Positions 1 to 64,000 of a DNA stretch of 64,000 bases are shown here, piece after piece. The position numbers were made by a program, and so were the translations under genes. The stretch is from Agathobacter ruminis (GTDB lineage Bacteria > Bacillota > Clostridia > Lachnospirales > Lachnospiraceae), in NCBI RefSeq assembly GCF_002735305.1, contig NZ_PDYG01000074.1, positions 1 to 64,000 on the forward strand. Direction: 5' to 3'. The notes under the pieces were generated by a model. The model was given only the letters and a program-made list of their open reading frames with translations. It was not told the DNA's origin and ran no database searches. Numbering within the stretch: the first letter of the stretch is position 1; the number at the start of each line of letters is the position of its first letter.

Positions 1-100
1 GTTTACATGTCTGAGGGTGGGGATCCTATGCAGGACCTACCCTCGTGAATAATTCAGGTTAATGGAAGCAAAAAAGCAAATTTGGGGAGTGGGAGAGAAC

Positions 101-388
101 ATGGGAACAGAGGAAAGTAAAAAAATCTGGGAGGAGAACGCACAATTTTGGGATAATGCAATGGGTGACGAATCTAATGAATTTCACAGAGAGGTAGTGC
201 GTCCCAAAGTAACGGAACTTCTATCTCCTAATCCTGCGGATTACATTTTGGATATTGCGTGTGGCAATGGAAATTATTCTTCGTATCTTGCACAAAGAGG
301 CGCTTCGGTTGTCGCTTTTGATTACAGCAAAAAAATGATAGAATTGGCTAAAAGACGGCTGCATATAATCAGGAGACACGGGCTGTAG
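101..388 (+). pseudogene. SAM-dependent methyltransferase, 5' fragment
   Basis: Only the N-terminal third of a class I methyltransferase is left. The SAM-binding motif I is clear (LDIACGNGNYSSYL), followed by the acidic strand VVAFDYS and the helix KKMIELAKRR, after which similarity stops. The last residues before the stop (HIIRRHGL) are the helicase sequence of the next entry read in the wrong frame, so the true junction lies at about 352-361. The ATG at 101 is preferred to the one at 62 because GGGAGTGGGAGAG precedes it. Full-length relatives are about 200-250 residues, so a functional enzyme is unlikely. Confidence 0.7.
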
Positions 389-1224
389 AGCAGCATGAAG
401 TTTATAACGGCGAGATTGGCTTGGTGCTGATGCATCCGTTTGATTCAAAGAACAAGCGGTATAATTTTATTAGTACGATTGAAAGATTCCAGGTTGCATT
501 CTCAAATAAGAATCGGCAGAAATTACGATATAACTATGGTCGTGAGTATGGGAGGAATGATAAAGGCTGGTATCTTCCGGAACAGAAAGTGCAGGAAAAT
601 CTGGAACTGGCATATGCTATCAGTGTTCACAAGTCTCAGGGCTCAGAGTTTGATTATGTGTATATTGTGATCCCGAAAAGAGATAGTCACCTGTTATCGA
701 TGGAACTGCTATATACTGCAATTACCAGAGCACAAAAGAAGGTTACGATTCTCTTGCAGGAAGATATAGGTACCTTGACTGCACTGGGACATCTTGAAAA
801 GTCTGCGGTCAGAAGAATCAACTCATCGGTGTTTGCGTTTAATCCGCTTCCTGAAGAATTGCTATATATTCAGAACTGGTATGCTGATGAGAAGAAGCTG
901 GCTACTTTGTCGGAATACTTTGTGAGATCAAAGTCTGAAGTTATCATTGCCAATATGCTTGTGTCAGAAGAAGTGCCGTTTGTTTATGAGGAACCGCTGT
1001 ATGCGCCGGACGGTACGATGTTCCTGCCTGATTTTACAGTGAAATTCCGAGGCGAAACATATTACTGGGAGCATGTTGGAAGACTTGATCTCCCGGATTA
1101 TCGCGCACACTGGGAAATCAAAGAAAAGTGGTATGAGAAGAACTTTCCTGGCAAACTGTTGATAACATATGAAGGGAAAGACTTATCAACAGCAGCTATG
1201 GATATCATAAAAGGACATAAATAG
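355..1224 (+). pseudogene. Helicase-nuclease, 3' fragment (UvrD-type C-terminus plus PD-(D/E)XK domain)
   Basis: The open frame begins without a start codon at the junction with the methyltransferase remnant; a stop in this frame lies at 349. It opens with NQETRAVEQHEVYNGEIG, a typical OB-like segment of RecD/UvrD helicases, then shows SVHKSQGSEFDYV (motif V-like) and LLYTAITRAQKKV (motif VI). The Walker A half of the ATPase is absent, so it cannot work as a helicase. The last 120 residues look like a PD-(D/E)XK nuclease: SKSEVIIANML, LPDFTV, then YYWEHVG. Helicases with such a C-terminal nuclease are frequent in anti-phage islands. It abuts the next gene (stop at 1224, ATG at 1225), which suggests one operon. 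A short product from TTG 421 is possible but unproven. Confidence 0.65.
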
Positions 1225-1830
1225 ATGAGAAGAAGTGATTATGAAGTATTACGGCTTCAAACTAATAACATGGCATTAGTTTGGAAGGAATCAAGAGGAA
1301 TTGCACCAGATAGTGTTGCTGATAAACTTGATGATGCTATGTTGAAATGGATGTCTGAACTTACAGATACATTGAAAATATGGATCGATAAAGGATCTAC
1401 TATGACAGATGGTGAATTGATATTAGCTCGTACAAATATGGGAGCTTTAGTAGAATCCTGGCTTAAATTCTTTTACTGCGTGTTCTACGAAGACTATATG
1501 AAGAACCCTCTGACGAAAAAGAACAAAAAAGGAAAAATTATTACTGTTGAACCTAATAATATGAAATTCGATGATCTGAAGAACTTCAGTAAAGGAATCC
1601 TTTGGAACGATGATAAGGATCCATTATACGTATGGGTAGATAAGATTCAGCATTATCGAAATGCGGTACATGCATTTAATTACAGAGACATAGGCACGGC
1701 TGAAGAATTCGTGTCTGACATGGAGGAGTTTTATAAATTTGTGAACCACATATTAGATCATCTTCCACCAATAGAAGATTTTTTGCCATGTTATCCGGCA
1801 GGATATGTAACGAATATATATTTTGATTAG
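1225..1830 (+). CDS. Hypothetical protein with HEPN-like RNxxH motif
   Basis: This is an intact 201-residue soluble protein that I cannot assign to a named family. It is predicted mostly helical, and residues 143-151 (HYRNAVHAF) carry R145-N146-x-x-H149. That resembles the RNxxH signature of HEPN-type RNases and of DUF4145-like proteins, although classical HEPN has R-x4-6-H, so the match is suggestive only. No signal peptide or membrane segment is seen. The ATG follows the helicase-nuclease stop codon directly, so the two genes were probably translationally coupled and functionally linked, as in many defence pairs. It ends just before a hairpin at 1836. Confidence 0.55.
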   Translation: MRRSDYEVLRLQTNNMALVWKESRGIAPDSVADKLDDAMLKWMSELTDTLKIWIDKGSTMTDGELILARTNMGALVESWLKFFYCVFYEDYMKNPLTKKNKKGKIITVEPNNMKFDDLKNFSKGILWNDDKDPLYVWVDKIQHYRNAVHAFNYRDIGTAEEFVSDMEEFYKFVNHILDHLPPIEDFLPCYPAGYVTNIYFD

Positions 1831-1835
1831 TTGTA

Positions 1836-1873
1836 TAGCGGCTCTACGGTGATAAACCGGGAGCCACTATTTT
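1836..1873. terminator. Hairpin between convergent genes
   Basis: TAGCGGCTC (1836-1844) pairs with GAGCCACTA (1861-1869) with one mismatch, and TTTTC follows. It separates the HEPN-like gene from the convergent phage polymerase gene and lies at or near the left end of the prophage. Confidence 0.55.
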
Positions 1874-1877
1874 CAAG

Positions 1878-3860
1878 TTAATCTTTTTTATAAAAACTGG
1901 TCTCGTAGCCGTCGGCGCGGAGAAGGATGTCCGGCATCCAGTCCGGAGATCTGCCCATCTGCTTGCAAATCACATTCAGGTCAACATCAGGACTGCATTC
2001 GATGATCAGCTCATCATGAACGTGACCGACGATGAAGAAGTGCCGGAGAGTCTTCATGGCGTAACAGAGGATGTCACGGCTGACGGCCTGAACGATGTTC
2101 TCCACGAACTTCGGACCGTAGGATTCGATGCGTTCCCATTTCTTCGTGGATCCTACTCCTTCATAAGTGACGGACTCTCCGCCATACTGGTTTTCTCCGA
2201 TGCGGGGCTTCACGTAGGAGAGAAGGCGGCCTGAGGGGAGCTTGATGAAGAGCATGCCGCTCTTATAAAAGAAACGGATCCCGCGCACTTCAGTCTGGAT
2301 GCGTTGCGTGATAGTGGTTTTGACGGCGCGGTCGATGTCCCACCAGAAGGCGGTGATCATAGGGTTGGAGTTTCGCCAGGAGTTGACCAGTGGCTGCAGT
2401 TCTTCTTCGGACAGTCCCATTTCAAGAGCACCCATAGATTTCAGTGCACCGACAGATCCACCATATCCGAGAGCCAATTCTGCGATTTTTCCCTTCTGTC
2501 TCAGGTGACCGTTGATCCCGTGCTTTTCGACCGGTACGCTGAACATCTGACTGGCAGAGGCACAGTAGATATCTTTTCCTTCTGCAAATACCTTGGAACG
2601 CCAGGTTTCACCGGCAAGGTAGGCCAGCACTCTGGCTTCGATGGCAGAGAAGTCACTGACTATGAACTTGTATCCGGGACGGGGCACGAAGGCCGTCCGG
2701 ATCAGCTGTGAGAGCGTGTCCGGGATATCATCATAGAGCAGCTGCAGGGTATCATAATCGCCAGCTTTCACAATGGCTCTGGCATCCGCAAGATCCGACA
2801 TGTGGTTTTGCGGAAGGTTCTGCAGCTGGATTAGTCTGCCTGCCCATCTGCCGGAGCGGCTGGCTCCGTAGAACTGGAACATGCCATGAGCTCTGCCGTC
2901 TTTGCAGACAGCATTCTGCATGGCCTGATACTTCTTAACAGATGATTTTGCAAGCTGCAGGCGGAGTCGGAGGGCTTCTTCTACTTGGCCGTCAGTATCA
3001 TCGATCAGCTTTGCCACATCCTTCTTTCCGAGGGATTCTGCTTCTATACCGTTTTCGGAGAGCCAGGCTTTCATCTGCATCACGCTGTTCGGGTTCTCTA
3101 CACCGGTGATATCCTGCATGGTTTCGAAGAGGGCAGTCTTTGAGCGTTCATCAAAGGTGATGGCGTTCTCCACCACATCCATATCCAGGGCGATACCTCT
3201 GTCGTTGATCTCCTGATCGAGATGATATTCATCCCAGATGAAGTTCGGGACAGGGTATTTCGACAGGCGCTTCTGTATCGCCATCTCGACTTCCACATCG
3301 CGCTGATTGTATTTCTTAAAGAGTTCCCATTTCTCAGGATCATGCTCCGGAAGATTCCGGGTGCGACCGCCGTTTGCCTTGGTTGGTTTACAGGGAGTAC
3401 AGAAGTAGCGGATCAGATCTTTACCTTCTTTCAGCTTCTGATCCTGAAGTTTTAATACTGCTCCGACACCTTCCAAAGAGAGCGGAAGTCCCATATACGC
3501 TGACCAGATCATGGAACATTTCCACGAGGCCGGATTGAGATACTGACCGGCGGGATCTTCCGGGATGCTGTATCCGGTAAAGTATTCCGGGTGATGTTTC
3601 TTCAACCAATTGGAGAGACAGACGCGTTCAAAGGAAGCGTTGAAAGCCCACTTGGTTACATTCTCATCAGATAATGCTGCAAGGATTTCATCGGGAATGG
3701 AGTCGCCGCAGGCAAGGTCATACACCACGACGGGTCCACCATCCACTGAGACTCCGAAGAGCAGTACCTCAAATTCATCAGACTCAGCGTACTTGTATGC
3801 ACCGCATTTGGTGATATTTACGTCGCTGTAAGTCTCTAAGTCGATTGACATTTCTTTCAT
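1878..3860 (-). CDS. Phage family A DNA polymerase with 3'-5' exonuclease domain
   Basis: A 660-residue replicative polymerase of the prophage. The N-terminus has the DEDD exonuclease start (MSIDLETYSDV, D7 and E9). The polymerase domain shows motif A (SDFSAIEARVLAYLAGE), motif B (RQKGKIAELALGYGG) and motif C (VGHVHDELIIE), all with the expected catalytic residues. There is no 5'-3' exonuclease domain, as usual for phage members. The ATG at 3860 is preferred to one 13 codons upstream because AAAGGA lies 7-8 bases before it. It is the last gene of the leftward replication operon and comes after the small membrane protein and the DUF2815 and DUF2800 genes, a set commonly found together in clostridial siphophages. 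Confidence 0.92.
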   Translation of the reverse strand: MKEMSIDLETYSDVNITKCGAYKYAESDEFEVLLFGVSVDGGPVVVYDLACGDSIPDEILAALSDENVTKWAFNASFERVCLSNWLKKHHPEYFTGYSIPEDPAGQYLNPASWKCSMIWSAYMGLPLSLEGVGAVLKLQDQKLKEGKDLIRYFCTPCKPTKANGGRTRNLPEHDPEKWELFKKYNQRDVEVEMAIQKRLSKYPVPNFIWDEYHLDQEINDRGIALDMDVVENAITFDERSKTALFETMQDITGVENPNSVMQMKAWLSENGIEAESLGKKDVAKLIDDTDGQVEEALRLRLQLAKSSVKKYQAMQNAVCKDGRAHGMFQFYGASRSGRWAGRLIQLQNLPQNHMSDLADARAIVKAGDYDTLQLLYDDIPDTLSQLIRTAFVPRPGYKFIVSDFSAIEARVLAYLAGETWRSKVFAEGKDIYCASASQMFSVPVEKHGINGHLRQKGKIAELALGYGGSVGALKSMGALEMGLSEEELQPLVNSWRNSNPMITAFWWDIDRAVKTTITQRIQTEVRGIRFFYKSGMLFIKLPSGRLLSYVKPRIGENQYGGESVTYEGVGSTKKWERIESYGPKFVENIVQAVSRDILCYAMKTLRHFFIVGHVHDELIIECSPDVDLNVICKQMGRSPDWMPDILLRADGYETSFYKKD

Positions 3861-3882
3861 CTCATTGTCCTTTCTATGAAAA

Positions 3883-3913
3883 GGGAAGCGGCAGAACATG
3901 CCTGCCGCCTCCC
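3883..3913 (-). terminator. Intercistronic GC-rich hairpin
   Basis: On the minus strand GGGAGGCGGCAG pairs with CTGCCGCTTCCC around a short loop and is followed by TTTTC. It lies between the small membrane protein gene and the polymerase start, so it probably acts as a partial terminator or an mRNA processing/stability element rather than a full stop. Confidence 0.5.
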
Positions 3914-3919
3914 TGGTGC

Positions 3920-4135
3920 TTATCGCTTATCTTCAAGGAGCTTCTTGTAACGGAGCTCAGTCTCCTTGTAATCAAGCTCATCCTTTGCCTTCTTACGTTC
4001 GTATTCTTCCTTGTCCTGTTGCTTGATCTGAAGCATGAAGCGGATCGCGAAGATCAGTCCGATCAGGAAGGTCAGGATAAGAGCGCATCCGAAGATGTTA
4101 CCGATAAGAGTTACTACACTGTTTGCAAATTCCAT
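3920..4135 (-). CDS. Small single-pass membrane protein, phage
   Basis: A 71-residue protein with one hydrophobic segment (about residues 7-34, VVTLIGNIFGCALILTF onward) and a highly charged, probably coiled-coil tail rich in K, E and D from residue 38 on. GAGGTAA precedes the ATG by about 6 bases. I know no function. It sits inside the replication operon and is bracketed by a hairpin on each side, which suggests its dosage is set separately from its neighbours. It could anchor replication proteins at the membrane, but that is a guess. Confidence 0.7.
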   Translation of the reverse strand: MEFANSVVTLIGNIFGCALILTFLIGLIFAIRFMLQIKQQDKEEYERKKAKDELDYKETELRYKKLLEDKR

Positions 4136-4166
4136 GATATTTACCTCATTCTTTCTTTAGATTGTC

Positions 4167-4196
4167 GCAGGCAGCGGCGGTATTGCCGCCACCTGC
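4167..4196 (-). terminator. Intercistronic GC-rich hairpin
   Basis: On the minus strand GCAGGTGGCGGC pairs with GCCGCTGCCTGC with a six-base loop (AATACC). It lies between the DUF2815 stop and the small membrane protein start. No T-run follows, so mRNA stabilisation or processing is more likely than termination. Confidence 0.45.
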
Positions 4197-4208
4197 TTTG
4201 GTTGTCTG

Positions 4209-4778
4209 TTAGTCGAGGAAATCATCCTCATCGTCTGCCGTTGCAAAGTCATCCTCAGCTCTGGACTTGCCTCCGAGAGGTTCACCATCGCGGATCTTCT
4301 GAAGGTTATTCAGACCGCAGGCGATACCCTTGTTGCCGTTGCTGTTGAAGGCGTACAGGTTGATGCTGGCTCTGCCGTAAACGCCGGAATAGACTTCGGA
4401 GCGTTCAAGAATCGGCTGTCTGTCCGCATCCACGATGCCGGGCGCTGTTGCGCTGTTGGCGTTAATGAAGTATGCGTTCTTGTAAGCCTCATCATCCGGT
4501 CTCTCCAGATCACCGTCACGGAGGGGAGTCTTGATGGCGGAGAGGGCAGGAACGGACTTGCCGTTGCCCTTCAGCTTGCTCTGACCTTCCTCATAAGCTG
4601 CCTGGATGGCTGCGTTGATCTTTGCGACCGTAGCGGTATCGGACTTCGGAATGATGAGCGATACGCTGTACTTCGGTGCGCCGCCGTTGATGCTCTTTGG
4701 ATCCCAGACATTCGCATAGCTCCATCTGGTGTTTACGCCTGTGATTACCTTTGTCGGAATTGTTACTTTGTTTGCCAT
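4209..4778 (-). CDS. DUF2815 family protein, probable phage ssDNA-binding protein
   Basis: A 189-residue protein that starts MANKVTIPTKVITGVNTRWS and continues with the WDPKSINGGAPKYSVSLII pattern typical of DUF2815. The family is regarded as OB-fold single-strand binding proteins of phage replication modules; that role is inferred from family and context. The C-terminus is strongly acidic (EDDFATADDEDDFLD), as in SSB-type tails that recruit partner proteins. The ATG at 4778 has AAGGAGGAAAAAATC just upstream and is preferred to an upstream ATG at 4811. Its start lies 14 bases past the stop codon of the DUF2800 gene, in the same operon. Confidence 0.85.
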   Translation of the reverse strand: MANKVTIPTKVITGVNTRWSYANVWDPKSINGGAPKYSVSLIIPKSDTATVAKINAAIQAAYEEGQSKLKGNGKSVPALSAIKTPLRDGDLERPDDEAYKNAYFINANSATAPGIVDADRQPILERSEVYSGVYGRASINLYAFNSNGNKGIACGLNNLQKIRDGEPLGGKSRAEDDFATADDEDDFLD

Positions 4779-4791
4779 GATTTTTTCCTCC

Positions 4792-5913
4792 TTATTCTTC
4801 ACTGAAATCATCTTTGGCTGTGTTCATTGCCGGTCGTTTATCTGATTCCGGCACAAGTGCTGGTTTGCCCTGTGGCTTTGTGATATAGCCGGTCAGGAGT
4901 TCGTTGAACTTCTTCTTGCCGAGAAGAGAAGTCATTGCTGTGATTCCCAGAAGCTTCTTTTCGTAGGGATCGAAGCCTGCTTCAGCCACGACGGCTGCAA
5001 CTGCATTCTCATCTGTGAACTTGCGGTTCGATTTTCCTTCCACGACTTTGAAGCCGGGGTACTCTGTGCCGCTGAGTGCCTGCTGGAGTGCGTATTCTTT
5101 GATGTCATTTGCCCAGGCTACCAGATCATCGATCCGGGGAAGGATGGCTGCTATTTCTGCATCATCCAGGTTGGGCGGCATATCAAAGTCATACTGCGCG
5201 AGTTCCAGATTATGTTCGGCACGCTTACGGCAGGTTGCTTTTGCTTTGCAGAACTGGCAGTGATCTCCGGCGTTGTATTCGCCTTCGCCGTTGTATGCGA
5301 GCTCTGCGGTAGGCTTTAGGATTTCTTCTGCCCATTTCATAAGGTCAGTCTTGCTGATCTCGTAGGTACTGATGTTGTCTCTGCGGGGCTGGAAGATTGT
5401 AAGACGGATGGTCTGTATGTCGTAGATTCCGTCAAAGGTATCCAATGCTCCCAAGGCGTAGCACATCATCTGAGGGTTTTCTGTGGCATCCACCAGGATA
5501 CCAAGACCGTATTTGAAATCGATGATATGCAATACATCATCTGCCACGATCACGCAGTCGCCAGTTCCGAAGCCTTCCGGTACCCACTTTGAGAAGTCCA
5601 GCTTTTCCTCTATGAGGATCAGCGGATCGGAACAGTGCTGCTTTGCGTCGTTTACCTGTTCCATAACATAGGAAGCGTATTCATCGGTGCAGTCAGCCAT
5701 TTCCGCATCAAAGTAGGTAAGGTTCTCAGTTGGATCGTTGGGATCTCTTCCGAGAAGCTTCTCAACCTTGTATTCACAGAGGGCATGTGCATCTGTGCCC
5801 TGCTGGGCGTATGGACTTCCGCTGTCGTTGATGCCAGCACATAATTTTGCGCTAGGCGGGCAGGCAAGCCATCTGTGGCTTGCGGAGGCGGAGAGGTATG
5901 CGTGCTTAGGCAT
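4792..5913 (-). CDS. DUF2800 family phage nuclease (PD-(D/E)XK, Cas4/RecB-like)
   Basis: A 373-residue DUF2800 protein. The start SASASHRWLACPPSAKLC holds the first cysteine of the likely Fe-S site, and the cluster HCQFCKAKATCRKR near residue 225 supplies the others. Between them GDCVIVADDVLHIIDFKYG is the D...DxK core of a RecB/Cas4-type nuclease. The family normally encodes a phage exonuclease working with DUF2815 in recombination or replication. The start at 5913 overlaps the end of the upstream gene by 8 bases, so translation is probably coupled. Confidence 0.85.
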   Translation of the reverse strand: MPKHAYLSASASHRWLACPPSAKLCAGINDSGSPYAQQGTDAHALCEYKVEKLLGRDPNDPTENLTYFDAEMADCTDEYASYVMEQVNDAKQHCSDPLILIEEKLDFSKWVPEGFGTGDCVIVADDVLHIIDFKYGLGILVDATENPQMMCYALGALDTFDGIYDIQTIRLTIFQPRRDNISTYEISKTDLMKWAEEILKPTAELAYNGEGEYNAGDHCQFCKAKATCRKRAEHNLELAQYDFDMPPNLDDAEIAAILPRIDDLVAWANDIKEYALQQALSGTEYPGFKVVEGKSNRKFTDENAVAAVVAEAGFDPYEKKLLGITAMTSLLGKKKFNELLTGYITKPQGKPALVPESDKRPAMNTAKDDFSEE

Positions 5914-6271
5914 CTGTCAGACCTTCCACCTCTGCTACAAGAGCGGCATAGTCTTTTGCATCCACATCAGTAAGGCTGCCTCCGTTGCCGTACTTCTGAA
6001 CGATCGCTTTGACATCAGCTTTGAATCTGCCGTCTGCTTCGTTTGCCTTCTTTGCCAGGATGCCTCTGACCTCTTCCTTGGAATACTGTTTTTCAGCAGG
6101 TGATTCCGCAGGAGCAGCATCCTGTTTCCTTGTCTTCTTCTCAGGCTTTGCCGGGGCAATTTCTTCGGTTCCGGAATAGAATTCCTTCAAAGCTCTGCCG
6201 GTCTCAGCCAATGTTTCTCCGCAACTGATCAGGTTGTCGATCATGGCGGAGAGCTCACTCATTTTGCTCAT
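5906..6271 (-). CDS. Small phage replication-module protein (rRNA biogenesis rrp5-like annotation)
   Basis: A 121-residue protein with a helical N-terminus (MSKMSELSAMIDNLISCGET), a charged low-complexity middle (KPEKKTRKQDAAPAESPAEK) and a helical C-terminal domain beginning YSKEEVRGILAKKANE. Phage homologues are often labelled rrp5-like, a label without known function in phages. It is found next to DUF2800 in clostridial phages, so a role in replication or recombination is inferred. GGAGGT lies 7 bases upstream of the ATG. It overlaps both the gene before it (17 bases) and the gene after it (8 bases). Confidence 0.7.
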   Translation of the reverse strand: MSKMSELSAMIDNLISCGETLAETGRALKEFYSGTEEIAPAKPEKKTRKQDAAPAESPAEKQYSKEEVRGILAKKANEADGRFKADVKAIVQKYGNGGSLTDVDAKDYAALVAEVEGLTDA

Positions 6272-6416
6272 TGTCTTTACCTCCGTTTTCTGTATTCTGT
6301 TTTCTCAGGTTGGCTGCCAGTCTCTTGGCTACGACGCTTATGGCGATGAGAGTATCTATAAGCTCTTCGTCGATAGCGGTATCCTGCTGGCTGTTATCAG
6401 TGGATTCTTTCTGCAT
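6255..6416 (-). CDS. Small hypothetical protein, first gene of leftward phage operon
   Basis: A 53-residue acidic, mostly helical protein starting MQKESTDNSQQDTAIDEELI and ending in a polar tail. The ATG at 6416 is chosen because AAGGAAGG precedes it by about 8 bases; the frame stays open further upstream but without a ribosome site. No family is recognised. It opens the leftward operon, 34 bases after one copy of the 44-bp repeated element, and overlaps the next gene by 17 bases. Confidence 0.65.
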   Translation of the reverse strand: MQKESTDNSQQDTAIDEELIDTLIAISVVAKRLAANLRKQNTENGGKDNEQNE

Positions 6417-6449
6417 CTGCAGCACCTTCCTTTCCGAATGGCTTTGTTG

Positions 6450-6493
6450 CCTTTCTATCTTCCTAAGCGGGTTTGGAAATGGTTTTTCCGGTC
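6450..6493 (-). promoter_or_regulatory. 44-bp bipartite phage element, copy B
   Basis: Reading leftward, GACCGGAAAA is followed after 15 variable bases by GCTTAGGAAGATAG. It matches copy A at 30970 in 37 of 44 positions with no gaps. Its 3' end lies 34 bases before the ATG of the 53-residue protein. Confidence 0.7.
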
Positions 6494-6519
6494 GGAGGGA
6501 AATATTTTTTGAAAAAGAT

Positions 6520-6571
6520 TGCCGATGGCGTGTCGCTATAAAAAGGAAGCGATTCGTCACCGGCATTTTTT
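6520..6571. terminator. Large bidirectional hairpin in divergent region
   Basis: Arms 6520-6537 and 6548-6565 are 18 bases each with four mismatches, some of them G-U on RNA. TTTTTT follows on the plus strand and ATCTTTTTC on the minus strand. It lies between the two outward-facing copies of the 44-bp element, so it is either an insulating terminator in the leaders of both replication operons or part of an origin. Confidence 0.6.
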
Positions 6572-6591
6572 ATGAAAGAAATATGTAGGCT

Positions 6592-6635
6592 GACCGGAAA
6601 ATTCATGCTGCAGGGCGCTTAGGAAGTTAGGAGGA
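6592..6635 (+). promoter_or_regulatory. 44-bp bipartite phage element, copy C
   Basis: GACCGGAAAA, 15 variable bases, then GCTTAGGAAGTTAGGAGG. It matches copy A in 35 of 44 positions with identical spacing and ends 38 bases before the primase start codon. Confidence 0.7.
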
Positions 6636-6639
6636 CTCT

Positions 6640-6720
6640 ATGTCCTTACTTTTTAAGAAAAGAGGTTTGAAGTATGCAGATAACCATGTTTACAGCAGAC
6701 TGCACCGGGCAGGCCGCTAA
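6640..6720 (+). CDS. Possible leader peptide overlapping the primase start
   Basis: A 26-codon ORF begins at an ATG that lies 6-8 bases after TTAGGAGG, a better ribosome site than that of the primase itself. It starts MSLLFKKRGLK and ends inside the primase gene in another frame. The ribosome site is formed by the end of repeat copy C. Whether it is translated is unknown; it could tune primase translation. Confidence 0.3.
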   Translation: MSLLFKKRGLKYADNHVYSRLHRAGR

Positions 6721-8947
6721 CTGCAGCTATCCGAACCGGAGGATGGTGACCACGCCGGAGGAAATGCAGGAAGCGGTCCGGTTCGATCATGTCTGCGCTG
6801 AGTACAAAGGGAATTATCGAAGCATCGGAAACTTTGCCAGGTCGGATGTGGTGGTGATGGATATTGATAATGACCACACTGAGGATCCGGCAGAGTGGAT
6901 CACACCGGAAAAGCTGGATCAGATGCTGCCGGATATTTCCTATGTAATTGCCTTCAGCCGTAACCACATGAAGGTGAAGGACGGCAAAGCAGCAAGACCG
7001 AAGTTCCATGTGTATTTCCAGATTACAGAGACATCGGATGCAGGCTGGTACGCAGCGCTTAAGAAAGGAATCAAGAAACGCTTTGATTTCTTCGATGGAA
7101 ATGCGTTGGATGCTGCAAGGTTCATATTCGGATCGGATGCCGGTGAGGTGGTCTGGCATGAAGGCTGGATGACCATCGATGAAGAAGTCGAACCGGACTA
7201 TGAAGAAACGGAAAGCAAAGATCCTGGTGTCAGTTCAGGACCAATCCTGGAAGGCAGCAGAAATAATACAATGAGCCGCTTTGCGGGAAGAGTTCTGAAG
7301 AAGTACGGAGTGACAGACAGAGCAAGGGAGGCGTTTGAACTTCACGCGAGAAGATGTGATCCGCCGCTTCCGGAGGATGAGCTGAATACGATCTGGAACA
7401 GTGCAGTGAAGTTCTACAAAAACACGGTCTGCACACAGCCGGGATATGTAGAGCCGGATGAGTATAATTCGGAATTCGACTCCCTGAAGCCAGAGGACTT
7501 TTCCGACATGGGAGAGGCAAAGGCCTTGATCAAGGAATACCGTGATGAACTTCTGTATACAGATGCAACACAGTTCTTAAGTTATGACGGCATGTGCTGG
7601 AGAGAGAACCGGCAGAAGGCTGTTGGAGCAGTCGAGGAATTCCTGGATATGCAGCTGGTGGAGTCGGGAGATCAGTTTGAGACTGCGGTGGCACATATGC
7701 TGGCCGTGGATCCGTCATTGGATGAGATTACGGTTCGGAAGGGTGGAAGAGCTCTGGAGAAATTGATCACGCCACAGAACGCGGAAGCCTTCGGTGAGCT
7801 ACAGACTGCACGAGCCTATTACGGGTTCGTTATGAAGTATCGGAACTATAAGCATATCGCGGATACGCAGAACACAGCGAAGCCGATGGTGGCAACGGAC
7901 ATCAACCTGTTCGATGCTCAGGAAGATTACCTGAATACACCCGGTGGTACCTATGATCTGGCAAAAGGCTTAAACGGGATGATGCCGCATAAAGCGACGG
8001 ATCTTCTCACCAAGATAACGAATTGTGCTCCAGGCGATGAAGGCAGGCAGCTCTGGGAGGATGCGCTGCAGCTGTTCTTCTGCGGTGATCAGGATCTGAT
8101 CGATTATGTGCAGATGACGGTAGGTATGGCAGCGGTCGGGAAGGTTTATGTGGAGGCTCTCATCATTGCCTATGGTGAAGGCCGCAATGGTAAGTCTACC
8201 TTCTGGAATACGATATCCAGAGTCCTAGGGACATATTCTGGTGCGATGTCGGCAGATTCCCTTACAGCGAATTGCAGAAGGAACGTGAAGCCTGAGATTG
8301 CGGAGCTTAAGGGAAAACGCCTCATTATCGCAGCAGAGCTGGAAGAGGGAACAAGGCTTTCCACTTCTATATTGAAGCAGCTGTGTTCTACGGATCAGAT
8401 CAGAGGTGAGAAGAAATTCAAGGATCCATTCGATTTTACTCCGTCACATACTGCGGTGCTCTACACGAACCATCTGCCGAAGGTCAGTGCATCCGATGAC
8501 GGTACCTGGAGAAGACTGATCGTGATTCCGTTCCATGCAAAGATTGAGGGTTCGTCGGATATCAAGAATTACGCCGACTACCTTTTCAACAATGCAGGTC
8601 CGGCGGTTATGAGCTGGATTATCGAAGGTGCCAAAAAGGTTATCGAGCGTGAGTTCAAGATCGAGCCGCCGAAGGTGGTGGCGAACGCTATTGCTGAGTA
8701 TCGCGGCATGAATGATTGGCTCAGTCATTTCCTGGAGGATTGCTGTGTGACCGGCGATGGCCTGGAGCAGAAGTCCGGTGATCTTTATCAGGAGTACAGG
8801 GCATATTGCCTCCGTACTGGTGAGTATGCACGCAACAATGCGGACTTCATTGCTGAGATTGAGAAGCGTGGTTTTATGCGTAAGAAGAAAAAGTCCGGTA
8901 TGTGGGTGCAGGGATTGCAGCTCAAAGACACGGACTTCGCGGATTAA
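6674..8947 (+). CDS. Phage primase-helicase (VapE/D5-like, SF3 helicase)
   Basis: A 757-residue protein that unwinds and primes phage DNA. The N-terminal part has an archaeo-eukaryotic primase-like core with VVMDIDND (about residue 61) and a downstream conserved RFIFGSDAG. A PriCT-like linker is followed by the D5_N segment and a superfamily 3 helicase: Walker A GEGRNGKST near residue 500, RLIIAAELEEG as Walker B, and AVLYTNHLPKV as the sensor motif. AAGAGG stands 8 bases before the ATG. It opens the rightward replication operon, divergent from the polymerase operon. Confidence 0.92.
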   Translation: MQITMFTADCTGQAANCSYPNRRMVTTPEEMQEAVRFDHVCAEYKGNYRSIGNFARSDVVVMDIDNDHTEDPAEWITPEKLDQMLPDISYVIAFSRNHMKVKDGKAARPKFHVYFQITETSDAGWYAALKKGIKKRFDFFDGNALDAARFIFGSDAGEVVWHEGWMTIDEEVEPDYEETESKDPGVSSGPILEGSRNNTMSRFAGRVLKKYGVTDRAREAFELHARRCDPPLPEDELNTIWNSAVKFYKNTVCTQPGYVEPDEYNSEFDSLKPEDFSDMGEAKALIKEYRDELLYTDATQFLSYDGMCWRENRQKAVGAVEEFLDMQLVESGDQFETAVAHMLAVDPSLDEITVRKGGRALEKLITPQNAEAFGELQTARAYYGFVMKYRNYKHIADTQNTAKPMVATDINLFDAQEDYLNTPGGTYDLAKGLNGMMPHKATDLLTKITNCAPGDEGRQLWEDALQLFFCGDQDLIDYVQMTVGMAAVGKVYVEALIIAYGEGRNGKSTFWNTISRVLGTYSGAMSADSLTANCRRNVKPEIAELKGKRLIIAAELEEGTRLSTSILKQLCSTDQIRGEKKFKDPFDFTPSHTAVLYTNHLPKVSASDDGTWRRLIVIPFHAKIEGSSDIKNYADYLFNNAGPAVMSWIIEGAKKVIEREFKIEPPKVVANAIAEYRGMNDWLSHFLEDCCVTGDGLEQKSGDLYQEYRAYCLRTGEYARNNADFIAEIEKRGFMRKKKKSGMWVQGLQLKDTDFAD

Positions 8948-9135
8948 TGTGAACTGGTGCAGGACGGAAACGGAGTTTATCTCTGTTTTCATCTTGCACT
9001 TCGGTAAACAGGTGCAGGGTATGCAGGATGTTTACATTAATACGCGTACAGGGAAAAACTTGAAAAAATTTCCTGTAGAGGGGGTTATACAGCGTCATGC
9101 ACCCCCTGCACCCAAATTTTGATGGAGGTATAGCG
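8948..9135. repeat. Intergenic region with TGCAGG iterons and a hairpin
   Basis: This 188-base gap holds GGTGCAGGA (8956), GGTGCAGGG (9011), ATGCAGG (9021) and the inverted CATGCACCCCCTGCACCC (9096-9113). A perfect stem TACAGG/CCTGTA with an A/T-rich loop lies at about 9049-9078. The repeats could be replication-initiator or regulator binding sites. No ORF with a ribosome site was found in it. Confidence 0.5.
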
Positions 9136-9345
9136 ATGAGCTTTTACAGATGGATATTAAAGAAGCACATAAACACAATGGCACCGGTGGGCGACCTTGC
9201 GAGAGATATGAAAGAAGACAGCGAATTTCCACGTGACGGAGGGAAAAAGAAAATCCGTCAGTATCTGGAAGCCTGTCACGCCTGCAGCGGATGCATGGAC
9301 GCATTTGATGAAGCGTGGGCTGAGTATGCGAGAGAAAGAAGTTGA
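9136..9345 (+). CDS. YozE-like (SAM-like fold) small protein
   Basis: A 69-residue protein starting MSFYRWILKKHINTMAPVG and continuing with DLARDMKEDSEFP, the pattern of the YozE_SAM_like family. The family is a small helical domain of unknown role, common in Firmicutes and their phages. The ATG at 9136 has GGAGGTATAGCG upstream. A CxxC pair (HACSGCMDAF) near the C-terminus is unusual for the family. It overlaps the VRR-NUC gene by 20 bases. Confidence 0.75.
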   Translation: MSFYRWILKKHINTMAPVGDLARDMKEDSEFPRDGGKKKIRQYLEACHACSGCMDAFDEAWAEYARERS

Positions 9346-9607
9346 GAAAAAGCTGGTGCTGGCGGTCAAGTCCAGAGGCGGCATCTGCCCGAAGTGGGTG
9401 TCGCCGGGATTTGACGGAATGCCTGATCGGATCGTGCTTCTTCCGGGAAGACATTTTGGACTTGTGGAGGTCAAGGCTCCGGGCGAACGTCCAAGGCCTC
9501 TGCAGGTTTCACGGCATCGGCTTCTGATGAGATTAGGATTCCGGGTTTATGTACTTGATGATCCGGAGCAGATTGGAGGAATACTGGATGAAATACAATC
9601 CACATGA
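9326..9607 (+). CDS. VRR-NUC domain nuclease
   Basis: A 93-residue stand-alone VRR-NUC protein. GMPDRIVLLPG supplies the catalytic aspartate and LVEVKAPG the ExK of the PD-(D/E)XK fold, followed by QVSRHRLLMRLGFRVYVLDD. Phage members cleave branched or flapped DNA, and most lie, as here, directly before an SNF2 helicase gene. The start is taken at 9326, giving the usual family length; another ATG lies at 9308. It overlaps both neighbours, so translation is probably coupled. Confidence 0.88.
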   Translation: MREKEVEKKLVLAVKSRGGICPKWVSPGFDGMPDRIVLLPGRHFGLVEVKAPGERPRPLQVSRHRLLMRLGFRVYVLDDPEQIGGILDEIQST

Positions 9608-10964
9608 TTATCAGATATATGCGATCAACTTCATAAAGGAACATCCCATAGCGGCAATCTTGTTGGACATGGGTATGGGCAAGACCAGCATTGTACTGGC
9701 GGCGCTTAATGAGTTGATGTTTGACAGCTTTGAGGTGACAAAGGTGCTGATTATCGCACCACTTCGAGTGGCGAAGCATACCTGGTCTGCAGAAATACAG
9801 AAATGGGATCAGCTGCGTGGGCTTCGGTACTCCATAGCAGTTGGCACTGCAGCAGAGAGGATGAAAGCGCTTCAGGCGGATGCGGACATTTACATTATCA
9901 ACAGAGAGAATGTTCCCTGGCTGATCGAGAAGAGCGGGCTGCCGTTTGACTACGATATGGTGGTGATCGATGAGCTGTCATCCTTTAAGAACTGGCAGGC
10001 GAAGAGGTTCAAGGCACTGATGCAGGTTAGACCAAGGGTGAAAAGAATTGTCGGTTTGACTGGAACGCCTTCCAGCAACGGACTCATGGATCTCTTTGCT
10101 GAATACAAGGTCTTGGATAAGGGAGAGAGACTGGGAAGGTTCATCAGCCAGTACAGGGCCGAGTACTTTGTGCCGGATCAGACGAACGGTCCGATTGTTT
10201 ACAGCTACAGGCTCAGGAAGGGTGCCGATAAGAGGATTTATGACAGGATCTCCGATATCACGATTTCCATGAAGGGAACCGATCACCTGAAGATGCCGGA
10301 ACTGATCAACTCTGAATATCCGGTATATCTGGATGCGGATGAGCGTGAGAAGTATGAGGCGATGGCCAGTGACCTGGTGATCAATCTTCCGGGCGGTGAA
10401 GTAACAGCTGCCAATGCAGCGACGCTTTCCGGGAAGCTGACACAGATGGCGAACGGTGCTGTCTATTCCGATGCCGGCGGTATCGAGTTCATTCACGATA
10501 AGAAGCTGGATGCTTTGGAGGATATCATCGAAGCGGCAAACGGCAAGAGCATTCTTGTTGCGTACTGGTTCAAGCATGACCTGACAAGAATTGTTGAGAG
10601 GCTTGATGCCCTGGGTGTTGTTTACGGAAAGCTTGATTCAGATCAGAGCATTGAGGATTGGAATGCAGGAAGACTGGAAGTAGGGCTTATTCATCCGGCT
10701 TCTGCAGGACATGGTTTGAATCTTCAGAGCGGCGGCAATACGTTGGTGTGGTTCGGTATGATCTGGAGTCTGGAACTGTATCAGCAGACGATAGCTAGAC
10801 TTTGGAGACAGGGACAGGAATCCGGAACGGTCGTGGTGCAGCATATTATTACGGCAGACACAATTGATGAGAGGATATTGAAGGCGCTGTCGCATAAAGG
10901 CGATACACAGTCCAGACTGATTGATGCCGTAAAAGCTGAGGTGAGTGCCTATGGCAGGAAGTAA
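9588..10964 (+). CDS. SNF2-family DNA helicase/translocase, phage
   Basis: A 458-residue SF2 ATPase. The Walker A site is LLDMGMGKTS (about residues 24-33), motif II is VVIDELSSFKN, motif III is GLTGTPSSNGL, and the C-terminal RecA domain ends with QTIARLWRQGQ (motif VI). This composition is typical of the SNF2 protein paired with VRR-NUC in Firmicutes siphophages, probably acting at forks or in recombination. GGAGGAATACTGG precedes the ATG at 9588. It overlaps both neighbours. Confidence 0.9.
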   Translation: MKYNPHDYQIYAINFIKEHPIAAILLDMGMGKTSIVLAALNELMFDSFEVTKVLIIAPLRVAKHTWSAEIQKWDQLRGLRYSIAVGTAAERMKALQADADIYIINRENVPWLIEKSGLPFDYDMVVIDELSSFKNWQAKRFKALMQVRPRVKRIVGLTGTPSSNGLMDLFAEYKVLDKGERLGRFISQYRAEYFVPDQTNGPIVYSYRLRKGADKRIYDRISDITISMKGTDHLKMPELINSEYPVYLDADEREKYEAMASDLVINLPGGEVTAANAATLSGKLTQMANGAVYSDAGGIEFIHDKKLDALEDIIEAANGKSILVAYWFKHDLTRIVERLDALGVVYGKLDSDQSIEDWNAGRLEVGLIHPASAGHGLNLQSGGNTLVWFGMIWSLELYQQTIARLWRQGQESGTVVVQHIITADTIDERILKALSHKGDTQSRLIDAVKAEVSAYGRK

Positions 10965-11235
10965 GAATCTGGCTGAAGATCCATATGAACGATTGGCGAA
11001 TGCCATTGTCCTGCAGGCGGTGGCCGATTACAGGGTGGCGCTGAAGAAGATCAAGGCTCATCCGAAAAATAGAGAGGCAATCAGCGAAGCCTTGGAGATT
11101 GAGAAGTTCTTCCGTTCCGGCTGGTACAGTCAGCTGACAGACGTGGACGGGGAGTATCTGATCCGGAGGCTTCAGGACGAAATAAGACAATCAGAGTCAA
11201 TCCGAGGGAAGAAAAATAAATCCAATCGGAGGTAG
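10951..11235 (+). CDS. Phage hypothetical protein upstream of DUF1492
   Basis: A 94-residue, highly charged and mostly helical protein (MAGSKNLAEDPYERLANAIV). It begins inside the helicase gene (14-base overlap) and ends three bases before the next start. The segment ADYRVALKKIKAHPKNREA followed by EIEKFFRSGWYSQLT is a pattern I recall in clostridial phage proteins at this same place, without assigned function. Context suggests a role in regulation or replication. Confidence 0.65.
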   Translation: MAGSKNLAEDPYERLANAIVLQAVADYRVALKKIKAHPKNREAISEALEIEKFFRSGWYSQLTDVDGEYLIRRLQDEIRQSESIRGKKNKSNRR

Positions 11236-11238
11236 CTT

Positions 11239-11670
11239 ATGAACAAGCATCAGGTAGCAGCTAAGAAATATTTGTCGCAGGCCTTTGGACTGAACCAGCG
11301 TATCGAGAGCAAGCTGGGGCAGATTGAAGAACTTCATGATCTGGCAACCAAAGCGACCGTGACATATTCGGATATGCCGAGGAATCCGAACAAGGGACAT
11401 TCCCGTTTGGAAGATGCGGTGATAAAGATTATCGAACTTGAAAACGAGATCAATAAGGATATGGTGGAGCTGGTTGAACTGAAGAAGGATATTATCCGCA
11501 GGATCAAAGCTGTGGAGAGTACAGAGCTTCAGACAGTATTGGAGCTCAGGTACCTGTCGTATATGAGATGGGAAGAGATTGCCATTGAACTAGGATACGG
11601 CATCGATAATGTTTTCCGACTTCACAGGAATGCCCTGGACGAAATCAAGATTCCGAAAACAATACAGTAA
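11239..11670 (+). CDS. DUF1492/ArpU-RinA-like late transcription regulator
   Basis: A 143-residue protein with a long N-terminal coiled coil (residues about 1-95) and a C-terminal helix-turn-helix like sigma region 4 (VLELRYLSYMRWEEIAIEL then DNVFRLHRNAL). Proteins of this kind sit at the end of the early region of Firmicutes phages and, by analogy with RinA and ArpU, activate the packaging and structural operon. The direct repeats and promoter-like sequence starting inside its last codons fit that role. CGGAGGTAGCTT precedes the ATG. Confidence 0.8.
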   Translation: MNKHQVAAKKYLSQAFGLNQRIESKLGQIEELHDLATKATVTYSDMPRNPNKGHSRLEDAVIKIIELENEINKDMVELVELKKDIIRRIKAVESTELQTVLELRYLSYMRWEEIAIELGYGIDNVFRLHRNALDEIKIPKTIQ

Positions 11671-11715
11671 AATCAAGTTCGATACAGTAAGCCTATGTGA
11701 TATTGTTAAAATGGC
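11662..11715 (+). promoter_or_regulatory. Candidate late promoter with two ATACAGTAA repeats
   Basis: ATACAGTAA occurs at 11662-11670 and again at 11682-11690, start to start exactly 20 bp, two helical turns. GTGATATTGTTAAAAT downstream contains a possible extended -10 (TGATATTGT), and no good -35 is present, as expected for an activator-dependent late promoter. It stands between the DUF1492 regulator and the packaging genes. Confidence 0.5.
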
Positions 11716-11733
11716 AAAAGGCTAAGATGAAGG

Positions 11734-11768
11734 AGCCGTTACGGACACAGAATCCGTGGCGGCTTTTT
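11734..11768 (+). terminator. Hairpin with T-run before HNH gene
   Basis: AGCCGTTACGGA pairs with TCCGTGGCGGCT (one mismatch) and TTTTTCT follows. It lies between the candidate late promoter and the HNH gene, so it may be a terminator that the late transcript must pass or an early-transcript stop. Confidence 0.65.
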
Positions 11769-11790
11769 CTGTGGGAAAGAAGGTGGACAG

Positions 11791-12156
11791 ATGCCAAGCA
11801 AACCAAAGAAGCCTTGTGCTTATCCGGGCTGTCCGAACCTTACAGATGGTCGTTACTGTCCGGAGCATCAGCAGAAGGTCAACAGTAATTATGAGAAGTA
11901 CGGCAGAGATAAAGCCACGAAGAAAAGATATGGTCGTGCATGGAAGAGGATCCGTGACAAGTATGCTGCGGAGCATCCCTTCTGTGAGCTGTGTTTTGCC
12001 CGTGGAATTATCGTGCCCACTGAAGAGATACATCATAAGAAGCCTTTGAGTGAAGGTGGCACGCACGATCGTAGTAATCTGATCGCGCTGTGCAAGTCGT
12101 GTCACTCAACCATACACGCGAAGAGAGGGGACTATTGGGGGAACCATCGCGGGTAG
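11791..12156 (+). CDS. HNH endonuclease, terminase-associated
   Basis: A 121-residue HNH protein. The N-terminal zinc motif is CAYPGCPN with CPEH following, and the nuclease core is HPFCELC, EEIHHKKPLSEGG and NLIALCKSCHSTIH, giving the two CxxC zinc ligands and the H-N-H residues. HNH proteins beside the terminase genes of cos phages assist terminase in cutting concatemers at cos. It is the first gene after the late promoter region. Confidence 0.9.
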   Translation: MPSKPKKPCAYPGCPNLTDGRYCPEHQQKVNSNYEKYGRDKATKKRYGRAWKRIRDKYAAEHPFCELCFARGIIVPTEEIHHKKPLSEGGTHDRSNLIALCKSCHSTIHAKRGDYWGNHRG

Positions 12157-12159
12157 GGG

Positions 12160-12245
12160 CGGGTGAAATCTCTACAGATGCGGCTCCCAGGGAACGGCGC
12201 GGGGGTCACGCGTGCAAAATCGCGAAATGAAAAGTGAAATTTGGA
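12160..12245. other. Probable cos packaging region
   Basis: The gap between HNH and small terminase carries AATCTCTACAGATGCGGCTC and a GC-rich stretch around GGCGCGGGGGTCACGCG (about 12195-12212), followed by GCAAAATCGCGAAATG. This composition and position match cos regions of HK97-like Firmicutes phages as I remember them. The exact cut positions cannot be told from sequence alone. Confidence 0.5.
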
Positions 12246-12265
12246 AGGAAGGAGGGCGATGCTCT

Positions 12266-12736
12266 ATGGCTGGTAGAAAGCCGAAGCCTACAGCGGTAAA
12301 AAAGCTGGAAGGCAATCCGGGAAAGAGAAAACTGAACACAAAAGAACCGAATCCGGGTAAGGGAATGCCCGACTGCCCTGCATGGTTATTGCCGGAAGCG
12401 AAGACAGAATGGATCCGGTTATCGGAAAAACTGAATCAGATGGGAGTACTGACGGAGATCGACCGGTCTGCATTTGCAGCCTATTGTCAGTCTTATGCCA
12501 GATGGAAAGAGGCTCAGGAACATATCAATTCCGAGGGTGCTACCTATGAAACGGAGAATGGTATGCAGAGACCGAATCCGTGGGTTGCGATCTGTAACAC
12601 GGAACAGCGACTGATGATGCAGGCAGCATCCGAGTTTGGACTGACTCCATCGGCAAGATCGAGGATCATGGCGGCATCCGGTGTTGGCAAGGACGAAGAA
12701 GATGAGATGGAGGCATTACTTGGGGGTGAGGCTTAA
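12266..12736 (+). CDS. terS: Phage terminase small subunit (P27 family)
   Basis: A 156-residue P27-family small terminase that recognises phage DNA for packaging. It begins MAGRKPKPTAVKKLEGNPGK, the hallmark of the family, and has FAAYCQSYARWKEAQ in the helical core and ATYETENGMQRPNPWV before the C-terminal helices. The ATG at 12266 is chosen by family start and lies about 11 bases after AAGGAGGG. Its stop overlaps the large subunit start by one base (TAATG). Confidence 0.9.
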   Translation: MAGRKPKPTAVKKLEGNPGKRKLNTKEPNPGKGMPDCPAWLLPEAKTEWIRLSEKLNQMGVLTEIDRSAFAAYCQSYARWKEAQEHINSEGATYETENGMQRPNPWVAICNTEQRLMMQAASEFGLTPSARSRIMAASGVGKDEEDEMEALLGGEA

Positions 12737-14361
12737 TGGCGGAGAGAAGACCTGCGGGTTATCCGAAGCTGAAGAATTATAAGCCGTCGAGATTTATGCT
12801 TCCGACATCTCATTATGATAAAGCGAAGGCTGACAGGGCTGTGAAGTTCATAGAGAACCTATGCCACACTAAAGGTAAATGGGCAGGCAAGAGGTTCTGG
12901 CTGCTTCCCTGGCAGGAGCAGCTGATCCGTGACATCTTTGGGATCGTCAAACCTGACGGGTACCGGCAGTTCAGGACAGCCTTTGTGGAAATATGCAAGA
13001 AGGTAGGTAAGAGCGAATTGGCAGCAGCCGTCGCTCTTTATCTTTTATATGCAGATAATGAACCTTCTGCTGAAGTCTATGGCGCTGCGGCTGACAGGCA
13101 GCAGGCCAGCATCGTTTTCGATGTGGCAAGGCAGATGGTGGAGATGTCGCCGGCGCTTCTGAAACGGTCGAAGCTGATGACGGCAACAAAGAGAATCGTG
13201 AATTATGGAAATTCAGGATATTACCAGGTGCTCAGTGCAGAGGTCGGGGGTAAGCATGGATTTTCAGTCAGTGGATTGGTGTTTGATGAGATTCATACAC
13301 AGCCGAACAGGCAGCTGTATGACGTTCTGACAAAGGGATCTTCGGATGCCAGACAGAATCCGCTGCATTTCATTATCACCACGGCAGGTACCGACAGGCA
13401 TTCCATCGCCTATGAGCTTCATACGAAAGCGGTGGACATTCTGGAAGGCCGGCGTGTGGATCCGACTTTCTATCCGGTGGTCTACGGACTGAAGGATGAT
13501 GAGGACTGGGAGGATGAAGCAAATTGGTACAAGGTCAATCCTTCGCTGGGATACACCGTGGATATCGAACGTTTGCGTGATGCCTACCGGGAAGCAAAGC
13601 AGAATCCGGCAGACGAAGTGACCTTCAAGTGGCTGAGGCTGAATATGTGGGTTTCAAGTACTGTGGCATGGATACCGGATGCGATATTCATGAAGGGTAA
13701 CGAAGAGATTGATCTGGCCGCGCTGGAAGGCAGGGACTGTTATGGCGGTCTGGACTTATCCAGCACTGGAGATATCACGGCTCTGGTTCTGATGTTTCCT
13801 CCGAGAAATGAGGATGAGAAGTATATCCTGCTTCCGTTCTTTTGGGTTCCGGAAGAGACAATACCACAGAGGGTAAAGGCAGCATCCGTTCCTTATGACA
13901 TCTGGGAGAGGCAGGGATACCTGTTATCGACCGAGGGCAACGTGATCCACTATGACTTCATTGAGAAGTTCATCAACGATTTGGCGGAGAAATACCACAT
14001 CGTTGAGATCGCAGTGGACAGATGGAACGCCACACAGATGATCCAGAACCTGGAAGGTGATGGCTTCACGATGGTTCCATTCGGCCAGGGCTTTGCTTCA
14101 ATGTCTGGACCGACAAAGGATTTTTATCGTCTGCTTATGGAAGGCAAGATCATTCACGGAGGGCATCCGGTTCTCAGGTGGATGGCAGGCAACGTGGTAG
14201 TCGATACGGATCCTGCCGGGAATATCAAGGTAACGAAGGCAAAATCAAAAGAGAAGATTGATGGCATTGTGGCTGCAATCATGGCACTTGACCGATGCAT
14301 ACGCAATCAGACGGAGCCGCAGGGGAGTGTTTATGATGAGCGCGGATTACTTGTATTTTGA
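12736..14361 (+). CDS. terL: Phage terminase large subunit
   Basis: A 541-residue packaging motor of the Terminase_1 family. The ATPase domain has the modified Walker A EICKKVGKSELAAA (about residues 80-95) and Walker B VFDEIH (about 180). The C-terminal RNase H-like nuclease has YGGLDLSSTGD (about 336-346) and IAVDRWNA (about 423), carrying the metal-binding aspartates. With a P27 small subunit and an adjacent HNH this points to cos packaging. Confidence 0.93.
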   Translation: MAERRPAGYPKLKNYKPSRFMLPTSHYDKAKADRAVKFIENLCHTKGKWAGKRFWLLPWQEQLIRDIFGIVKPDGYRQFRTAFVEICKKVGKSELAAAVALYLLYADNEPSAEVYGAAADRQQASIVFDVARQMVEMSPALLKRSKLMTATKRIVNYGNSGYYQVLSAEVGGKHGFSVSGLVFDEIHTQPNRQLYDVLTKGSSDARQNPLHFIITTAGTDRHSIAYELHTKAVDILEGRRVDPTFYPVVYGLKDDEDWEDEANWYKVNPSLGYTVDIERLRDAYREAKQNPADEVTFKWLRLNMWVSSTVAWIPDAIFMKGNEEIDLAALEGRDCYGGLDLSSTGDITALVLMFPPRNEDEKYILLPFFWVPEETIPQRVKAASVPYDIWERQGYLLSTEGNVIHYDFIEKFINDLAEKYHIVEIAVDRWNATQMIQNLEGDGFTMVPFGQGFASMSGPTKDFYRLLMEGKIIHGGHPVLRWMAGNVVVDTDPAGNIKVTKAKSKEKIDGIVAAIMALDRCIRNQTEPQGSVYDERGLLVF

Positions 14362-14378
14362 CGAAGGAGGGAATTGCG

Positions 14379-15719
14379 ATGGGAATACTGAGCGGTCTAT
14401 TTCGGAGCAGGGATAAGCCTACAGACAGGACAGCAGGAAGCAGCTACAGCTTCTTTCTGGGAGGTACTTCAAGTGGCAAGTATGTGACGGAACGGTCTGC
14501 GATGCAGATGACGGCGGTGTACTGCTGTGTAAGGATCCTGTCGGAGGCGGTGGCAAGCCTGCCATTACAATTTTACAGATATACCGATGATGGCGGTAAG
14601 GAGAAAGCGGTGGAACATCCGCTTTATTTTTTGCTCCATGATGAGCCGAATCCGGAGATGACTTCCTTTATCTTCCGGGAAACATTGATGACACACCTTT
14701 TGCTTTGGGGAAATGCGTATTCGCAGATCATCCGCAACGGTAAGGGTGAAGTTGTGGCTCTGTATCCGCTGATGCCGGATCGGATGAAGGTGGATCGTGA
14801 TGAGCATGGAAGGCTCTACTACGAATACACCGTCTATGATTCGGACGATGTGGACGGAAGAAAAGGCACCAATAAGGTTGGAAGAACCGTAAGACTTCAG
14901 CCTCATGATGTGCTGCATATTCCGGGGCTTGGCTTTGACGGTCTGGTTGGCTATTCACCGATTGCAATGGCGAAGAATGCGATCGGCCTGGCAATCGCTA
15001 CCGAAGAGTATGGCAGCAAGTTCTTTGCGAACGGTGCGGCTCCTTCCGGCGTGCTGGAGCATCCGGGAACCATTAAGGATCCGAGCAAGGTGAGGGAAAG
15101 CTGGCAGGCTACCTTCGGTGGTTCGGGGAATGCGAATAAGATCGCAGTACTTGAAGAAGGCATGAAGTACACGCCGATTTCCATTTCACCGGAGCAGGCC
15201 CAGTTCCTGGAGACAAGGAAGTTCCAGATCGATGAGATTGCAAGAATCTTCCGTGTGCCGCCTCATATGATCGGAGATTTGGAGAAATCCAGCTTCAACA
15301 ACATTGAGCAGCAGTCGCTGGAGTTTGTGAAGTATACGCTGGATCCGTGGGTGAGCCGTTGGGAGCAGGCAATGGTGAGAGCCTTGCTGACTCCGGATGA
15401 GAAGAAGAAATACTTCTTCAAGTTCAATGTGGACGGTCTGCTTAGGGGTGATTACCAGAGCAGGATGAACGGCTATGCGACAGCCAGACAGAACGGATGG
15501 ATGTCTGCCAATGATATCCGTGAGCTGGAAAACCTTGATAGGATCCCGGCGGAACAGGGCGGTGATCTGTACCTGATCAATGGAAACATGACGAAGCTGG
15601 AGGATGCCGGGATATTTGCGGCGGACGGAAACGGGAAGGAGGAAAATTCCGATGAAGAAGTTTTGGAACTGGAAAAGCAGGAAGATCAGAGACCAGGCTT
15701 CAGGCGAAGAGGTCAATGA
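14379..15719 (+). CDS. Phage portal protein (HK97 family)
   Basis: A 446-residue portal that forms the dodecameric DNA gate of the head. MGILSGLFRS is followed by the family pattern SAMQMTAVYCCVRILSEAVA, then GNAYSQIIRNGKGEV, VLHIPGLGFDGLVGYSP and FRVPPHMIGDLEKSSFNNIE. AAGGAGGGAATTGCG precedes the ATG at 14379. Its 3' end overlaps the protease gene by 68 bases, common in this module. Confidence 0.93.
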   Translation: MGILSGLFRSRDKPTDRTAGSSYSFFLGGTSSGKYVTERSAMQMTAVYCCVRILSEAVASLPLQFYRYTDDGGKEKAVEHPLYFLLHDEPNPEMTSFIFRETLMTHLLLWGNAYSQIIRNGKGEVVALYPLMPDRMKVDRDEHGRLYYEYTVYDSDDVDGRKGTNKVGRTVRLQPHDVLHIPGLGFDGLVGYSPIAMAKNAIGLAIATEEYGSKFFANGAAPSGVLEHPGTIKDPSKVRESWQATFGGSGNANKIAVLEEGMKYTPISISPEQAQFLETRKFQIDEIARIFRVPPHMIGDLEKSSFNNIEQQSLEFVKYTLDPWVSRWEQAMVRALLTPDEKKKYFFKFNVDGLLRGDYQSRMNGYATARQNGWMSANDIRELENLDRIPAEQGGDLYLINGNMTKLEDAGIFAADGNGKEENSDEEVLELEKQEDQRPGFRRRGQ

Positions 15720-16428
15720 AAGAGTGCTTTTCCTTAACGGAACCATAGCAGAAGAGAGCTGGTTTGACGATGATGTCACACCGGCTCTTTTTAGAGATGA
15801 GCTGAATGCAGGGACAGGGAACATCACGGTCTGGATCAACAGTCCGGGCGGTGACTGCGTGGCGGCGGCTCAGATCTACAACATGCTGATGGACTATAAG
15901 GGCGATGTCACGGTGAAGATCGATGGCATTGCGGCATCGGCGGCAAGCGTGATCGCGATGGCAGGGACGAAGGTGCTTATGAGTCCTGTGAGCATGATGA
16001 TGATCCACAATCCGGCGACAATCGCTTTTGGCGATACGGCGGAGATGCAGAAGGCGATCAACATGCTGGCTGAAGTGAAGGAATCCATCATGAATGCTTA
16101 TGAGATCAAGACCGGCATGAGCAGGACGAAGATATCACACTTGATGGATGCGGAGACCTGGATGGACGTGCACAAGGCGGTGGAGTTGGGATTTGCGGAT
16201 GATGTGCTGCAGAGGGCGGATGCATCGGAGGGCGAAGATCTGGAAGCACCGGAAGTGTCGATGCTCTATTCCAGGGCGGCGGTGACCAATTCGCTGATGG
16301 ATAAGATCGCAGCGAAGTGTCACATCAAGGCACCGGAGAACGGTGCAGCAACTGAACAGACAACGGATAACGGGCGTTCCTGTGATGAGATCAGGGAACG
16401 CTTGAATTTTATCAAGAGATTCATTTAA
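15652..16428 (+). CDS. Prohead protease, ClpP type
   Basis: A 258-residue ClpP-like serine protease that matures the capsid. The ClpP fold shows INSPGGDCVAAAQIYNML, the nucleophile region DGIAASAASVIAMAG (Ser96 by pattern) and the histidine in SMMMIHNP (His119). The start at 15652 has GGAGGAAAATTCCG upstream and lies inside the portal gene. The last 40 residues may serve as a scaffold-like extension, though the capsid gene also has a coiled N-terminal delta domain. Confidence 0.92.
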   Translation: MKKFWNWKSRKIRDQASGEEVNERVLFLNGTIAEESWFDDDVTPALFRDELNAGTGNITVWINSPGGDCVAAAQIYNMLMDYKGDVTVKIDGIAASAASVIAMAGTKVLMSPVSMMMIHNPATIAFGDTAEMQKAINMLAEVKESIMNAYEIKTGMSRTKISHLMDAETWMDVHKAVELGFADDVLQRADASEGEDLEAPEVSMLYSRAAVTNSLMDKIAAKCHIKAPENGAATEQTTDNGRSCDEIRERLNFIKRFI

Positions 16429-16442
16429 GGAGGAATCGAGCT

Positions 16443-17624
16443 ATGACTATCAAAGATATGATCGAGAAAAGAGCGAAGGTGTGGGAGACCGCGAAGAACT
16501 TTGTGGATACCCACGAGAATGAGAACGGCGTTCTGTCTGCGGAGGATAACGCGACTTACAGCCGTATGGAGCAGGAGATCGAGGATCTGACTGCGGCGAT
16601 CGACCGTCAGCAGAGAGCCGAGGCAAGGGAGGCTGAATTCAACAAGCCTGTGAATATGCCTCTTACCGGAAGACCTGCAAGGCAGGAAGTTGAAGAAAAG
16701 ACCGGTCGCGCCTCCAATGCGTACAAGGAAGACTTCGGTGCGCATCTTAGAGGAAAGAGATTGGTTCATAATGTCCTTTCCGAAGGCGTTCAGGCGGACG
16801 GCGGATACCTTGTTCCGGAAGAGTTTGAGCGTCAGATCGTATCCGGTCTTGATGAGGCGAACGTGGTGAGAGGGCTTGCGAAGGTCATTACCACAAGCGC
16901 TGAAAGAAAGATCCCGGTTGCGGCTACCCACTCTACCGCTGCATGGACGGCTGAGAACGGGGCTTATACTCCGAGCGATCCTTCCTTTGACCAGAAAACC
17001 ATTGATGCCTTCAAGCTTACCGATCTTGTGAAGGTTTCCATCGAGCTTCTTCAGGATTCCATGTTTGATCTGGAAAGCTACATTGCGGCTGAGTTCGCAA
17101 GGGCTTTCGGTATCGCGGAGGAAGAGGCGTTCTGTGTGGGTACCGGAACCGGTCAGCCTACGGGTATCTTTACCGCAAACGGCGGCGAGGTCGGCGTGAC
17201 TGCTGCAGGTTCTACCGCTGTGACTGCGGATGAGTTAATCAGCCTTGTCTATTCGCTTAAGAGTCCTTACCGCAGAAACGCGAAGTTCCTTGCGAATGAC
17301 GCGACTATCTCTGCAATCAGGAAGCTTAAGGATGGCAACGGTGTTTATCTCTGGCAGCCTTCCCTTCAGGCAGGTGAACCGGACAAGCTCCTGGGCTATG
17401 ACCTTTATACCAGTCCTTATGTACCGCAGATGGAAGCAGGTGCTTTCTCTTTGGCGTTCGGTGATTTCAAGAATTACTGGATCGCTGACCGTGCGGGAAG
17501 AACTGTGCAGAGACTCAATGAGCTTTACAGCACCAACGGCCAGGTCGGCTTTGTTGCTACTGAGCGTGTTGACGGCAAGGTCATTCTTCCTGAGGGCATC
17601 AAGCTCCTGAAGATGAAGGCGTAA
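16443..17624 (+). CDS. Major capsid protein (HK97 fold)
   Basis: A 393-residue HK97 gp5-type capsid protein. Residues 1-75 are a coiled-coil delta domain (MTIKDMIEKRAKVWETAKNF, then EQEIEDLTAAIDRQQRAEA). The mature part shows GGYLVPEEFERQIVSGL, AAWTAENGAYTPSDP, LVKVSIELLQDS and AEEEAFCVGTGTGQPTGI. Order portal, protease, capsid is standard. AAGGAGGAATCGAGCT precedes the ATG. Confidence 0.95.
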   Translation: MTIKDMIEKRAKVWETAKNFVDTHENENGVLSAEDNATYSRMEQEIEDLTAAIDRQQRAEAREAEFNKPVNMPLTGRPARQEVEEKTGRASNAYKEDFGAHLRGKRLVHNVLSEGVQADGGYLVPEEFERQIVSGLDEANVVRGLAKVITTSAERKIPVAATHSTAAWTAENGAYTPSDPSFDQKTIDAFKLTDLVKVSIELLQDSMFDLESYIAAEFARAFGIAEEEAFCVGTGTGQPTGIFTANGGEVGVTAAGSTAVTADELISLVYSLKSPYRRNAKFLANDATISAIRKLKDGNGVYLWQPSLQAGEPDKLLGYDLYTSPYVPQMEAGAFSLAFGDFKNYWIADRAGRTVQRLNELYSTNGQVGFVATERVDGKVILPEGIKLLKMKA

Positions 17625-17639
17625 GGATAACGGATAACA

Positions 17640-17669
17640 GGGCTGCTGTATCAGATGATATGGCAGCCC
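17640..17669 (+). terminator. Hairpin after capsid gene
   Basis: GGGCTGC (17640-17646) pairs perfectly with GCAGCCC (17663-17669). There is no strong T-run, so it may only reduce read-through from the highly expressed capsid gene or protect its mRNA end. Confidence 0.5.
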
Positions 17670-17687
17670 GGATTTTGGAGGTGGAAA

Positions 17688-18338
17688 ATGAGCGATTATA
17701 ACGCAAGGAATTATACCGAGCAGGGCGGTGAGGTCACTCATATTGGCGGAAAGATTGTCTATGACAACGGCCTGATGCCGAATATGAGTACGGCTGACGT
17801 GACAAGCGATACCGTGGCAAAAGTCAGGACCAGTCTGAATGCCCTGATCACCAACCTTAAGAATGCGGGTCTTATGATAGGCGACGCGTTTACGATGCAG
17901 TATGCGACGGTAACGGACAGCGTTGCCGGTCACGCGGATCGTCAGTATAACACGGGGAAGATTTCCAGTGTTGCCGTGGATAACGATGAACATATCATTA
18001 CGATCACTCTGTCCGATAAGGTGAAGAATCTTAAGGACTTCGAGGCTGGTAATGGCTGGGGGAAACACAAGTGGCTTGGAGTAGGTCTTGGGGTCGGGAT
18101 TTCTCCGATCACCGGTATTTATTACAACGGAGCTGCTTTGAGCGCTGAAGATGTTACGGAAGCGACTCAGTGTGATCTGGATGCCGGATATTTTGTCCGT
18201 TGGGTTGCGGCTGATCTGGTGCTTGCCGGTAATAACACCGAGAAGTCGGTTGATAACTTCACATTGTGGGCTGATGGGTATGCGGAGACAACCTACAAGC
18301 TTGTGATCGTGGAGCCTGAGGATGATTCCGAAGAGTAA
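17688..18338 (+). CDS. Phage structural protein, probable head or head-tail region
   Basis: A 216-residue protein beginning MSDYNARNYTEQGG. After an initial disordered part it contains VAKVRTSLNALITNLKNAGL and repeated beta-strand-like stretches, ending in an acidic tail (EPEDDSEE). It follows the capsid gene and precedes the connector genes, where head-fibre or decoration proteins are found. The N-terminal coiled-coil plus beta-rich layout would fit a head fibre trimer, but no named family is recognised. GGAGGTGGAAA lies before the ATG at 17688. Confidence 0.65.
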   Translation: MSDYNARNYTEQGGEVTHIGGKIVYDNGLMPNMSTADVTSDTVAKVRTSLNALITNLKNAGLMIGDAFTMQYATVTDSVAGHADRQYNTGKISSVAVDNDEHIITITLSDKVKNLKDFEAGNGWGKHKWLGVGLGVGISPITGIYYNGAALSAEDVTEATQCDLDAGYFVRWVAADLVLAGNNTEKSVDNFTLWADGYAETTYKLVIVEPEDDSEE

Positions 18339-18345
18339 GAAGTAC

Positions 18346-18374
18346 GGGGCGGCGGTTTTACTGCCGTCCCTTTT
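18346..18374 (+). terminator. Rho-independent-type terminator
   Basis: GGGGCGGCGG pairs with CTGCCGTCCC through ten positions including two G-U, loop TTTTA, followed by TTTT. Likely a partial terminator dividing head from connector genes. Confidence 0.65.
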
Positions 18375-18388
18375 AAGAGGTGATGCAG

Positions 18389-18664
18389 ATGACTGTAACT
18401 GTGGATGAAATGAAGAATTATCTGCGTATTGATTACGAGGATGATGATTCCCTGATCGAGAATTTCATAACGGCAGGTAAGAAGCAGTGCATGGATATCC
18501 TGCGGACGGATGATGAGGCTGACCTGGATGAATGTGCCAACGGGAAGATCGCTGTGATGTTCACGGTGTCTTATCTGTATGAGCACAGGGAAGAGGCAGA
18601 CCATCACGCGATGGATCTGACGCTTCGAGCTTTGTTGTTCGGCAGCCGGAAGGAGGGATTCTGA
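18389..18664 (+). CDS. Head-tail connector protein (gp6-like)
   Basis: A 91-residue protein starting MTVTVDEMKNYLRIDYEDDD and continuing with SLIENFITAGKKQCMDIL and IAVMFTVSYLYEHRE, the standard pattern of the HK97 gp6/DNA-packaging connector family, which forms the ring under the portal. AGAGGTGATGCAG precedes the ATG at 18389. Its stop overlaps the next start by one base. Confidence 0.85.
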   Translation: MTVTVDEMKNYLRIDYEDDDSLIENFITAGKKQCMDILRTDDEADLDECANGKIAVMFTVSYLYEHREEADHHAMDLTLRALLFGSRKEGF

Positions 18665-19005
18665 TGAATGTGGCGGCTTTGAGATCGAAGGTGACATTCC
18701 AGAAGAATGAAACCGTGACGGATAAGTACGGCAATCATAAGAATGCCTGGACGGATTACTATACCTGCTTTGCCACGATCGGCGGCGAAGGGCTGGCAAG
18801 TTCCAAGGAAGAACAGGTTGCCGGTACAACGGTTGAGGATTTTTCCATGACGGTTACGGTCCGGTATTGCAGCAAGGCTGCGGCGGTTACTTCCACGGGG
18901 TTCAGGGTGATGTTCCTGGGTGAGATTTATAACATCGAGAACATTGACCATATGAATTTCAGGAAGAAGTCGCTGAAGTTCACCTGCAGGAAGGAGCGGC
19001 GATGA
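18664..19005 (+). CDS. Head-tail adaptor/head closure protein
   Basis: A 113-residue beta-rich protein (ALRSKVTFQKNETVTDKYGN, then NAWTDYYTCFATI and LGEIYNIENIDHMN). The pattern fits the SPP1 gp16/phage_H_T_join head closure family that seals the connector. It overlaps the next gene by four bases (ATGA). Confidence 0.85.
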   Translation: MNVAALRSKVTFQKNETVTDKYGNHKNAWTDYYTCFATIGGEGLASSKEEQVAGTTVEDFSMTVTVRYCSKAAAVTSTGFRVMFLGEIYNIENIDHMNFRKKSLKFTCRKERR

Positions 19006-19385
19006 GTCAGACGATAAAGATCGACCAGCTGGCGGATACCGTGATGAAGGGTATGGAGGAATACGCGAAGCTTGCGGCGGATGACCTGAAGAAGGATGTG
19101 AAGAAAGCCGGGGATACGGTGAAAAAGCAGATCGAAAGCACGGCTCCGAAGAAGACCGGGAAGTATTCCAAGAGCTGGGCGGTGAAGAAGACGCGGGAAA
19201 CTTCGGATTCCATCCAGGTCGTGGTGCACTCCAAGCGGTACCAGCTGACGCATCTTTTGGAGTTTGGCCATGCGAAGAGGGGTGGAGGAAGGACAAGGGC
19301 TTTTCCACATATCGCGCCGGCAGAACAGGCTGGCATCGAGCAGCTGACAAGGGATATCGAGCGTGACCTGCAGAAAGGCGGTTAA
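19002..19385 (+). CDS. HK97 gp10-like tail completion protein
   Basis: A 127-residue protein of the HK97 gp10 family. Helical, lysine-rich N-terminus, then STAPKKTGKYSKSWAVKK, which is the hallmark, and LTHLLEFGHAKRGGG followed by PHIAPAEQ. The family closes the tail end facing the head. Start overlaps the head-closure gene by four bases. Confidence 0.88.
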   Translation: MSQTIKIDQLADTVMKGMEEYAKLAADDLKKDVKKAGDTVKKQIESTAPKKTGKYSKSWAVKKTRETSDSIQVVVHSKRYQLTHLLEFGHAKRGGGRTRAFPHIAPAEQAGIEQLTRDIERDLQKGG

Positions 19386-19387
19386 AG

Positions 19388-19564
19388 ATGGAGATGTTGC
19401 TTTTGTTATTCGTGATCGCTCTTGGGGTTGTGGTGATCGGCGTAGCCATTTACCACGGTACCAGGAGGGGCGAGGATTGTCATGGTTATCCGTATAACTG
19501 CCCGGCCTGTCGTCATGCTGCGGAATGCATTATCGAGATCGGGAGGAAGAAGGATGACGCATGA
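19388..19564 (+). CDS. Small membrane protein with cysteine cluster
   Basis: A 58-residue ORF fits the gap between two tail genes. Its first 22 residues are strongly hydrophobic (MEMLLLLFVIALGVVVIGVA), followed by a short soluble part with four cysteines in the order C-x9-C-x2-C-x5-C (ending CPACRHAAEC), suited to metal binding. It starts two bases after the gp10-like stop and overlaps the next gene by 11 bases, which argues for real translation. No family is recognised. Confidence 0.5.
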   Translation: MEMLLLLFVIALGVVVIGVAIYHGTRRGEDCHGYPYNCPACRHAAECIIEIGRKKDDA

Positions 19565-19871
19565 AGACGTAATGCAGATGCTGGCTGAAACAGAGATCCA
19601 TTTTGCGTATGACCATTTCGCGGAAGGGGAAAGTCCTGATCCGCCATTCATCTGCTTTTTATTTCCGGGTTCGGAGAACTTTGCCGCTGATGATGTGGTT
19701 TATATGGAGTTTTCCAACCTGAGTATTGAACTTTATACCGATGAGAAGGATCCGGAACTGGAAGACAGCGTGGAAGCGGTGCTGAACGCGCATGAATTGT
19801 TCTGGAACAAATCGGAGGTATGGATCGAATCAGAAAAACTATACGAAGTGCTGTACCAGATGACGGTATAG
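19554..19871 (+). CDS. Phage tail terminator-like minor tail protein
   Basis: A 105-residue acidic protein (MTHEDVMQMLAETEIHFAYD, then PPFICFLFPGSENFAADD and IELYTDEKDPELEDSVEAVL). The position directly before the tail tube gene and the pattern of YxEFxNLxIELYTxxKD fit the tail terminator family (gpU/SPP1 gp17-like) that ends tail-tube growth. The ATG at 19554 has GGGAGGAAGAAGG before it. Confidence 0.75.
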   Translation: MTHEDVMQMLAETEIHFAYDHFAEGESPDPPFICFLFPGSENFAADDVVYMEFSNLSIELYTDEKDPELEDSVEAVLNAHELFWNKSEVWIESEKLYEVLYQMTV

Positions 19872-19889
19872 CGGAAAGAGAGGTTAATT

Positions 19890-20750
19890 ATGCCGAGTAC
19901 AAACAACAAGGTGAAGTTCGGCCTTAAGAACTGCCATTATGCGAAGGCGACACTTGATCCGGATACCAATGCCGTGACATTTGGTACGCCTGTTGCGATT
20001 CCGGGTGCTGTGAACCTGTCGCTTGATCCGGAGGGCGATACCGAACCGTTCTATGCGGATGATATGGTGTATTACACCACTGTAGCGAACAACGGTTATT
20101 CCGGTGATCTGGAAATTGCGCTGATTCCGGAAAGCTTCAGGAAGGATATCCTGAAGGAGACTGAGGATGCGAACGGTGTTCTGGTGGAGGATTCCACGGT
20201 GGAGCCGGAGCATTTCGCTCTGCTTTTCGAGTTTTCCGGGGATAAGAAAAAGATCAGGCACTGTATGTATTACTGTACCGCTGCAAGGCCTACGATCGAA
20301 GGAAAGACCAATGAGGATAGTAAGGAAGTACAGACCGAGAAGCTGGAGATCACGGCGACTCCGCTTCCGAACGGACTTGTGAAGGTAAAGACCGGTGCGA
20401 ATACGTCAGATGCGGTTTACAACGGATGGTATTCCAATGTCTATCAGACAGAGCATGCACAGGTATCTGCGGTTCTTGCCGGGATCACGATTGGAAGCCT
20501 GCAGCTTACGCCTGCTTTTGATGCCGGTACCACTTCCTATACGGCTGAGACCGTGAATGATGAGGATGCTGTATCGGCTACTGCGGCAAGCGGAACGGCG
20601 GTCACAATTCTTGTGAACGGGGTGGCTCATACTAGCGGCAATGATGCGACCTGGGCGAGCGGAACCAATACAGTGACGGTGATCGCAAGCAAGACCGGAT
20701 GCACCAGTACGGCTTATACCGTAACGGTGACAAAGAACGGACAGGGTTGA
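19890..20750 (+). CDS. Major tail (tube) protein with C-terminal cadherin-like domain
   Basis: A 286-residue tail tube protein. Residues 1-195 are the phi13-type tail tube domain (KVKFGLKNCHYAKATLD, then GAVNLSLDPEGDTEPFYADD). The last about 85 residues form a separate beta-sandwich with the cadherin-like/Ig-like surface pattern LQLTPAFDAGTTSYTAETVN and TNTVTVIASKTGCTSTAYTV. Such decoration domains project from the tail and may bind the host surface or glycans. CGGAAAGAGAGG precedes the ATG. Confidence 0.88.
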   Translation: MPSTNNKVKFGLKNCHYAKATLDPDTNAVTFGTPVAIPGAVNLSLDPEGDTEPFYADDMVYYTTVANNGYSGDLEIALIPESFRKDILKETEDANGVLVEDSTVEPEHFALLFEFSGDKKKIRHCMYYCTAARPTIEGKTNEDSKEVQTEKLEITATPLPNGLVKVKTGANTSDAVYNGWYSNVYQTEHAQVSAVLAGITIGSLQLTPAFDAGTTSYTAETVNDEDAVSATAASGTAVTILVNGVAHTSGNDATWASGTNTVTVIASKTGCTSTAYTVTVTKNGQG

Positions 20751-20757
20751 TCTTAGC

Positions 20758-20779
20758 GGGCAGGGCTTCGGCTCTGCCC
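20758..20779 (+). terminator. UUCG-loop hairpin after tail tube gene
   Basis: GGGCAGGGC pairs with GCTCTGCCC around a TTCG loop. There is no T-run, so it is more likely an mRNA 3'-end stabiliser or weak attenuator. Confidence 0.5.
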
Positions 20780-20804
20780 ATTCTTGTGATTGGAGGAAAG
20801 AGAA

Positions 20805-21185
20805 ATGGCACTTACAAAGACAGTGAATATTGATGGCAAGGATGTGACTTTCAGAGCATCGGCAGCCATTCCAAGAATATACAGAAACAAGTTCCATCGT
20901 GATATCTACAAGGATCTTCATGACCTGCAGAAGAGCATTGATGAAAATGATCCTGAAAACTCTGCACTGGATTCCTTTTCGTTGGAACTTTTCGAGGATA
21001 TCAGCTACATCATGGCGAAACATGCGGATCCGCAGGGTGTTCCGGATACACCGGATGAATGGCTGGATCAGTTCGGTACGTTTTCCATTTATCAGGTGCT
21101 TCCGGAGATCATTGAGCTTTGGGGTCTGAATGTGCAGACACAGGTGGAGAGTAAAAAAAACTTCGAGCGACTGACCGGGAAATGA
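20805..21185 (+). CDS. Tail assembly chaperone, short form (gpG-like)
   Basis: A 126-residue protein starting MALTKTVNIDGKDVTFRASA, followed by IPRIYRNKFHRDIYKDL and YIMAKHADPQG, typical of siphovirus tail assembly chaperones placed between tube and tape measure genes. It ends at 21185, but a slippery sequence near the end allows a longer fusion, given in the next entry. GGAGGAAAGAGAA precedes the ATG at 20805. Confidence 0.85.
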   Translation: MALTKTVNIDGKDVTFRASAAIPRIYRNKFHRDIYKDLHDLQKSIDENDPENSALDSFSLELFEDISYIMAKHADPQGVPDTPDEWLDQFGTFSIYQVLPEIIELWGLNVQTQVESKKNFERLTGK

Positions 21186-21346
21186 CAACGCCTCTGCTAT
21201 TGCTGAGGTGTGTACAGCTGGGAATCCATATCAGCGAGCTGGATCTTTTGACAATCGGAACCGTGATGGATATGTACACAGAGCTTCAGAGGGATGATGA
21301 GCCTCATGATCAGATAGCAAGCCAGGATGATATGGATCGATTCTAA
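20805..21346 (+). CDS. Tail assembly chaperone, -1 frameshift fusion (gpGT-like)
   Basis: The heptamer A AAA AAC at 21155-21161 is a classic -1 slip site in the right phase of the chaperone gene. After slipping, the frame reads on through LRATDREMTTPLLLLRCVQL and SELDLLTIGTVMDMYTE to TAA at 21344-21346, giving about 180 residues. The second part has the composition of the T half of gpGT. The -1 frame is closed just before the slip site (TAA at 21152) and has an ATG at 21182 without a good ribosome site. This matches the general use of -1 frameshifting in siphovirus tail chaperones. Confidence 0.8.
21155..21161 (+). promoter_or_regulatory. Programmed -1 frameshift slippery site
   Basis: A AAA AAC within a run of eight A, 24 bases before the zero-frame stop. 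Both tRNAs can re-pair after slipping one base back. Confidence 0.8.
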
Positions 21347-21364
21347 TGGGAAGGAGGTTGAGAC

Positions 21365-24190
21365 ATGGCTGGCAGAATCCAGGGTATTACCGTTGAGATC
21401 GGCGGCGATACTACCAAACTACAAACTGCCTTAAAGGGCGTAAATACAGAGATCAGGAATACGCAGAGCCAGCTGAAAGATGTCGATAAGCTCCTGAAAC
21501 TTGATCCGGGGAACACGGAACTGCTTGCTCAGAAGCACAGACTCCTGGGGGATGCCGTTAAGGAAACGAAGGAAAAGCTGGAGACCTTGAAGACGGCTGC
21601 CGAACAGGCAGAGCAGGCACTGAAGGACGGAACGATTACGCAGGATCAGTATGATGGCCTGCAGCGTGAGATCGTTGAAACGGAACAGAAGCTGAAGTCT
21701 TTGGAGGAACAGGCGAAGCAGTCTGGAACGGCTCTTCAGGAAATCGCCGCTAAGGGTGAGAAGCTGAAGACAGTCGGAGATAATGTCACAAACGTAGGAA
21801 AGAAGTTCCTTCCTGTGACGGCAGGTGTTGTTGGGCTTGGCACGGCGGCGGTGAAAACTGCCGCTGATTTTGATTCTGCCATGAGCAAGGTTGCTGCGGT
21901 ATCCGGTGCGACAGGTTCGGATTTGGAAGCATTAAGAGATAAAGCCCGTGAGATGGGTGAGAAGACAAAGTTCTCTGCATCAGAAGCGGCGGAAGCCATG
22001 AACTATATGGCGATGGCCGGTTGGAAGACAGAGGATATGCTTTCCGGTATCGAAGGTGTCATGAACCTGGCTGCGGCTTCCGGTGAAGATCTGGCTACCA
22101 CTTCTGATATCGTGACAGATGCGCTAACAGCGTTTGGACTTACGGCGAAGGACTCCGGGCATTTCGCGGATATCCTTGCGGCGGCATCGAGTAATGCCAA
22201 TACGAATGTCTCCATGATGGGTGAGACCTTCAAGTATTGCGCTCCGATTGCTGGTGCCTTGGGATTCTCTGCAGAAGATACGGCAGAAGCGATCGGCCTG
22301 ATGGCCAATGCTGGTATCAAGGGTTCTCAGGCAGGTACTTCTCTCAGAACGATCATGAATAACCTTTCCGGAGAAGTGAAGATCTGCGGGTCTTCCATCG
22401 GAGAGGTTACGGTAGCGACGACCAATGCGGACGGTTCCATGAGAGATCTGTCGGATATTCTGGCTGATTGCAGGACAGCTTTTGCAGGTCTTACTGAATC
22501 CGAGAAGGCACAGGCGGCTGAAAGCCTGGTTGGCAAAAATGCGATGTCCGGATTCCTGGCACTGATGAACGCCGGGGAAGCGGATATTGAAAAACTTTCG
22601 TCTGCTATTGATAACTGTGATGGTTCTGCAGCAAGTATGGCCGAGACCATGAATGACAACCTTGCGGGTCAGATGCAAATCCTGAAGTCACAGCTGGAAG
22701 AGCTGGCAATTTCCTTTGGTGAGCTGCTGATGCCTGCGATCCGAACCATTGTCGGCTGGATCCAGAAGTTTGTGGACTGGCTTAATTCGATGGATGAGGG
22801 AACCAGGAAGGTTATTGTCACGATTGCCCTGGTGGCGGCAGCGATTGGACCGATACTGATCATAGTCGGTAAAGTGATCTCTGCTGTTGGTACTATTATG
22901 ACGCTGGTTCCGAAGCTGGCAGGTGTGATCAATGCAGCAAAGGGAGTATTTGCTGCATTTAATGCGGTATGCGCGGCAAATCCGTATGTGCTGATCATAG
23001 CGGCGATCGTTGCGCTGGTGGCAGCCTTCATTTATCTCTGGAATAACTGTGAAGAGTTCCGGCAGTTTTGGATTGACCTGTGGGAGAGTATCAAAGAGAT
23101 TGCCATTGCTGTATGGGAAGCACTGAAAGCATTCTTCCAGGCAGCGTGGGAAGCGATAAAGACCACTGCAACAACGGTGTGGAATGCGATAAAGGATTTC
23201 TTTACCGGGCTGTGGGATGGTATCAAGAATATCTTCACGACGGTGGTAAATGCGATCAGCACGTTCCTGACCAATGCCTGGAATGCGATCAAAAATACCG
23301 TGACTACGGTGTTCAATGCGATCAAGACATTTTTCACGACAGTCTGGAATGGAATCAAGTCGGTTATCACGACAGTGGTGAATGCGATTTCCACCTTCCT
23401 GACTACGGCTTGGAATGGGATCAAAACCGCGATAACTACGGTACTGAATGCAATCAAAACTGCGGTTACTACGGTCTGGAACGGCATCAAGAATACGATC
23501 ACAACTATTGTGAACGCAATCAAAAATGCAGTCACGACAGCCTGGAATAATATCAAGTCTGCGGTATCAAATGCAGCCAACGCCATAAAGAATGCCGTGT
23601 CCAATGCCTTCAATGCGATGCTGAATGGCATCAAGAATGTCTGCGGAAATATTTATGGTGTGGTGAAGGGCGGATTTGATAAGGCAATCAATTTCGTGAA
23701 GAACCTGGCATCGCAAGCGTTCCAGTGGGGCGCTGATTTTATAGGCGGTATCGTGAACGGTATCAAGTCTATGATCGGTAAGGTCGGTGAGGCAGTTTCT
23801 TCCGTTGCGGATAAGATCAGGAGTTTCCTGCATTTCTCCGTACCGGATGAAGGACCGCTTACGGATTATGAGAGCTGGATGCCGGACTTTATTGGAGGAC
23901 TTGCGAAGGGCATTGAAAAGAGCCGGGGCATGATCGAGAATGCCATGAACGGAGTGACATCTGATCTGACCATTACTCCGAGGGTAATGGCAGCTCAGGG
24001 AGGTTATTCTGGGTCGGCTGCATCAAACGGTGATCTGATCTCCGGCATCAATACAGCACTGAATACGGCTCTTGCGGGCGGAGGTGCTGCAGGGGATATC
24101 GTGATACCGGTTTATATCGGCGGTGACATGATCGATGAGATTGTGGTGACGGCTCAGCAGAGAATGAATCTAAGAAGTGGAGGCAGGTAA
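21365..24190 (+). CDS. Tail tape measure protein
   Basis: A 941-residue protein that sets tail length. Residues 1-130 are a charged coiled coil (KGVNTEIRNTQSQLKDVDKL). A TP901-type tape measure core follows (AAADFDSAMSKVAAVSGATG as the hallmark, about residues 165-480). A hydrophobic stretch lies at about 485-560. From about 595 to 745 there are tandem 11-residue units of the type W-x-x-I-K-x-x-x-T-T-V. A conserved end, SFLHFSVPDEGPLTDYESWM, sits at about 820-842. AAGGAGGTTGAGAC precedes the ATG. Confidence 0.93.
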   Translation: MAGRIQGITVEIGGDTTKLQTALKGVNTEIRNTQSQLKDVDKLLKLDPGNTELLAQKHRLLGDAVKETKEKLETLKTAAEQAEQALKDGTITQDQYDGLQREIVETEQKLKSLEEQAKQSGTALQEIAAKGEKLKTVGDNVTNVGKKFLPVTAGVVGLGTAAVKTAADFDSAMSKVAAVSGATGSDLEALRDKAREMGEKTKFSASEAAEAMNYMAMAGWKTEDMLSGIEGVMNLAAASGEDLATTSDIVTDALTAFGLTAKDSGHFADILAAASSNANTNVSMMGETFKYCAPIAGALGFSAEDTAEAIGLMANAGIKGSQAGTSLRTIMNNLSGEVKICGSSIGEVTVATTNADGSMRDLSDILADCRTAFAGLTESEKAQAAESLVGKNAMSGFLALMNAGEADIEKLSSAIDNCDGSAASMAETMNDNLAGQMQILKSQLEELAISFGELLMPAIRTIVGWIQKFVDWLNSMDEGTRKVIVTIALVAAAIGPILIIVGKVISAVGTIMTLVPKLAGVINAAKGVFAAFNAVCAANPYVLIIAAIVALVAAFIYLWNNCEEFRQFWIDLWESIKEIAIAVWEALKAFFQAAWEAIKTTATTVWNAIKDFFTGLWDGIKNIFTTVVNAISTFLTNAWNAIKNTVTTVFNAIKTFFTTVWNGIKSVITTVVNAISTFLTTAWNGIKTAITTVLNAIKTAVTTVWNGIKNTITTIVNAIKNAVTTAWNNIKSAVSNAANAIKNAVSNAFNAMLNGIKNVCGNIYGVVKGGFDKAINFVKNLASQAFQWGADFIGGIVNGIKSMIGKVGEAVSSVADKIRSFLHFSVPDEGPLTDYESWMPDFIGGLAKGIEKSRGMIENAMNGVTSDLTITPRVMAAQGGYSGSAASNGDLISGINTALNTALAGGGAAGDIVIPVYIGGDMIDEIVVTAQQRMNLRSGGR
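23145..23625 (+). repeat. 33-bp/11-residue tandem repeats in tape measure gene
   Basis: About fourteen degenerate 33-bp units encode blocks like FTTVWNGIKSV and TTVVNAISTFL. They match tape-measure repeats whose number sets tail length and could expand or contract by recombination. Confidence 0.75.
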
Positions 24191-24191
24191 G

Positions 24192-24554
24192 ATGGCTCAT
24201 TTGCAGTATCTTGTTTTTAACAATGAGAATATCCCGATGCCTGCCTCTTATTCTGTGAGTTTATCGGATGTGGAGGCAGACAGCGGCGGTGTGACAGAGG
24301 CAGGAACCACGCAGAGGGATGTTGTAAGAGAAGGTGTGGTTCAGATCAGCGTGACCTTCCGTGTATCGAAACGGTGGCTGAATAAGTTTTCGGTTTATAA
24401 GAAGCTAGCAAGCATTACGGTCGGATACCTGGACATGGAGACCATGAACATCGTGGATACGCAGATGTACATTGACGGGTATCAGGTGAAGCTGGTCAGT
24501 GATACAAGCTATGGGAGCTTGTGGGAGGTGAGCTTCACATTGAAAGAGTTCTGA
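24192..24554 (+). CDS. Phage tail protein (small, after tape measure)
   Basis: A 120-residue beta-rich protein starting MAHLQYLVFNNENIPMPASY. It contains GVTEAGTTQRDVVREGVVQI and KKLASITVGYLDMETM. Its place directly after the tape measure and the small size suggest a distal tail or hub-adaptor protein. The ATG at 24192 follows the tape measure stop closely. Note that the usual full-size Dit gene is missing, so this small protein and the large one at 25613 may together build the tip. Confidence 0.65.
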   Translation: MAHLQYLVFNNENIPMPASYSVSLSDVEADSGGVTEAGTTQRDVVREGVVQISVTFRVSKRWLNKFSVYKKLASITVGYLDMETMNIVDTQMYIDGYQVKLVSDTSYGSLWEVSFTLKEF

Positions 24555-24612
24555 TTTGCTGTTATGATTATGCTCTTCCCTGACGAAAAATAAAAAAAGA
24601 TGAAAAAGGCTA

Positions 24613-24643
24613 TTGACTCTCACGTTCCGTGATAGGCTACGAT
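24613..24643 (+). promoter_or_regulatory. MerR-type promoter/operator with 19-bp spacer
   Basis: TTGACT (24613-24618) and TACGAT (24638-24643) are separated by 19 bp, the over-long spacer typical of promoters controlled by MerR regulators. The spacer holds the dyad CTCTCACG-TTC-CGTGATAG. It lies immediately upstream of the MerR gene, so autoregulation is likely. Confidence 0.8.
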
Positions 24644-24674
24644 ATCTTCATCAAGAAACAGGAGGATGATCATA

Positions 24675-25538
24675 ATGAAAACAGTTAAAGAAGTATCGGA
24701 GCTTACAGGTATCTCAGTGCGCACGCTTCATTACTATGATGAAATCGGGCTTTTTAAGCCGACGGAAGTAACGGAAGCAGGATACAGGCTTTATGACGAT
24801 AAAGCTATAGAAAAGCTTGGGCAGATACTGGTATTTCGCGAGCTGGATCTTCCGCTTGCGGATATTAAACTCATCATGGATAATCCTGATCTTGATCGCA
24901 ACAGCGTTTTGGCGAAACAGCGTGAAATGCTCTGGCTTAAAAAACAGAGACTGGAGCGTATTATTGCCAACATAGACAATATGTTGAAAGGAGATCATGA
25001 TATGGACTTTACCGTATTTGATGAAACGGAACTTCGAGCTATGTTTTCAGATATGCTGCAGAATATGAATGAATCGCAGAAGCAGATCTTCATTGACCGT
25101 TACGGCAGCATTGAGGCATGGGAGAAACACATGATAGAGGGTGCTTCCGACGAAAAGGTTCAGAAGAACTATGCAAAAGTGGTTGAATGGTATGGGAGCA
25201 AGGAGGCTGTAAAGGAATCTTTGAAGAATCCTCCAAAATCAGAAGTGTTCACGGCATATCAGAAGAGGATTGGAAGCATTCAACAAAAGCTTGCTGATAT
25301 GAAGGGTACAGATGTTAATTCATTTGAAGTTCGGCAGCTAATCGGTGAATATGATTTTGTCGCGAAGCAACTTTACCAGGTTGAAGATGCAAGACCGCTT
25401 TTGATGGATATTGCAAAAGGATACCAGGAAAATGAAGAACTGGCACAAGGTGTGGATTCTGTTTATGGAGATGGATCCGCAAAATACATTGGAGAAGCGA
25501 TAGAAGCTTTCTATATGTCGCCGGGATTCTTCAAATAA
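24675..25538 (+). CDS. MerR-family regulator with TipAS domain (cargo gene)
   Basis: A 287-residue MerR-type activator. Residues 1-70 are the winged HTH (VKEVSELTGISVRTLHYYDE, GLFKPTEVTEAGYRLYDD), followed by a coiled-coil dimerisation helix (about 80-110) and a TipAS-like antibiotic/ligand-binding domain (about 115-287; FSDMLQNMNESQKQIFIDRY and EAIEAFYMSPGFFK). TipAS proteins bind thiopeptides or other hydrophobic drugs. It has its own promoter and terminator and lies inside the tail module, so it is probably a lysogeny-expressed cargo gene. AGGAGGATGATCATA precedes the ATG at 24675. Confidence 0.9.
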   Translation: MKTVKEVSELTGISVRTLHYYDEIGLFKPTEVTEAGYRLYDDKAIEKLGQILVFRELDLPLADIKLIMDNPDLDRNSVLAKQREMLWLKKQRLERIIANIDNMLKGDHDMDFTVFDETELRAMFSDMLQNMNESQKQIFIDRYGSIEAWEKHMIEGASDEKVQKNYAKVVEWYGSKEAVKESLKNPPKSEVFTAYQKRIGSIQQKLADMKGTDVNSFEVRQLIGEYDFVAKQLYQVEDARPLLMDIAKGYQENEELAQGVDSVYGDGSAKYIGEAIEAFYMSPGFFK

Positions 25539-25561
25539 TCAGATATGATTGAGTAAAGAGT

Positions 25562-25590
25562 AAAGGGATCGGGAAACCGGTCCTTTTATT
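25562..25590 (+). terminator. Terminator of the MerR cargo gene
   Basis: AAAGGGATCGG pairs with CCGGTCCTTTT around GAAA, with TTTTATT on the 3' side. It closes the independent MerR transcription unit before the next tail gene. Confidence 0.7.
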
Positions 25591-25612
25591 ATGTCCGGAG
25601 GGAGGTGGTCAT

Positions 25613-27496
25613 TTGTATCCGGTCAGCAATGCTTTCCTGGAGGCGGTGAAGGCGAATACAAGAAAATATTATTGGACCGGCAGGATCACAACGACTGCCG
25701 GAACGGTTTATGAGTTTGATCAGGATGATATGGTCAAGGGCAGCGGATATATTACCAGTCAGTGCTGCGGATCCACGGAGATTGAGTTGGGAACAGTGTA
25801 TGCTGCGGAGATGGGGGTTTCTCTTTTCTCTGAGCTCAACCGGTATACGCTGGAAGATGCAAAGGTGGAGCTGTTCTATCATCTGCAGGTGGCAGGCGGC
25901 TCTTATGAGCGGATTCCGATGGGAATCTTCGAAGTATCGGAGGCGAACCGGAAAGCGAAGTGTCTGGAGATCAAAGCCTATGACTACATGGTGCGGTTCG
26001 AGAAGGCTTTTACTTCTCTGGAATCCATCGGTAACGCTTATGACTTTATGGTGCTATGTTCAACTGCCTGTGAAGTGACGCTTGCTCAGGACAGGGCAAC
26101 CATTGAGGCAATGCCGAATGGGACGGAGAACCTGTCCATCTATTCTGATAATGATATTGAGACTTACCGCGATGTGCTGTTCTATGTGGGACAAGTGCTT
26201 GGCGGTTTTTTCGTGATCAACAGAGCCGGGGAGCTGGAGCTTCGGAAGTATGGGAACACGCCGGTGCTGACAGTTGAGAGGAAGCACAGGTTCACTTCCA
26301 GCTTTTCGGATTTTATCACGAGATATACGGCGGTCAGTTCAACGAACCTTCGAACACAGATTGCGGAGTATTATGCGCTAGATCCGGATGACGGGCTGAC
26401 GATGAACCTGGGCGTGAATCCGCTTCTGCAGTTCGGTCTGGAAGAGACCAGGCGGCAGCTTTGCACAAATATCCTGAATGATCTGGCCGTGGTGAACTAT
26501 GTTCCGTTTGATTCGGATACCATCGGGAATCCGGCACTGGATGTTGGCGATGTTTTGTCATTCAGCGGTGGACAAGCGGACGCTACGAAGTATGCCTGCA
26601 TTACATCGAACAGCATAAAGATCGGAGGCAGGCAGAGTATCAAGTGCGTGGGAAAGAATCCGAAGCTGTCCCAGGCAAAGAGTAAGAATGATAAGAACAT
26701 CTCCGGGCTGCTGGCTCAGATCGAGGCAGGGAAGATCGGGATTCATACCTTCACCAATGCATCGGCATTCACGGTGGCGGATGTGGATACGAAGATCATT
26801 TCCATCGAGTTTGCTACGACTGAAGCGAACCATGCGCAGTTCTTCGGGCAGGTGATAGTGGATGTGACAGCTCAGCCGGTGACAAGGTCTGTTACAGCAT
26901 CCGGGGATGTGGTGATTCCGTCTGTCCCTGTTGATGATCTGCCGGTGGATCCGGATGATCCTGAAGAAGAGCCGGTAGTGATCGGCAATACGGAAGAGCA
27001 GACGATAACAATATCTCTTCCGATGAGCTGGCAGGAGGATGGTCATGCGGATGTGATTTTTTCCTTTGAGTTCAACAATCAGATGATCCCGGTGCATTAT
27101 CCGCAGGAGAACTGGCACTCCGGAAGACACACGATCCTTCTGTATTATCCAATCGAGGATGTGGTGCCAAACTACACGAATATCTTCAATGTCTACATGC
27201 GATGCGAGGGCGGCACGGCTGCGGTGGATACCGGGATGTGCATTGCTTCCATTTCCGGCCAGAGCATGGGCGCTTCGGCGGCATGGGATGGCAGGATTGA
27301 TATTGAAGAGTATGTAGATCTGTTCAGGATCGGTAATGGTTCTCAGACTGACAGGCTTCAGGTGAGGGCATTTACCGAGAGTGATGTCTGGGAAATCAAG
27401 GAGACTGTGAAGCGGTTCTACTCTGATGTGAAGTCGGGAAGAACAGGCGTAGGCGGATTCGCTATGCCGGTGGATGTGCCGGGAAGTAACACTTAA
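25613..27496 (+). CDS. Large tail tip/baseplate protein
   Basis: A 627-residue protein starting at TTG 25613, supported by GGAGGGAGGTGGTCAT directly before it. The N-terminal half has hub-like features (YYWTGRITTTAGTVYEFDQD, VSLFSELNRYTLEDAKVELF, then IPMGIFEVSEANRKAKCLEI), a pattern I connect with tail-associated (Tal/DUF5048-like) proteins. An acidic proline linker (DDLPVDPDDPEEEPVV) divides it from a beta-rich C-terminal half that may bind host carbohydrate. It likely forms the tail tip. Confidence 0.75.
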   Translation: MYPVSNAFLEAVKANTRKYYWTGRITTTAGTVYEFDQDDMVKGSGYITSQCCGSTEIELGTVYAAEMGVSLFSELNRYTLEDAKVELFYHLQVAGGSYERIPMGIFEVSEANRKAKCLEIKAYDYMVRFEKAFTSLESIGNAYDFMVLCSTACEVTLAQDRATIEAMPNGTENLSIYSDNDIETYRDVLFYVGQVLGGFFVINRAGELELRKYGNTPVLTVERKHRFTSSFSDFITRYTAVSSTNLRTQIAEYYALDPDDGLTMNLGVNPLLQFGLEETRRQLCTNILNDLAVVNYVPFDSDTIGNPALDVGDVLSFSGGQADATKYACITSNSIKIGGRQSIKCVGKNPKLSQAKSKNDKNISGLLAQIEAGKIGIHTFTNASAFTVADVDTKIISIEFATTEANHAQFFGQVIVDVTAQPVTRSVTASGDVVIPSVPVDDLPVDPDDPEEEPVVIGNTEEQTITISLPMSWQEDGHADVIFSFEFNNQMIPVHYPQENWHSGRHTILLYYPIEDVVPNYTNIFNVYMRCEGGTAAVDTGMCIASISGQSMGASAAWDGRIDIEEYVDLFRIGNGSQTDRLQVRAFTESDVWEIKETVKRFYSDVKSGRTGVGGFAMPVDVPGSNT

Positions 27497-27506
27497 GGAG
27501 GTTGCG

Positions 27507-28907
27507 ATGAAGAGATATACAGGAAATCTGGTTATTGAGCTGGAAGACCAGAATACAGGAACGATTGAGACGGTATCGGAGACCAATATGGTCACCAATG
27601 CCGTCAATGACATTCTGGGAGTAAATCCGATGGGTGTCATGTATAAAGCCGGCGGACAATATGATGATTCCTTGACATGGAATCAGGAGTTGCTTCCGAT
27701 TTGTCCGAATATGATCGGCGGCATCCTGCTTTTTCCGAGTTCCATTACGGAGCAGGCGGATAACCTTTATCTGCCGTCAACGAATCTGCCGGTGGCTTAT
27801 GCCAGTAATGATGTCAATGCTACGGCGAACACAAAGCGCGGGAGCATGAATCTGACAGAGAGCATGAAGCTGTCGGATGGGTTTAAGTTTGTCTGGGAGT
27901 TTACGCCTTCGCAGGGTAACGGTACGATCGCAGCTGTCGGGCTGACATCAAAACATGGTGGGGCGAATGCTTATGGATCTGAGGTGGCGGTGGATTCTAC
28001 ACTGCTTCAGATTAAGAAGGTCAGCCTGGATGATGGGGACGGCTTCATCAATGACCTGTATCGTTGTGTGACGGTTGATTTTGAGAATGCGAAGCTGTAT
28101 GCACTTTGCTATGCAAGCAACACTGTGACAATCAAACGTTACAGGATTCCGGTATTTGATATCGGTCTGAATGAGAAGCTGGATGACAGTACGCTTACTT
28201 TGGAGGATACGACAGTCCTCCAGTGCAGCACTTTTCATTTCTACGGAAGCTATACGCCATATGGAATCTTTATGGATGGTGGCGATGGGTACTGGTATGG
28301 ATTTGCCAACCAGGGCAATTCTTCCGGCAGCGCAACAGTACTGTGGATCAAGATCAGGAAGAGTGATTATACATTTACGGAAGGTCAGTGGACGCTTTCC
28401 AATGCAACGCTGATGACGATGGGAAGCTTCAAGGAAGGTTCGAGTTATCCTTCCGGGAACAGAAGCGCTGTGGTAAGGAACGGATATCTGTATGTGCCTT
28501 CTTATGACAAGACCGGCGTATATAAGATCAATATCTCAAACAGTACGGATGTGACGCTGATCAGCTTGGGGTTCACATCGACCATGAAGTGCCTGGGTGA
28601 GACGGGAAGCTGCGATTGCTGCATGTCCATCATCAATGACATTATCGTGGCTTATGATTTTGAGATTGATGTGAATGATAACGTGATTGCCACATTTGCC
28701 GGGGAGAGATGCGGGAATGTTTCCACACCGTTCTTCCGGTATAAGGAATATGTCTTTGCCTGGGGCGGAGCTTATTTGAACCAGTACAGGTACACATGGA
28801 TCCTGACTCCTTATCTGGCTACCATCTGCAATCTGAGTCAGGCGGTGGTAAAGAATGCGGATAAGACGATGAAGATCACTTATACACTGACGGAGCAGAC
28901 GGTGTAA
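27507..28907 (+). CDS. Tail fibre/receptor-binding candidate
   Basis: A 466-residue protein beginning MKRYTGNLVIELEDQNTGTI, then SETNMVTNAVNDILGVNP. The rest is beta-rich without coiled coil or collagen repeats (for example FKFVWEFTPSQGNGTIAAVG and FAWGGAYLNQYRYTWIL). Place between the tip protein and holin suggests an upper baseplate or receptor-binding protein. AAGGAGGTTGCG precedes the ATG at 27507. No named family is recognised. Confidence 0.7.
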   Translation: MKRYTGNLVIELEDQNTGTIETVSETNMVTNAVNDILGVNPMGVMYKAGGQYDDSLTWNQELLPICPNMIGGILLFPSSITEQADNLYLPSTNLPVAYASNDVNATANTKRGSMNLTESMKLSDGFKFVWEFTPSQGNGTIAAVGLTSKHGGANAYGSEVAVDSTLLQIKKVSLDDGDGFINDLYRCVTVDFENAKLYALCYASNTVTIKRYRIPVFDIGLNEKLDDSTLTLEDTTVLQCSTFHFYGSYTPYGIFMDGGDGYWYGFANQGNSSGSATVLWIKIRKSDYTFTEGQWTLSNATLMTMGSFKEGSSYPSGNRSAVVRNGYLYVPSYDKTGVYKINISNSTDVTLISLGFTSTMKCLGETGSCDCCMSIINDIIVAYDFEIDVNDNVIATFAGERCGNVSTPFFRYKEYVFAWGGAYLNQYRYTWILTPYLATICNLSQAVVKNADKTMKITYTLTEQTV

Positions 28908-28936
28908 GCTCCGGTAACTGAATAATCTGTTTTCGA

Positions 28937-28960
28937 GGGATGGCTTCGGCTGTCCCTTTT
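28937..28960 (+). terminator. UUCG-loop terminator before holin
   Basis: GGGATGGC pairs with GCTGTCCC around TTCG and TTTT follows. Probably limits read-through from tail genes into the lysis cassette. Confidence 0.65.
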
Positions 28961-28988
28961 AGTTTGTAACGAAATGGAGGGATTTGCG

Positions 28989-29420
28989 ATGAAAGAGTTT
29001 TGGAATGTGATTCAGGCAATCTTTGCGGCGGTAGGCGGCTGGCTTGGTTATTTCCTTGGCGGCTGTGACGGCCTGCTTTATGCGCTTCTGGCTTTTGTGG
29101 TGCTGGATTACATCACCGGGATCATGTGTGCAGTGGCGGATAAGAAACTGTCGAGCGCTGTGGGGTTCAAGGGAATCTGCAGGAAGGTGCTGATCTTTGC
29201 GCTGGTAGGTATCGGGCATTTGCTTGATACACAGGTAATCGGGAGCGGGAGCGTCTTAAGGACAGCAATCATTTTCTTCTATATCTCCAATGAAGGATTG
29301 TCGCTGGTGGAAAACGCGGCATATCTGGGACTTCCGATTCCTACGAAGCTGCACAAGGTGTTAGAACAGCTCCATGACAGGGCTGAGAAGGAAGATGAGA
29401 AAAAGGATGGTGAGGAATAA
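28989..29420 (+). CDS. Holin (phage_holin_4/TcdE-like)
   Basis: A 143-residue membrane protein with about three hydrophobic segments (roughly residues 8-26, 28-48, 70-90) and a charged C-terminal tail (HDRAEKEDEKKDGEE). The family signature LLAFVVLDYITGIMCA and GFKGICRKVLIFALVGIGH is that of the toxin-secretion/phage lysis holins. It makes the membrane lesion that frees the endolysin. GGAGGGATTTGCG precedes the ATG. It overlaps the endolysin start by one base. Confidence 0.9.
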   Translation: MKEFWNVIQAIFAAVGGWLGYFLGGCDGLLYALLAFVVLDYITGIMCAVADKKLSSAVGFKGICRKVLIFALVGIGHLLDTQVIGSGSVLRTAIIFFYISNEGLSLVENAAYLGLPIPTKLHKVLEQLHDRAEKEDEKKDGEE

Positions 29421-30913
29421 TGGCATACACGAACAGTTCTATGGTGGCTTATACGAAGCTGAGTCCGAACCATTCCGGGCAGAGGACGATGGCGATTGAC
29501 AGAATCACGCCGCATTGTGTTGTGGGTCAGTGTACAGCGGAAGGTCTGGGAGACTGGTTCGCAAAGAGCAGCACACAGGCATCCAGTAATTACGGCATCG
29601 ACAAGGATGGGCGTGTCGGGATGTATGTTGAGGAAAAGAACCGTTCCTGGTGTTCTTCCAGTAATGCCAACGACCAGAGGGCGATCACAATCGAGTGTGC
29701 TTCCGATGCTACGGAGCCGTATACTTTCAGGGATGTGGTGTATAAGAAGCTGATCGAGCTTTGCATCGATATCTGCAAGCGTAACGGGAAGAACAAGCTG
29801 ATCTGGTTCGGGGACAAGGACAAGACGCTGAATTATTCTCCGAAGAGCGGCGAGATGATACTGACGGTTCATCGGTGGTTCGCGAATAAGTCCTGCCCTG
29901 GAAACTGGATGTACGCAAGGATGGGAGATTTGGCAGAGAAGGTGACGAAGGCTCTGCAGGGATCTTCTGATTCCGGAGGTGGTTCGGCTGCAAAGGGAAT
30001 GCAGGCCTCCGTTCTGAAGAATCTGTCTGAGGCGGATGCGATTAAGAATGTCGGTGCTTTGTTCACGGCTGATCAGGAGAAAAGCGGCATCCTGGCATCG
30101 GTATCTTTGGCTCAGTTCATTCTGGAATCCGGGTATGGAAAGAGTGAGCTGGCTCAGAATGCCAATAATATCTTCGGGATGAAATGCAGCCTGTCCGGTA
30201 ATGCTTGGAACGGATCCAGTTGGGATGGCAAGAGCAAGTACACAAAGAAGACACAGGAACAGCACACGGACGGAAGCTATGAGACGATCACGGCGGATTT
30301 CCGCAAGTATTCCTGCATTGAGGATTCCATTGCCGACCATTCCGCTTATCTGCTTGGGGCGATGAACGGAAAGAAGCTGAGATATGACGGGCTGAAGGGA
30401 TGCACGGATTATAAGAAGGCAGTCCAGATTATCAAGGATGGCGGGTATGCTACAAGCCTGACCTATGTGGAGAAGCTTTGCTCCATCATCGAGAAGTGGA
30501 ATCTGACTCAGTATGACACGAAGGAATCCGGCGGAGAAGTTATCCGCTGGTATCGTGTCAGGAAGTCCTGGACGGATGCCAAGAGCCAGAAGGGAGCCTA
30601 TAAGATTCTGGACAATGCGAAGAAGTGCGCGGATCAGAATCCGGGATACAAGGTATTCGACGCTGACGGCAAGGTGGTGTATGAGCCGAAGGCGGCGGAG
30701 CCTGCAGTGAAGGTGTCGTTTCTGGTGAAGGTCAGCATCTCTGATCTGAATATCAGGAAGGGTCCGGGAACCGATTATGACAGGGTTCAGTTTATCCCGA
30801 TCGGAGTATACACGATCTTAGAAGTCCGAAGTGGAAAAGGCAGCTCTGCCGGATGGGGCAGGCTGAAGAGCGGAATCGGATGGATCTCGTTGGATTTCGT
30901 CCGTAGGATTTAA
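29420..30913 (+). CDS. Endolysin: amidase + glucosaminidase + SH3
   Basis: A 497-residue two-enzyme lysin. Residues 10-175 are an N-acetylmuramoyl-L-alanine amidase (ITPHCVVGQCTAEGLGDWF, TIECASDA, and SCPGNWMY holding the last zinc ligand region). Residues 195-370 are a glucosaminidase (LASVSLAQFILESGYGKSEL and NNIFGMKC). A SPOR-like segment (about 375-425) and a bacterial SH3 domain (ISDLNIRKGPGTDYDRVQFI) follow for wall binding. No signal peptide, so export depends on the holin. Confidence 0.93.
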   Translation: MAYTNSSMVAYTKLSPNHSGQRTMAIDRITPHCVVGQCTAEGLGDWFAKSSTQASSNYGIDKDGRVGMYVEEKNRSWCSSSNANDQRAITIECASDATEPYTFRDVVYKKLIELCIDICKRNGKNKLIWFGDKDKTLNYSPKSGEMILTVHRWFANKSCPGNWMYARMGDLAEKVTKALQGSSDSGGGSAAKGMQASVLKNLSEADAIKNVGALFTADQEKSGILASVSLAQFILESGYGKSELAQNANNIFGMKCSLSGNAWNGSSWDGKSKYTKKTQEQHTDGSYETITADFRKYSCIEDSIADHSAYLLGAMNGKKLRYDGLKGCTDYKKAVQIIKDGGYATSLTYVEKLCSIIEKWNLTQYDTKESGGEVIRWYRVRKSWTDAKSQKGAYKILDNAKKCADQNPGYKVFDADGKVVYEPKAAEPAVKVSFLVKVSISDLNIRKGPGTDYDRVQFIPIGVYTILEVRSGKGSSAGWGRLKSGIGWISLDFVRRI

Positions 30914-30914
30914 G

Positions 30915-30963
30915 AATGACGGCTGGTGGAGACTGAGTTCTCTGCTGGCCGTTATTTTTTTTG
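30915..30963 (+). terminator. Strong terminator at end of lysis module
   Basis: GACGGCTGGTGGAG pairs with CTCTGCTGGCCGTT (with G-U) and is followed by a run of eight T. It ends the late operon. Confidence 0.85.
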
Positions 30964-30969
30964 CCTTCT

Positions 30970-31013
30970 GACCGGAAAAATAATTCCCAAAGGCGCTTAG
31001 GAAGATAGGAGGG
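30970..31013 (+). promoter_or_regulatory. 44-bp bipartite phage element, copy A
   Basis: GACCGGAAAA, 15 variable bases, then GCTTAGGAAGATAGGAGGG. It begins a few bases after the T-run of the lysis terminator and ends 34 bases before the start of the 64-residue protein. Confidence 0.7.
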
Positions 31014-31047
31014 AAGAACCTCACTTTGATTCCCGGAGGTGCCACGA

Positions 31048-31242
31048 ATGACAACTTTCATGAAGAACGGCATTGAAGTATGTATGCCCGAAGATGATGA
31101 AAAATCAAGACAGAATATGATTATCGCTGCTGAGTTCATGGCGCGTATGATACAAAAGTACGGTAAAAAGGTTCTTGCTAAGATAGAAGAGAAAGAACGG
31201 TTGGAAGCAAACAAAGAATCAGAAGATACAGTTGCAGAGTAA
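31048..31242 (+). CDS. Small hypothetical phage protein
   Basis: A 64-residue charged helical protein (MTTFMKNGIEVCMPEDDEKS, IIAAEFMARMIQKYGKK). CCCGGAGGTGCCACGA precedes the ATG at 31048. Its leader carries copy A of the 44-bp element and it has its own terminator, so it is a separate transcription unit between lysis and recombination genes. No family is recognised. Candidates are a recombination directionality factor or a regulator, since no excisionase is otherwise seen. Confidence 0.6.
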   Translation: MTTFMKNGIEVCMPEDDEKSRQNMIIAAEFMARMIQKYGKKVLAKIEEKERLEANKESEDTVAE

Positions 31243-31266
31243 ATCATATTCAAGCGTGGTGAGAAA

Positions 31267-31299
31267 TCGGCAGTGGGAGGATTCCTATTGCCGGTTTTT
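31267..31299 (+). terminator. Terminator after small phage gene
   Basis: CGGCAGTGGGAGG and CCTATTGCCGG form a stem around ATT with an internal mismatch, followed by TTTTT. Confidence 0.65.
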
Positions 31300-31314
31300 C
31301 ATTTGAAAACTGTA

Positions 31315-31343
31315 TTGAAAATCTGTCGATATCGTGGTATAGT
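31315..31343 (+). promoter_or_regulatory. Sigma-A promoter of the recombinase operon
   Basis: TTGAAA (31315-31320), 17 bp, TATAGT (31338-31343). The spacer contains the palindrome TCGATATCG, a possible operator. The two recombinase genes follow without another gene between. Confidence 0.75.
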
Positions 31344-31403
31344 ATCAAACAAGGAATAACTGTGTGACAAAGAGCAACACCCAAAGAAAGGAGGCGGAGA
31401 TCG

Positions 31404-33380
31404 TTGAAGAAATGCTATATCTATACAAGAGTCTCCACCGCCGCTCAGATCGAAGGGTATAGTCTTGATGCACAGGAAGAAAGCCTTAAGGCATATGCTG
31501 AATACAGAGAGCTGGAGATTGTCGGAAACTACTGTGATGCTGGTAAATCCGGGAAGAACATCAAGGGACGTCCGGCATTTCGACAGATGATGACGGATAT
31601 TAAGAGTCAGAAGGACGATATTGCTTTTGTCCTGGTATTCAAATTATCTCGATTCGGCAGGAATGCTGCAGATATCTTGAAATCACTGCAGCTTCTCGAA
31701 GACTTTGGCATTGATTTGGTGAGTGTAGAGGAAGCCATCGATTCCTCCACTCAGGGGGGAAGGCTGACGCTTGCAATTCTTTCTGCTGTCGCTGAGATGG
31801 AGAGAGAAAATATTACCGTTCAGTTCATGGCCGGTAAAATGCAGAAGGTTCTGGAAGGTGGGTGGACTGGTGGTGCAGTTCCCTATGGCTATAAGAATGT
31901 CAATCATGAGCTGGTTCTGGTTCCACCAGAAGCAGAAGTAATCCGAATGATATATGAGTTATATCAGCAAGAAAACATGTCAGCTTCTGCGGTAGCGTAT
32001 GAGTTGAATAAAAGCAATCTGGTTCGTATCTCTGGAAAAGGAGAGCAGAAACCATTCACTTATGAATTTGTTTCAAGAGTACTGGATAATCCATTTTATT
32101 GTGGAAGAGTTTATTACAACAGAAGAACCAATAAGAAGGACAGGGATGGAAAGACCATAAAGCAGGATGAGGATAATATCATCATGGCTGAGGGTAAGCA
32201 CGAGATTATTGTTTCGCCTGAAGTATGGGATAGCGTTCATGCAAAGAGAACTAAAATCGCCGGACGATACAAAAGGGTAGATGATGGTGGTCATGTGCAC
32301 CTGCTTTCAGGAATTGTGAAATGTCCGATCTGCGGTAAGGGACTCACCGGGATGATTAGCAGAACGAAGAACCTGAAAGGTGATGGATACTATAAGCCGA
32401 TTTATTATTATAAGTGCCGATACAATACAAGACAGAATGGGAAAACATGTCCATTCGATCAGAGCTTAAATCAGGAAATCATAGATGGTTTGGTGATGAA
32501 GATCCTGCAAAAGCTTCAGACATATAGGGAATTTCAAGATGCTTTGCAGGCGGCCTTGGGTCATCAAGGGAATCTTGAAAAGACAGAAAAGCGGCTCCAG
32601 GATCTCCGTAAGGAACTTAGGGAAGCGGAGCTGACCAAAGACCGGCTTGGAGAAAAGCTTGATGGACTGAATCCTCTTGGTAAGGATTATGACAGGAAAT
32701 ATGAAGAGACATCTGATAAGCTCGACAGCATATATGATCGAATTGGTGATCTGGAAATGGATGTTATCTCAACCAAGAAAAAGCTGGAGGCACTGAAACA
32801 AAAGGCGGATTCTACAGTTCAGATTATGACATTTATGGAGAACCTGCCTCTGATGTACGAGGAAATGTCAGAGGAAGAGCGGAAGGAAATGTTCCAGGCA
32901 TTTGTAGATGATATTGAGCTCTTTTCGGAAGATAGAACAGATGGCAAGATTATAAAAAGCATATCCTTCAAATTTCCGATGGTATTTGACGGTAAACCGT
33001 TGGCAAAGAATACAAAACCTGAGGATATGGTATCCTTCAGACTGGATTGTACGGATATTGATATTGAGTTGCCGGGTAAGGGAAATATCATCATGAAGAA
33101 GCAGGCTGATGGCAGTCAGAAAGTAATTGTCCGTAAAGGAACCTATGCTGCTATCAAGGCCTATATTCTGGAAAAGCATGATGTAAAGGTTCCTACTCTC
33201 TATATTGCACAAATCAAGAGAAAGTACGGACTGGAGATCGGAAAAGCCTATAATAAACCAGAGAAGAATAAGAACCATGTGCCGAAGTGCACGAAAGAAA
33301 AAGAACTGCTGATCATGGAGGCACTGAAGTTCTATGATTTGATGGAGCAGGATGTCGAGTACAGGGAGGATGCGGTATGA
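31404..33380 (+). CDS. Large serine recombinase 1 with C-terminal extension
   Basis: A 658-residue site-specific recombinase, probably an integrase/excisionase of the prophage. Catalytic Ser11 lies in YIYTRVSTAAQ, with LVFKLSRFGRNAADIL and AEMERENITVQF further on. Recombinase and zinc-ribbon domains follow (KCPICGKGL and KCRYN...CPF), then a long coiled coil (about 395-475). The last about 90 residues add a domain absent from ordinary family members (AIKAYILEKHDVKVPTLYIA, then YNKPEK). The TTG start at 31404 has AAAGGAGGCGGAGATCG before it. It overlaps recombinase 2 by four bases. Confidence 0.92.
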   Translation: MKKCYIYTRVSTAAQIEGYSLDAQEESLKAYAEYRELEIVGNYCDAGKSGKNIKGRPAFRQMMTDIKSQKDDIAFVLVFKLSRFGRNAADILKSLQLLEDFGIDLVSVEEAIDSSTQGGRLTLAILSAVAEMERENITVQFMAGKMQKVLEGGWTGGAVPYGYKNVNHELVLVPPEAEVIRMIYELYQQENMSASAVAYELNKSNLVRISGKGEQKPFTYEFVSRVLDNPFYCGRVYYNRRTNKKDRDGKTIKQDEDNIIMAEGKHEIIVSPEVWDSVHAKRTKIAGRYKRVDDGGHVHLLSGIVKCPICGKGLTGMISRTKNLKGDGYYKPIYYYKCRYNTRQNGKTCPFDQSLNQEIIDGLVMKILQKLQTYREFQDALQAALGHQGNLEKTEKRLQDLRKELREAELTKDRLGEKLDGLNPLGKDYDRKYEETSDKLDSIYDRIGDLEMDVISTKKKLEALKQKADSTVQIMTFMENLPLMYEEMSEEERKEMFQAFVDDIELFSEDRTDGKIIKSISFKFPMVFDGKPLAKNTKPEDMVSFRLDCTDIDIELPGKGNIIMKKQADGSQKVIVRKGTYAAIKAYILEKHDVKVPTLYIAQIKRKYGLEIGKAYNKPEKNKNHVPKCTKEKELLIMEALKFYDLMEQDVEYREDAV

Positions 33381-35080
33381 CAGAAAAGAAGAAAAAGAAG
33401 CAGCAGAAATGCTACATATATATCCGCGTCTCCACTTCCATGCAGGTGGAAGGATACAGTCTGGAAGCTCAGAGAGAGCGACTTAACAAGTTTGCTGATT
33501 ATCAGGGAATGGAGGTCGTAAGGGAGTATTGCGATGCCGGAAGATCCGGAAAGAACATAACTGGACGTCCAGAATTTACACAGATGCTTCGGGATATCGC
33601 TGATGACAGAGATGGTGTTTCATACATTCTGGTATTCAAGCTTTCGCGTTTCGGAAGAAATGCTGCAGATGTTCTGAATTCTCTTCAGTATATTCAGGAT
33701 TATGGTGTGAATCTGATCTGTGTTGAGGATGGAATTGATTCTTCCAAGGATTCTGGAAAGTTGACCATCACTGTTCTTTCAGCTGTTGCAGAGATCGAAC
33801 GTGAGAACATTCTTGTTCAGACAATGGAAGGCCGGAAGCAGAAAGCAAGAGAGGGTAAGTGGAACGGAGGATTGGCTCCATTCGGATATCGCCTGGATAA
33901 AGAAAAAGGTGAGCTGGTTGTTGATCCGAAAGAAGCTGAAATCGTTAAGGTGATCTTTGATAAATTCATCAATTCCGATATGGGAGCTGACTCCATCAGC
34001 AATTACCTGAATGATCATGGTTATACTAAAAATACGAGCCGTGACTTTGAAGTAAATTATTTCACTCGCAGCCATATCATGAAGATACTTGATAATCCAG
34101 TTTACGTTGGCAAGATTGTATATGGCAAGAGCGCTACTGAAAAAGTCAAAGGAACCAGAGATCAATATCGAAGAGTTAAGCAGGATGATTATCTTGTCGC
34201 TGATGGAAGGCATGATGCTATCATAGATGAAGATACTTGGAACAAAGCCCGAGAGAAACGAAAAGAGACTGGTGTCAAATGGAATAAGATACATGATCTC
34301 GATCATGAACATCTTCTGGCGGGTATTCTGAAATGTCCGATCTGCGGAGCTTCTCTTGCAGGGACAGTTCGGCGAAAGAAGTATCCAAGCGGCAAGGTGA
34401 ATTCCACATTCTACTATCGATGTTTGCACCGAAAGCGGATTGAAGGCACTGATAAGAAATGCGATTTCAAACCTTCACTTAACCAGATTGATACAGATGC
34501 CGAAATAATAGGTGTCATCCATGATATGGTAAATGATGAACGGTTTGAAGCCTTCATCAGAGGCAAGCTGGATGAGAAGGTGGATGTATCAAGCTTTGAA
34601 GCAGAGCGTGAAGGACTCAGGACTCAGCTGATACAGGCAACCGGAGCGAAGGACAAGCTGATGCAGCAGCTGGATAGATTGGATGTTACAGACAGGCATT
34701 ACGATCGAAAGTATCAGGACATGCAAGACCGTCTGGATACACTTTATGACAGGATCGCTGACCTGGAAGAAAAGATCGATGATGTGACTGATAAGATATC
34801 CGGAGCCTATGATGAGAACCTGACATCAAAGCAGCTCTGCAAAGTTCTTCTCCAATTCGATGAAATGTTTGAAGAAATGACCGACTTGGAGAGAAAAGAG
34901 TTTTTATATACACTTATTGAGAGGATTGACCTGTTTCCTGAAAGACAGGAAAATGGAAGCATCCTGAAGCGAATCAGATTTAAATTCCGCGTAGATTATG
35001 ACGCTGAAGCTGGTGGCAAGGTGTTGCTCAACGAAAACGACGTCGAAAGCTGCGTGCTCCTTACGCGCGTGAGCAACTGA
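33377..35080 (+). CDS. Large serine recombinase 2
   Basis: A 567-residue recombinase with catalytic Ser19 in YIYIRVSTSMQ, then LVFKLSRFGRNAADVL, AEIERENILVQT, the zinc motif KCPICGASL with later CLH and C residues, and a coiled coil (about 405-475). It ends with VESCVLLTRVSN, an end often found in clostridial recombinases. It is coupled to recombinase 1 by ATGA overlap. The two differ strongly outside the catalytic core, so this is not a recent duplication. It lies at the right end of the phage gene block. Confidence 0.92.
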   Translation: MTEKKKKKQQKCYIYIRVSTSMQVEGYSLEAQRERLNKFADYQGMEVVREYCDAGRSGKNITGRPEFTQMLRDIADDRDGVSYILVFKLSRFGRNAADVLNSLQYIQDYGVNLICVEDGIDSSKDSGKLTITVLSAVAEIERENILVQTMEGRKQKAREGKWNGGLAPFGYRLDKEKGELVVDPKEAEIVKVIFDKFINSDMGADSISNYLNDHGYTKNTSRDFEVNYFTRSHIMKILDNPVYVGKIVYGKSATEKVKGTRDQYRRVKQDDYLVADGRHDAIIDEDTWNKAREKRKETGVKWNKIHDLDHEHLLAGILKCPICGASLAGTVRRKKYPSGKVNSTFYYRCLHRKRIEGTDKKCDFKPSLNQIDTDAEIIGVIHDMVNDERFEAFIRGKLDEKVDVSSFEAEREGLRTQLIQATGAKDKLMQQLDRLDVTDRHYDRKYQDMQDRLDTLYDRIADLEEKIDDVTDKISGAYDENLTSKQLCKVLLQFDEMFEEMTDLERKEFLYTLIERIDLFPERQENGSILKRIRFKFRVDYDAEAGGKVLLNENDVESCVLLTRVSN

Positions 35081-35130
35081 AAAGCGGATTCTTATGTGAA
35101 ACTGGTGAAAGGGAAGGAGGATAACCTTCT

Positions 35131-36144
35131 ATGAGAGATTTTGATAAGCAGATGGAAATGGTTCTCTATCATTCCGATGAAGGAGATGTTTCTGTTGATG
35201 CATACATTAAAGACGAGAGTATTTGGATAACACAGAAGGCGATGGCAGAGCTTTTTGGTGTCAAAGTGCCTGACATATCGAAGCACCTTTCGAATATATA
35301 CGATGAAGGTGAATTGGTGAAGGAGGCAACTATTTCCAAAATGGAAATAGTTCAAAGAGAAGGAAACAGAGATGTAAAGAGAACGCCGGTTTTCTATAAT
35401 CTGGACGCAATTATTTCTGTTGGATATCGTGTAAATTCAATTAAAGCAACAAAATTTCGCATCTGGGCGACTACAGTTCTTAAAGAATATATGACAAAAG
35501 GTTTTGTTCTGGATGACGACCGTCTGAAGCAAGGGAAAACTGCTTTCGGAAAAGATTACTTCCGCGAGTTGTTGGAGCGTGTTCGTTCAATCCGAGCCAG
35601 CGAACGGCGTATCTGGCAGCAGATTACAGATATTTTTGCTGAGTGTAGCATTGATTACACAAAAGATTCCGAAGTGGCTTATCATTTTTATGCAACGATA
35701 CAGAACAAGTTTCATTATGCAATCACAAATCATACTGCTGCAGAGATAGTATATGATTCAGCAGATCATGAGAAAAAACATATGGGACTTACAACCTGGA
35801 AGAATGCTCCGGATGGCAGAATACTGAAATCAGATGTTTCAGTTGCAAAGAACTATTTGGAAGCAAAGCAGATTCGTCAATTGGAACGTGCTGTCACTGG
35901 ATATTTTGATTATATCGAGGATTTGATTGAGCGTGAGAATGTATTCACGATGGAAGAGTTTGAAAAGAGCGTAAATGCTTTTCTTGAATTCCGTCAGTAC
36001 AAGATTCTTAAGGATAACGGAAGAATATCTCATAAGCAGGCAATGGATAAGGCCAATGCTGAATATGAGATATTTAACAAGACCCAGCCTATTGAATCAG
36101 ATTTTGATAAGGCGGTAAAGAAAATGATCCAAGAGGAAAGTTAA
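35131..36144 (+). CDS. RhuM family protein
   Basis: A 337-residue member of the virulence RhuM family. The N-terminal part YIKDESIWITQKAMAELFGV is an HTH-like segment, followed by DVKRTPVFYNLDAIISVGYR and KATKFRIWATTVLKEYMTKG, all hallmark stretches. The biochemical role is unknown; such genes are frequent in genomic islands and beside restriction systems. GGAAGGAGGATAACCTTCT precedes the ATG. It starts 50 bases after recombinase 2, so it may be either the last element cargo gene or the first gene outside. Confidence 0.88.
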   Translation: MRDFDKQMEMVLYHSDEGDVSVDAYIKDESIWITQKAMAELFGVKVPDISKHLSNIYDEGELVKEATISKMEIVQREGNRDVKRTPVFYNLDAIISVGYRVNSIKATKFRIWATTVLKEYMTKGFVLDDDRLKQGKTAFGKDYFRELLERVRSIRASERRIWQQITDIFAECSIDYTKDSEVAYHFYATIQNKFHYAITNHTAAEIVYDSADHEKKHMGLTTWKNAPDGRILKSDVSVAKNYLEAKQIRQLERAVTGYFDYIEDLIERENVFTMEEFEKSVNAFLEFRQYKILKDNGRISHKQAMDKANAEYEIFNKTQPIESDFDKAVKKMIQEES

Positions 36145-36148
36145 ATAG

Positions 36149-36274
36149 GACTACTCAAAACGTAAATGTGGCGGACGACAAGGGTTTGCTTATAAAACCT
36201 TAGATACGCTTGTTAATGTTTCAAAAGAACGTGGAGTATATCAAATATCATTGGAGGCAGTTTTTGAAGTATGA
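36149..36274 (+). pseudogene. 3' remnant of an unidentified gene
   Basis: An open stretch of 41 codons without start reads DYSKRKCGGRQGFAYKTLDT and ends LEAVFEV, with its TGA overlapping the ATG of the carbamoyltransferase (ATGA). It is cut off right after the RhuM stop, so its 5' part was lost. Translational coupling indicates it was once the upstream operon partner of the carbamoyltransferase. Its family is not recognised. Confidence 0.45.
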
Positions 36275-37094
36275 AATCATTTATACGACTTACCGATTAC
36301 ACAAAAAGTGAGCTTCTGAAGATTTTCCAAATTGCTGATACCATTGAGAAGTATAATGGTTTTATGCAGGGAAAAACTATCGTTATGTTCTTTCCTGCAT
36401 CTAGCATAAGAACTAGGGTATCTTTTGAAAAAGGGGTATATCTTCTTGGAGGGCAAACCATATTATTTGATCCGGCAACGCTTGATAAAAAGAAGATATC
36501 AGGGATGTATGCGGATATATCCAAAACTGGGCTGATGCTGTTATAGTAAGGCACAGGGACATTTCAATGCTTGAAATAATGGCTAATACGCTGAGTATAC
36601 CTGTCGTAAATGCTATGACAGATGAAAACCATCCATGTGAAATTATGTCAGATTTATACACTCTTTCCAAAATAAGAACTGACTATTTAAGAGATAACTA
36701 TCTGTTTGTTGGTGCAGATGGAAATATAGGGAGAGCCTGGAAAGAGGCGGCAGAAGCATTTGGCTTTCGTTTGAATCAGAGTAGCCCGTCCAGATATCAA
36801 GTCCCTGGAGTTTCTTGTAATGAGAATTTGAAGGAGGCTATTGTCGGAACAGATATAATATGCACAGATTCTATTCCTTCAAGTATGATAGAGGATTTTA
36901 AAGATTATCAGATCTCGAAAGAGTTGATGAGTATAGCTAATGAAAACGCTATTTTGAATCCGTGTCCACCATTTTATAAAGGTGAAGAGGTTACAGAGGA
37001 TGTAATCAATTCAGATTATTTTGTGGGATATGAATTCAAAAAGAATCTTTTAAGAGTTCAGCAGGCCATACTAATTTATTGTTTATCGACTTAA
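36271..37094 (+). pseudogene. Ornithine/aspartate carbamoyltransferase-like gene, frameshifted
   Basis: The carbamoyl-phosphate binding site is present as SIRTRVSF (residues 50-57) and the second motif as ENHPCEIMSDLYTL. The reading frame breaks at the A-run near 36487-36491: with one more A the product continues as KEDIRDVCGYIQ and WADAVIVRHRDIS into the second frame, which then runs to 37094. Restored length is about 275 residues, short for the 300-330 expected of the family. Either a real one-base deletion or a sequencing error. Confidence 0.75.
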
Positions 37095-37114
37095 ATTGAA
37101 GGATATCACGAGGT

Positions 37115-37690
37115 ATGAAAAATAGTATTGTATCTATTTATGCAATGATTGGAATTTGGATAGCAGTATATATTCTTGATCAATTATTCAATATCGGTCA
37201 ATGGCTGTTTGCTAAGGGGATTAGTGTGGAGCGGGGAGCAATTTATCGTTATTTTACAGCATCTTTTTTGCACACAAACATAGTTCACCTACTTGCAAAT
37301 TGTCTGGCGATATATTTTATTACGATCTATCTGAATCATAAAATAAATGGGGCTGTTTTGTTGATTTATAGCGTTTTATGCGCAACGATAACGAATCTTG
37401 TCATTGCATTCATTTATAACGAATCAGAATACATATTTGGTGGTTCAGTTTGTATATTTGCCATTATTGGTTTGATTTTGACAATGCAATTCCTAAATCC
37501 GGGAATTGAACCGTTTCGATTGGGAACCTGGTATGGAAACTGGATGATTGGGTATGTGATTTTGGGAAATATAATGAATGGAGATTTGAAGTTGTTTGAT
37601 GTATCCTGCATGGTGACGCATGGTATTTCTTTTGTGGTTGGTATCGCTCTTGGAGTGCCACTCATGAGGATCACTATGCGAAGAGAATAA
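37115..37690 (+). CDS. Rhomboid-like membrane serine protease
   Basis: A 191-residue polytopic membrane protein with about six hydrophobic segments. YRYFTASFLHTNIVHLLANC (residues 45-63) is the rhomboid pattern with the HxxxN element. The serine site is FGGSVCIFA with Ser111, where the usual GxSG reads GGSV, and His169 (VTHGISF) can complete the dyad. So it is a member of the family with an altered nucleophile motif; activity is uncertain. GAGGT directly precedes the ATG. Confidence 0.7.
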   Translation: MKNSIVSIYAMIGIWIAVYILDQLFNIGQWLFAKGISVERGAIYRYFTASFLHTNIVHLLANCLAIYFITIYLNHKINGAVLLIYSVLCATITNLVIAFIYNESEYIFGGSVCIFAIIGLILTMQFLNPGIEPFRLGTWYGNWMIGYVILGNIMNGDLKLFDVSCMVTHGISFVVGIALGVPLMRITMRRE

Positions 37691-37712
37691 ATTGGGAGAG
37701 GGAGTGTAAAAA

Positions 37713-39506
37713 ATGATCATTAACAGATTAAACCAGCTGTATAAGCCGAAGCGAATGCTCTATTATATAGAGGCTTCCGGGGAAGATATACAGTCTTTTT
37801 ATAAGGGGATGATTCCACCGGCGGTAGAAAAATATGCGGACTGCTTTGGCGTGTATGACTATCCCGGGGTGTTTTATGTTCGTCACCTGCAGAAAGAGGT
37901 GATAGGTATTGAATTTCGATGCAATGATCCGCGCGTTGACTATCCAACCGAATTGAAATCGCTTGAGCTGGAGGAATCATTTTTTTATTCCATCGAAATT
38001 GACGATGATACAGAAATCAATCTTCCATTTGTCAGAAATATATTTGAAGAGATTGCCGGCGAGGATGATGCGCATAGGCCTTACAGCGATTTAAGTATGG
38101 AAGATGCCCCTGAAATAATCGCTGTTTTTCATGATTATAGTAAATTCAGAATCCTGCATAAATGGAAACTTTACAATGACAGGGCAATTCATGTGATGAA
38201 GGATGAGTATGATTGGTTCCAAAAAGAAGAATTATACAAGCTTGCATTTACGGATCACATCACAGGCAATTACAACTGGAATCATCTGGAAGCTTTTTTG
38301 GAGGTTCCGGGAGACAGAAAAATTAATGATTATGCCTTTGCGCACTTTGATATCAAACAGTTCCGCGTGATCAATGAAGCGTATGGACATATTGCTGCCA
38401 ATAAGGTTTTGAGCAACATCGTAAAAGCGATGAAGGAATCGGATTTTGTCTATGCGAGCGCACGGTGTCATAATGATAATTTTGCGATGCTCCTTCGGGA
38501 TATGCCGGAGCAGGAACTGAAGCAGAAACTACAGGAGTTGTTTGAGCGCAATTCTGTGTTGGAAGAAGATCTGTGCTATAAAATTTATTTTAAATGCGGA
38601 GTGGTTCCCATGCGACGAGCTATGCTTTTGGGAAACCGGGTTGCGGATGCGGCGAAGATGGCACAGGCGCTTTGTACAGACAAAAAAGGGACAGAGATTG
38701 TATTTTACACAGATAAAATGCATGACGACCTTTCGTGGCGTAATTTCATAAAAGCCTATGTGGAAACAGCGATTGAGCAGGATGAATTCGTCGTGTATCT
38801 TCAGCCTAAATTTGATATCGGGACGGAAAAAATCAAGGGGGCCGAAGCGCTCGTTCGCTGGAATTACAAAAACAAGGAATTGTTGCCGCCATACAGATTC
38901 ATTCCGTATTTTGAACAAGATGCCACGATTGACAAAATCGATGATCTTGTTCTGAAAAAAATCTGTGAGACCATGTGCCGCTGGAAAAGGGAGGGAAAAC
39001 CTCTTTATCCTGTTTCCGTGAATCTGTCCCGTATGCGTATGAATGATGAAAATCTGATTGATAAACTTACCGATGTTGTTGATTCCTACGGCGTGGATCA
39101 TCAACTGATTGATTTCGAACTTACCGAAAGCGCTTCCTACGACAATATGGAACGCATGCTGTTCGTACTGAAAAAACTGCGGGAACGCGGATTTAAAATA
39201 TCCATGGACGATTTCGGGACTGGCTATTCTTCGCTGTCGCTGTTGACACAGATGCCGATTGATACTTTGAAAATAGACAAGAGTTTCGTTGACAAGATTG
39301 CCGGCGATGCAAAACGCAATGAAGATATTATCCTTTTGCGACATATCATCAATCTCGCAAAAGAACTGGGATTTGTCTGCCTTGCAGAAGGAGCGGAAAG
39401 CCGTGTACAGATTGACAGGCTTCGCGACCTTGGCTGTGAGATTATCCAGGGATACTACTACAGCAAACCGATTCCGATTGCTGAATATGAGGAAACATAT
39501 CTGTAA
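37713..39506 (+). CDS. EAL-domain c-di-GMP phosphodiesterase with degenerate GGDEF
   Basis: A 597-residue cytoplasmic signalling protein. The N-terminal about 180 residues are of unknown fold. A GGDEF domain follows (about 185-330: FTDHITGNYNWNHLEAFL), with the active-site loop changed to CHNDNFAML, so no cyclase activity is expected. The EAL domain (about 345-597) retains GAEALVRWN, SVNLSR, DFELTESA, MDDFGTGYSSL and AEGAES, consistent with active phosphodiesterase. It lowers c-di-GMP and thereby would favour motility, fitting the chemotaxis receptor nearby. Confidence 0.9.
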   Translation: MIINRLNQLYKPKRMLYYIEASGEDIQSFYKGMIPPAVEKYADCFGVYDYPGVFYVRHLQKEVIGIEFRCNDPRVDYPTELKSLELEESFFYSIEIDDDTEINLPFVRNIFEEIAGEDDAHRPYSDLSMEDAPEIIAVFHDYSKFRILHKWKLYNDRAIHVMKDEYDWFQKEELYKLAFTDHITGNYNWNHLEAFLEVPGDRKINDYAFAHFDIKQFRVINEAYGHIAANKVLSNIVKAMKESDFVYASARCHNDNFAMLLRDMPEQELKQKLQELFERNSVLEEDLCYKIYFKCGVVPMRRAMLLGNRVADAAKMAQALCTDKKGTEIVFYTDKMHDDLSWRNFIKAYVETAIEQDEFVVYLQPKFDIGTEKIKGAEALVRWNYKNKELLPPYRFIPYFEQDATIDKIDDLVLKKICETMCRWKREGKPLYPVSVNLSRMRMNDENLIDKLTDVVDSYGVDHQLIDFELTESASYDNMERMLFVLKKLRERGFKISMDDFGTGYSSLSLLTQMPIDTLKIDKSFVDKIAGDAKRNEDIILLRHIINLAKELGFVCLAEGAESRVQIDRLRDLGCEIIQGYYYSKPIPIAEYEETYL

Positions 39507-39518
39507 AACGAATTAAGA

Positions 39519-39549
39519 TGCCCCCAACAAAAGCTGTTGGGGGCTTTTT
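39519..39549 (+). terminator. Terminator after EAL gene
   Basis: GCCCCCAACA and TGTTGGGGGC form a perfect stem around AAAGC, followed by TTTTT. Confidence 0.9.
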
Positions 39550-39578
39550 GCATGGGATAAAATTTTTTTTAAGAAAAG

Positions 39579-39609
39579 GTTAGCCATAACTAACTAAAAG
39601 TGGTATGAT
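39579..39609 (+). promoter_or_regulatory. Promoter with GTTAG-N6-CTAAC dyad
   Basis: TTAGCC (39580-39585), 18 bp, TATGAT (39604-39609). GTTAG (39579-39583) and CTAAC (39590-39594) form an inverted repeat over the -35 region, the place for a repressor. Regulator unknown; DtxR-type sites look similar. Confidence 0.45.
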
Positions 39610-39641
39610 TTGTCTTGTAGTAAGAACAAAGGAGGATAGTG

Positions 39642-40349
39642 ATGGCAATGGAATTCTTGGAAATTGCAAATTTGAAAAAGAGCTTTGGATCGGGAGAAGC
39701 GAGACAGGAAGTTTTGCGGGGGATGAATTTTTCGGTGAAAAGAGGTGAATTCTGTGTGTTGCTCGGGCCATCGGGATCCGGCAAGTCGACACTCCTGAAT
39801 ATTATTGGAGGCATTGAGACTCCGGACGAAGGTTTTGTGAGTATTGCAGGGGATAAGCTTGAGGAGATGAATGAAAAACAGCTGACATTGTACAGAAGGA
39901 AACATTTGGGATATGTATTTCAGCAATATAATCTGATTCCGAATCTCAATGTCAAAGAAAATATTGAGGTGGGTGCATATCTTTCAGACAATCCACTGGA
40001 TGTGGAAGAAGTAATATCGACATTGGGACTGCAGGATCATAAGTACAAATATCCGAGTCAATTGTCCGGGGGACAACAACAGAGAGTTTCTATCGGACGC
40101 GCAGTGGTAAAAAATCCTGACATTCTTATGTGCGATGAACCGACAGGCGCGCTTGATTACAAGACATCCAAAGAAATATTGGCATTGATAGAGGATTGTA
40201 ACCACAAATATAACAACACCATCATCATGGTGACGCACAATGAAGCAATTAAGGCGATGGCGGACCATGTAATCAAACTGCGCGATGGTGTGGTTCGGCA
40301 CAATGATGTAAATACGCAAAAAATCTCAGCGTATGAGCTGGACTGGTAA
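39642..40349 (+). CDS. ABC transporter ATP-binding protein (MacB/LolD type)
   Basis: A 235-residue ABC ATPase: Walker A GPSGSGKST, Q-loop YVFQQYNLIPN, signature LSGGQQQRV, Walker B ILMCDEPTGALD and H-loop VTHN. The FtsX-like partner follows 12 bases later, so it powers a MacB-type mechanotransmission or export system, in Firmicutes often for peptides or lipoproteins and for resistance to antimicrobial peptides. AAAGGAGGATAGTG precedes the ATG at 39642. Confidence 0.93.
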   Translation: MAMEFLEIANLKKSFGSGEARQEVLRGMNFSVKRGEFCVLLGPSGSGKSTLLNIIGGIETPDEGFVSIAGDKLEEMNEKQLTLYRRKHLGYVFQQYNLIPNLNVKENIEVGAYLSDNPLDVEEVISTLGLQDHKYKYPSQLSGGQQQRVSIGRAVVKNPDILMCDEPTGALDYKTSKEILALIEDCNHKYNNTIIMVTHNEAIKAMADHVIKLRDGVVRHNDVNTQKISAYELDW

Positions 40350-40361
40350 GGGGGAATGGTT

Positions 40362-42695
40362 ATGAGAAATCCACTGATCAAACGAATCCCGAAGGAGTTG
40401 AAAACAGACTGGCGAAAATATATTGTTATCATTGTTTTTTTGGTGATGATGATTGGCGTAATCTCAGGAATGTATGTAGGCCGCGAGAGTATGCTTGAGG
40501 CAATTGATTCGGGGAAAAAAGAATTGAACCTCGAAGACGGAAGTTTTGAACTGTCAAAAAAAGCCACACCGGAATTGCTTGAGCAGATTGGGGAAAAATA
40601 TGTCGACCGGATTTATGAGCAGTTCTATCGTGATGAGTCGGAGACAAAAGAACAGGATCATGCGCATGAAACGACAGTGCGCGTGTTCCGAAGCGATGCA
40701 AAAGTCAATCAGGCATCGTTCCTCAGTGGACGTGCTCCGGAGAATGTCGATGAAATCGCAATTGACAGAATGCATGCGGACAATGTCGGATTATCGATTG
40801 GAGATGAAATCAAAGTAGGAAACCATACCTTTGAAATTGTTGGATTGCTGTCTTATGTGAATTACCTGACACTTCATGAATCCAACAATGATTTGATGTT
40901 TGACGCGTTTGGATTTGATGTTGCAATGGTTACGCCTGAAGCATTTGAATCACTTGACGCGCGTATGCATTACAATTATGCCTATCAATATGAAAACGAA
41001 CCGTCAGACAAGATAGAAGAGGCGGATATGGCGGAAGATTTCCTGAAACACCTGGCTGGCGTGGTCTATGCTGCGGGAAACGGAATTGAGGATTATCTGC
41101 CGGAGTATCTGCGACAGGCGAGCAACTTTGCGCCGTCTGATATTGAAGGGGATTCTACCATGACGGGAATCCTGTGTTATATCTTGATTGGAGTCATTGC
41201 ATTTATTTTTGCAATTACCATCAGTAATACAATTGAAAAAGAGGCATCGGTAATCGGAACCCTGCGCGCGTCAGGATACAGCAAACGTGAAATGATTATG
41301 CATTATATGTCGATGCCGATTATTGTGACACTGATAGGCGCTTTGATTGGCAATATTTTGGGATATACAGCATTTCGAAACGTGGCTGTGAACCTGTATT
41401 ACAATAGTTACAGCCTGCCGACATGCCATCTGGTCTGGAGCAATACAGCTTTGATTAAGACGACGGTGATCCCTCTTGTTTTGATGTTTGTCATCAATCT
41501 GCTTGTGATTGTGCGTAAGATGCAGTTGAGCCCATTGCGGTTCCTTCGCCATGACTTGAACAAGGTGAAACGTACCAAGGCAAGACGTTTACCGAGGTGG
41601 ACTTTTTTGAGACGGTTCCGACTGCGCAATCTGTTTCAGAATCTTCCCAATTATGTCATTTTGATATTCGGGGTCATTTTTATCGAGCTGATGATGTGCT
41701 TTGCCTTTGGTCTGCCGGATTCGTTAAACAATTATTCGACCAAAGCGCCGGATATGATGTTCGCGCCATATCAATATATGTTGATGGATTACAGGGACGC
41801 TGCCGGCCAGACGATTGATACGAAGGAAGCGACTGCGGAAGCGTTCAGTGCGACGACTCTGTTATATGAAAAAAAACAAGGCGGATTCCGAACCGGAATG
41901 GGAAGCGGTGGAGATGAAGCTGTGACAGTATATGGAATTGCAGACGACAGCGCATATATCAGGACAGATGTGCAGCTGAAAAAAGGCGAAGTTTGTCTCT
42001 CTAGTGCATTTGCGGACAAATTTCGATTGAAGGACGGAGATGAGATTACGCTGCATGCGGAATATGAGAACAAAACATATCATTTTAAAGTGGTGGGCCG
42101 CGTGAATTATGATGGCGGAATTGCTGTTTTTATGCCTCAGGATGCGTATCGTAATCTGTTTGGTCAGGATGCGAACGCATTTGACGGATTCTTTTCGCGT
42201 AGGGAAATAACGGATATCAACAACCAGTATATAGCGACGGTTATTACCCAAGAGGATATTTTGAAAGTGACCAATCAGCTGAATCATTCTATGGGAGGAT
42301 TGATGAATGTATTTCGGTATGCGCTGATTGTTATGACAGCCGCATTGATTTATCTGCTGACCAAAATAATCATCGAAAAAAATGAACATTCGATTTCTAT
42401 GATTAAGATTTTGGGATTTGAAAACAGAGAAATTGTATCCCTGTATATGATACCGACAACAATTGCCGTAATCGTTGCCACATTGATCGGGTTTGCGGTT
42501 GGATATGTTTTGATGGTCTGGATTTTTCACATTTTCATGCTGCAGATGGATGGATATTTTGTGTTTTATATGAAACCGGAATCGATGATTCTTGCAGTCG
42601 GATACCTGTTAGTTGGTTATGTGTTTGTGTCGGTCATTGATTTGGGCCGAATTCGAAAGATTCCTATGGATGTCGCATTGAAAACAATGGACTAG
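40362..42695 (+). CDS. ABC transporter permease (FtsX/MacB family)
   Basis: A 777-residue permease. One membrane segment at about residues 20-40 is followed by a large extracellular domain (about 45-260), three segments (about 265-385: YILIGVIAFIFAITISNTIE), a further segment at about 425-445, a second extracellular domain (about 450-640) and three C-terminal segments (about 645-770). This is the double FtsX layout of ten-helix BceB/YtrF-like permeases of Firmicutes. The ATG at 40362 is preferred to 40356 because AAGGGGGA is too near the latter. Confidence 0.9.
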   Translation: MRNPLIKRIPKELKTDWRKYIVIIVFLVMMIGVISGMYVGRESMLEAIDSGKKELNLEDGSFELSKKATPELLEQIGEKYVDRIYEQFYRDESETKEQDHAHETTVRVFRSDAKVNQASFLSGRAPENVDEIAIDRMHADNVGLSIGDEIKVGNHTFEIVGLLSYVNYLTLHESNNDLMFDAFGFDVAMVTPEAFESLDARMHYNYAYQYENEPSDKIEEADMAEDFLKHLAGVVYAAGNGIEDYLPEYLRQASNFAPSDIEGDSTMTGILCYILIGVIAFIFAITISNTIEKEASVIGTLRASGYSKREMIMHYMSMPIIVTLIGALIGNILGYTAFRNVAVNLYYNSYSLPTCHLVWSNTALIKTTVIPLVLMFVINLLVIVRKMQLSPLRFLRHDLNKVKRTKARRLPRWTFLRRFRLRNLFQNLPNYVILIFGVIFIELMMCFAFGLPDSLNNYSTKAPDMMFAPYQYMLMDYRDAAGQTIDTKEATAEAFSATTLLYEKKQGGFRTGMGSGGDEAVTVYGIADDSAYIRTDVQLKKGEVCLSSAFADKFRLKDGDEITLHAEYENKTYHFKVVGRVNYDGGIAVFMPQDAYRNLFGQDANAFDGFFSRREITDINNQYIATVITQEDILKVTNQLNHSMGGLMNVFRYALIVMTAALIYLLTKIIIEKNEHSISMIKILGFENREIVSLYMIPTTIAVIVATLIGFAVGYVLMVWIFHIFMLQMDGYFVFYMKPESMILAVGYLLVGYVFVSVIDLGRIRKIPMDVALKTMD

Positions 42696-42828
42696 AAAAA
42701 TCAGAAAAAATGCACAAAAATAGTACAGAAGTCTGATAAAAAGTAAGAATAATATTTATTTTCTGAACTAAAAGGTGTAAAATCTATTCATACTGTAGGC
42801 AAACATCATTTTAGAAGGAGAATGTATT

Positions 42829-44628
42829 ATGACTAGGAAAAAGGGCTCGTTAATGACGGTTATCGTCGGATCCATTTTTTTGGCAGTTTTGGTAACCGCG
42901 TTGTTAATTGAAACATTTTCAGTAGTCAGCACCGTAAGCAACAATAAAACGCAATCGGAGGAATATAAAGAGCGTTTGCTGGAGGATATCAAGGCGGAGC
43001 TGAAAAATGAAACGCAGGAAGCGATGAGTATTTGCGCAAGTATGAATGCAGGATATGAAGCGGGGACAATGACACTTGATGAGGCAAAGAAGGCTGCGGC
43101 GGACATCATCCGCGAGCTGCGTTACAATGACGGCGACGGTTATTTTTGGGTAGATACCTCTGAAGGAATCAATGTGGTTCTGCTGGGACGGGATACAGAA
43201 GGTCAGTCCAGATGGGATTCGGTTGATCCGAACGGCACATATTTCATTCAGGAAATGATCAAAAACGGCATGCAGTCCGGTGGCGGATATACCAATTTGA
43301 TGTTTGCGAAACCAAATGAGACGGAACCTTTGCCGAAGATTAATTATACGGCTTATTATGAACCGTTCGACTGGGTTATGGGAACCGGTGTATGGGTTGA
43401 TTATATCGATACACTCGTAGAAGCACATGAGAAGGAAACACAGGCGGCATTGACCCAAAGCATTATCCGGTCAGTTGTTGTTGTGGTAGTTTTGATTGTG
43501 ATTGGCGTGGCCATTTCCATTTATATGGGCAAGCGCATCACAAAGCCGATCATTCTGGTTACCGGACAGATGACTCGTATGTCCAACAGCGATTTTACGG
43601 AAAATGAGGACATGCAAAAGGTGGTCAGACTGAAGCGCGAGAACAATGAAATTGGTCAGATTGCTTCTGCGATGGAACTGATGCATAGAAATATCAGAAA
43701 TCTGATGCTCAAAATCAGTGATACAACATCCTATGTGGCATCGGCGTCGGAAGAACTGACGGCAAGTGCATCCCAGTCTGCGGAAGCCAGTGAAATGGTT
43801 GCGGTTTCCTGCACATCAGTCGCCGGCTCATGCAATACACAGATCGAAGCGGTGGAATATGCGAGTGACGAAACCAAACAGTTCGTCAGCAATATGAGTG
43901 AATTTAAAGAGGCAATCAATCGCACGACCGAGATGATCGGAAGCACCAATGAGGCGGCCACAAAGGGTGCGGAAGATATGACCAATGCGACGAATATGAT
44001 GCAGTCGATTAAAGCGTCTGTAGAGAATTCCGCACAAGAAGTGGAAAATCTGGGTGAACAGCTTAAGAATATCGAGAATTTTGTAGATACCATTTCGGAG
44101 ATTGCAACACAGACGAATTTACTGTCATTAAATGCTTCGATAGAAGCTGCAAGGGCAGGTCAGATGGGAAAAGGATTTGCAGTTGTTGCAACAGAAATCA
44201 GCAAGCTTGCGGATGAGTCGAATCAGGCAGCGCTCAATATTACCGCGCTCATCTCGGATATTATGAAAAAATCCGAGGAGGCAGTTGACGCAATGCGGAT
44301 CGGTGCTCAGTCTGTGGTAGAAGGAACAGAGACGGTAAATGAAGCCGGCGCGACATTTGGAAATATTGTTGAGATGGTATATTCGATTTCAGAACAATCC
44401 GCCCGCATGAGTCAGATTGTGGATCATCTGTCTGTCGGCACGGATACCATTGCGGATAATATTCAAAAAATTGAAAGCATGAGCATCAGTGTTGCGGATG
44501 AGACCCAGAGTGTTTCTGCTGCTTCGCAGGAACAGACGGCATCCTCCAACGAAGTTGCGGAGGCTTCGGATCGTTTGGCCGAAAATGCCCAGGAACTTCA
44601 GGCGGTTGTTGCTCAATTTGATTTGTGA
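42829..44628 (+). CDS. Methyl-accepting chemotaxis protein with Cache domain
   Basis: A 599-residue transmembrane receptor. TM1 is at about 9-31, and the sensor is a single Cache domain (ELRYNDGDGYFWVDTSEGIN; YEPFDWVMGTGVWVDYID). TM2 (about 210-232) leads to HAMP and the methyl-accepting domain, whose tip LSLNASIEAARAGQMGKGFA is fully conserved. Domains with the DGDGYFWV pattern often sense small organic acids. AGAAGGAGAATGTATT precedes the ATG. Monocistronic. Confidence 0.93.
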   Translation: MTRKKGSLMTVIVGSIFLAVLVTALLIETFSVVSTVSNNKTQSEEYKERLLEDIKAELKNETQEAMSICASMNAGYEAGTMTLDEAKKAAADIIRELRYNDGDGYFWVDTSEGINVVLLGRDTEGQSRWDSVDPNGTYFIQEMIKNGMQSGGGYTNLMFAKPNETEPLPKINYTAYYEPFDWVMGTGVWVDYIDTLVEAHEKETQAALTQSIIRSVVVVVVLIVIGVAISIYMGKRITKPIILVTGQMTRMSNSDFTENEDMQKVVRLKRENNEIGQIASAMELMHRNIRNLMLKISDTTSYVASASEELTASASQSAEASEMVAVSCTSVAGSCNTQIEAVEYASDETKQFVSNMSEFKEAINRTTEMIGSTNEAATKGAEDMTNATNMMQSIKASVENSAQEVENLGEQLKNIENFVDTISEIATQTNLLSLNASIEAARAGQMGKGFAVVATEISKLADESNQAALNITALISDIMKKSEEAVDAMRIGAQSVVEGTETVNEAGATFGNIVEMVYSISEQSARMSQIVDHLSVGTDTIADNIQKIESMSISVADETQSVSAASQEQTASSNEVAEASDRLAENAQELQAVVAQFDL

Positions 44629-44645
44629 TTGATTTGAAGGATGTA

Positions 44646-44680
44646 CAAAAAGTCCTGCGCATTAGCGCAGGACTTTTTTT
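44646..44680. terminator. Bidirectional terminator, holds lacI stop codon in its loop
   Basis: AAAAAGTCCTGCGC and GCGCAGGACTTTTT form a perfect stem with loop ATTA. On the minus strand the stop codon TAA of the LacI gene lies in the loop. Confidence 0.93.
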
Positions 44681-45699
44681 GTGGAACCACGATATATGAT
44701 CTCGCTGTCGACGTAACTGGTTCGATAAGGGATAGCGGGATTTTTGATGCGTGACAGAAGCAGCTCGGCTGCCAAAATTCCCATGGATTGGTTGTGAATG
44801 TGGACGGTGGTCAGCCCCGGATCAAGGAGCGATGCTTCCGGAGCATCATCGAATCCGCACAACATGGTATCGTCCGGAACCTTTTTACCAAGAAAACGCA
44901 AGGCTTTGTAGCAGGAAAGCGAAAGGAAATCGTTCGCACAGAAAAAAGCATCCGGCAGAACCGGAAGATTGGCAATCTGCTCGCAAAGCCAGTTCGGATC
45001 ACTGTAGGGACTGGTGTCATCGGCAAGAATGCAAAGCGATAAATCGATCGGGATTCCTGCGTCGGTCAATGCCAGCTGATATGCCTGCCAACGTTCGTAA
45101 AAGGATTGGCAGTGATATCGGTCTCCAACAAAAGAAATATGTCGGCATCCGGACTGAATCAGTGAGGAAATCAGACGATGGGTGCTGACAAAGTTTTCCA
45201 TATACAGTTTGTCAGAGTCCGGCAAAATCGCTTTTGAAATCGCAGGTGTGTCCACAAACAACATTGGAATTTCACTGCGACACAGGAACTGACAATAGTC
45301 AACAGAAAACATTTCCAGGCAAAGAATGCCGGCTACATGGCTTTTGTTAAAGTTGGCCGGGAAGCTGAGCTGCCGGATCTCCTGATCTCGAATGATATTA
45401 ATCGAGAATTTGTATCCCATTTGATTGATTTTATGCTGAAATGCTTCAAGCAATTTTGAGCCGGAATGTGAACTGCCCGGGAAGGATTGCGTGAAAAGCG
45501 CAATTTCGAAATTGGATTGCGAAGAATTGTCAATCGTCGGTTCAATAAACTGTTTGTATCCCATTTCCTGCGCCTTCTCATAAATCAGCGCACGTGTTTC
45601 GGCTGAAACATTCTGCGAATTATTGAGTGCGCGGGAGACTGTGTTCCGGGACAACCCCAGCTCTTTTGCGATTTGTTGAAGGGTGACACGATGGCTCAT
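44662..45699 (-). CDS. LacI-family transcriptional regulator 1
   Basis: A 345-residue repressor. The HTH (VTLQQIAKELGLSRNTVSRA, hinge ALNNSQNVSAETR) binds DNA and the periplasmic-binding-like domain (about 65-345) the sugar signal. It is divergent from the GH32-like lipoprotein gene, whose promoter holds matching operator-like repeats, so it probably represses that unit. It is a clear paralogue of the regulator at 51568 (compare SGSKLLEAFQ with FGSKLLDSFQ). The last codons form one arm of the terminator. Confidence 0.92.
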   Translation of the reverse strand: MSHRVTLQQIAKELGLSRNTVSRALNNSQNVSAETRALIYEKAQEMGYKQFIEPTIDNSSQSNFEIALFTQSFPGSSHSGSKLLEAFQHKINQMGYKFSINIIRDQEIRQLSFPANFNKSHVAGILCLEMFSVDYCQFLCRSEIPMLFVDTPAISKAILPDSDKLYMENFVSTHRLISSLIQSGCRHISFVGDRYHCQSFYERWQAYQLALTDAGIPIDLSLCILADDTSPYSDPNWLCEQIANLPVLPDAFFCANDFLSLSCYKALRFLGKKVPDDTMLCGFDDAPEASLLDPGLTTVHIHNQSMGILAAELLLSRIKNPAIPYRTSYVDSEIIYRGSTKKVLR

Positions 45700-45767
45700 G
45701 GACCTGTTCTCCGTTTCTTAAATTCTTTTTATGCTCTTTAGGATACCTTATTTATCTGAATGTGTCA

Positions 45768-45916
45768 ATTGCACCATTTTTGGAGTGAATTCCACATGAA
45801 ATCCCCCTTTTTTTTCAGTATATGCACAAAAATGCACAGTGTTTACTACTATATTTTCACAAAAATGGTGCAAATGTAGCAAAAATATTGACGCAAAAAT
45901 GGTGCGGTAGTAAACT
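45768..45916 (+). promoter_or_regulatory. Promoter and repeated operators of the GH32 lipoprotein unit
   Basis: TTGACG (45888-45893), 17 bp, TAAACT (45911-45916). The spacer is CAAAAATGGTGCGGTAG. The same half-site recurs at 45861-45878 (AAAAATGGTGCAAATGTA) and inverted at 45768-45783 (ATTGCACCATTTTTGG). Repressor binding in the spacer would block RNA polymerase; the flanking copies would allow looping or control of the divergent lacI gene. Confidence 0.7.
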
Positions 45917-45966
45917 AATATTTATCAAGAAGTTAGCGCAAAAACGCGGAAAAACAAGGAGGAAGT

Positions 45967-47460
45967 ATGCGAAAAGGACGAAAAATACTGGGGATAGCAT
46001 TAGTTGGGGCTATGCTTGTCTCAGCGTTTGGATGCGGGAAGAATGGTGCAAATGCACCAGTGAAGGAGGAGGCACAGGATCATACATTGTATCCGATGGC
46101 GGCTGAGTCATTTGTCGGCGATACCATGCCATATTTTGATGGTGGAACCTATCACATCTTTTATCTGGCAGATATGAGAGATGGCAAAGTGGGTTATCAT
46201 CCGTGGGCACTGATGGATACGGAGGACTTCACTTCATATGAGTTTTTCGGAGAAGTCATTCCCTACGGCGAATCTGCGGATACGCAGGACAATGCACTGG
46301 GAACCGGTAGTGTGATCAAAGACAAGAGTAATGTATATCATGCATTTTATACCGGTCATAATGACATTCGTTCTCCGAAGGAAGCCATTATGCACGCAAC
46401 CAGTACAGATTTGAAACACTGGGAGAAACAGCCGGATGATACCTTTATCTCGGACGGGACATATTCCACCGATGACTTCAGAGATCCGTATGTTTTGTAT
46501 ATGGAGGATGAGGATGAATACTGGATGCTCATTACCACCAGAAAAGACAATATGGGAGTTATTGCAAAATATGTATCGAAGGACCTGAAGACATGGACTG
46601 ACGGTGGTGTTTTCTTCAAAAATGATATGGGATCGGATTCCAATCTGGAATGTCCGACGCTTCTGAAGTATCAGGGAGAGTGGTATTTGACATTTTCAGA
46701 TCAGTGGCCGAATCGAGTGGTTCATTATCGAAAAACAGATGACCTGACAAAAGGGTTCGAAAAACCGGAAAAAGATAGCTTTGACGGAAATGGCTTTTAT
46801 GCCGGCCGCCTGGAAACAGATGGAAACAGATTGTTTTTGGTAGGTTGGAACGGTACGAAGGTGGATCACCTGGATGGAGGTGATTACGAATGGGGTGGCA
46901 ATATGGTGGCGCATGAGCTGGTACAGGAGGCAGATAAAAGCCTTCATGTTGTGCTCAATTCATCCATCGCCAAAGAGCTGAATCACCCGTTGGATAACAA
47001 TCCACAGCAATACACGGAATCGATAGAGCGGAAGGACAGCTCCTATCGCTTCTCGGGAAAAGAATACGAGATGGTGCGCATGCAGTTGCTCGAAGGAAGT
47101 TATTTGATTGAAGCGGATATTGCTGATTACAACAAAGACGGATTGTTTGGATTCGCATTTAATCCGGATGAGGAGCAGGTCGGCAATTTGAATTTGGTTT
47201 TTGATGTGAAACATGGAGAAATCAAATTTTATAATACCAACCAATTATATGCGCAGGATCCGCAGACAACGGTAGATTTTGACTTTGGGGATTGTGAAGC
47301 CATTCATGTTTCGCTGGTGATTTCTGATGGGGTCGCAGTGATGTATGTCAATGATACAGTCGCGCTGACAGCGCGTATGTATATGTCACAGGGAACAGAC
47401 TGGGGATTTTTCAGCATTGAGTCTCCGGTATCGTTCCAAAATGTTTCACTTAGTAAATAG
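45967..47460 (+). CDS. Surface lipoprotein with GH32-type beta-fructosidase fold
   Basis: A 497-residue lipoprotein: basic N-terminus, hydrophobic stretch, lipobox ending at Cys23 (SAFGC). The five-bladed propeller of clan GH-J is indicated by VGDTMPYFDGGTYHIFYL (with Asp as the likely nucleophile in place of the WMNDPNG box), FRDPYVLY (RDP motif) and ECPTLLKY (EC motif, acid/base Glu). A beta-sandwich domain follows (about 370-497). It would cut fructans at the outer cell face. AAGGAGGAAGT precedes the ATG. Shares a transcript with the seven-repeat protein. Confidence 0.85.
   Translation: MRKGRKILGIALVGAMLVSAFGCGKNGANAPVKEEAQDHTLYPMAAESFVGDTMPYFDGGTYHIFYLADMRDGKVGYHPWALMDTEDFTSYEFFGEVIPYGESADTQDNALGTGSVIKDKSNVYHAFYTGHNDIRSPKEAIMHATSTDLKHWEKQPDDTFISDGTYSTDDFRDPYVLYMEDEDEYWMLITTRKDNMGVIAKYVSKDLKTWTDGGVFFKNDMGSDSNLECPTLLKYQGEWYLTFSDQWPNRVVHYRKTDDLTKGFEKPEKDSFDGNGFYAGRLETDGNRLFLVGWNGTKVDHLDGGDYEWGGNMVAHELVQEADKSLHVVLNSSIAKELNHPLDNNPQQYTESIERKDSSYRFSGKEYEMVRMQLLEGSYLIEADIADYNKDGLFGFAFNPDEEQVGNLNLVFDVKHGEIKFYNTNQLYAQDPQTTVDFDFGDCEAIHVSLVISDGVAVMYVNDTVALTARMYMSQGTDWGFFSIESPVSFQNVSLSK
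46044..46059 (+). promoter_or_regulatory. Intragenic palindrome, candidate LacI operator
   Basis: TGGTGCA-AA-TGCACCA, a perfect 7-bp inverted repeat just after the lipobox codon. It contains the half-site repeated in the upstream promoter. Confidence 0.55.
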
Positions 47461-47469
47461 GAGGGGGAA

Positions 47470-50400
47470 ATGCGTAAGTTTAAGAAATTGTCTGTGAAGG
47501 CAAAATCAATCGCTGCCGGTTCTGTGGCGATTGTCACAGCATCTGCAGTTGCGGTTGTACTGCTGGGGCATCCGAGCGTACAGGAACTGGTTACGGCAGA
47601 TAAGACTTTTGCAGCCACATGGCCGACTTCGTTTGCGGGCGATGATTACGAAGAACCGGATTTCAAAGATGTGCCCGGAAGAACCAATAACGCGTTTAAT
47701 GTAGCGGACTTTGGGGAGCAGGGCAGCAATGGCTGGTTTTATCGGTACGGAGATGCGGATCATCCGCAGCGCTCGCACCGGATGGAATCCTTTGACGGAG
47801 AAAAATATTTCGTAATCGGCGCAACCGGTTTGGAGATGAAAAAGGATTTTTGCCATACGGCAGACCAGACAGCGCCAATTTTAGAGTGGCGAGCTGCAGA
47901 AGACGGTGTTGTCAATGTCAATCTCACATATGTGAAGAATGTCAACGGGGACAAGAATCCATCATTCCCGGACGGTGTCAAGATTGCGGTCTACAAAGGC
48001 GAGGAGATGCTCTTTGTAAAGCAGGTTGAAGTAAGCACCGAGAAGGATAATCTTTTGGAAACATCCCTGAAGGATTTGGATGTGAAAACACATGAAAGTC
48101 TGTACTTTGTAGTGGATCCGATGAGCAATAATGCATACGATGGAGGTTCGTTGTATGTGTCGATTCACGACAAGGATCATGTGGGAACGGATATCGAGCA
48201 GGTAGAGAGCCGTAGTAATAATAATGCTTCAATCATTGATGACTTTGGGGAGCAGGGGAAAAACGGCTGGTGTTATCTCTATGGAGAAGATGTGGAACAT
48301 GCCAAATTCGTATCGGATTTTGCAAATGACACATACATGAATGAGACATCGCCGAATCTGACCTTCAGTCAGTTCTTTGTGCATCCGTCGCTGAACCATA
48401 ATGCAATCTATAGCTGGACACCGGCGGTAGCAGGCACCATTGATTTGGATATGAAATATACCAAATTTGAGCAGCATGACGGAAATCCAAAGTATCCGGA
48501 CGGCGTGACGGTGGAAGTATATCGCAATGATGAAAAATTATATTCGAAACAGGTCAATCCGTTGGACAGCGGAAATGTTGATGTATATTATTCCGAAAAA
48601 GGAATCTCGGTACAACCGACAGACCGATTGTATTTTGTAGTTTGTGCAAATGAAAATGCTTCCTATGATGGCGGAAACTTTGATATCCGAATTGCAGATC
48701 GAAACGGTTCTACGGATGAATCGGATGTCTATGTGGACGAGACAAGTGAAACAAGACAGAATTTTGCCGATACAAAATACGATTTCGGAGAGCAGGGAAA
48801 TAACGGATGGATTTATCAGGAAGGAAAGGGTGATGATCCGTTCGGCTGCTATAATATGACAGGGTATGATGCAGCAGAAGATCGCTATATGGACGATAGC
48901 TTTCTGGAAATTAAAAGAGATTTTGTAAATACCGGAAAAGGCAAATCTGCAGTCATTAAATGGAAGGTGGCGCAGGACGGAGCTGTACGAATCAAAGCGG
49001 CTTATACAAAACTGCTGAACGAGGATTCCAATCCATCTTATCCGGATGGCACAAGGGTTTCGATTTATTATAACAATCAGCTACTCAATCAGGAGGAATT
49101 TGCACCGAATCGGGAAGAGGAAATTACGAAGCGTCTCGATGTGGATTCTGTAGATGTAAAAGCCGGCGGATACATTACCATGGTTGTAAACGGCAAAGAG
49201 AACAATGCATATGACGGCGGCAAATATGAGTTTGCGATTGAATCCATCAGCCCGCTGGTTGGGGAAACTGAAAATGATGTGAAATCAACAGCCAAAAACA
49301 ACAATGCTTCCGTGATGGATCATTTCGGAAAACAGGGCACAAACGGATTTTATTATCAATATGGATATTATCAGGATCCTTTCTATGCGGTAAATGTGGA
49401 ACGCTGTGAGAATGGCGAGAAATATTTCACCAATGACGGAATTGAGATTAAAAAAGATTTTATCATGCCGGGTAACAAAGGCCGCGCTGCCATTGTGAAA
49501 TGGGTTGCACCTCAAAAGGGTGAAGTCAATGTGGGGCTGGTCTACAACAAGCTGATAAATGAAGATGCAAATCCGTCCTGGCCGGATGGCGTGCAGGTAA
49601 CCTTGTTCAAAAACAGCAAGGTATTGCGCACAGAATATTTTGCTCCTGACACCGAAAAAGAAGTTTCCAAAGACTTGTCGGTGAAAAAGGTAAAGGTGAA
49701 ACCGGGAGATTGTATCACCTTTATGGTGGACGGACTCGAAAATACTGCCTATGATGGCGGAACCTATCGTTTTACCATTGAGGATGCAAAGGTTATTACA
49801 ACAGATGAAAAAAACGACAGTGAAGAAAATATAGCCAGTTTGAAAGAAGACTTTGGAGATCAGGGTTCAAACGGTTGGTACTATCTCGAGGGCGCAAGTC
49901 TTGCGGAAGCGGAAGTATTAACCGTGAAGACGGAGGATGGCTTTGGCTACAAGTCCAGAAAGCAGGACGGACTTGAACTGAAAAGTGACTTCGTACAACC
50001 GCGTTTGGGAAGTGATGCGATTTATCAGTGGGTTGTGGCAAAAGACGGATATATCGATGTCTATGGCGATTATACGAAATTCGGACATAATGATCCGAAT
50101 GTGTCATGGCCGGATGGAACCAATGTTTCGATCTACCTGAATCAAAAAAGACTTTCTTATAAGAAAGTGGGATGTAAAGTCGGTGAAGGAAATGATACGG
50201 TTTATACCATTAATTTCTCAAAATTAAAAGTCAAAGCCGGAGACAAAATCTCCTTTATGATTGGCGCAAACGAAAATGTAGCATGGGATGGCGGTCGTCT
50301 TGCAATTCAGATTCGACCATACAAAAAAGACCGCAACAACGAAACCGTGCTAAAGGATGATTTCGGAGCACAGGGCGAAAACGGTTGGAATTACGGAATG

Positions 50401-51378
50401 TGCGACTGGGATGGCGCAAACTTCGAATTGCTGGAGTATGACGAAGCGCAAGGCAGATATTACAACAATGGCAAACCGGAATTAAAGGCAGATTATGTGG
50501 AACCGGGCAACGGAAGAAATGCTGCTTATCGCTGGACAGTCGGCAAGAACGGTGTGATTCGTGTGAAAGGCAAATATACCAAGTATGCGAATGCACAAGA
50601 TCCGGAAGCGAACGGAACCTGTATGCGAATCTTCATCAACGGTGTTGAGAAGAAGTGGATGGGAACACAGGGCAATTTCGCTACCGAGAAATCTGTAGAA
50701 TTTGATGAGTATTATGAGGTTCATAAGGGTGATGTTGTCATGTTTGCAATTGATTGTGATGGCAATGATTCCTTAGACGGCGGCTGCTTATCTGTAAGAA
50801 TCTCGGAAGGAACAGCATTGCCTGAGCCGGAACCGGAACCTGAACCGGAGCCTGAGCCGGATCCGGTGCCAAGTGAGGATCCGGAAAATCCGCGTGAGAA
50901 TCGGACGACTTTGAGAGATGACTTTGGTGCACAGGGATTAAATGGTTGGAGCTATGGAACCTGTGAGTGGAATGGTGCAAACTTCGAACTGCTTACCTAT
51001 GATGAAACAAATCAGCAGTATGCGGGGGATGGATATCCATGTCTCAAGAAGGATTATGTTGAACCGAAAGACGGAAAAGCAGGAGCATACCGTTGGAAGG
51101 TTGCAAAGGACGGAACCGTTCGGGTACAAGGTCAGTTTGTACAAAAAGCAAACTCTGCTGACCCGAATGCAAACGGAACCTGTATGCGTATCTTTATCAA
51201 TGGTGTAGAGAAAAAGTGGATGGGAGCGGAAGGCAATTATTCCGATACCAGAACCTGTGCCTTTGATGAAGTATATGAGGTGCATGAGGGCGATATCATT
51301 ATGTTTGGAATTGATGCCTGTGGAAATGATTCCTATGATGGCGGAAGTATTGAAATTATGATTACGCCGGTTTTATAA
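47470..51378 (+). CDS. Secreted protein with seven repeated beta-sandwich domains
   Basis: A 1302-residue protein with an N-terminal signal sequence (basic start, hydrophobic stretch about 13-33). The rest consists of seven domains of about 170-187 residues starting near residues 78, 257, 437, 617, 793, 963 and 1150. Each opens with DFGxQGxNGWxY and closes with N-x-x-x-D-G-G followed by a beta strand; the interior V-x-W-x-x-x-x-D-G-x-V pattern resembles jelly-roll carbohydrate-binding modules. Domains 6 and 7 are joined by a Pro-Glu linker. No sortase motif, membrane anchor or catalytic motif is visible. It follows the GH32 lipoprotein gene after 9 bases, so binding of fructan at the surface is a reasonable guess. 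AGGAGGGGGAA precedes the ATG. Confidence 0.85.
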   Translation: MRKFKKLSVKAKSIAAGSVAIVTASAVAVVLLGHPSVQELVTADKTFAATWPTSFAGDDYEEPDFKDVPGRTNNAFNVADFGEQGSNGWFYRYGDADHPQRSHRMESFDGEKYFVIGATGLEMKKDFCHTADQTAPILEWRAAEDGVVNVNLTYVKNVNGDKNPSFPDGVKIAVYKGEEMLFVKQVEVSTEKDNLLETSLKDLDVKTHESLYFVVDPMSNNAYDGGSLYVSIHDKDHVGTDIEQVESRSNNNASIIDDFGEQGKNGWCYLYGEDVEHAKFVSDFANDTYMNETSPNLTFSQFFVHPSLNHNAIYSWTPAVAGTIDLDMKYTKFEQHDGNPKYPDGVTVEVYRNDEKLYSKQVNPLDSGNVDVYYSEKGISVQPTDRLYFVVCANENASYDGGNFDIRIADRNGSTDESDVYVDETSETRQNFADTKYDFGEQGNNGWIYQEGKGDDPFGCYNMTGYDAAEDRYMDDSFLEIKRDFVNTGKGKSAVIKWKVAQDGAVRIKAAYTKLLNEDSNPSYPDGTRVSIYYNNQLLNQEEFAPNREEEITKRLDVDSVDVKAGGYITMVVNGKENNAYDGGKYEFAIESISPLVGETENDVKSTAKNNNASVMDHFGKQGTNGFYYQYGYYQDPFYAVNVERCENGEKYFTNDGIEIKKDFIMPGNKGRAAIVKWVAPQKGEVNVGLVYNKLINEDANPSWPDGVQVTLFKNSKVLRTEYFAPDTEKEVSKDLSVKKVKVKPGDCITFMVDGLENTAYDGGTYRFTIEDAKVITTDEKNDSEENIASLKEDFGDQGSNGWYYLEGASLAEAEVLTVKTEDGFGYKSRKQDGLELKSDFVQPRLGSDAIYQWVVAKDGYIDVYGDYTKFGHNDPNVSWPDGTNVSIYLNQKRLSYKKVGCKVGEGNDTVYTINFSKLKVKAGDKISFMIGANENVAWDGGRLAIQIRPYKKDRNNETVLKDDFGAQGENGWNYGMCDWDGANFELLEYDEAQGRYYNNGKPELKADYVEPGNGRNAAYRWTVGKNGVIRVKGKYTKYANAQDPEANGTCMRIFINGVEKKWMGTQGNFATEKSVEFDEYYEVHKGDVVMFAIDCDGNDSLDGGCLSVRISEGTALPEPEPEPEPEPEPDPVPSEDPENPRENRTTLRDDFGAQGLNGWSYGTCEWNGANFELLTYDETNQQYAGDGYPCLKKDYVEPKDGKAGAYRWKVAKDGTVRVQGQFVQKANSADPNANGTCMRIFINGVEKKWMGAEGNYSDTRTCAFDEVYEVHEGDIIMFGIDACGNDSYDGGSIEIMITPVL
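47700..51375 (+). repeat. Seven tandem domain-coding repeats (~0.53 kb each)
   Basis: Starts of the DFGxQG block lie near 47703, 48238, 48778, 49318, 49846, 50356 and 50917. Copies 6 and 7 share the insertion ANGTCMRIFINGVEKKWMG and are the most similar pair, so they arose last. Confidence 0.88.
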
Positions 51379-51387
51379 ATCAAATCA

Positions 51388-51515
51388 TTTATCTCAGTCG
51401 GGATTGCAATCTCCGACTGAGATAAACGCTCCGCGAGGATGCGCAGAGATTTGCATATGAAATATGTCAGCTACGCTGACGCAAATCTCGCGCCAAGTCT
51501 CGCGAGCGAGACTTG
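51388..51515. repeat. Cluster of three long hairpins
   Basis: First, TTTATCTCAGTCGG (51388-51401) pairs with CCGACTGAGATAAA (51413-51426) perfectly. Second, AGATTTGC (51447-51454) pairs with GCAAATCT (51481-51488), enclosing GTCAGC-TAC-GCTGAC. Third, CAAGTCTCGC-GA-GCGAGACTTG (51494-51515). Together they resemble a REP-like or other small repetitive element; copies elsewhere in the genome are not visible in this window. Confidence 0.6.
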
Positions 51516-51523
51516 AATAAAGC

Positions 51524-51567
51524 AAAAAAAGACCTATCGAGCAGATTTTTCTGTCGATAGGTCTTTT
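51524..51567. terminator. Bidirectional terminator between convergent genes
   Basis: AAAAGACCTATCGA and TCGATAGGTCTTTT form a 14-bp stem with a 13-base loop (GCAGATTTTTCTG), flanked by A-run and T-run. Confidence 0.92.
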
Positions 51568-52623
51568 CTATTTTTGTTTCGTGGATTCACGGAAGATGAC
51601 ATCGGTTTTGATATAGGTTGTACGGAACGGAGTTGCCGGATGGTCAATGCGCGAAATCAAAGTATCGGCCGCGATATAACCCATGGAGGAACTCGGAATC
51701 TGTACAGTGGTCAGAGGAGGTTCCACAACGGTTGCCTCTGTGGAATTATCAAATCCGCATACCATGACATCGTCAGGAATCTTATAGTTTAATTGGCGTA
51801 GCGCTTTCATAATTGCAATCGCAAGCGAATCATTTGCACAGAAGAAGGCTTCCGGCATATGCGGTAAGGCCTTTAACTTTTCAGTAAGCCAATCCAAATC
51901 AAAATAAAGCTCTGAATCCGCATCAAGAATGCAGCAATCCATTTCAAGCTGCAGATTGTAGTCCGTATGGATTTGGCAGTATGCGCTCCATCTTTCGTAG
52001 AAAGAATGACAATGCATACGATCGCCGACAAAAGAAATATGTTTACATCCATTTTGCACCAGCGATTTGAGCATGCGATAGCTACTGGTGCGATTTTCCA
52101 TATAAATACAATCCGCGAGAAGATTTAAGTCCATATGATTGACAACCGTATCTACAAAGAGTAACGGAATCTTCTGCGAACTCAAAAACTGACTGTAGGA
52201 TTCTGAAAAAACTTCCAGGCACATAATGCCATCGGAACGCTCCGGATTGAAGTTGATTGGAAGGCACAGATTTTGAATTTCATAATCGCGTATCATATAT
52301 ACAGTCAGAATATAGCCGTATTCTCCGATGCGCTGCTGGAATGAATCCAAAAGTTTTGAACCGAAATGTGATTGTCCCAAAAGTGTATGTGTAAATAATG
52401 ATATTTCTTTGTGGCGAGGCAAAATCGGTGATGATTTTGTCTCCGGAACAATCGCAGCAGGCATTGCAAATTGCTTATAGCCCAGTTGTGCTGCAGTTTG
52501 GAATATTTTTTGCTTAGTATCTTCGGCGATAGAACCGGTTCCGTTAATCGCCTTCGAAACTGTATTTCTGGATAAACCGAGTTCGTCGGCAATATCCTGT
52601 ACAGTGACTCTTTTCTTACTCAT
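51568..52623 (-). CDS. LacI-family transcriptional regulator 2
   Basis: A 351-residue repressor with HTH VTVQDIADELGLSRNTVSKA and hinge INGTGSIAEDTKQ, then a sugar-binding domain. It is divergent from the fructan importer operon and paralogous to the regulator at 44662 throughout its length (for example CKHISFVGDRMHCHSFYERW versus CRHISFVGDRYHCQSFYERW). The two probably sense related ligands and may cross-regulate, given the shared operator motif. The gene stops at the edge of the terminator. Confidence 0.92.
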   Translation of the reverse strand: MSKKRVTVQDIADELGLSRNTVSKAINGTGSIAEDTKQKIFQTAAQLGYKQFAMPAAIVPETKSSPILPRHKEISLFTHTLLGQSHFGSKLLDSFQQRIGEYGYILTVYMIRDYEIQNLCLPINFNPERSDGIMCLEVFSESYSQFLSSQKIPLLFVDTVVNHMDLNLLADCIYMENRTSSYRMLKSLVQNGCKHISFVGDRMHCHSFYERWSAYCQIHTDYNLQLEMDCCILDADSELYFDLDWLTEKLKALPHMPEAFFCANDSLAIAIMKALRQLNYKIPDDVMVCGFDNSTEATVVEPPLTTVQIPSSSMGYIAADTLISRIDHPATPFRTTYIKTDVIFRESTKQK

Positions 52624-52754
52624 ATGTTTGCGTCTCCTTATGACAATATCATAACGGATTTTACAAAAAGTGTCAAATGTAAACTTTTAGTGAGTGAATT
52701 GCACAAAAACGGCTTAATCATATTGTGCATTACGCGTAAAATTGAATAAGAGAA

Positions 52755-52783
52755 TTGACAAATGCACATAATAATGTTACATT
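52755..52783 (+). promoter_or_regulatory. Promoter of the fructan importer operon
   Basis: TTGACA (52755-52760), 17 bp, TACATT (52778-52783). The spacer begins AATGCACATA. AATGGTGCAAATGTA follows in the first codons of the permease gene (52816-52830), identical to 45864-45878. Confidence 0.7.
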
Positions 52784-52812
52784 TTGTTTACAAAGAAAGC
52801 GGAGGAATAGCC

Positions 52813-53739
52813 ATGAATGGTGCAAATGTAAACAAAGGGCGTAGAAGAATGGGCAAATGGAAATATGTAAAAAAGAATTGGCAACTTTATGTCATCTTCT
52901 TGCTGCCTGCCGTATTGCTGACATTTATTTTTAAATATATCCCAATGGGTGGTGTGCTGATTGCTTTTAAAGACTATAACACCTTCCAGGGAATCATGGG
53001 AAGTCAATGGGTTGGTTTGAAATATTTTCAGCGATTCATTTCATCGCCTGATTTTGTCAAATATCTGTTGAATACCTTAAAGCTGAGTGCCTATGGTCTG
53101 GCGTGGGGATTCCCGGTTCCGATTATTCTGGCATTGATTTTAAATCGAATTCGCAGAGAAGGCATCAAGCGTAAGATTCAGCTGCTGATATATCTTCCGA
53201 ATTTTATTTCGGTCATCGTACTTTGCGGTATGGTTAAAATTTTCCTTTCTCCTGTCGGCCCGCTAAACGGTCTGATGGGGACGACTACAGACTTTATGTC
53301 AAATCCGGATGCGTTCCGATCCATTTACATTGCAAGCGGAATCTGGCAAGGTGCAGGATGGGGATCTGTACTGTACACAGCATCCTTGGCAAACTCAAGC
53401 CAGGAGCTTACGGAAGCTGCAATCATGGACGGCGCAAATGTATTTCAACAAATCTGGCATGTGGATTTGCCGGCAATTCGAAACATCATCGTGATTCAGT
53501 TTATTCTGCAGGCCGGAAACATCATGAGCATCGGATTCGAAAAGGCTTATGCATTACAAACAGATATGAATATTCCATCATCTGAAATTATCGCAACCTA
53601 TGTATATAAGATTGGTTTGCTCAATGGCGATTACGGATTCTCGACTGCAGTCGGATTATTCAATTCCGTAATCAATGTCATCCTGCTTTTGGCAGTCAAT
53701 AAAGTCGTAAGTAAGTTGAATGATGGACAGGGGATTTAA
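52813..53739 (+). CDS. ABC sugar importer permease (LplB/YtcP type)
   Basis: A 308-residue permease with six membrane segments. The start region WQLYVIFLLPAVLLTFIFKY and IPMGGVLIAFKDYN is typical of LplB-type permeases for oligosaccharides. The EAA loop that contacts the ATPase is ELTEAAIMDGANVFQQIWHV. No ATPase gene is in the operon; such importers normally share an MsmK-like ATPase coded elsewhere. The ATG at 52813 has GCGGAGGAATAGCC before it. First gene of the four-gene unit. Confidence 0.92.
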   Translation: MNGANVNKGRRRMGKWKYVKKNWQLYVIFLLPAVLLTFIFKYIPMGGVLIAFKDYNTFQGIMGSQWVGLKYFQRFISSPDFVKYLLNTLKLSAYGLAWGFPVPIILALILNRIRREGIKRKIQLLIYLPNFISVIVLCGMVKIFLSPVGPLNGLMGTTTDFMSNPDAFRSIYIASGIWQGAGWGSVLYTASLANSSQELTEAAIMDGANVFQQIWHVDLPAIRNIIVIQFILQAGNIMSIGFEKAYALQTDMNIPSSEIIATYVYKIGLLNGDYGFSTAVGLFNSVINVILLLAVNKVVSKLNDGQGI

Positions 53740-53742
53740 AAA

Positions 53743-54639
53743 ATGAAGTTCAATAAAATAAGAAAAAAATCAATTGCAGATCGAATTTTTTACATAGGTG
53801 GATTTGCGATGCTCGGACTGTTCGTGCTTGCGATTATCGTCCCGATTATCTATGTGCTGATTGCATCCTTTATGGATCCGACCATTCTTCGGAACCAGGG
53901 AATCAGTTTCAAAGTGTCGGACTGGACGCTCTCTGCATACAAGCGCGTGTTCGAAAATAAAATGATCTGGGTGGGATTTAAGAATTCAGTCATCTATTCG
54001 GTTTCATTTACATTTATCTCGGTACTGGTTACGATTCTTGCGGCATATCCGATGTCAAAAAGAGATTTGGTGGGAAAGAAAATCTTTAACACTTTTTTCG
54101 TAATCACAATGTTTTTTGGCGGTGGTTTGGTACCGACCTATTTGTTGATCAGCAACTTGAATATGATTGATACAATCTGGGCAATCATCATCCCGAATGC
54201 CTTTAATGTATGGAATATGATTCTGGCCCGTACTTATTATCAGTCGATTCCGGAGGAATTAAGAGAAGCATCTGCGGTAGACGGAGCTTCGGAGCTGGTT
54301 CACTTTGTGAAAATTCTTCTTCCGGTTTGTAAGCCGATTATCTGTGTTCTGGCGTTGTATCAGTTTGTTGGAATGTGGAATTCCTACTTTGATCAGATGA
54401 TCTATTTAAATAATGCCGACATGCAGCCATTGCAGTTGGTATTGCGATCCATCCTGATTCAAAACACACCGGAGCCGGGCATGATTGCAGATATTGCAAG
54501 TATGGCAGAGATGTCAAAGCTTGCCGAGTTACTGAAATATTCGACCATTGTTGTGTCGAGTATACCGCTGTTGATTATGTATCCTTTCTTCCACAAGTAC
54601 TTCGAAAAAGGAGTTATGATGGGGTCTGTGAAGGGATAG
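53743..54639 (+). CDS. ABC sugar importer permease (LplC/YtcP type)
   Basis: A 298-residue partner permease with six membrane segments and the EAA loop ELREASAVDGASELVHFVKI. It begins three bases after the first permease stop, with a weak ribosome site (GGACAGGGG in the preceding codons), so translation is probably coupled. It forms the heterodimeric channel with the preceding gene product. Confidence 0.92.
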   Translation: MKFNKIRKKSIADRIFYIGGFAMLGLFVLAIIVPIIYVLIASFMDPTILRNQGISFKVSDWTLSAYKRVFENKMIWVGFKNSVIYSVSFTFISVLVTILAAYPMSKRDLVGKKIFNTFFVITMFFGGGLVPTYLLISNLNMIDTIWAIIIPNAFNVWNMILARTYYQSIPEELREASAVDGASELVHFVKILLPVCKPIICVLALYQFVGMWNSYFDQMIYLNNADMQPLQLVLRSILIQNTPEPGMIADIASMAEMSKLAELLKYSTIVVSSIPLLIMYPFFHKYFEKGVMMGSVKG

Positions 54640-54673
54640 ATATATAAAAAATTTTTTAAGAAAGGTGAAAGGT

Positions 54674-56308
54674 ATGAAGAAGAAAAACATCAAAAGACTA
54701 GTTTCTATGGTACTCGCTGCATCCATGGTTGCAGGATTGAGTGGCTGTGGGGGATCAAATGCGGGAACAGCAAAATCAGAAATCTCTGATTATTCATTTC
54801 CGTTAAAGGAGACAGCAACGCTGTCATTTATCACAAGTGCCGAATCGGGAAGCACACAAGAACCGAATGAGCGACTGATTTTCCAGAGATTACAGGATGA
54901 GACAAACGTGAAAATCGAATGGACATGTTATGTCAAAGATCAGTTCGCAGACAAGAAAAACTTAGCACTTTCCAATGCAAAGAGTCTTCCGGACGGATTG
55001 TTTGACGCAGATATGTCAGACTATGATTTGCTCCGCTATGCAAAGCAGGGAGTTATCATTCCGGTTGAGGATTTGATTGAGGATTATATGCCAAATCTCA
55101 AGTCCGTTTTGGATAACAATCCACAGTACCGCGAGATGATTACAGCACCGGACGGTCACATCTATTCATTCCCATGGATTGAACAGCTGGGCTCCGGAAA
55201 GGAAGCAATCCAGACCATCGGTGGTATGCCATTTATCAACAAGACATGGCTGGATAAGTTAAATCTCAAAGTTCCTACTACAACAGAGGAATTGGAGAAG
55301 GCATTGCTTGCATTCAAAGAAAATGATATGGCAGGAAACGGACAGACCATTCCAATGTCATTCATCATGAACGGCGGAAACGAAGATATGGGCTTCATCC
55401 TTGGCGCATTTGGCGAAGGATACGGCGATGTTCCTGATCATATTGCAGTATCAAACGACAAGAAAGTTGTATATACAGCAACTCAGGACGGATATAAAGA
55501 AGGCTTAAAATGGATGCACCAGCTGGCAGAAGAAGGCCTGATTGATCCGGAAGCATATACTCAGGATTGGGCTACTTATGTAGAAAAAGGAAAAGCAGGA
55601 CGCTATGGTCTGTGCTTTACCTGGGACGCAGCAAATATTGTTCCATCTCTGGATGACTATGTTCCGCTTCCTGCATTGGCAGGTCCGGACGGACAGAAGA
55701 ATGCACCACGCGCAAGCCGCAGTGATACAAGTGGATTACAGAGAGGTCGTTGCGTATTGACCAGCAAATGCAGAGATACTCATTTGGCTGCAATGTGGCT
55801 TGACTTAATGTATGAGCCTCAGCAGTCTGCTCAGAACAACTGGGGAACCTACGGTGCAACAGACACAGCAAACATCTTTGAAAAGACTGAAGACGGAATG
55901 CTCAAGCATGCTGACTTAAACGGTGCTTCACCAAACGAAGTGCGTAATGCACAGATGGTTGGCGGACCGCTTGCAATTTTAGATGTGTACTACGGAAAGT
56001 ATTTCACCTGCCCACCGGATGCACAGTATCGTCTGGATTGGATTAAGGATGTATACGAAAAAGATATGCACAATGATTATGTTTATCCAAACATTTTCAT
56101 GAGCCAGGAGGATCTTGACGAAGTCAGCCGTTACACAACTGATTTGGATAGCTATGTAAACAGAATGAAGTCTGAATTCGTTATGAACGGAAATGTAGAC
56201 GATGGCTGGGATGAATATCTTGAGGCTCTGAAGGGCTACGGATTGGATAGTTATCTTGAGATTATGCAGAAGAACCTCGACAGCTATTACACAAAATTAG
56301 AAAAATAA
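54674..56308 (+). CDS. Sugar-binding lipoprotein of ABC importer (LplA-like)
   Basis: A 544-residue extracellular solute-binding protein. MKKKNIKRLVSMVLAASMVA is a lipoprotein signal, lipobox LSGC with Cys25. The large size (over 500 residues) is typical of binding proteins for long oligosaccharides. The ATG at 54674 is preferred to GTG 54665 since GGTGAAAGGT precedes it. Context with two GH32-fold enzymes suggests fructo-oligosaccharide as ligand. Confidence 0.9.
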   Translation: MKKKNIKRLVSMVLAASMVAGLSGCGGSNAGTAKSEISDYSFPLKETATLSFITSAESGSTQEPNERLIFQRLQDETNVKIEWTCYVKDQFADKKNLALSNAKSLPDGLFDADMSDYDLLRYAKQGVIIPVEDLIEDYMPNLKSVLDNNPQYREMITAPDGHIYSFPWIEQLGSGKEAIQTIGGMPFINKTWLDKLNLKVPTTTEELEKALLAFKENDMAGNGQTIPMSFIMNGGNEDMGFILGAFGEGYGDVPDHIAVSNDKKVVYTATQDGYKEGLKWMHQLAEEGLIDPEAYTQDWATYVEKGKAGRYGLCFTWDAANIVPSLDDYVPLPALAGPDGQKNAPRASRSDTSGLQRGRCVLTSKCRDTHLAAMWLDLMYEPQQSAQNNWGTYGATDTANIFEKTEDGMLKHADLNGASPNEVRNAQMVGGPLAILDVYYGKYFTCPPDAQYRLDWIKDVYEKDMHNDYVYPNIFMSQEDLDEVSRYTTDLDSYVNRMKSEFVMNGNVDDGWDEYLEALKGYGLDSYLEIMQKNLDSYYTKLEK

Positions 56309-56333
56309 AAAACGATAAAGGAAAGTAGTATTG

Positions 56334-57830
56334 ATGAATACCGAAATGACAAAGCGATTATTAGATGCAAGGGAATACGAGGCTAAGCACAGCGGGGAGA
56401 TCCCGCTTGCGAAAAAGCCTGTATATCATATGGTGCCGCCAATCGGCTGGATGAATGACCCCAACGGATTCTCTATGTATCAGGGAATGTGCCATTTGTT
56501 CTTTCAGTATCATCCATATAATACTTTCTGGGGACCGATGCATTGGGGACATTATACCACGAAGGATTTTGTTTCATGGGAAATGCTCCCATGCGCCCTG
56601 GCCCCTGACATGGATTATGACAAAGACGGATGCTTTTCAGGATCTGCCGTCGAATCCGAACAGGAACATATCCTGATGTATACGGGAGTAAAGGAATTTG
56701 AAGATGAAAATGGCAATCACTGCGTGCGCCAGCGTCAGTGCATTGCCGTAGGCGATGGAACAGAATATCACAAATCAGAAAAAAATCCTGTGATTTCAGC
56801 GGACAAACTGCCAAAAGGAAGTGATGTGTCCGACTTCCGGGATCCGAGAATCTGGAAAGATGAAGATGGATACTGGGCAGTTGTGGGAAGCAGAAACGAA
56901 AAAGGATTTGGCCAGATTGCGTTGTTCCATGCGACGGATATCACTAGTTGGGAATATGTGTCTATTCTGGATGAAAATGACGGAAGATACGGTGAGATGT
57001 GGGAATGCCCCGATTTCTTTCCTCTGGATGGGCATTATGCATTGATTGTGTCCCCACAATTTATGCAGGGTGATGAAAATGGATTCCCGAGCGGAAATCA
57101 TACTCTATATTTTGTGGGAGAGTATGATAAGAAAACGCACCGTTTTCATCGCGATAAAGCGCAAATGTTGGATTGGGGCATGGACTTTTATGCGGCCCAA
57201 ACCGTTTGCGCACCGGATGGACGAAGAATCATGATTGCCTGGTTACAAAACTGGGATACTCGATTGACCCCTGACGAGTATCGCTGGTGTGGAATGATGA
57301 CATTCCCGAGAACCCTTTCAATCAGTCCTTCCAATCCACAAAAGATTCTGCAATGGCCGGTTCGCGAAATCCAAAACTATTACAACGATAAATTTTCATT
57401 AAAATCCTTCCTTTTATCGTGTACCGACGGGGAGAAGGAAGTGCCTTCCGTATCAGGACGTGTTATTGATCTGTCTGTCGATGTCGACCTGAAAGAAAGC
57501 ACAGAATTCTCCATAGCTGTTGCAGCAAATGAAAGATATCGCACCACAATCTGTTATGACCGGGCGACAAAAAAACTTACCGTCAATCGCTCCCGCAGCG
57601 GAATGAAAAAGGACTTTATCGCAGAACGCGGTATGACTGTGGAAGAAGATAACGGGCATTTGAAACTGCGGATTCTCCTGGATCGAAACAGTATCGAGCT
57701 ATTTGCAAATGACGGAGAATGCGTGATGACAAATGCAATTTATACAGATCCCGATGCACAGCAGATCCTGTGGTATGCAGATCAGGATGTATCTATGGAT
57801 TTAGAATTGCATCATATAAAGAAGCACTAA
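56334..57830 (+). CDS. Cytoplasmic GH32 beta-fructosidase
   Basis: A 498-residue glycoside hydrolase without signal peptide. The canonical GH32 motifs are all there: GWMNDPNGF (nucleophile Asp42), SGSAVE, DFRDPRIW (about 168) and MWECPDFF (acid/base Glu, about 222). A C-terminal beta-sandwich follows from about 360 (IDLSVDVDLKES; LDRNSIELFANDGE). It releases fructose from imported oligosaccharide or sucrose (phosphate). AAAGGAAAGTAGTATTG precedes the ATG. Last gene of the importer operon; the stop codon lies in the loop of the terminator. Confidence 0.93.
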   Translation: MNTEMTKRLLDAREYEAKHSGEIPLAKKPVYHMVPPIGWMNDPNGFSMYQGMCHLFFQYHPYNTFWGPMHWGHYTTKDFVSWEMLPCALAPDMDYDKDGCFSGSAVESEQEHILMYTGVKEFEDENGNHCVRQRQCIAVGDGTEYHKSEKNPVISADKLPKGSDVSDFRDPRIWKDEDGYWAVVGSRNEKGFGQIALFHATDITSWEYVSILDENDGRYGEMWECPDFFPLDGHYALIVSPQFMQGDENGFPSGNHTLYFVGEYDKKTHRFHRDKAQMLDWGMDFYAAQTVCAPDGRRIMIAWLQNWDTRLTPDEYRWCGMMTFPRTLSISPSNPQKILQWPVREIQNYYNDKFSLKSFLLSCTDGEKEVPSVSGRVIDLSVDVDLKESTEFSIAVAANERYRTTICYDRATKKLTVNRSRSGMKKDFIAERGMTVEEDNGHLKLRILLDRNSIELFANDGECVMTNAIYTDPDAQQILWYADQDVSMDLELHHIKKH

Positions 57831-57847
57831 AAAGTGCTTCTTTTTTT
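57819..57847 (+). terminator. Terminator holding the GH32 stop codon
   Basis: AAGAAGCACT and AGTGCTTCTT form a perfect stem; the loop TAAAA starts at, and contains part of, the GH32 TAA. Seven T follow. Confidence 0.92.
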
Positions 57848-57954
57848 ATATACAGAATACCTATTTCCGAATATAATTTTAAAGGGGGTATTTAGGGATA
57901 GCCATTGTTTGATTTCTGCTAGAAAAGCAACCGAGGCAGAGAAAGAGAGGTATT

Positions 57955-58146
57955 ATGAGGACTTATATGAAAATGAGTGAATTAGAAACATCTTGTTCAA
58001 AAGATGAATTATCGCAAATTAAGAACGCTATGGAAAAAACAATCACTTATGATGAAGAATGCCCTCCGATGACAGCAGAACAGTTAAATAAAGCTATTCG
58101 GATGGATAGTGTTGTTATTAAATTGTTGCCGGAAGATATGAAATAA
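57955..58146 (+). CDS. Small hypothetical protein, antitoxin-like tail
   Basis: A 63-residue soluble protein starting MRTYMKMSELETSCSKDELS. The stretch ITYDEECPPMTAEQLNKAIR resembles the linker motif of several small antitoxins, but no DNA-binding domain or adjacent toxin gene is visible. AGAGAGGTATT precedes the ATG. Function unknown; may be an orphan antitoxin. Confidence 0.45.
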   Translation: MRTYMKMSELETSCSKDELSQIKNAMEKTITYDEECPPMTAEQLNKAIRMDSVVIKLLPEDMK

Positions 58147-58149
58147 GTA

Positions 58150-58242
58150 ATGGAAGTTGGTGATGATCGACAGAATATTATGGCGCGTCTTTTAAGTTTG
58201 GCGCTTAATGATACTGAATTGATCAAAAAATGTATGCAGTAA
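58150..58242 (+). CDS. Very small ORF before a terminator
   Basis: A 30-residue ORF (MEVGDDRQNIMARLLSLALN) begins three bases after the preceding stop and ends at the base of a terminator. Translation would rely on coupling to the upstream gene, as no clear ribosome site is present. Could be the last part of a decayed gene. Confidence 0.3.
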   Translation: MEVGDDRQNIMARLLSLALNDTELIKKCMQ

Positions 58243-58280
58243 AGGAATCAACTCTATGCGTAGAGTTGATTCCTTTTTTT
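58241..58280 (+). terminator. Strong terminator
   Basis: AAAGGAATCAACTCTA and TAGAGTTGATTCCTTT form a 16-bp perfect stem with loop TGCG, followed by TTTT. Confidence 0.93.
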
Positions 58281-58298
58281 CATTAGGAGGTAGAAGGT

Positions 58299-58400
58299 AT
58301 GGCATTTCGTGTTTTGTTAATTGAAAATGAAAGTATAGGGATAACTTCAAAAGTTGAATTGAATAATAAATCAATAGAAACCTGTTTTTTACAGTCATAA
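58299..58400 (+). pseudogene. Short ORF resembling the N-terminus of type II Cas1
   Basis: A strong ribosome site (AGGAGGTAGAAGGT) precedes an ATG whose product MAFRVLLIENESIGITSKVE is only 33 residues long. The start resembles that of type II-associated Cas1 proteins (M-x-F/W-R, hydrophobic strand, then a lysine-flanked strand), from memory only. If right, the rest of the gene was lost. No repeats or other cas genes are in the window, and 58401-58551 holds nothing I can identify. Confidence 0.25.
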
Positions 58401-58551
58401 TATCTGCTATTATTATTGAGGTAGATAGGTGCAGAATATCTGCTTATTCTTCAGAGATGTCTGGAACGATGAGCAATTTGATATTTTAGTACCTGAACAA
58501 ATTACGTGACTATAAAAAAATTTCGAAATATAAGAGGGCAGGATTAACAAA

Positions 58552-59430
58552 ATGAATCATATAATCGAAAACCAAAACTTAAAATTAACCGTCGCTGACC
58601 ACGGTGCAGAAATCAAATCTCTAATTCGAAAGAGCGACAATCGGGAACTGATGTGGCAAGCGGATCCCGCATTCTGGGGCAGAACTTCTCCGGTTTTATT
58701 TCCGGTGGTTGGCTGCTATTTCGAAAAGCAATCCATCTACAAGGGGAAAACCTACGAGATGGGACAGCATGGATTTGCAAGAGATATGGATTTTTCACTT
58801 GTGGCATCTGATGCCGCTTCATTAACCTTTGAATTGGCAGATGATGAAACCATACGCGAAAAATATCCATTCGCATTTCGACTTACCATCCGCTATGAAC
58901 TGCTGAAAAACGCAGTAAACGTATGTTGGAAAGTCGAAAACACAAACGATGAAACCATGTACTTCTCCATCGGAGCACATCCGGCCTTCAACTGCGATCT
59001 GGATAAAGATTATTTGAAATTCGAAAAAAACGGAAAACCGATTTCTGAACTCACTGCAAATATCATTGCAAACGATGGTAGCGGATGTCTTTCCGATGCG
59101 CAGGATCATTATCAGTTAGAAAACGGAATCCTGAAAATGTCGGATGAATTATTTGCAAAAGATGCATTGGTTGTAGAAAAACACCAGGCAGACAGCGTTA
59201 CTATTTTAGATGAAAATCACAATCCTATCATAAAAGTGACTTGTCCGACTCCATTGTTTGGAGTATGGTCGCCAACGGGAAAACACGCGCCATTTGTCTG
59301 CATCGAGCCATGGTATGGAAGATGTGACAGAGTCGGCTTTAGTAAGAGATTAGAAGAGCGCGAATACGGAAATGAGCTTGCTACAGGAGCAACATTTGAA
59401 GCAGCTTATGAGATTGAAGCTGCAATATAG
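58552..59430 (+). CDS. Aldose 1-epimerase family protein (LacX-like)
   Basis: A 292-residue galactose-mutarotase-fold protein. Family features are VADHGAEIKSLIRKSDNREL, WGRTSPVLFPVVG, YEMGQHGFARDMDF, FSIGAHPAFNC (catalytic His) and WSPTGKHAPFVCIEPW. LacX-type proteins interconvert anomers of sugars or sugar phosphates. AAGAGGGCAGGATT lies before the ATG. A role with the nearby fructan genes is possible, but it has its own transcription unit. Confidence 0.9.
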   Translation: MNHIIENQNLKLTVADHGAEIKSLIRKSDNRELMWQADPAFWGRTSPVLFPVVGCYFEKQSIYKGKTYEMGQHGFARDMDFSLVASDAASLTFELADDETIREKYPFAFRLTIRYELLKNAVNVCWKVENTNDETMYFSIGAHPAFNCDLDKDYLKFEKNGKPISELTANIIANDGSGCLSDAQDHYQLENGILKMSDELFAKDALVVEKHQADSVTILDENHNPIIKVTCPTPLFGVWSPTGKHAPFVCIEPWYGRCDRVGFSKRLEEREYGNELATGATFEAAYEIEAAI

Positions 59431-59444
59431 TTTCGTAATTAAAT

Positions 59445-59496
59445 AAAAAGCCTATTCTCTAAAGGAATCAAAATGTCCTTCGGGAATAGGCTTTTT
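59445..59496 (+). terminator. Terminator after epimerase gene
   Basis: AAAAAGCCTATTC and GAATAGGCTTTTT form a 13-bp stem with a long loop that can itself pair (AAGGA with TCCTT). Confidence 0.9.
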
Positions 59497-59588
59497 CGCT
59501 TTATAAAAATTTTGAGAAAAAGAAATAAAAATTCGGTTCATATGAGTCTAATAGATGTAAGAACAAAGGGCCCTATAAAGGAGGAATG

Positions 59589-60047
59589 ATGAACGACGAG
59601 ATATTTTTCGTGCGAATTGAGCAGATGCGGGAAAAGTTATATCGCATCGCCTATCCATATTTCAACAGTGAGAGTATGGCTGTGGATATGGTGGATGAGG
59701 CCATTTATCGCGCCTATATCAAAAGAAGACAATTAAAAAATGAAGCGTATATGGAGACCTGGCTCATCAGAATCTTGATGAATCTTTGTATGAGCAAATA
59801 CAAAAAGTTTAAGCGACAAACCGGAATTGAAGAACTTCCGGAAAGCGCAACCTACGCTGATTATGAGAATCTTCCGCTGAAGGATGCAATTAACAGATTG
59901 CCGGAGCAGTATCGTCAATTGATTATTCTGAAATACTTTGGCGGTTACACCGTTGCAGAAATAGGGAAAATGCTTGAGATTCCGCAGGGAACAGTGGCAA
60001 CACGGATGCGGAAAGCACTTTCATTATTAAGATTGGATTTGTCTTAA
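59589..60047 (+). CDS. ECF-type RNA polymerase sigma factor
   Basis: A 152-residue sigma factor. Region 2 covers about residues 10-70 (YRIAYPYFNSESMAVDMVDE) and region 4 about 100-150 (YRQLIILKYFGGYTVAEIGK, then GTVATRMRKAL). It is followed after 11 bases by a DUF4179 gene, the usual membrane-bound partner or anti-sigma. The upstream stretch TTCATATGAGTCTAATAGA (about 59537-59555) may be its own ECF-type promoter. The ATG at 59589 gives better spacing to AAAGGAGG than that at 59586. Confidence 0.92.
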   Translation: MNDEIFFVRIEQMREKLYRIAYPYFNSESMAVDMVDEAIYRAYIKRRQLKNEAYMETWLIRILMNLCMSKYKKFKRQTGIEELPESATYADYENLPLKDAINRLPEQYRQLIILKYFGGYTVAEIGKMLEIPQGTVATRMRKALSLLRLDLS

Positions 60048-60058
60048 AGGAGGCTCTG

Positions 60059-61333
60059 ATGAATAGAATTGATGAAATGAACCAGCTGATAGATGAAATA
60101 ACAACCGTTCCGCAGACATTAGAAATGAATCGAATCAAAACAAAAACGAAAAGGCGTGCGAGAATCCATTATGCAATGGTTACTCTTCGTGGATTCGCAA
60201 TCGCGTTGATTGCATTTATGGGAACACTTGTGGTGGGTGTGAACACATCGCCGGCGTTTGCTTCTTATATTATGCAAATTCCGATTCTTCGCGAGTTGGG
60301 AAAATCTGTTTTACTCGATAAAGGTGTCGAGGAAGCTGTTGAGAATGGATTCGGAACAGAAGTGGACTGGATATGTAAGGGGGATCGTTATCCTTTGTAT
60401 GTGGATTATGTGGCAGCAGATGATACTGCATTGGTATTGTTCTTTCACACGGATGATGATGGCGGCAAAACAGAATTTTCTATGAGTGCAGACGTTTTTG
60501 ATGGGGAAACCGGAGAATCGATTGCGACGACATATTATTTGCCTAGGTACTCATCTGATGGAAAAGATGCTATTCTGCGAATCGATTGGGATCAATATTA
60601 TGAAAAAGTTCGAATGGAATTACAGGCAGAATATGATGACGGAATAGAAACATACACGTTAGAATTTGACACTCCGGAGAAGAGTGAAGCAAAGATCTAT
60701 ACACCGAACGAAACTTTTTCAGCAGGCCAGGCCGAGTATCGTATTTCCGAAGTGCGCATTTATCCACTTTCAACTGAGATAGATATGGAATATATCAATC
60801 CGGAAGAAGTGGAGACCCTATGGATGTCTATGACAATTTATGACGAAGCAGGACATCAATACCAGGAGCGTGAATCGGGGACAATTATATATGGGGGAGA
60901 TGATAACAAACATACATGGAGCCTTGATAGTGGTTACTATGAACTTGAAGGGCAGATCCATCTAAAAATTGATTCTGTTGAGACCCTTGAAAAAGCACGA
61001 GAAATCGTGACGTTAGATTTGAACACAATGATCTTTTCTGATATATATGGTCCGGTTCCGGAACTTTCGAAGGCTGAATCTGAGGGCAAGAATCAGTATC
61101 GCTTTAAAATCCTAGATCAAATGGAGCGCTCATTTAATAATACGTTTAATCGTTTCTTGGATAAAGATGGAGAATGGAAACAGTTGGCACAGGGCGGAAC
61201 GCAGGATAGCACTTGTATCATATTAAAGAATGAGGATGATATTTATATTGATGGAAATAATCAAATTACCCTGGAAAGATCCTTCCCGGATCAGAATATT
61301 GATATCAATGTCGATATTTTACTGAATCCCTGA
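60059..61333 (+). CDS. DUF4179 membrane protein, probable anti-sigma factor
   Basis: A 424-residue protein with a short cytoplasmic N-terminus (about 1-42), one membrane segment (about 43-62, RGFAIALIAFMGTLVVGV) and a large extracellular part beginning NTSPAFASYIMQIPILRELG, the DUF4179 hallmark. Such proteins normally hold the ECF sigma factor at the membrane and release it on an envelope signal. AAAGGAGGCTCTG precedes the ATG. Confidence 0.88.
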   Translation: MNRIDEMNQLIDEITTVPQTLEMNRIKTKTKRRARIHYAMVTLRGFAIALIAFMGTLVVGVNTSPAFASYIMQIPILRELGKSVLLDKGVEEAVENGFGTEVDWICKGDRYPLYVDYVAADDTALVLFFHTDDDGGKTEFSMSADVFDGETGESIATTYYLPRYSSDGKDAILRIDWDQYYEKVRMELQAEYDDGIETYTLEFDTPEKSEAKIYTPNETFSAGQAEYRISEVRIYPLSTEIDMEYINPEEVETLWMSMTIYDEAGHQYQERESGTIIYGGDDNKHTWSLDSGYYELEGQIHLKIDSVETLEKAREIVTLDLNTMIFSDIYGPVPELSKAESEGKNQYRFKILDQMERSFNNTFNRFLDKDGEWKQLAQGGTQDSTCIILKNEDDIYIDGNNQITLERSFPDQNIDINVDILLNP

Positions 61334-61356
61334 GTATAATAAAATGTATAAAGAGT

Positions 61357-61386
61357 GCACAACCTATGCGGTTGTGCGCTTTTTTC
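61357..61386. terminator. Bidirectional terminator, overlaps nuclease stop codon
   Basis: GCACAACC (61357-61364) and GGTTGTGC (61370-61377) with loop TATGC, then a T-rich run. The TAG of the minus-strand gene spans stem and loop. Confidence 0.85.
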
Positions 61387-62026
61387 TTTTGCGGCGTTTG
61401 CGTCTTCGGCGTGGTTGGGCACCATGCGCGGTACGATATTCATTGATTGTGTCATGGATTTTCGTATAATCACGCTCGAACAGTTCGTGACTGATCTCCC
61501 GATGAAGTAAGTCCGGTTCGAGCGTTTTGATCAGATATTCCTGCACAAACAGTTTGCTTTTGCCGGGATATTTAAACAAATCATGTCTCGCCTGAATGTT
61601 CGCCAATTCCGGGCGCCAAAGTAAACGAATCTTTTCTGTCATTTTCAGGTTCGGGTTCTTTTGTGGCTCGCGCAAAATATAAAAGTCGCATCGGCCGTTT
61701 TCATCCTGTTCCACAGTCAAAATCCCCCAATGCATAGGTACATGCTGTTCAATATGTGCGCCATGCGTGCTGCCGACCACCACAATATTTTCGTCAAAGC
61801 ACCGGTCATAATCCTCAACCTGTCCGGCCAGTCTGGTATAGCTGTCCGCGTCGCTTTTGATCTCGATACCGACCAGCCTGTCTTCGAGTACCAAAAATAC
61901 ATCGGCTCTCGAATTCATACCGATGTTCTTTTCTTCAAATATTCTCACTTTACCATACCGCTCCTCCAGATATGTAAAGAGCGGTTCGCGGATATCCTTA
62001 TCCTTCAACAAATTTCGCGTTTCCAT
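61364..62026 (-). CDS. sce7726-type PD-(D/E)XK protein with polybasic tail
   Basis: A 220-residue protein resembling the sce7726 family of putative restriction-endonuclease-fold proteins. Core: DIREPLFTYLEERYGKVRIF, NSRADVFLVLEDRLVGIEIKSD (D...ExK) and YDRCFDENIVVVGSTHG. The C-terminus ends with about 14 mostly Arg/Lys residues (RRRRKRRKRKKR), unusual for a bacterial enzyme and suited to nucleic acid binding. METRNLLKDK at 62026 is chosen as start by family fit; its ribosome site is weak. Confidence 0.8.
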   Translation of the reverse strand: METRNLLKDKDIREPLFTYLEERYGKVRIFEEKNIGMNSRADVFLVLEDRLVGIEIKSDADSYTRLAGQVEDYDRCFDENIVVVGSTHGAHIEQHVPMHWGILTVEQDENGRCDFYILREPQKNPNLKMTEKIRLLWRPELANIQARHDLFKYPGKSKLFVQEYLIKTLEPDLLHREISHELFERDYTKIHDTINEYRTAHGAQPRRRRKRRKRKKRTTA

Positions 62027-62075
62027 ATCCCACAGTATACTAAAAGTCCGGTGTAAAATCCACATGTAAAATAAG

Positions 62076-62104
62076 TTGACTTTATGGAAAACTAGTGCTA
62101 ATAT
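62076..62104 (+). promoter_or_regulatory. Promoter of the adhesin-like gene
   Basis: TTGACT (62076-62081), 17 bp, TAATAT (62099-62104). Transcription would start near 62111, leaving a leader of about 130 bases. Confidence 0.75.
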
Positions 62105-62119
62105 ACTATTTGTTGTAGG

Positions 62120-62169
62120 AAAGTTGGGTGCAGTGACGCAATTTGCGTTACTGCTTTTTTTGCAACTTT
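62120..62169 (+). terminator. Leader terminator (attenuator candidate) of the adhesin gene
   Basis: GCAGTGACGCAA and TTGCGTTACTGC form a strong stem (62130-62154) followed by seven T. An outer stem AAAGTTG/CAACTTT (62120-62126 with 62163-62169) encloses it, and a further hairpin TTTGCAGG/CCTGCAAA lies at 62167-62188. Confidence 0.75.
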
Positions 62170-62244
62170 GCAGGCAGAAACCTGCAAAAATGCGTTTTAA
62201 TAAGATTAGGAAAAACAAGAAAGAGAAGGAAACGAATTTGAAAA

Positions 62245-64000
62245 TGAAAAAACGAGTTTTGGCGGCGCTGCTGACAGTGACAATGCTGTTTCAGGCAATT
62301 CCCGAGTCTCCGATTTATGCGGGGGAAACGGGAAATCAGATTGTTTTGGAAACATCTGATGAATTTACCCTTTCGTATCAATCCCTGTATTATATGGTGG
62401 GAGACGAGCAGGTAGAATGCGCAAAGAATGGAGAAAAGTATACCATTGATACGGCGAGACATTCGACACTGAATGTGACCGGAATCGGCGGAGAACTGGA
62501 TGTGGCAATTGACGATGATGCGCTGGCAACATTGGCAAAGGGCGATTATATCAGTTTTACCTTTCCGGATGTGCTTCAGGTGGAGGAAGACAACGGAACC
62601 ATCACGAATCCGGATCCGGAGGTGACGATTGCAAAATACAGCATTCACAACAATGAATTGAAACTCATACTGGATGATGCCGTTGATACAGATGGTATTT
62701 ATGATATTCATGCCAGTGTTGCATTTGAAGCAACGCTGGATCATGACAAGGTCGGAGAACTGGATCAGAATGATTATGAGATTGCTCCGGCGACAAGAAA
62801 GAATCCGGCAACTTATCTGACTCTGCCGAAGATTTCGAATGAAGTGACAGGGCTGACCAAACAGGCCGGGGAAGTGTTGGTAGATGATGAGACCGGTCGC
62901 ACCTATGTCGACTGGACCATTACGGTCGGAAGCGATACAAGCTCTGCGGGGCTTGACTTGGGCGGCCTGGTTGTGCATGACATTCCGGAAACGGAAGGCT
63001 TGACAATTGCAGGTGCATATCTGGGCGGACAATATGGCAATGGGACACAGCTGCAGTCAGTGAGCGAGGATGAGAATGAATTTGAGGTAACACTGGCAGA
63101 TGGCGTGAAGGCACCTGCAACCATTGTGGTTCGAACCTATGTGGAGCAGTCGTTGCTCGAAAAAGCATATCAGAATGCATTTGAGGACAGCGATGCAGAG
63201 ACAACTGCGTCGAATTCTGTTTCGGTGGAGCAGGGAGAATCTGCTTTGACGATTGCAGCAGGCAGTGAAAATGCCACTGACTCGGTGGTGATTCCGTATA
63301 CCCATATCGAAAAGTCCGGTGTGCAGGTAAGCGGAAATGCCATGGACTGGACCATTGTGGTAAACAGTGAACAGACAGATTTCTATCAGTGCATTGTTAG
63401 CGATATTCTTTCTACCGGATTGACGGTTGATGAGACGCATGGCATTGCCATTACAAGAGAAAACGGACCGGATATCCAATTGAATGCGCAGAATACTGCA
63501 GATGCTTCAACGGGTATTTCGTATGCGTTGACGGAAGAAAACGGACAGCAGAAACTGGCAATCGCATTTGGAGATACAGGGCATGCAGGATTTTCCGATA
63601 CCTATACCATTGTATTCCGTACTAATATTGCAGTCGATTATCAGTCTGATTCGCAGAGTCTGGATTCGTCTGTCAGCAACAGAGCATATGTACAGGCACT
63701 TTATCCGACATATACCGGAGGCGGATCCGGCACCGGAAGAGTCTGGGGCGCACCGAGTGTAACGACAGAATTTCGGGCAACTTATATTGAAAAGAACGTG
63801 CTTGAGGCAAATACCGAAACCGGATTGATTCAGTGGGAGATTTTGCCGGGAACCAAGATTTCGGATTATACGACAGCTGTCATCACCGATGAAATGGAAG
63901 CAGATTATCTGGCATTGGTACAGGATTCCATCGAGGTGACCTACGAGGATGGCACAGCGGTATCCGATGGTGTTTATACATTTACACAGAACGGATCACA
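62245..64000 (+). CDS. Large secreted adhesin-like surface protein, 5' part
   Basis: The frame is open from 62245 to the window edge (585 codons, no stop). A signal peptide is clear (MKKRVLAALLTVTMLFQAIP, cleavage after about YAG). The rest is built of Ig-like domains resembling Gram-positive collagen-adhesin (MSCRAMM) folds: ETGRTYVDWTITVGSD, VQVSGNAMDWTIVVNSEQ and TETGLIQWEILPGTK are three copies of the G-x-x-x-W-x-I pattern. Relatives continue with repeats and end in LPXTG; neither can be checked here. An alternative TTG start at 62239 has better spacing to GAGAAGGA. Confidence 0.85.

Follow-up and report, generated by a model that had tools for sequence, protein, structure and literature searches.

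A class-specific bipartite element ahead of three prophage gene units and its probable role as a lytic promoter

A bipartite DNA element was found three times in a prophage carried by the window (the whole 64-kb stretch of DNA that was analysed), each time ahead of a gene unit. The element is probably the promoter of a lytic regulon, read by RNA polymerase together with a phage-class-specific factor that would switch the three units together. The observations on which this reading is based are the sequence of the element, its spacing and position, the concordance of its class within a phage, the terminators upstream of it and the lack of sigma-A promoters. Given that each phage lineage has its own version of the element at nearly all of its sites, it is probably an on-switch for leaving dormancy. 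The prophages in question are found in Lachnospiraceae of the gut and in numerous streptococci. The element names their switch genes and offers a sequence for purifying the factor, and, since close relatives differ by natural class swaps, specificity can be tested directly.

The element and its place in the prophage

The motif GACCGGAAAA-N15-GCTTAGGAAG matched exactly at 6459-6493 (minus strand), 6592-6626 (plus strand) and 30970-31004 (plus strand), with 0.00 matches expected by chance and no match to the two-block motif in shuffled sequence. When up to 3 mismatches were allowed, the whole 64-kb window still contained just these three copies, and no further copy was present in the host genome (2.86 Mb, 134 contigs). 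The three copies listed in the earlier note were thus borne out at their positions, and its identities to the third copy of 37/44 and 35/44 over the 44 bp were agreed when counted by eye. The full copies are as follows.

6450..6493, minus strand, copy P_L, ahead of the leftward replication operon: block 1 GACCGGAAAA at 6484-6493, spacer, block 2 GCTTAGGAAG at 6459-6468, purine-rich tail
6592..6635, plus strand, copy P_R, ahead of the primase operon (motif match)
30970..31013, plus strand, copy P_X, the third site, ahead of a 64-aa gene and serine recombinases (motif match)

The gap from the end of the copy to the ATG is 33 bases at P_L (ATG 6416, minus strand), 38 at P_R (ATG 6674) and 34 at P_X (ATG 31048), so that the 34-38 bases claimed previously hold for P_R and P_X and not for P_L. 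The A/G-rich tail noted after block 2 is real and recurs in relatives.

Gene content suggests that the prophage extends from ~1.85 to 35.1 kb of the window. Leftward, the order is the first small gene, phrog_408, exonuclease, ssDNA-binding protein, 71-aa protein and DNA polymerase A; rightward, it is primase, nuclease, SNF2 helicase, ArpU/DUF1492 protein, terminase, further phage genes and lysin. Past the lysin gene come a terminator, the third element, the 64-aa gene and two large serine recombinases. The features used below are:

1878..3899, minus strand, family A DNA polymerase
3920..4135, minus strand, small protein, 71 aa, with a membrane-spanning look by eye
4209..4811, minus strand, ssDNA-binding/annealing protein, Enc34 type
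4792..5913, minus strand, exonuclease (DUF2800/PD-(D/E)XK)
5906..6271, minus strand, phrog_408 gene, 121 aa
6255..6416, minus strand, gene 1 of the leftward operon, 53 aa, phrog_3280
6520..6565, unstranded, long hairpin between the divergent P_L and P_R, likely a bidirectional terminator (-23.6 kcal/mol, z -4.37)
6674..8947, plus strand, primase/helicase (D5_N, phrog_1883)
9549..10964, plus strand, SNF2-type helicase
11239..11670, plus strand, sigma-70 region 4-like ArpU/DUF1492 protein (phrog_36)
30912..30969, plus strand, intrinsic terminator after the lysin gene, ending right at P_X (fold z -6.25)
31048..31242, plus strand, 64-aa gene 3' of P_X, by position a candidate recombination directionality factor
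31315..31343, plus strand, TTGAAA-17-TATAGT, a sigma-A-like promoter with a TG preceding its -10, upstream of the recombinases
31404..33380, plus strand, large serine recombinase 1
33377..35080, plus strand, large serine recombinase 2

The TTGAAA-17-TATAGT sequence was one of two such matches in the stretch searched, where 1.1 were expected. To the right of the recombinases, a RhuM-family gene directly adjoins them (35131-36144), and host-type genes also lie on that side. A repeat with 33- or 66-nt spacing occurs eleven times within 23141-23619, inside a large gene at 21365-24190 that likely encodes the tape-measure protein. The gap between the ssDNA-binding protein (SSB) and polymerase genes of relatives usually holds variable small genes, several of them membrane-spanning by eye; no small gene was found there in L078 and L138.

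Sequence classes in related phages

The exact motif was present in 21 stretches of viral contigs. In prophages of Lachnospiraceae and Streptococcus the element stands ahead of the same units, namely the divergent replication operons and the excision/integration genes, and the same architecture recurs around primase relatives (leaders were read at 53 of 80 loci, 138 being confirmed) and in annotated phages. Three Streptococcus phages (Javan244, Javan269 and Javan8) and one from Lachnospiraceae (PV036455) have an element with a block 1 resembling CGGAA(AA/TT) and a block 2 of CTTA/CCTA, in two tandem copies before the leftward operon and again before the primase; the element also lies ahead of excision/recombinase genes in all but Javan8, the record of which stops before that region.

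A strict class A pattern recovered 44 stretches in named genomes, mostly of Lachnospiraceae but also of other Clostridiales, Streptococcus, Mogibacterium and Periweissella, and a gene of this phage group lay ≤3.5 kb from the element in 42 of them. Class A pattern matches numbered 89 distinct ones, of which two, in unrelated loci (L034, L039), were chance. Exact patterns searched in 397 genomes of the host family matched in 3 for class A (the genome of the window included) and in 2 for class B. With 3 mismatches allowed, the exact motif matched in 45 of 145 genomes of relatives, by eye mostly background, with a convincing case in G005. Side by side with these results, at 14 loci read around relatives of the primase in the genus and in other Lachnospiraceae, one of which gave no leader, class A-D and H patterns matched 0 times. 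Homologous phages without the exact motif before the same genes, an outcome that the earlier note had set against its own proposal, do occur, but another bipartite motif stands there instead.

In the leaders read, phages without the class A motif have these other motifs at the same places in the same layout. Eight classes (A-H) were distinguished, the window phage being class A; the blocks of the others are:

Class B, ATCGGAAAA..ACCTAG
Class C, TCGGAAT..GGGAACTTTA
Class D, TTCCGGTCA..CTGTCC
Class E, ATCGGAA..GGGAACTTA
Class F, CAGAAAA..TCTCCT
Class G, CCGCTATTTTT..GTCTTTAG
Class H, GACTAAA..CCCCTAGTAGG

Classes A, B, C and E have largely the same block 1 (CGGAA), and GGGAACTT is found in both C and E; most of the difference between classes lies in block 2 and the flanks. 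The blocks are conserved and the spacer is variable, and its length, as registered, does not vary within any one phage or class. In 70 sites from 21 phages, a set that omits Javan93, Javan639 and G164, mean identity within a phage was 0.94 and 0.89 for the two blocks and 0.47 for the spacer, compared with 0.71, 0.50 and 0.26, respectively, between classes. Block identity within phages was 0.908 in the same set, as against 0.668 (sd 0.012) on reshuffling of sites, and 0 of 2000 reshufflings reached the observed value; this comparison is partly circular because it was by their similarity within a phage that classes B-H had been picked out by eye. The permutation for class A alone is not circular, its sites having been found with a common pattern, and gave 0.930 against 0.807 (sd 0.012), again with 0 of 2000 reaching the observed value.

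Classes also differ between close relatives. L072 (class C) and L070 (class D) are 83-86% identical on either side over ~10 kb, and the similarity breaks only over a control region of ~260 bp. Given that close relatives differ in class in this way, phages swap the control cassette much as they do immunity regions. The terminase large subunit (window 12736-14361, L056, L072) is 99-100% identical across different control classes, which suggests recent module exchange.

Two further observations concern the region between the divergent elements. In L246 (G005:C40, about 28000-30500), an otherwise similar prophage, P_R is set apart from P_L by a 2.6-kb insertion, the genes of which, judged by eye, specify a small CopG-like protein and a nuclease-like one of 236 aa. 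A hairpin with a CTTCCT/AGGAAG-type stem and a TATAA-like loop was seen by eye in the window, L135, L137, L084 and L138; it spans classes and hosts, and may be more than a terminator, possibly a replication origin.

Promoter anatomy and the operator alternative

Promoter features were surveyed at 90 sites, located with patterns that missed classes D and F and the phage L079, after three chance matches had been dropped. Across these sites the A/T fraction was 0.90 at 10-20 bp before block 1, the position of an UP element, and the 12 bases after the element were 76% purine. In the register chosen, T-A follows the block-1 hexamer by 17-19 bp in every class (T-T at two class F sites), and a sigma-70-type geometry would fit, with blocks ~17 bp apart, A/T-rich sequence upstream and T-A at -12/-11. 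None of the 90 sites reached a sigma-A promoter score of 10/12, the mean being 6.59 compared with 7.37 in mononucleotide shuffles, and in 6300-6760 of the window 0 sigma-A promoters (TTGACA/TATAAT, 16-18 bp apart) were found where 0.6 were expected. Given that one terminator ends at P_X and that a hairpin separates P_L from P_R, it is simplest to suppose that transcription begins at the element or beyond it. Judged from sequence, the anatomy would fit a promoter whose -35 and -10 blocks are non-standard: the geometry is that of a promoter, but the sequence is foreign. Both the earlier suggestion of a protein-binding site or a promoter for a non-standard RNA polymerase and the suggestion that the element is the control element of the prophage are supported by its conservation ahead of the same genes, its fixed spacing, the upstream terminators and the lack of sigma-A promoters.

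In the proposed mechanism, block 1 (CGGAAAA in the window phage) would occupy the -35 place and block 2 (CTTAGGAAG) would cover the -10 position, and both would be read by RNA polymerase with a phage-class-specific factor, an activator or a sigma-type protein. A single such factor, presumed to exist, would turn on the leftward replication genes, the primase and what follows it, and the excision gene or genes. The effect would be activation and not repression, and transcription would start ~7 bp after block 2. Against this, the AGGAGG that immediately follows block 2 in L084 and L075 seems to serve as a ribosome site, in which case a start at 7 bp would cut the AGGAGG and little room would be left for a start.

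The available part of an account of T4 middle promoters describes an activator box that replaces the -35 element at replication-gene promoters (PMC6755090), and block 1 would likewise stand in the -35 place at replication genes. T4 keeps its -10 element, however, whereas block 2 varies from class to class in the present phages; neither a MotA nor an AsiA family was found among the phage ORFs scanned. Among the matches listed for literature on these phages and on phage promoters (titles and the starts of abstracts), no description of the element was found. In the paper on Phi1207.3, a member of the group (PMC4260502), the terms "repressor," "lysogeny" and "promoter" occur 0 times each, and no account of how these phages hold or break lysogeny was found. 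The element is therefore not assigned to any named system, and the kinds to which it can be referred are a phage lytic promoter and a class-switching control region.

It is possible, if doubtful, that the element is instead an operator bound in the lysogen by a class-specific repressor (or an excision or immunity protein), which would silence all three units and make the classes immunity groups. Class switching is concerted across distant sites, and the L072/L070 swap is confined in the way that immunity regions are. Cluster A mycobacteriophages, in the part of the source available, have asymmetric sites with a phage-specific consensus common to one genome and matched to its repressor, and relatives fall into heteroimmune classes (PMC6550527). 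The likeness is that here, too, the sites of one genome have their own class sequence and related phages differ in class. The difference is that cluster A has up to 30 sites and a known repressor, whereas the present phages have 3-5 bipartite, fixed-spacing sites before gene units and, unlike cluster A, yielded no cognate protein. Operators normally overlap a recognisable sigma-A promoter, and none was seen at the element. In agreement with the earlier note, which saw no CI repressor, no repressor family was recognised among 20 phage ORFs of the window, a set that included a minority of the structural genes. Finally, no gene following class in both bacterial families was found among the class A, B, E and H phages compared, in which late genes were compared by similarity only and some records are incomplete (G150 ends inside recombinase 2; Javan8 and Javan29 stop before the recombinases).

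The third site and the search for a recogniser

Elements were read in both regions of 19 phages. The third site was of the same class as the other sites in 16 of these (the window phage, Javan244, Javan269, Javan122, Javan618, Javan424, G172, PV036455, L081/L194, G005, G150, G176, G158, G171, Javan101 and Javan25), mixed in 2 and discordant in 1. The gene behind it varies: a 64-aa gene, SHOCT_2, HTH-zinc, DUF6870, a recombinase directly, or a Tn916-type xis. Of the 44 strict class A stretches, 13 have the last of these (PF09035, 3e-19) at 61-115 bp from the element, and 5 contain a relative of the 64-aa gene. We read the third site as an excision promoter, and its position suggests that the 64-aa protein may be a recombination directionality factor.

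Several phages count against the lytic-promoter reading. Contig G164 has class A at P_L and P_R and class C at P_X, and may join two phages because its ends fall in neighbouring genes, one of them nearly identical between phages. Javan93 and Javan639 are class H elsewhere, and at the third site carry a pair of class A-like elements and then one of class H:

L258 33999-34170 (Javan93) and L263 35242-35420 (Javan639), three elements in tandem, of two classes, ahead of the HTH-zinc and SHOCT genes

Leaders of the 64-aa gene in 3 of 10 relatives (L131-L133) contained no class A-H element recognised by eye, and the stretch read around the recombinases of G159 and G163 contained none of these classes. 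Further classes or loss are possible explanations for all five; the leaders of L131 and L132 are alike and could carry an additional class. In the Anaerosphaera phage PV036460, the related primase of which sits inside an operon, none of the classes was recognised.

In an unlikely variant of the promoter reading, the factor would come from the host or co-resident elements and not from the phage core genome, and the control regions would be interchangeable cassettes. The stacked classes of Javan93 and Javan639 would then let a prophage leave upon induction of a phage of the other class.

That the element is transcribed as a leader RNA and governs the translation or termination of these genes, a reading akin to the structured leader offered in the earlier note, is quite improbable. 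The primase leader of the window folds so as to pair part of block 2 (single-sequence fold, z -2.16; the other two leaders gave z -1.27 and -1.25), and AGGAGG follows block 2, two points in its favour. However, RNAalifold predicted no pair over 15 primase leaders, there was no Rfam match at gathering score, and the outer of the two tandem leftward copies has, by eye, no gene of its own before the inner copy. The absence of a consensus structure and of an Rfam match told against the earlier proposal. An antisense or trans-acting RNA was also considered and rejected: the two blocks together had no further copy in nine phages, and one-block near-matches look like background.

Small sigma-like proteins of Firmicutes phages, of the PBSX Xpf/ArpU type, direct phage promoters, their role being in late genes. 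That the sigma-like ArpU/DUF1492 protein of these phages reads the element is hardly credible, although a phrog_36 protein occurs in 5 of 5 relatives checked and that of the window matches sigma region 4 and ArpU below curated cut-offs, since it is 85-97% identical to the class A protein of the window in L061, L056, L069, L072, L070, L078 and L080 (classes B-F), with the same HTH stretch in alignment, but only 30-52% identical in L064, L075 and L073 of class A itself (38% in L079, class C). Specificity is thus not set by the sigma-like protein as in an ArpU/Xpf regulon.

The primase and phrog_408 likewise do not follow class, which, with the absence of a recogniser, is a further point against the lytic-promoter reading. 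Primases of classes C and D are 94% identical, and in the phrog_408 alignment 2 of 121 residues distinguish L016 (class A) from L069 (class C). Among the other early genes compared, none tracked class. Other candidates were rejected on similar comparisons. The small SSB-polymerase genes are of the same 71-aa type in classes A, B, C and D. The serine recombinases of G150 and G176, both class B, are unrelated (25%), and those of G150 and G158 (class E) are 92% identical. A 178-aa gene that appeared class B-specific is also found in class E (95%) and is missing from the class B phages L055, L056 and L077 as available. Searches of the window and of Lachnospiraceae class B-F pieces gave no match to the HTH-zinc protein. 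Host species was rejected as the determinant, S. agalactiae having phages of class A (Javan8, Javan29) and class H (Javan25). The factor would either change specificity by few residues, or lie outside the compared set, or not be phage-encoded.

Within the streptococcal set, the HTH-zinc gene (most clearly), SHOCT, the recombinases, the primase and the first small gene follow class H, a pattern that shared descent also explains.
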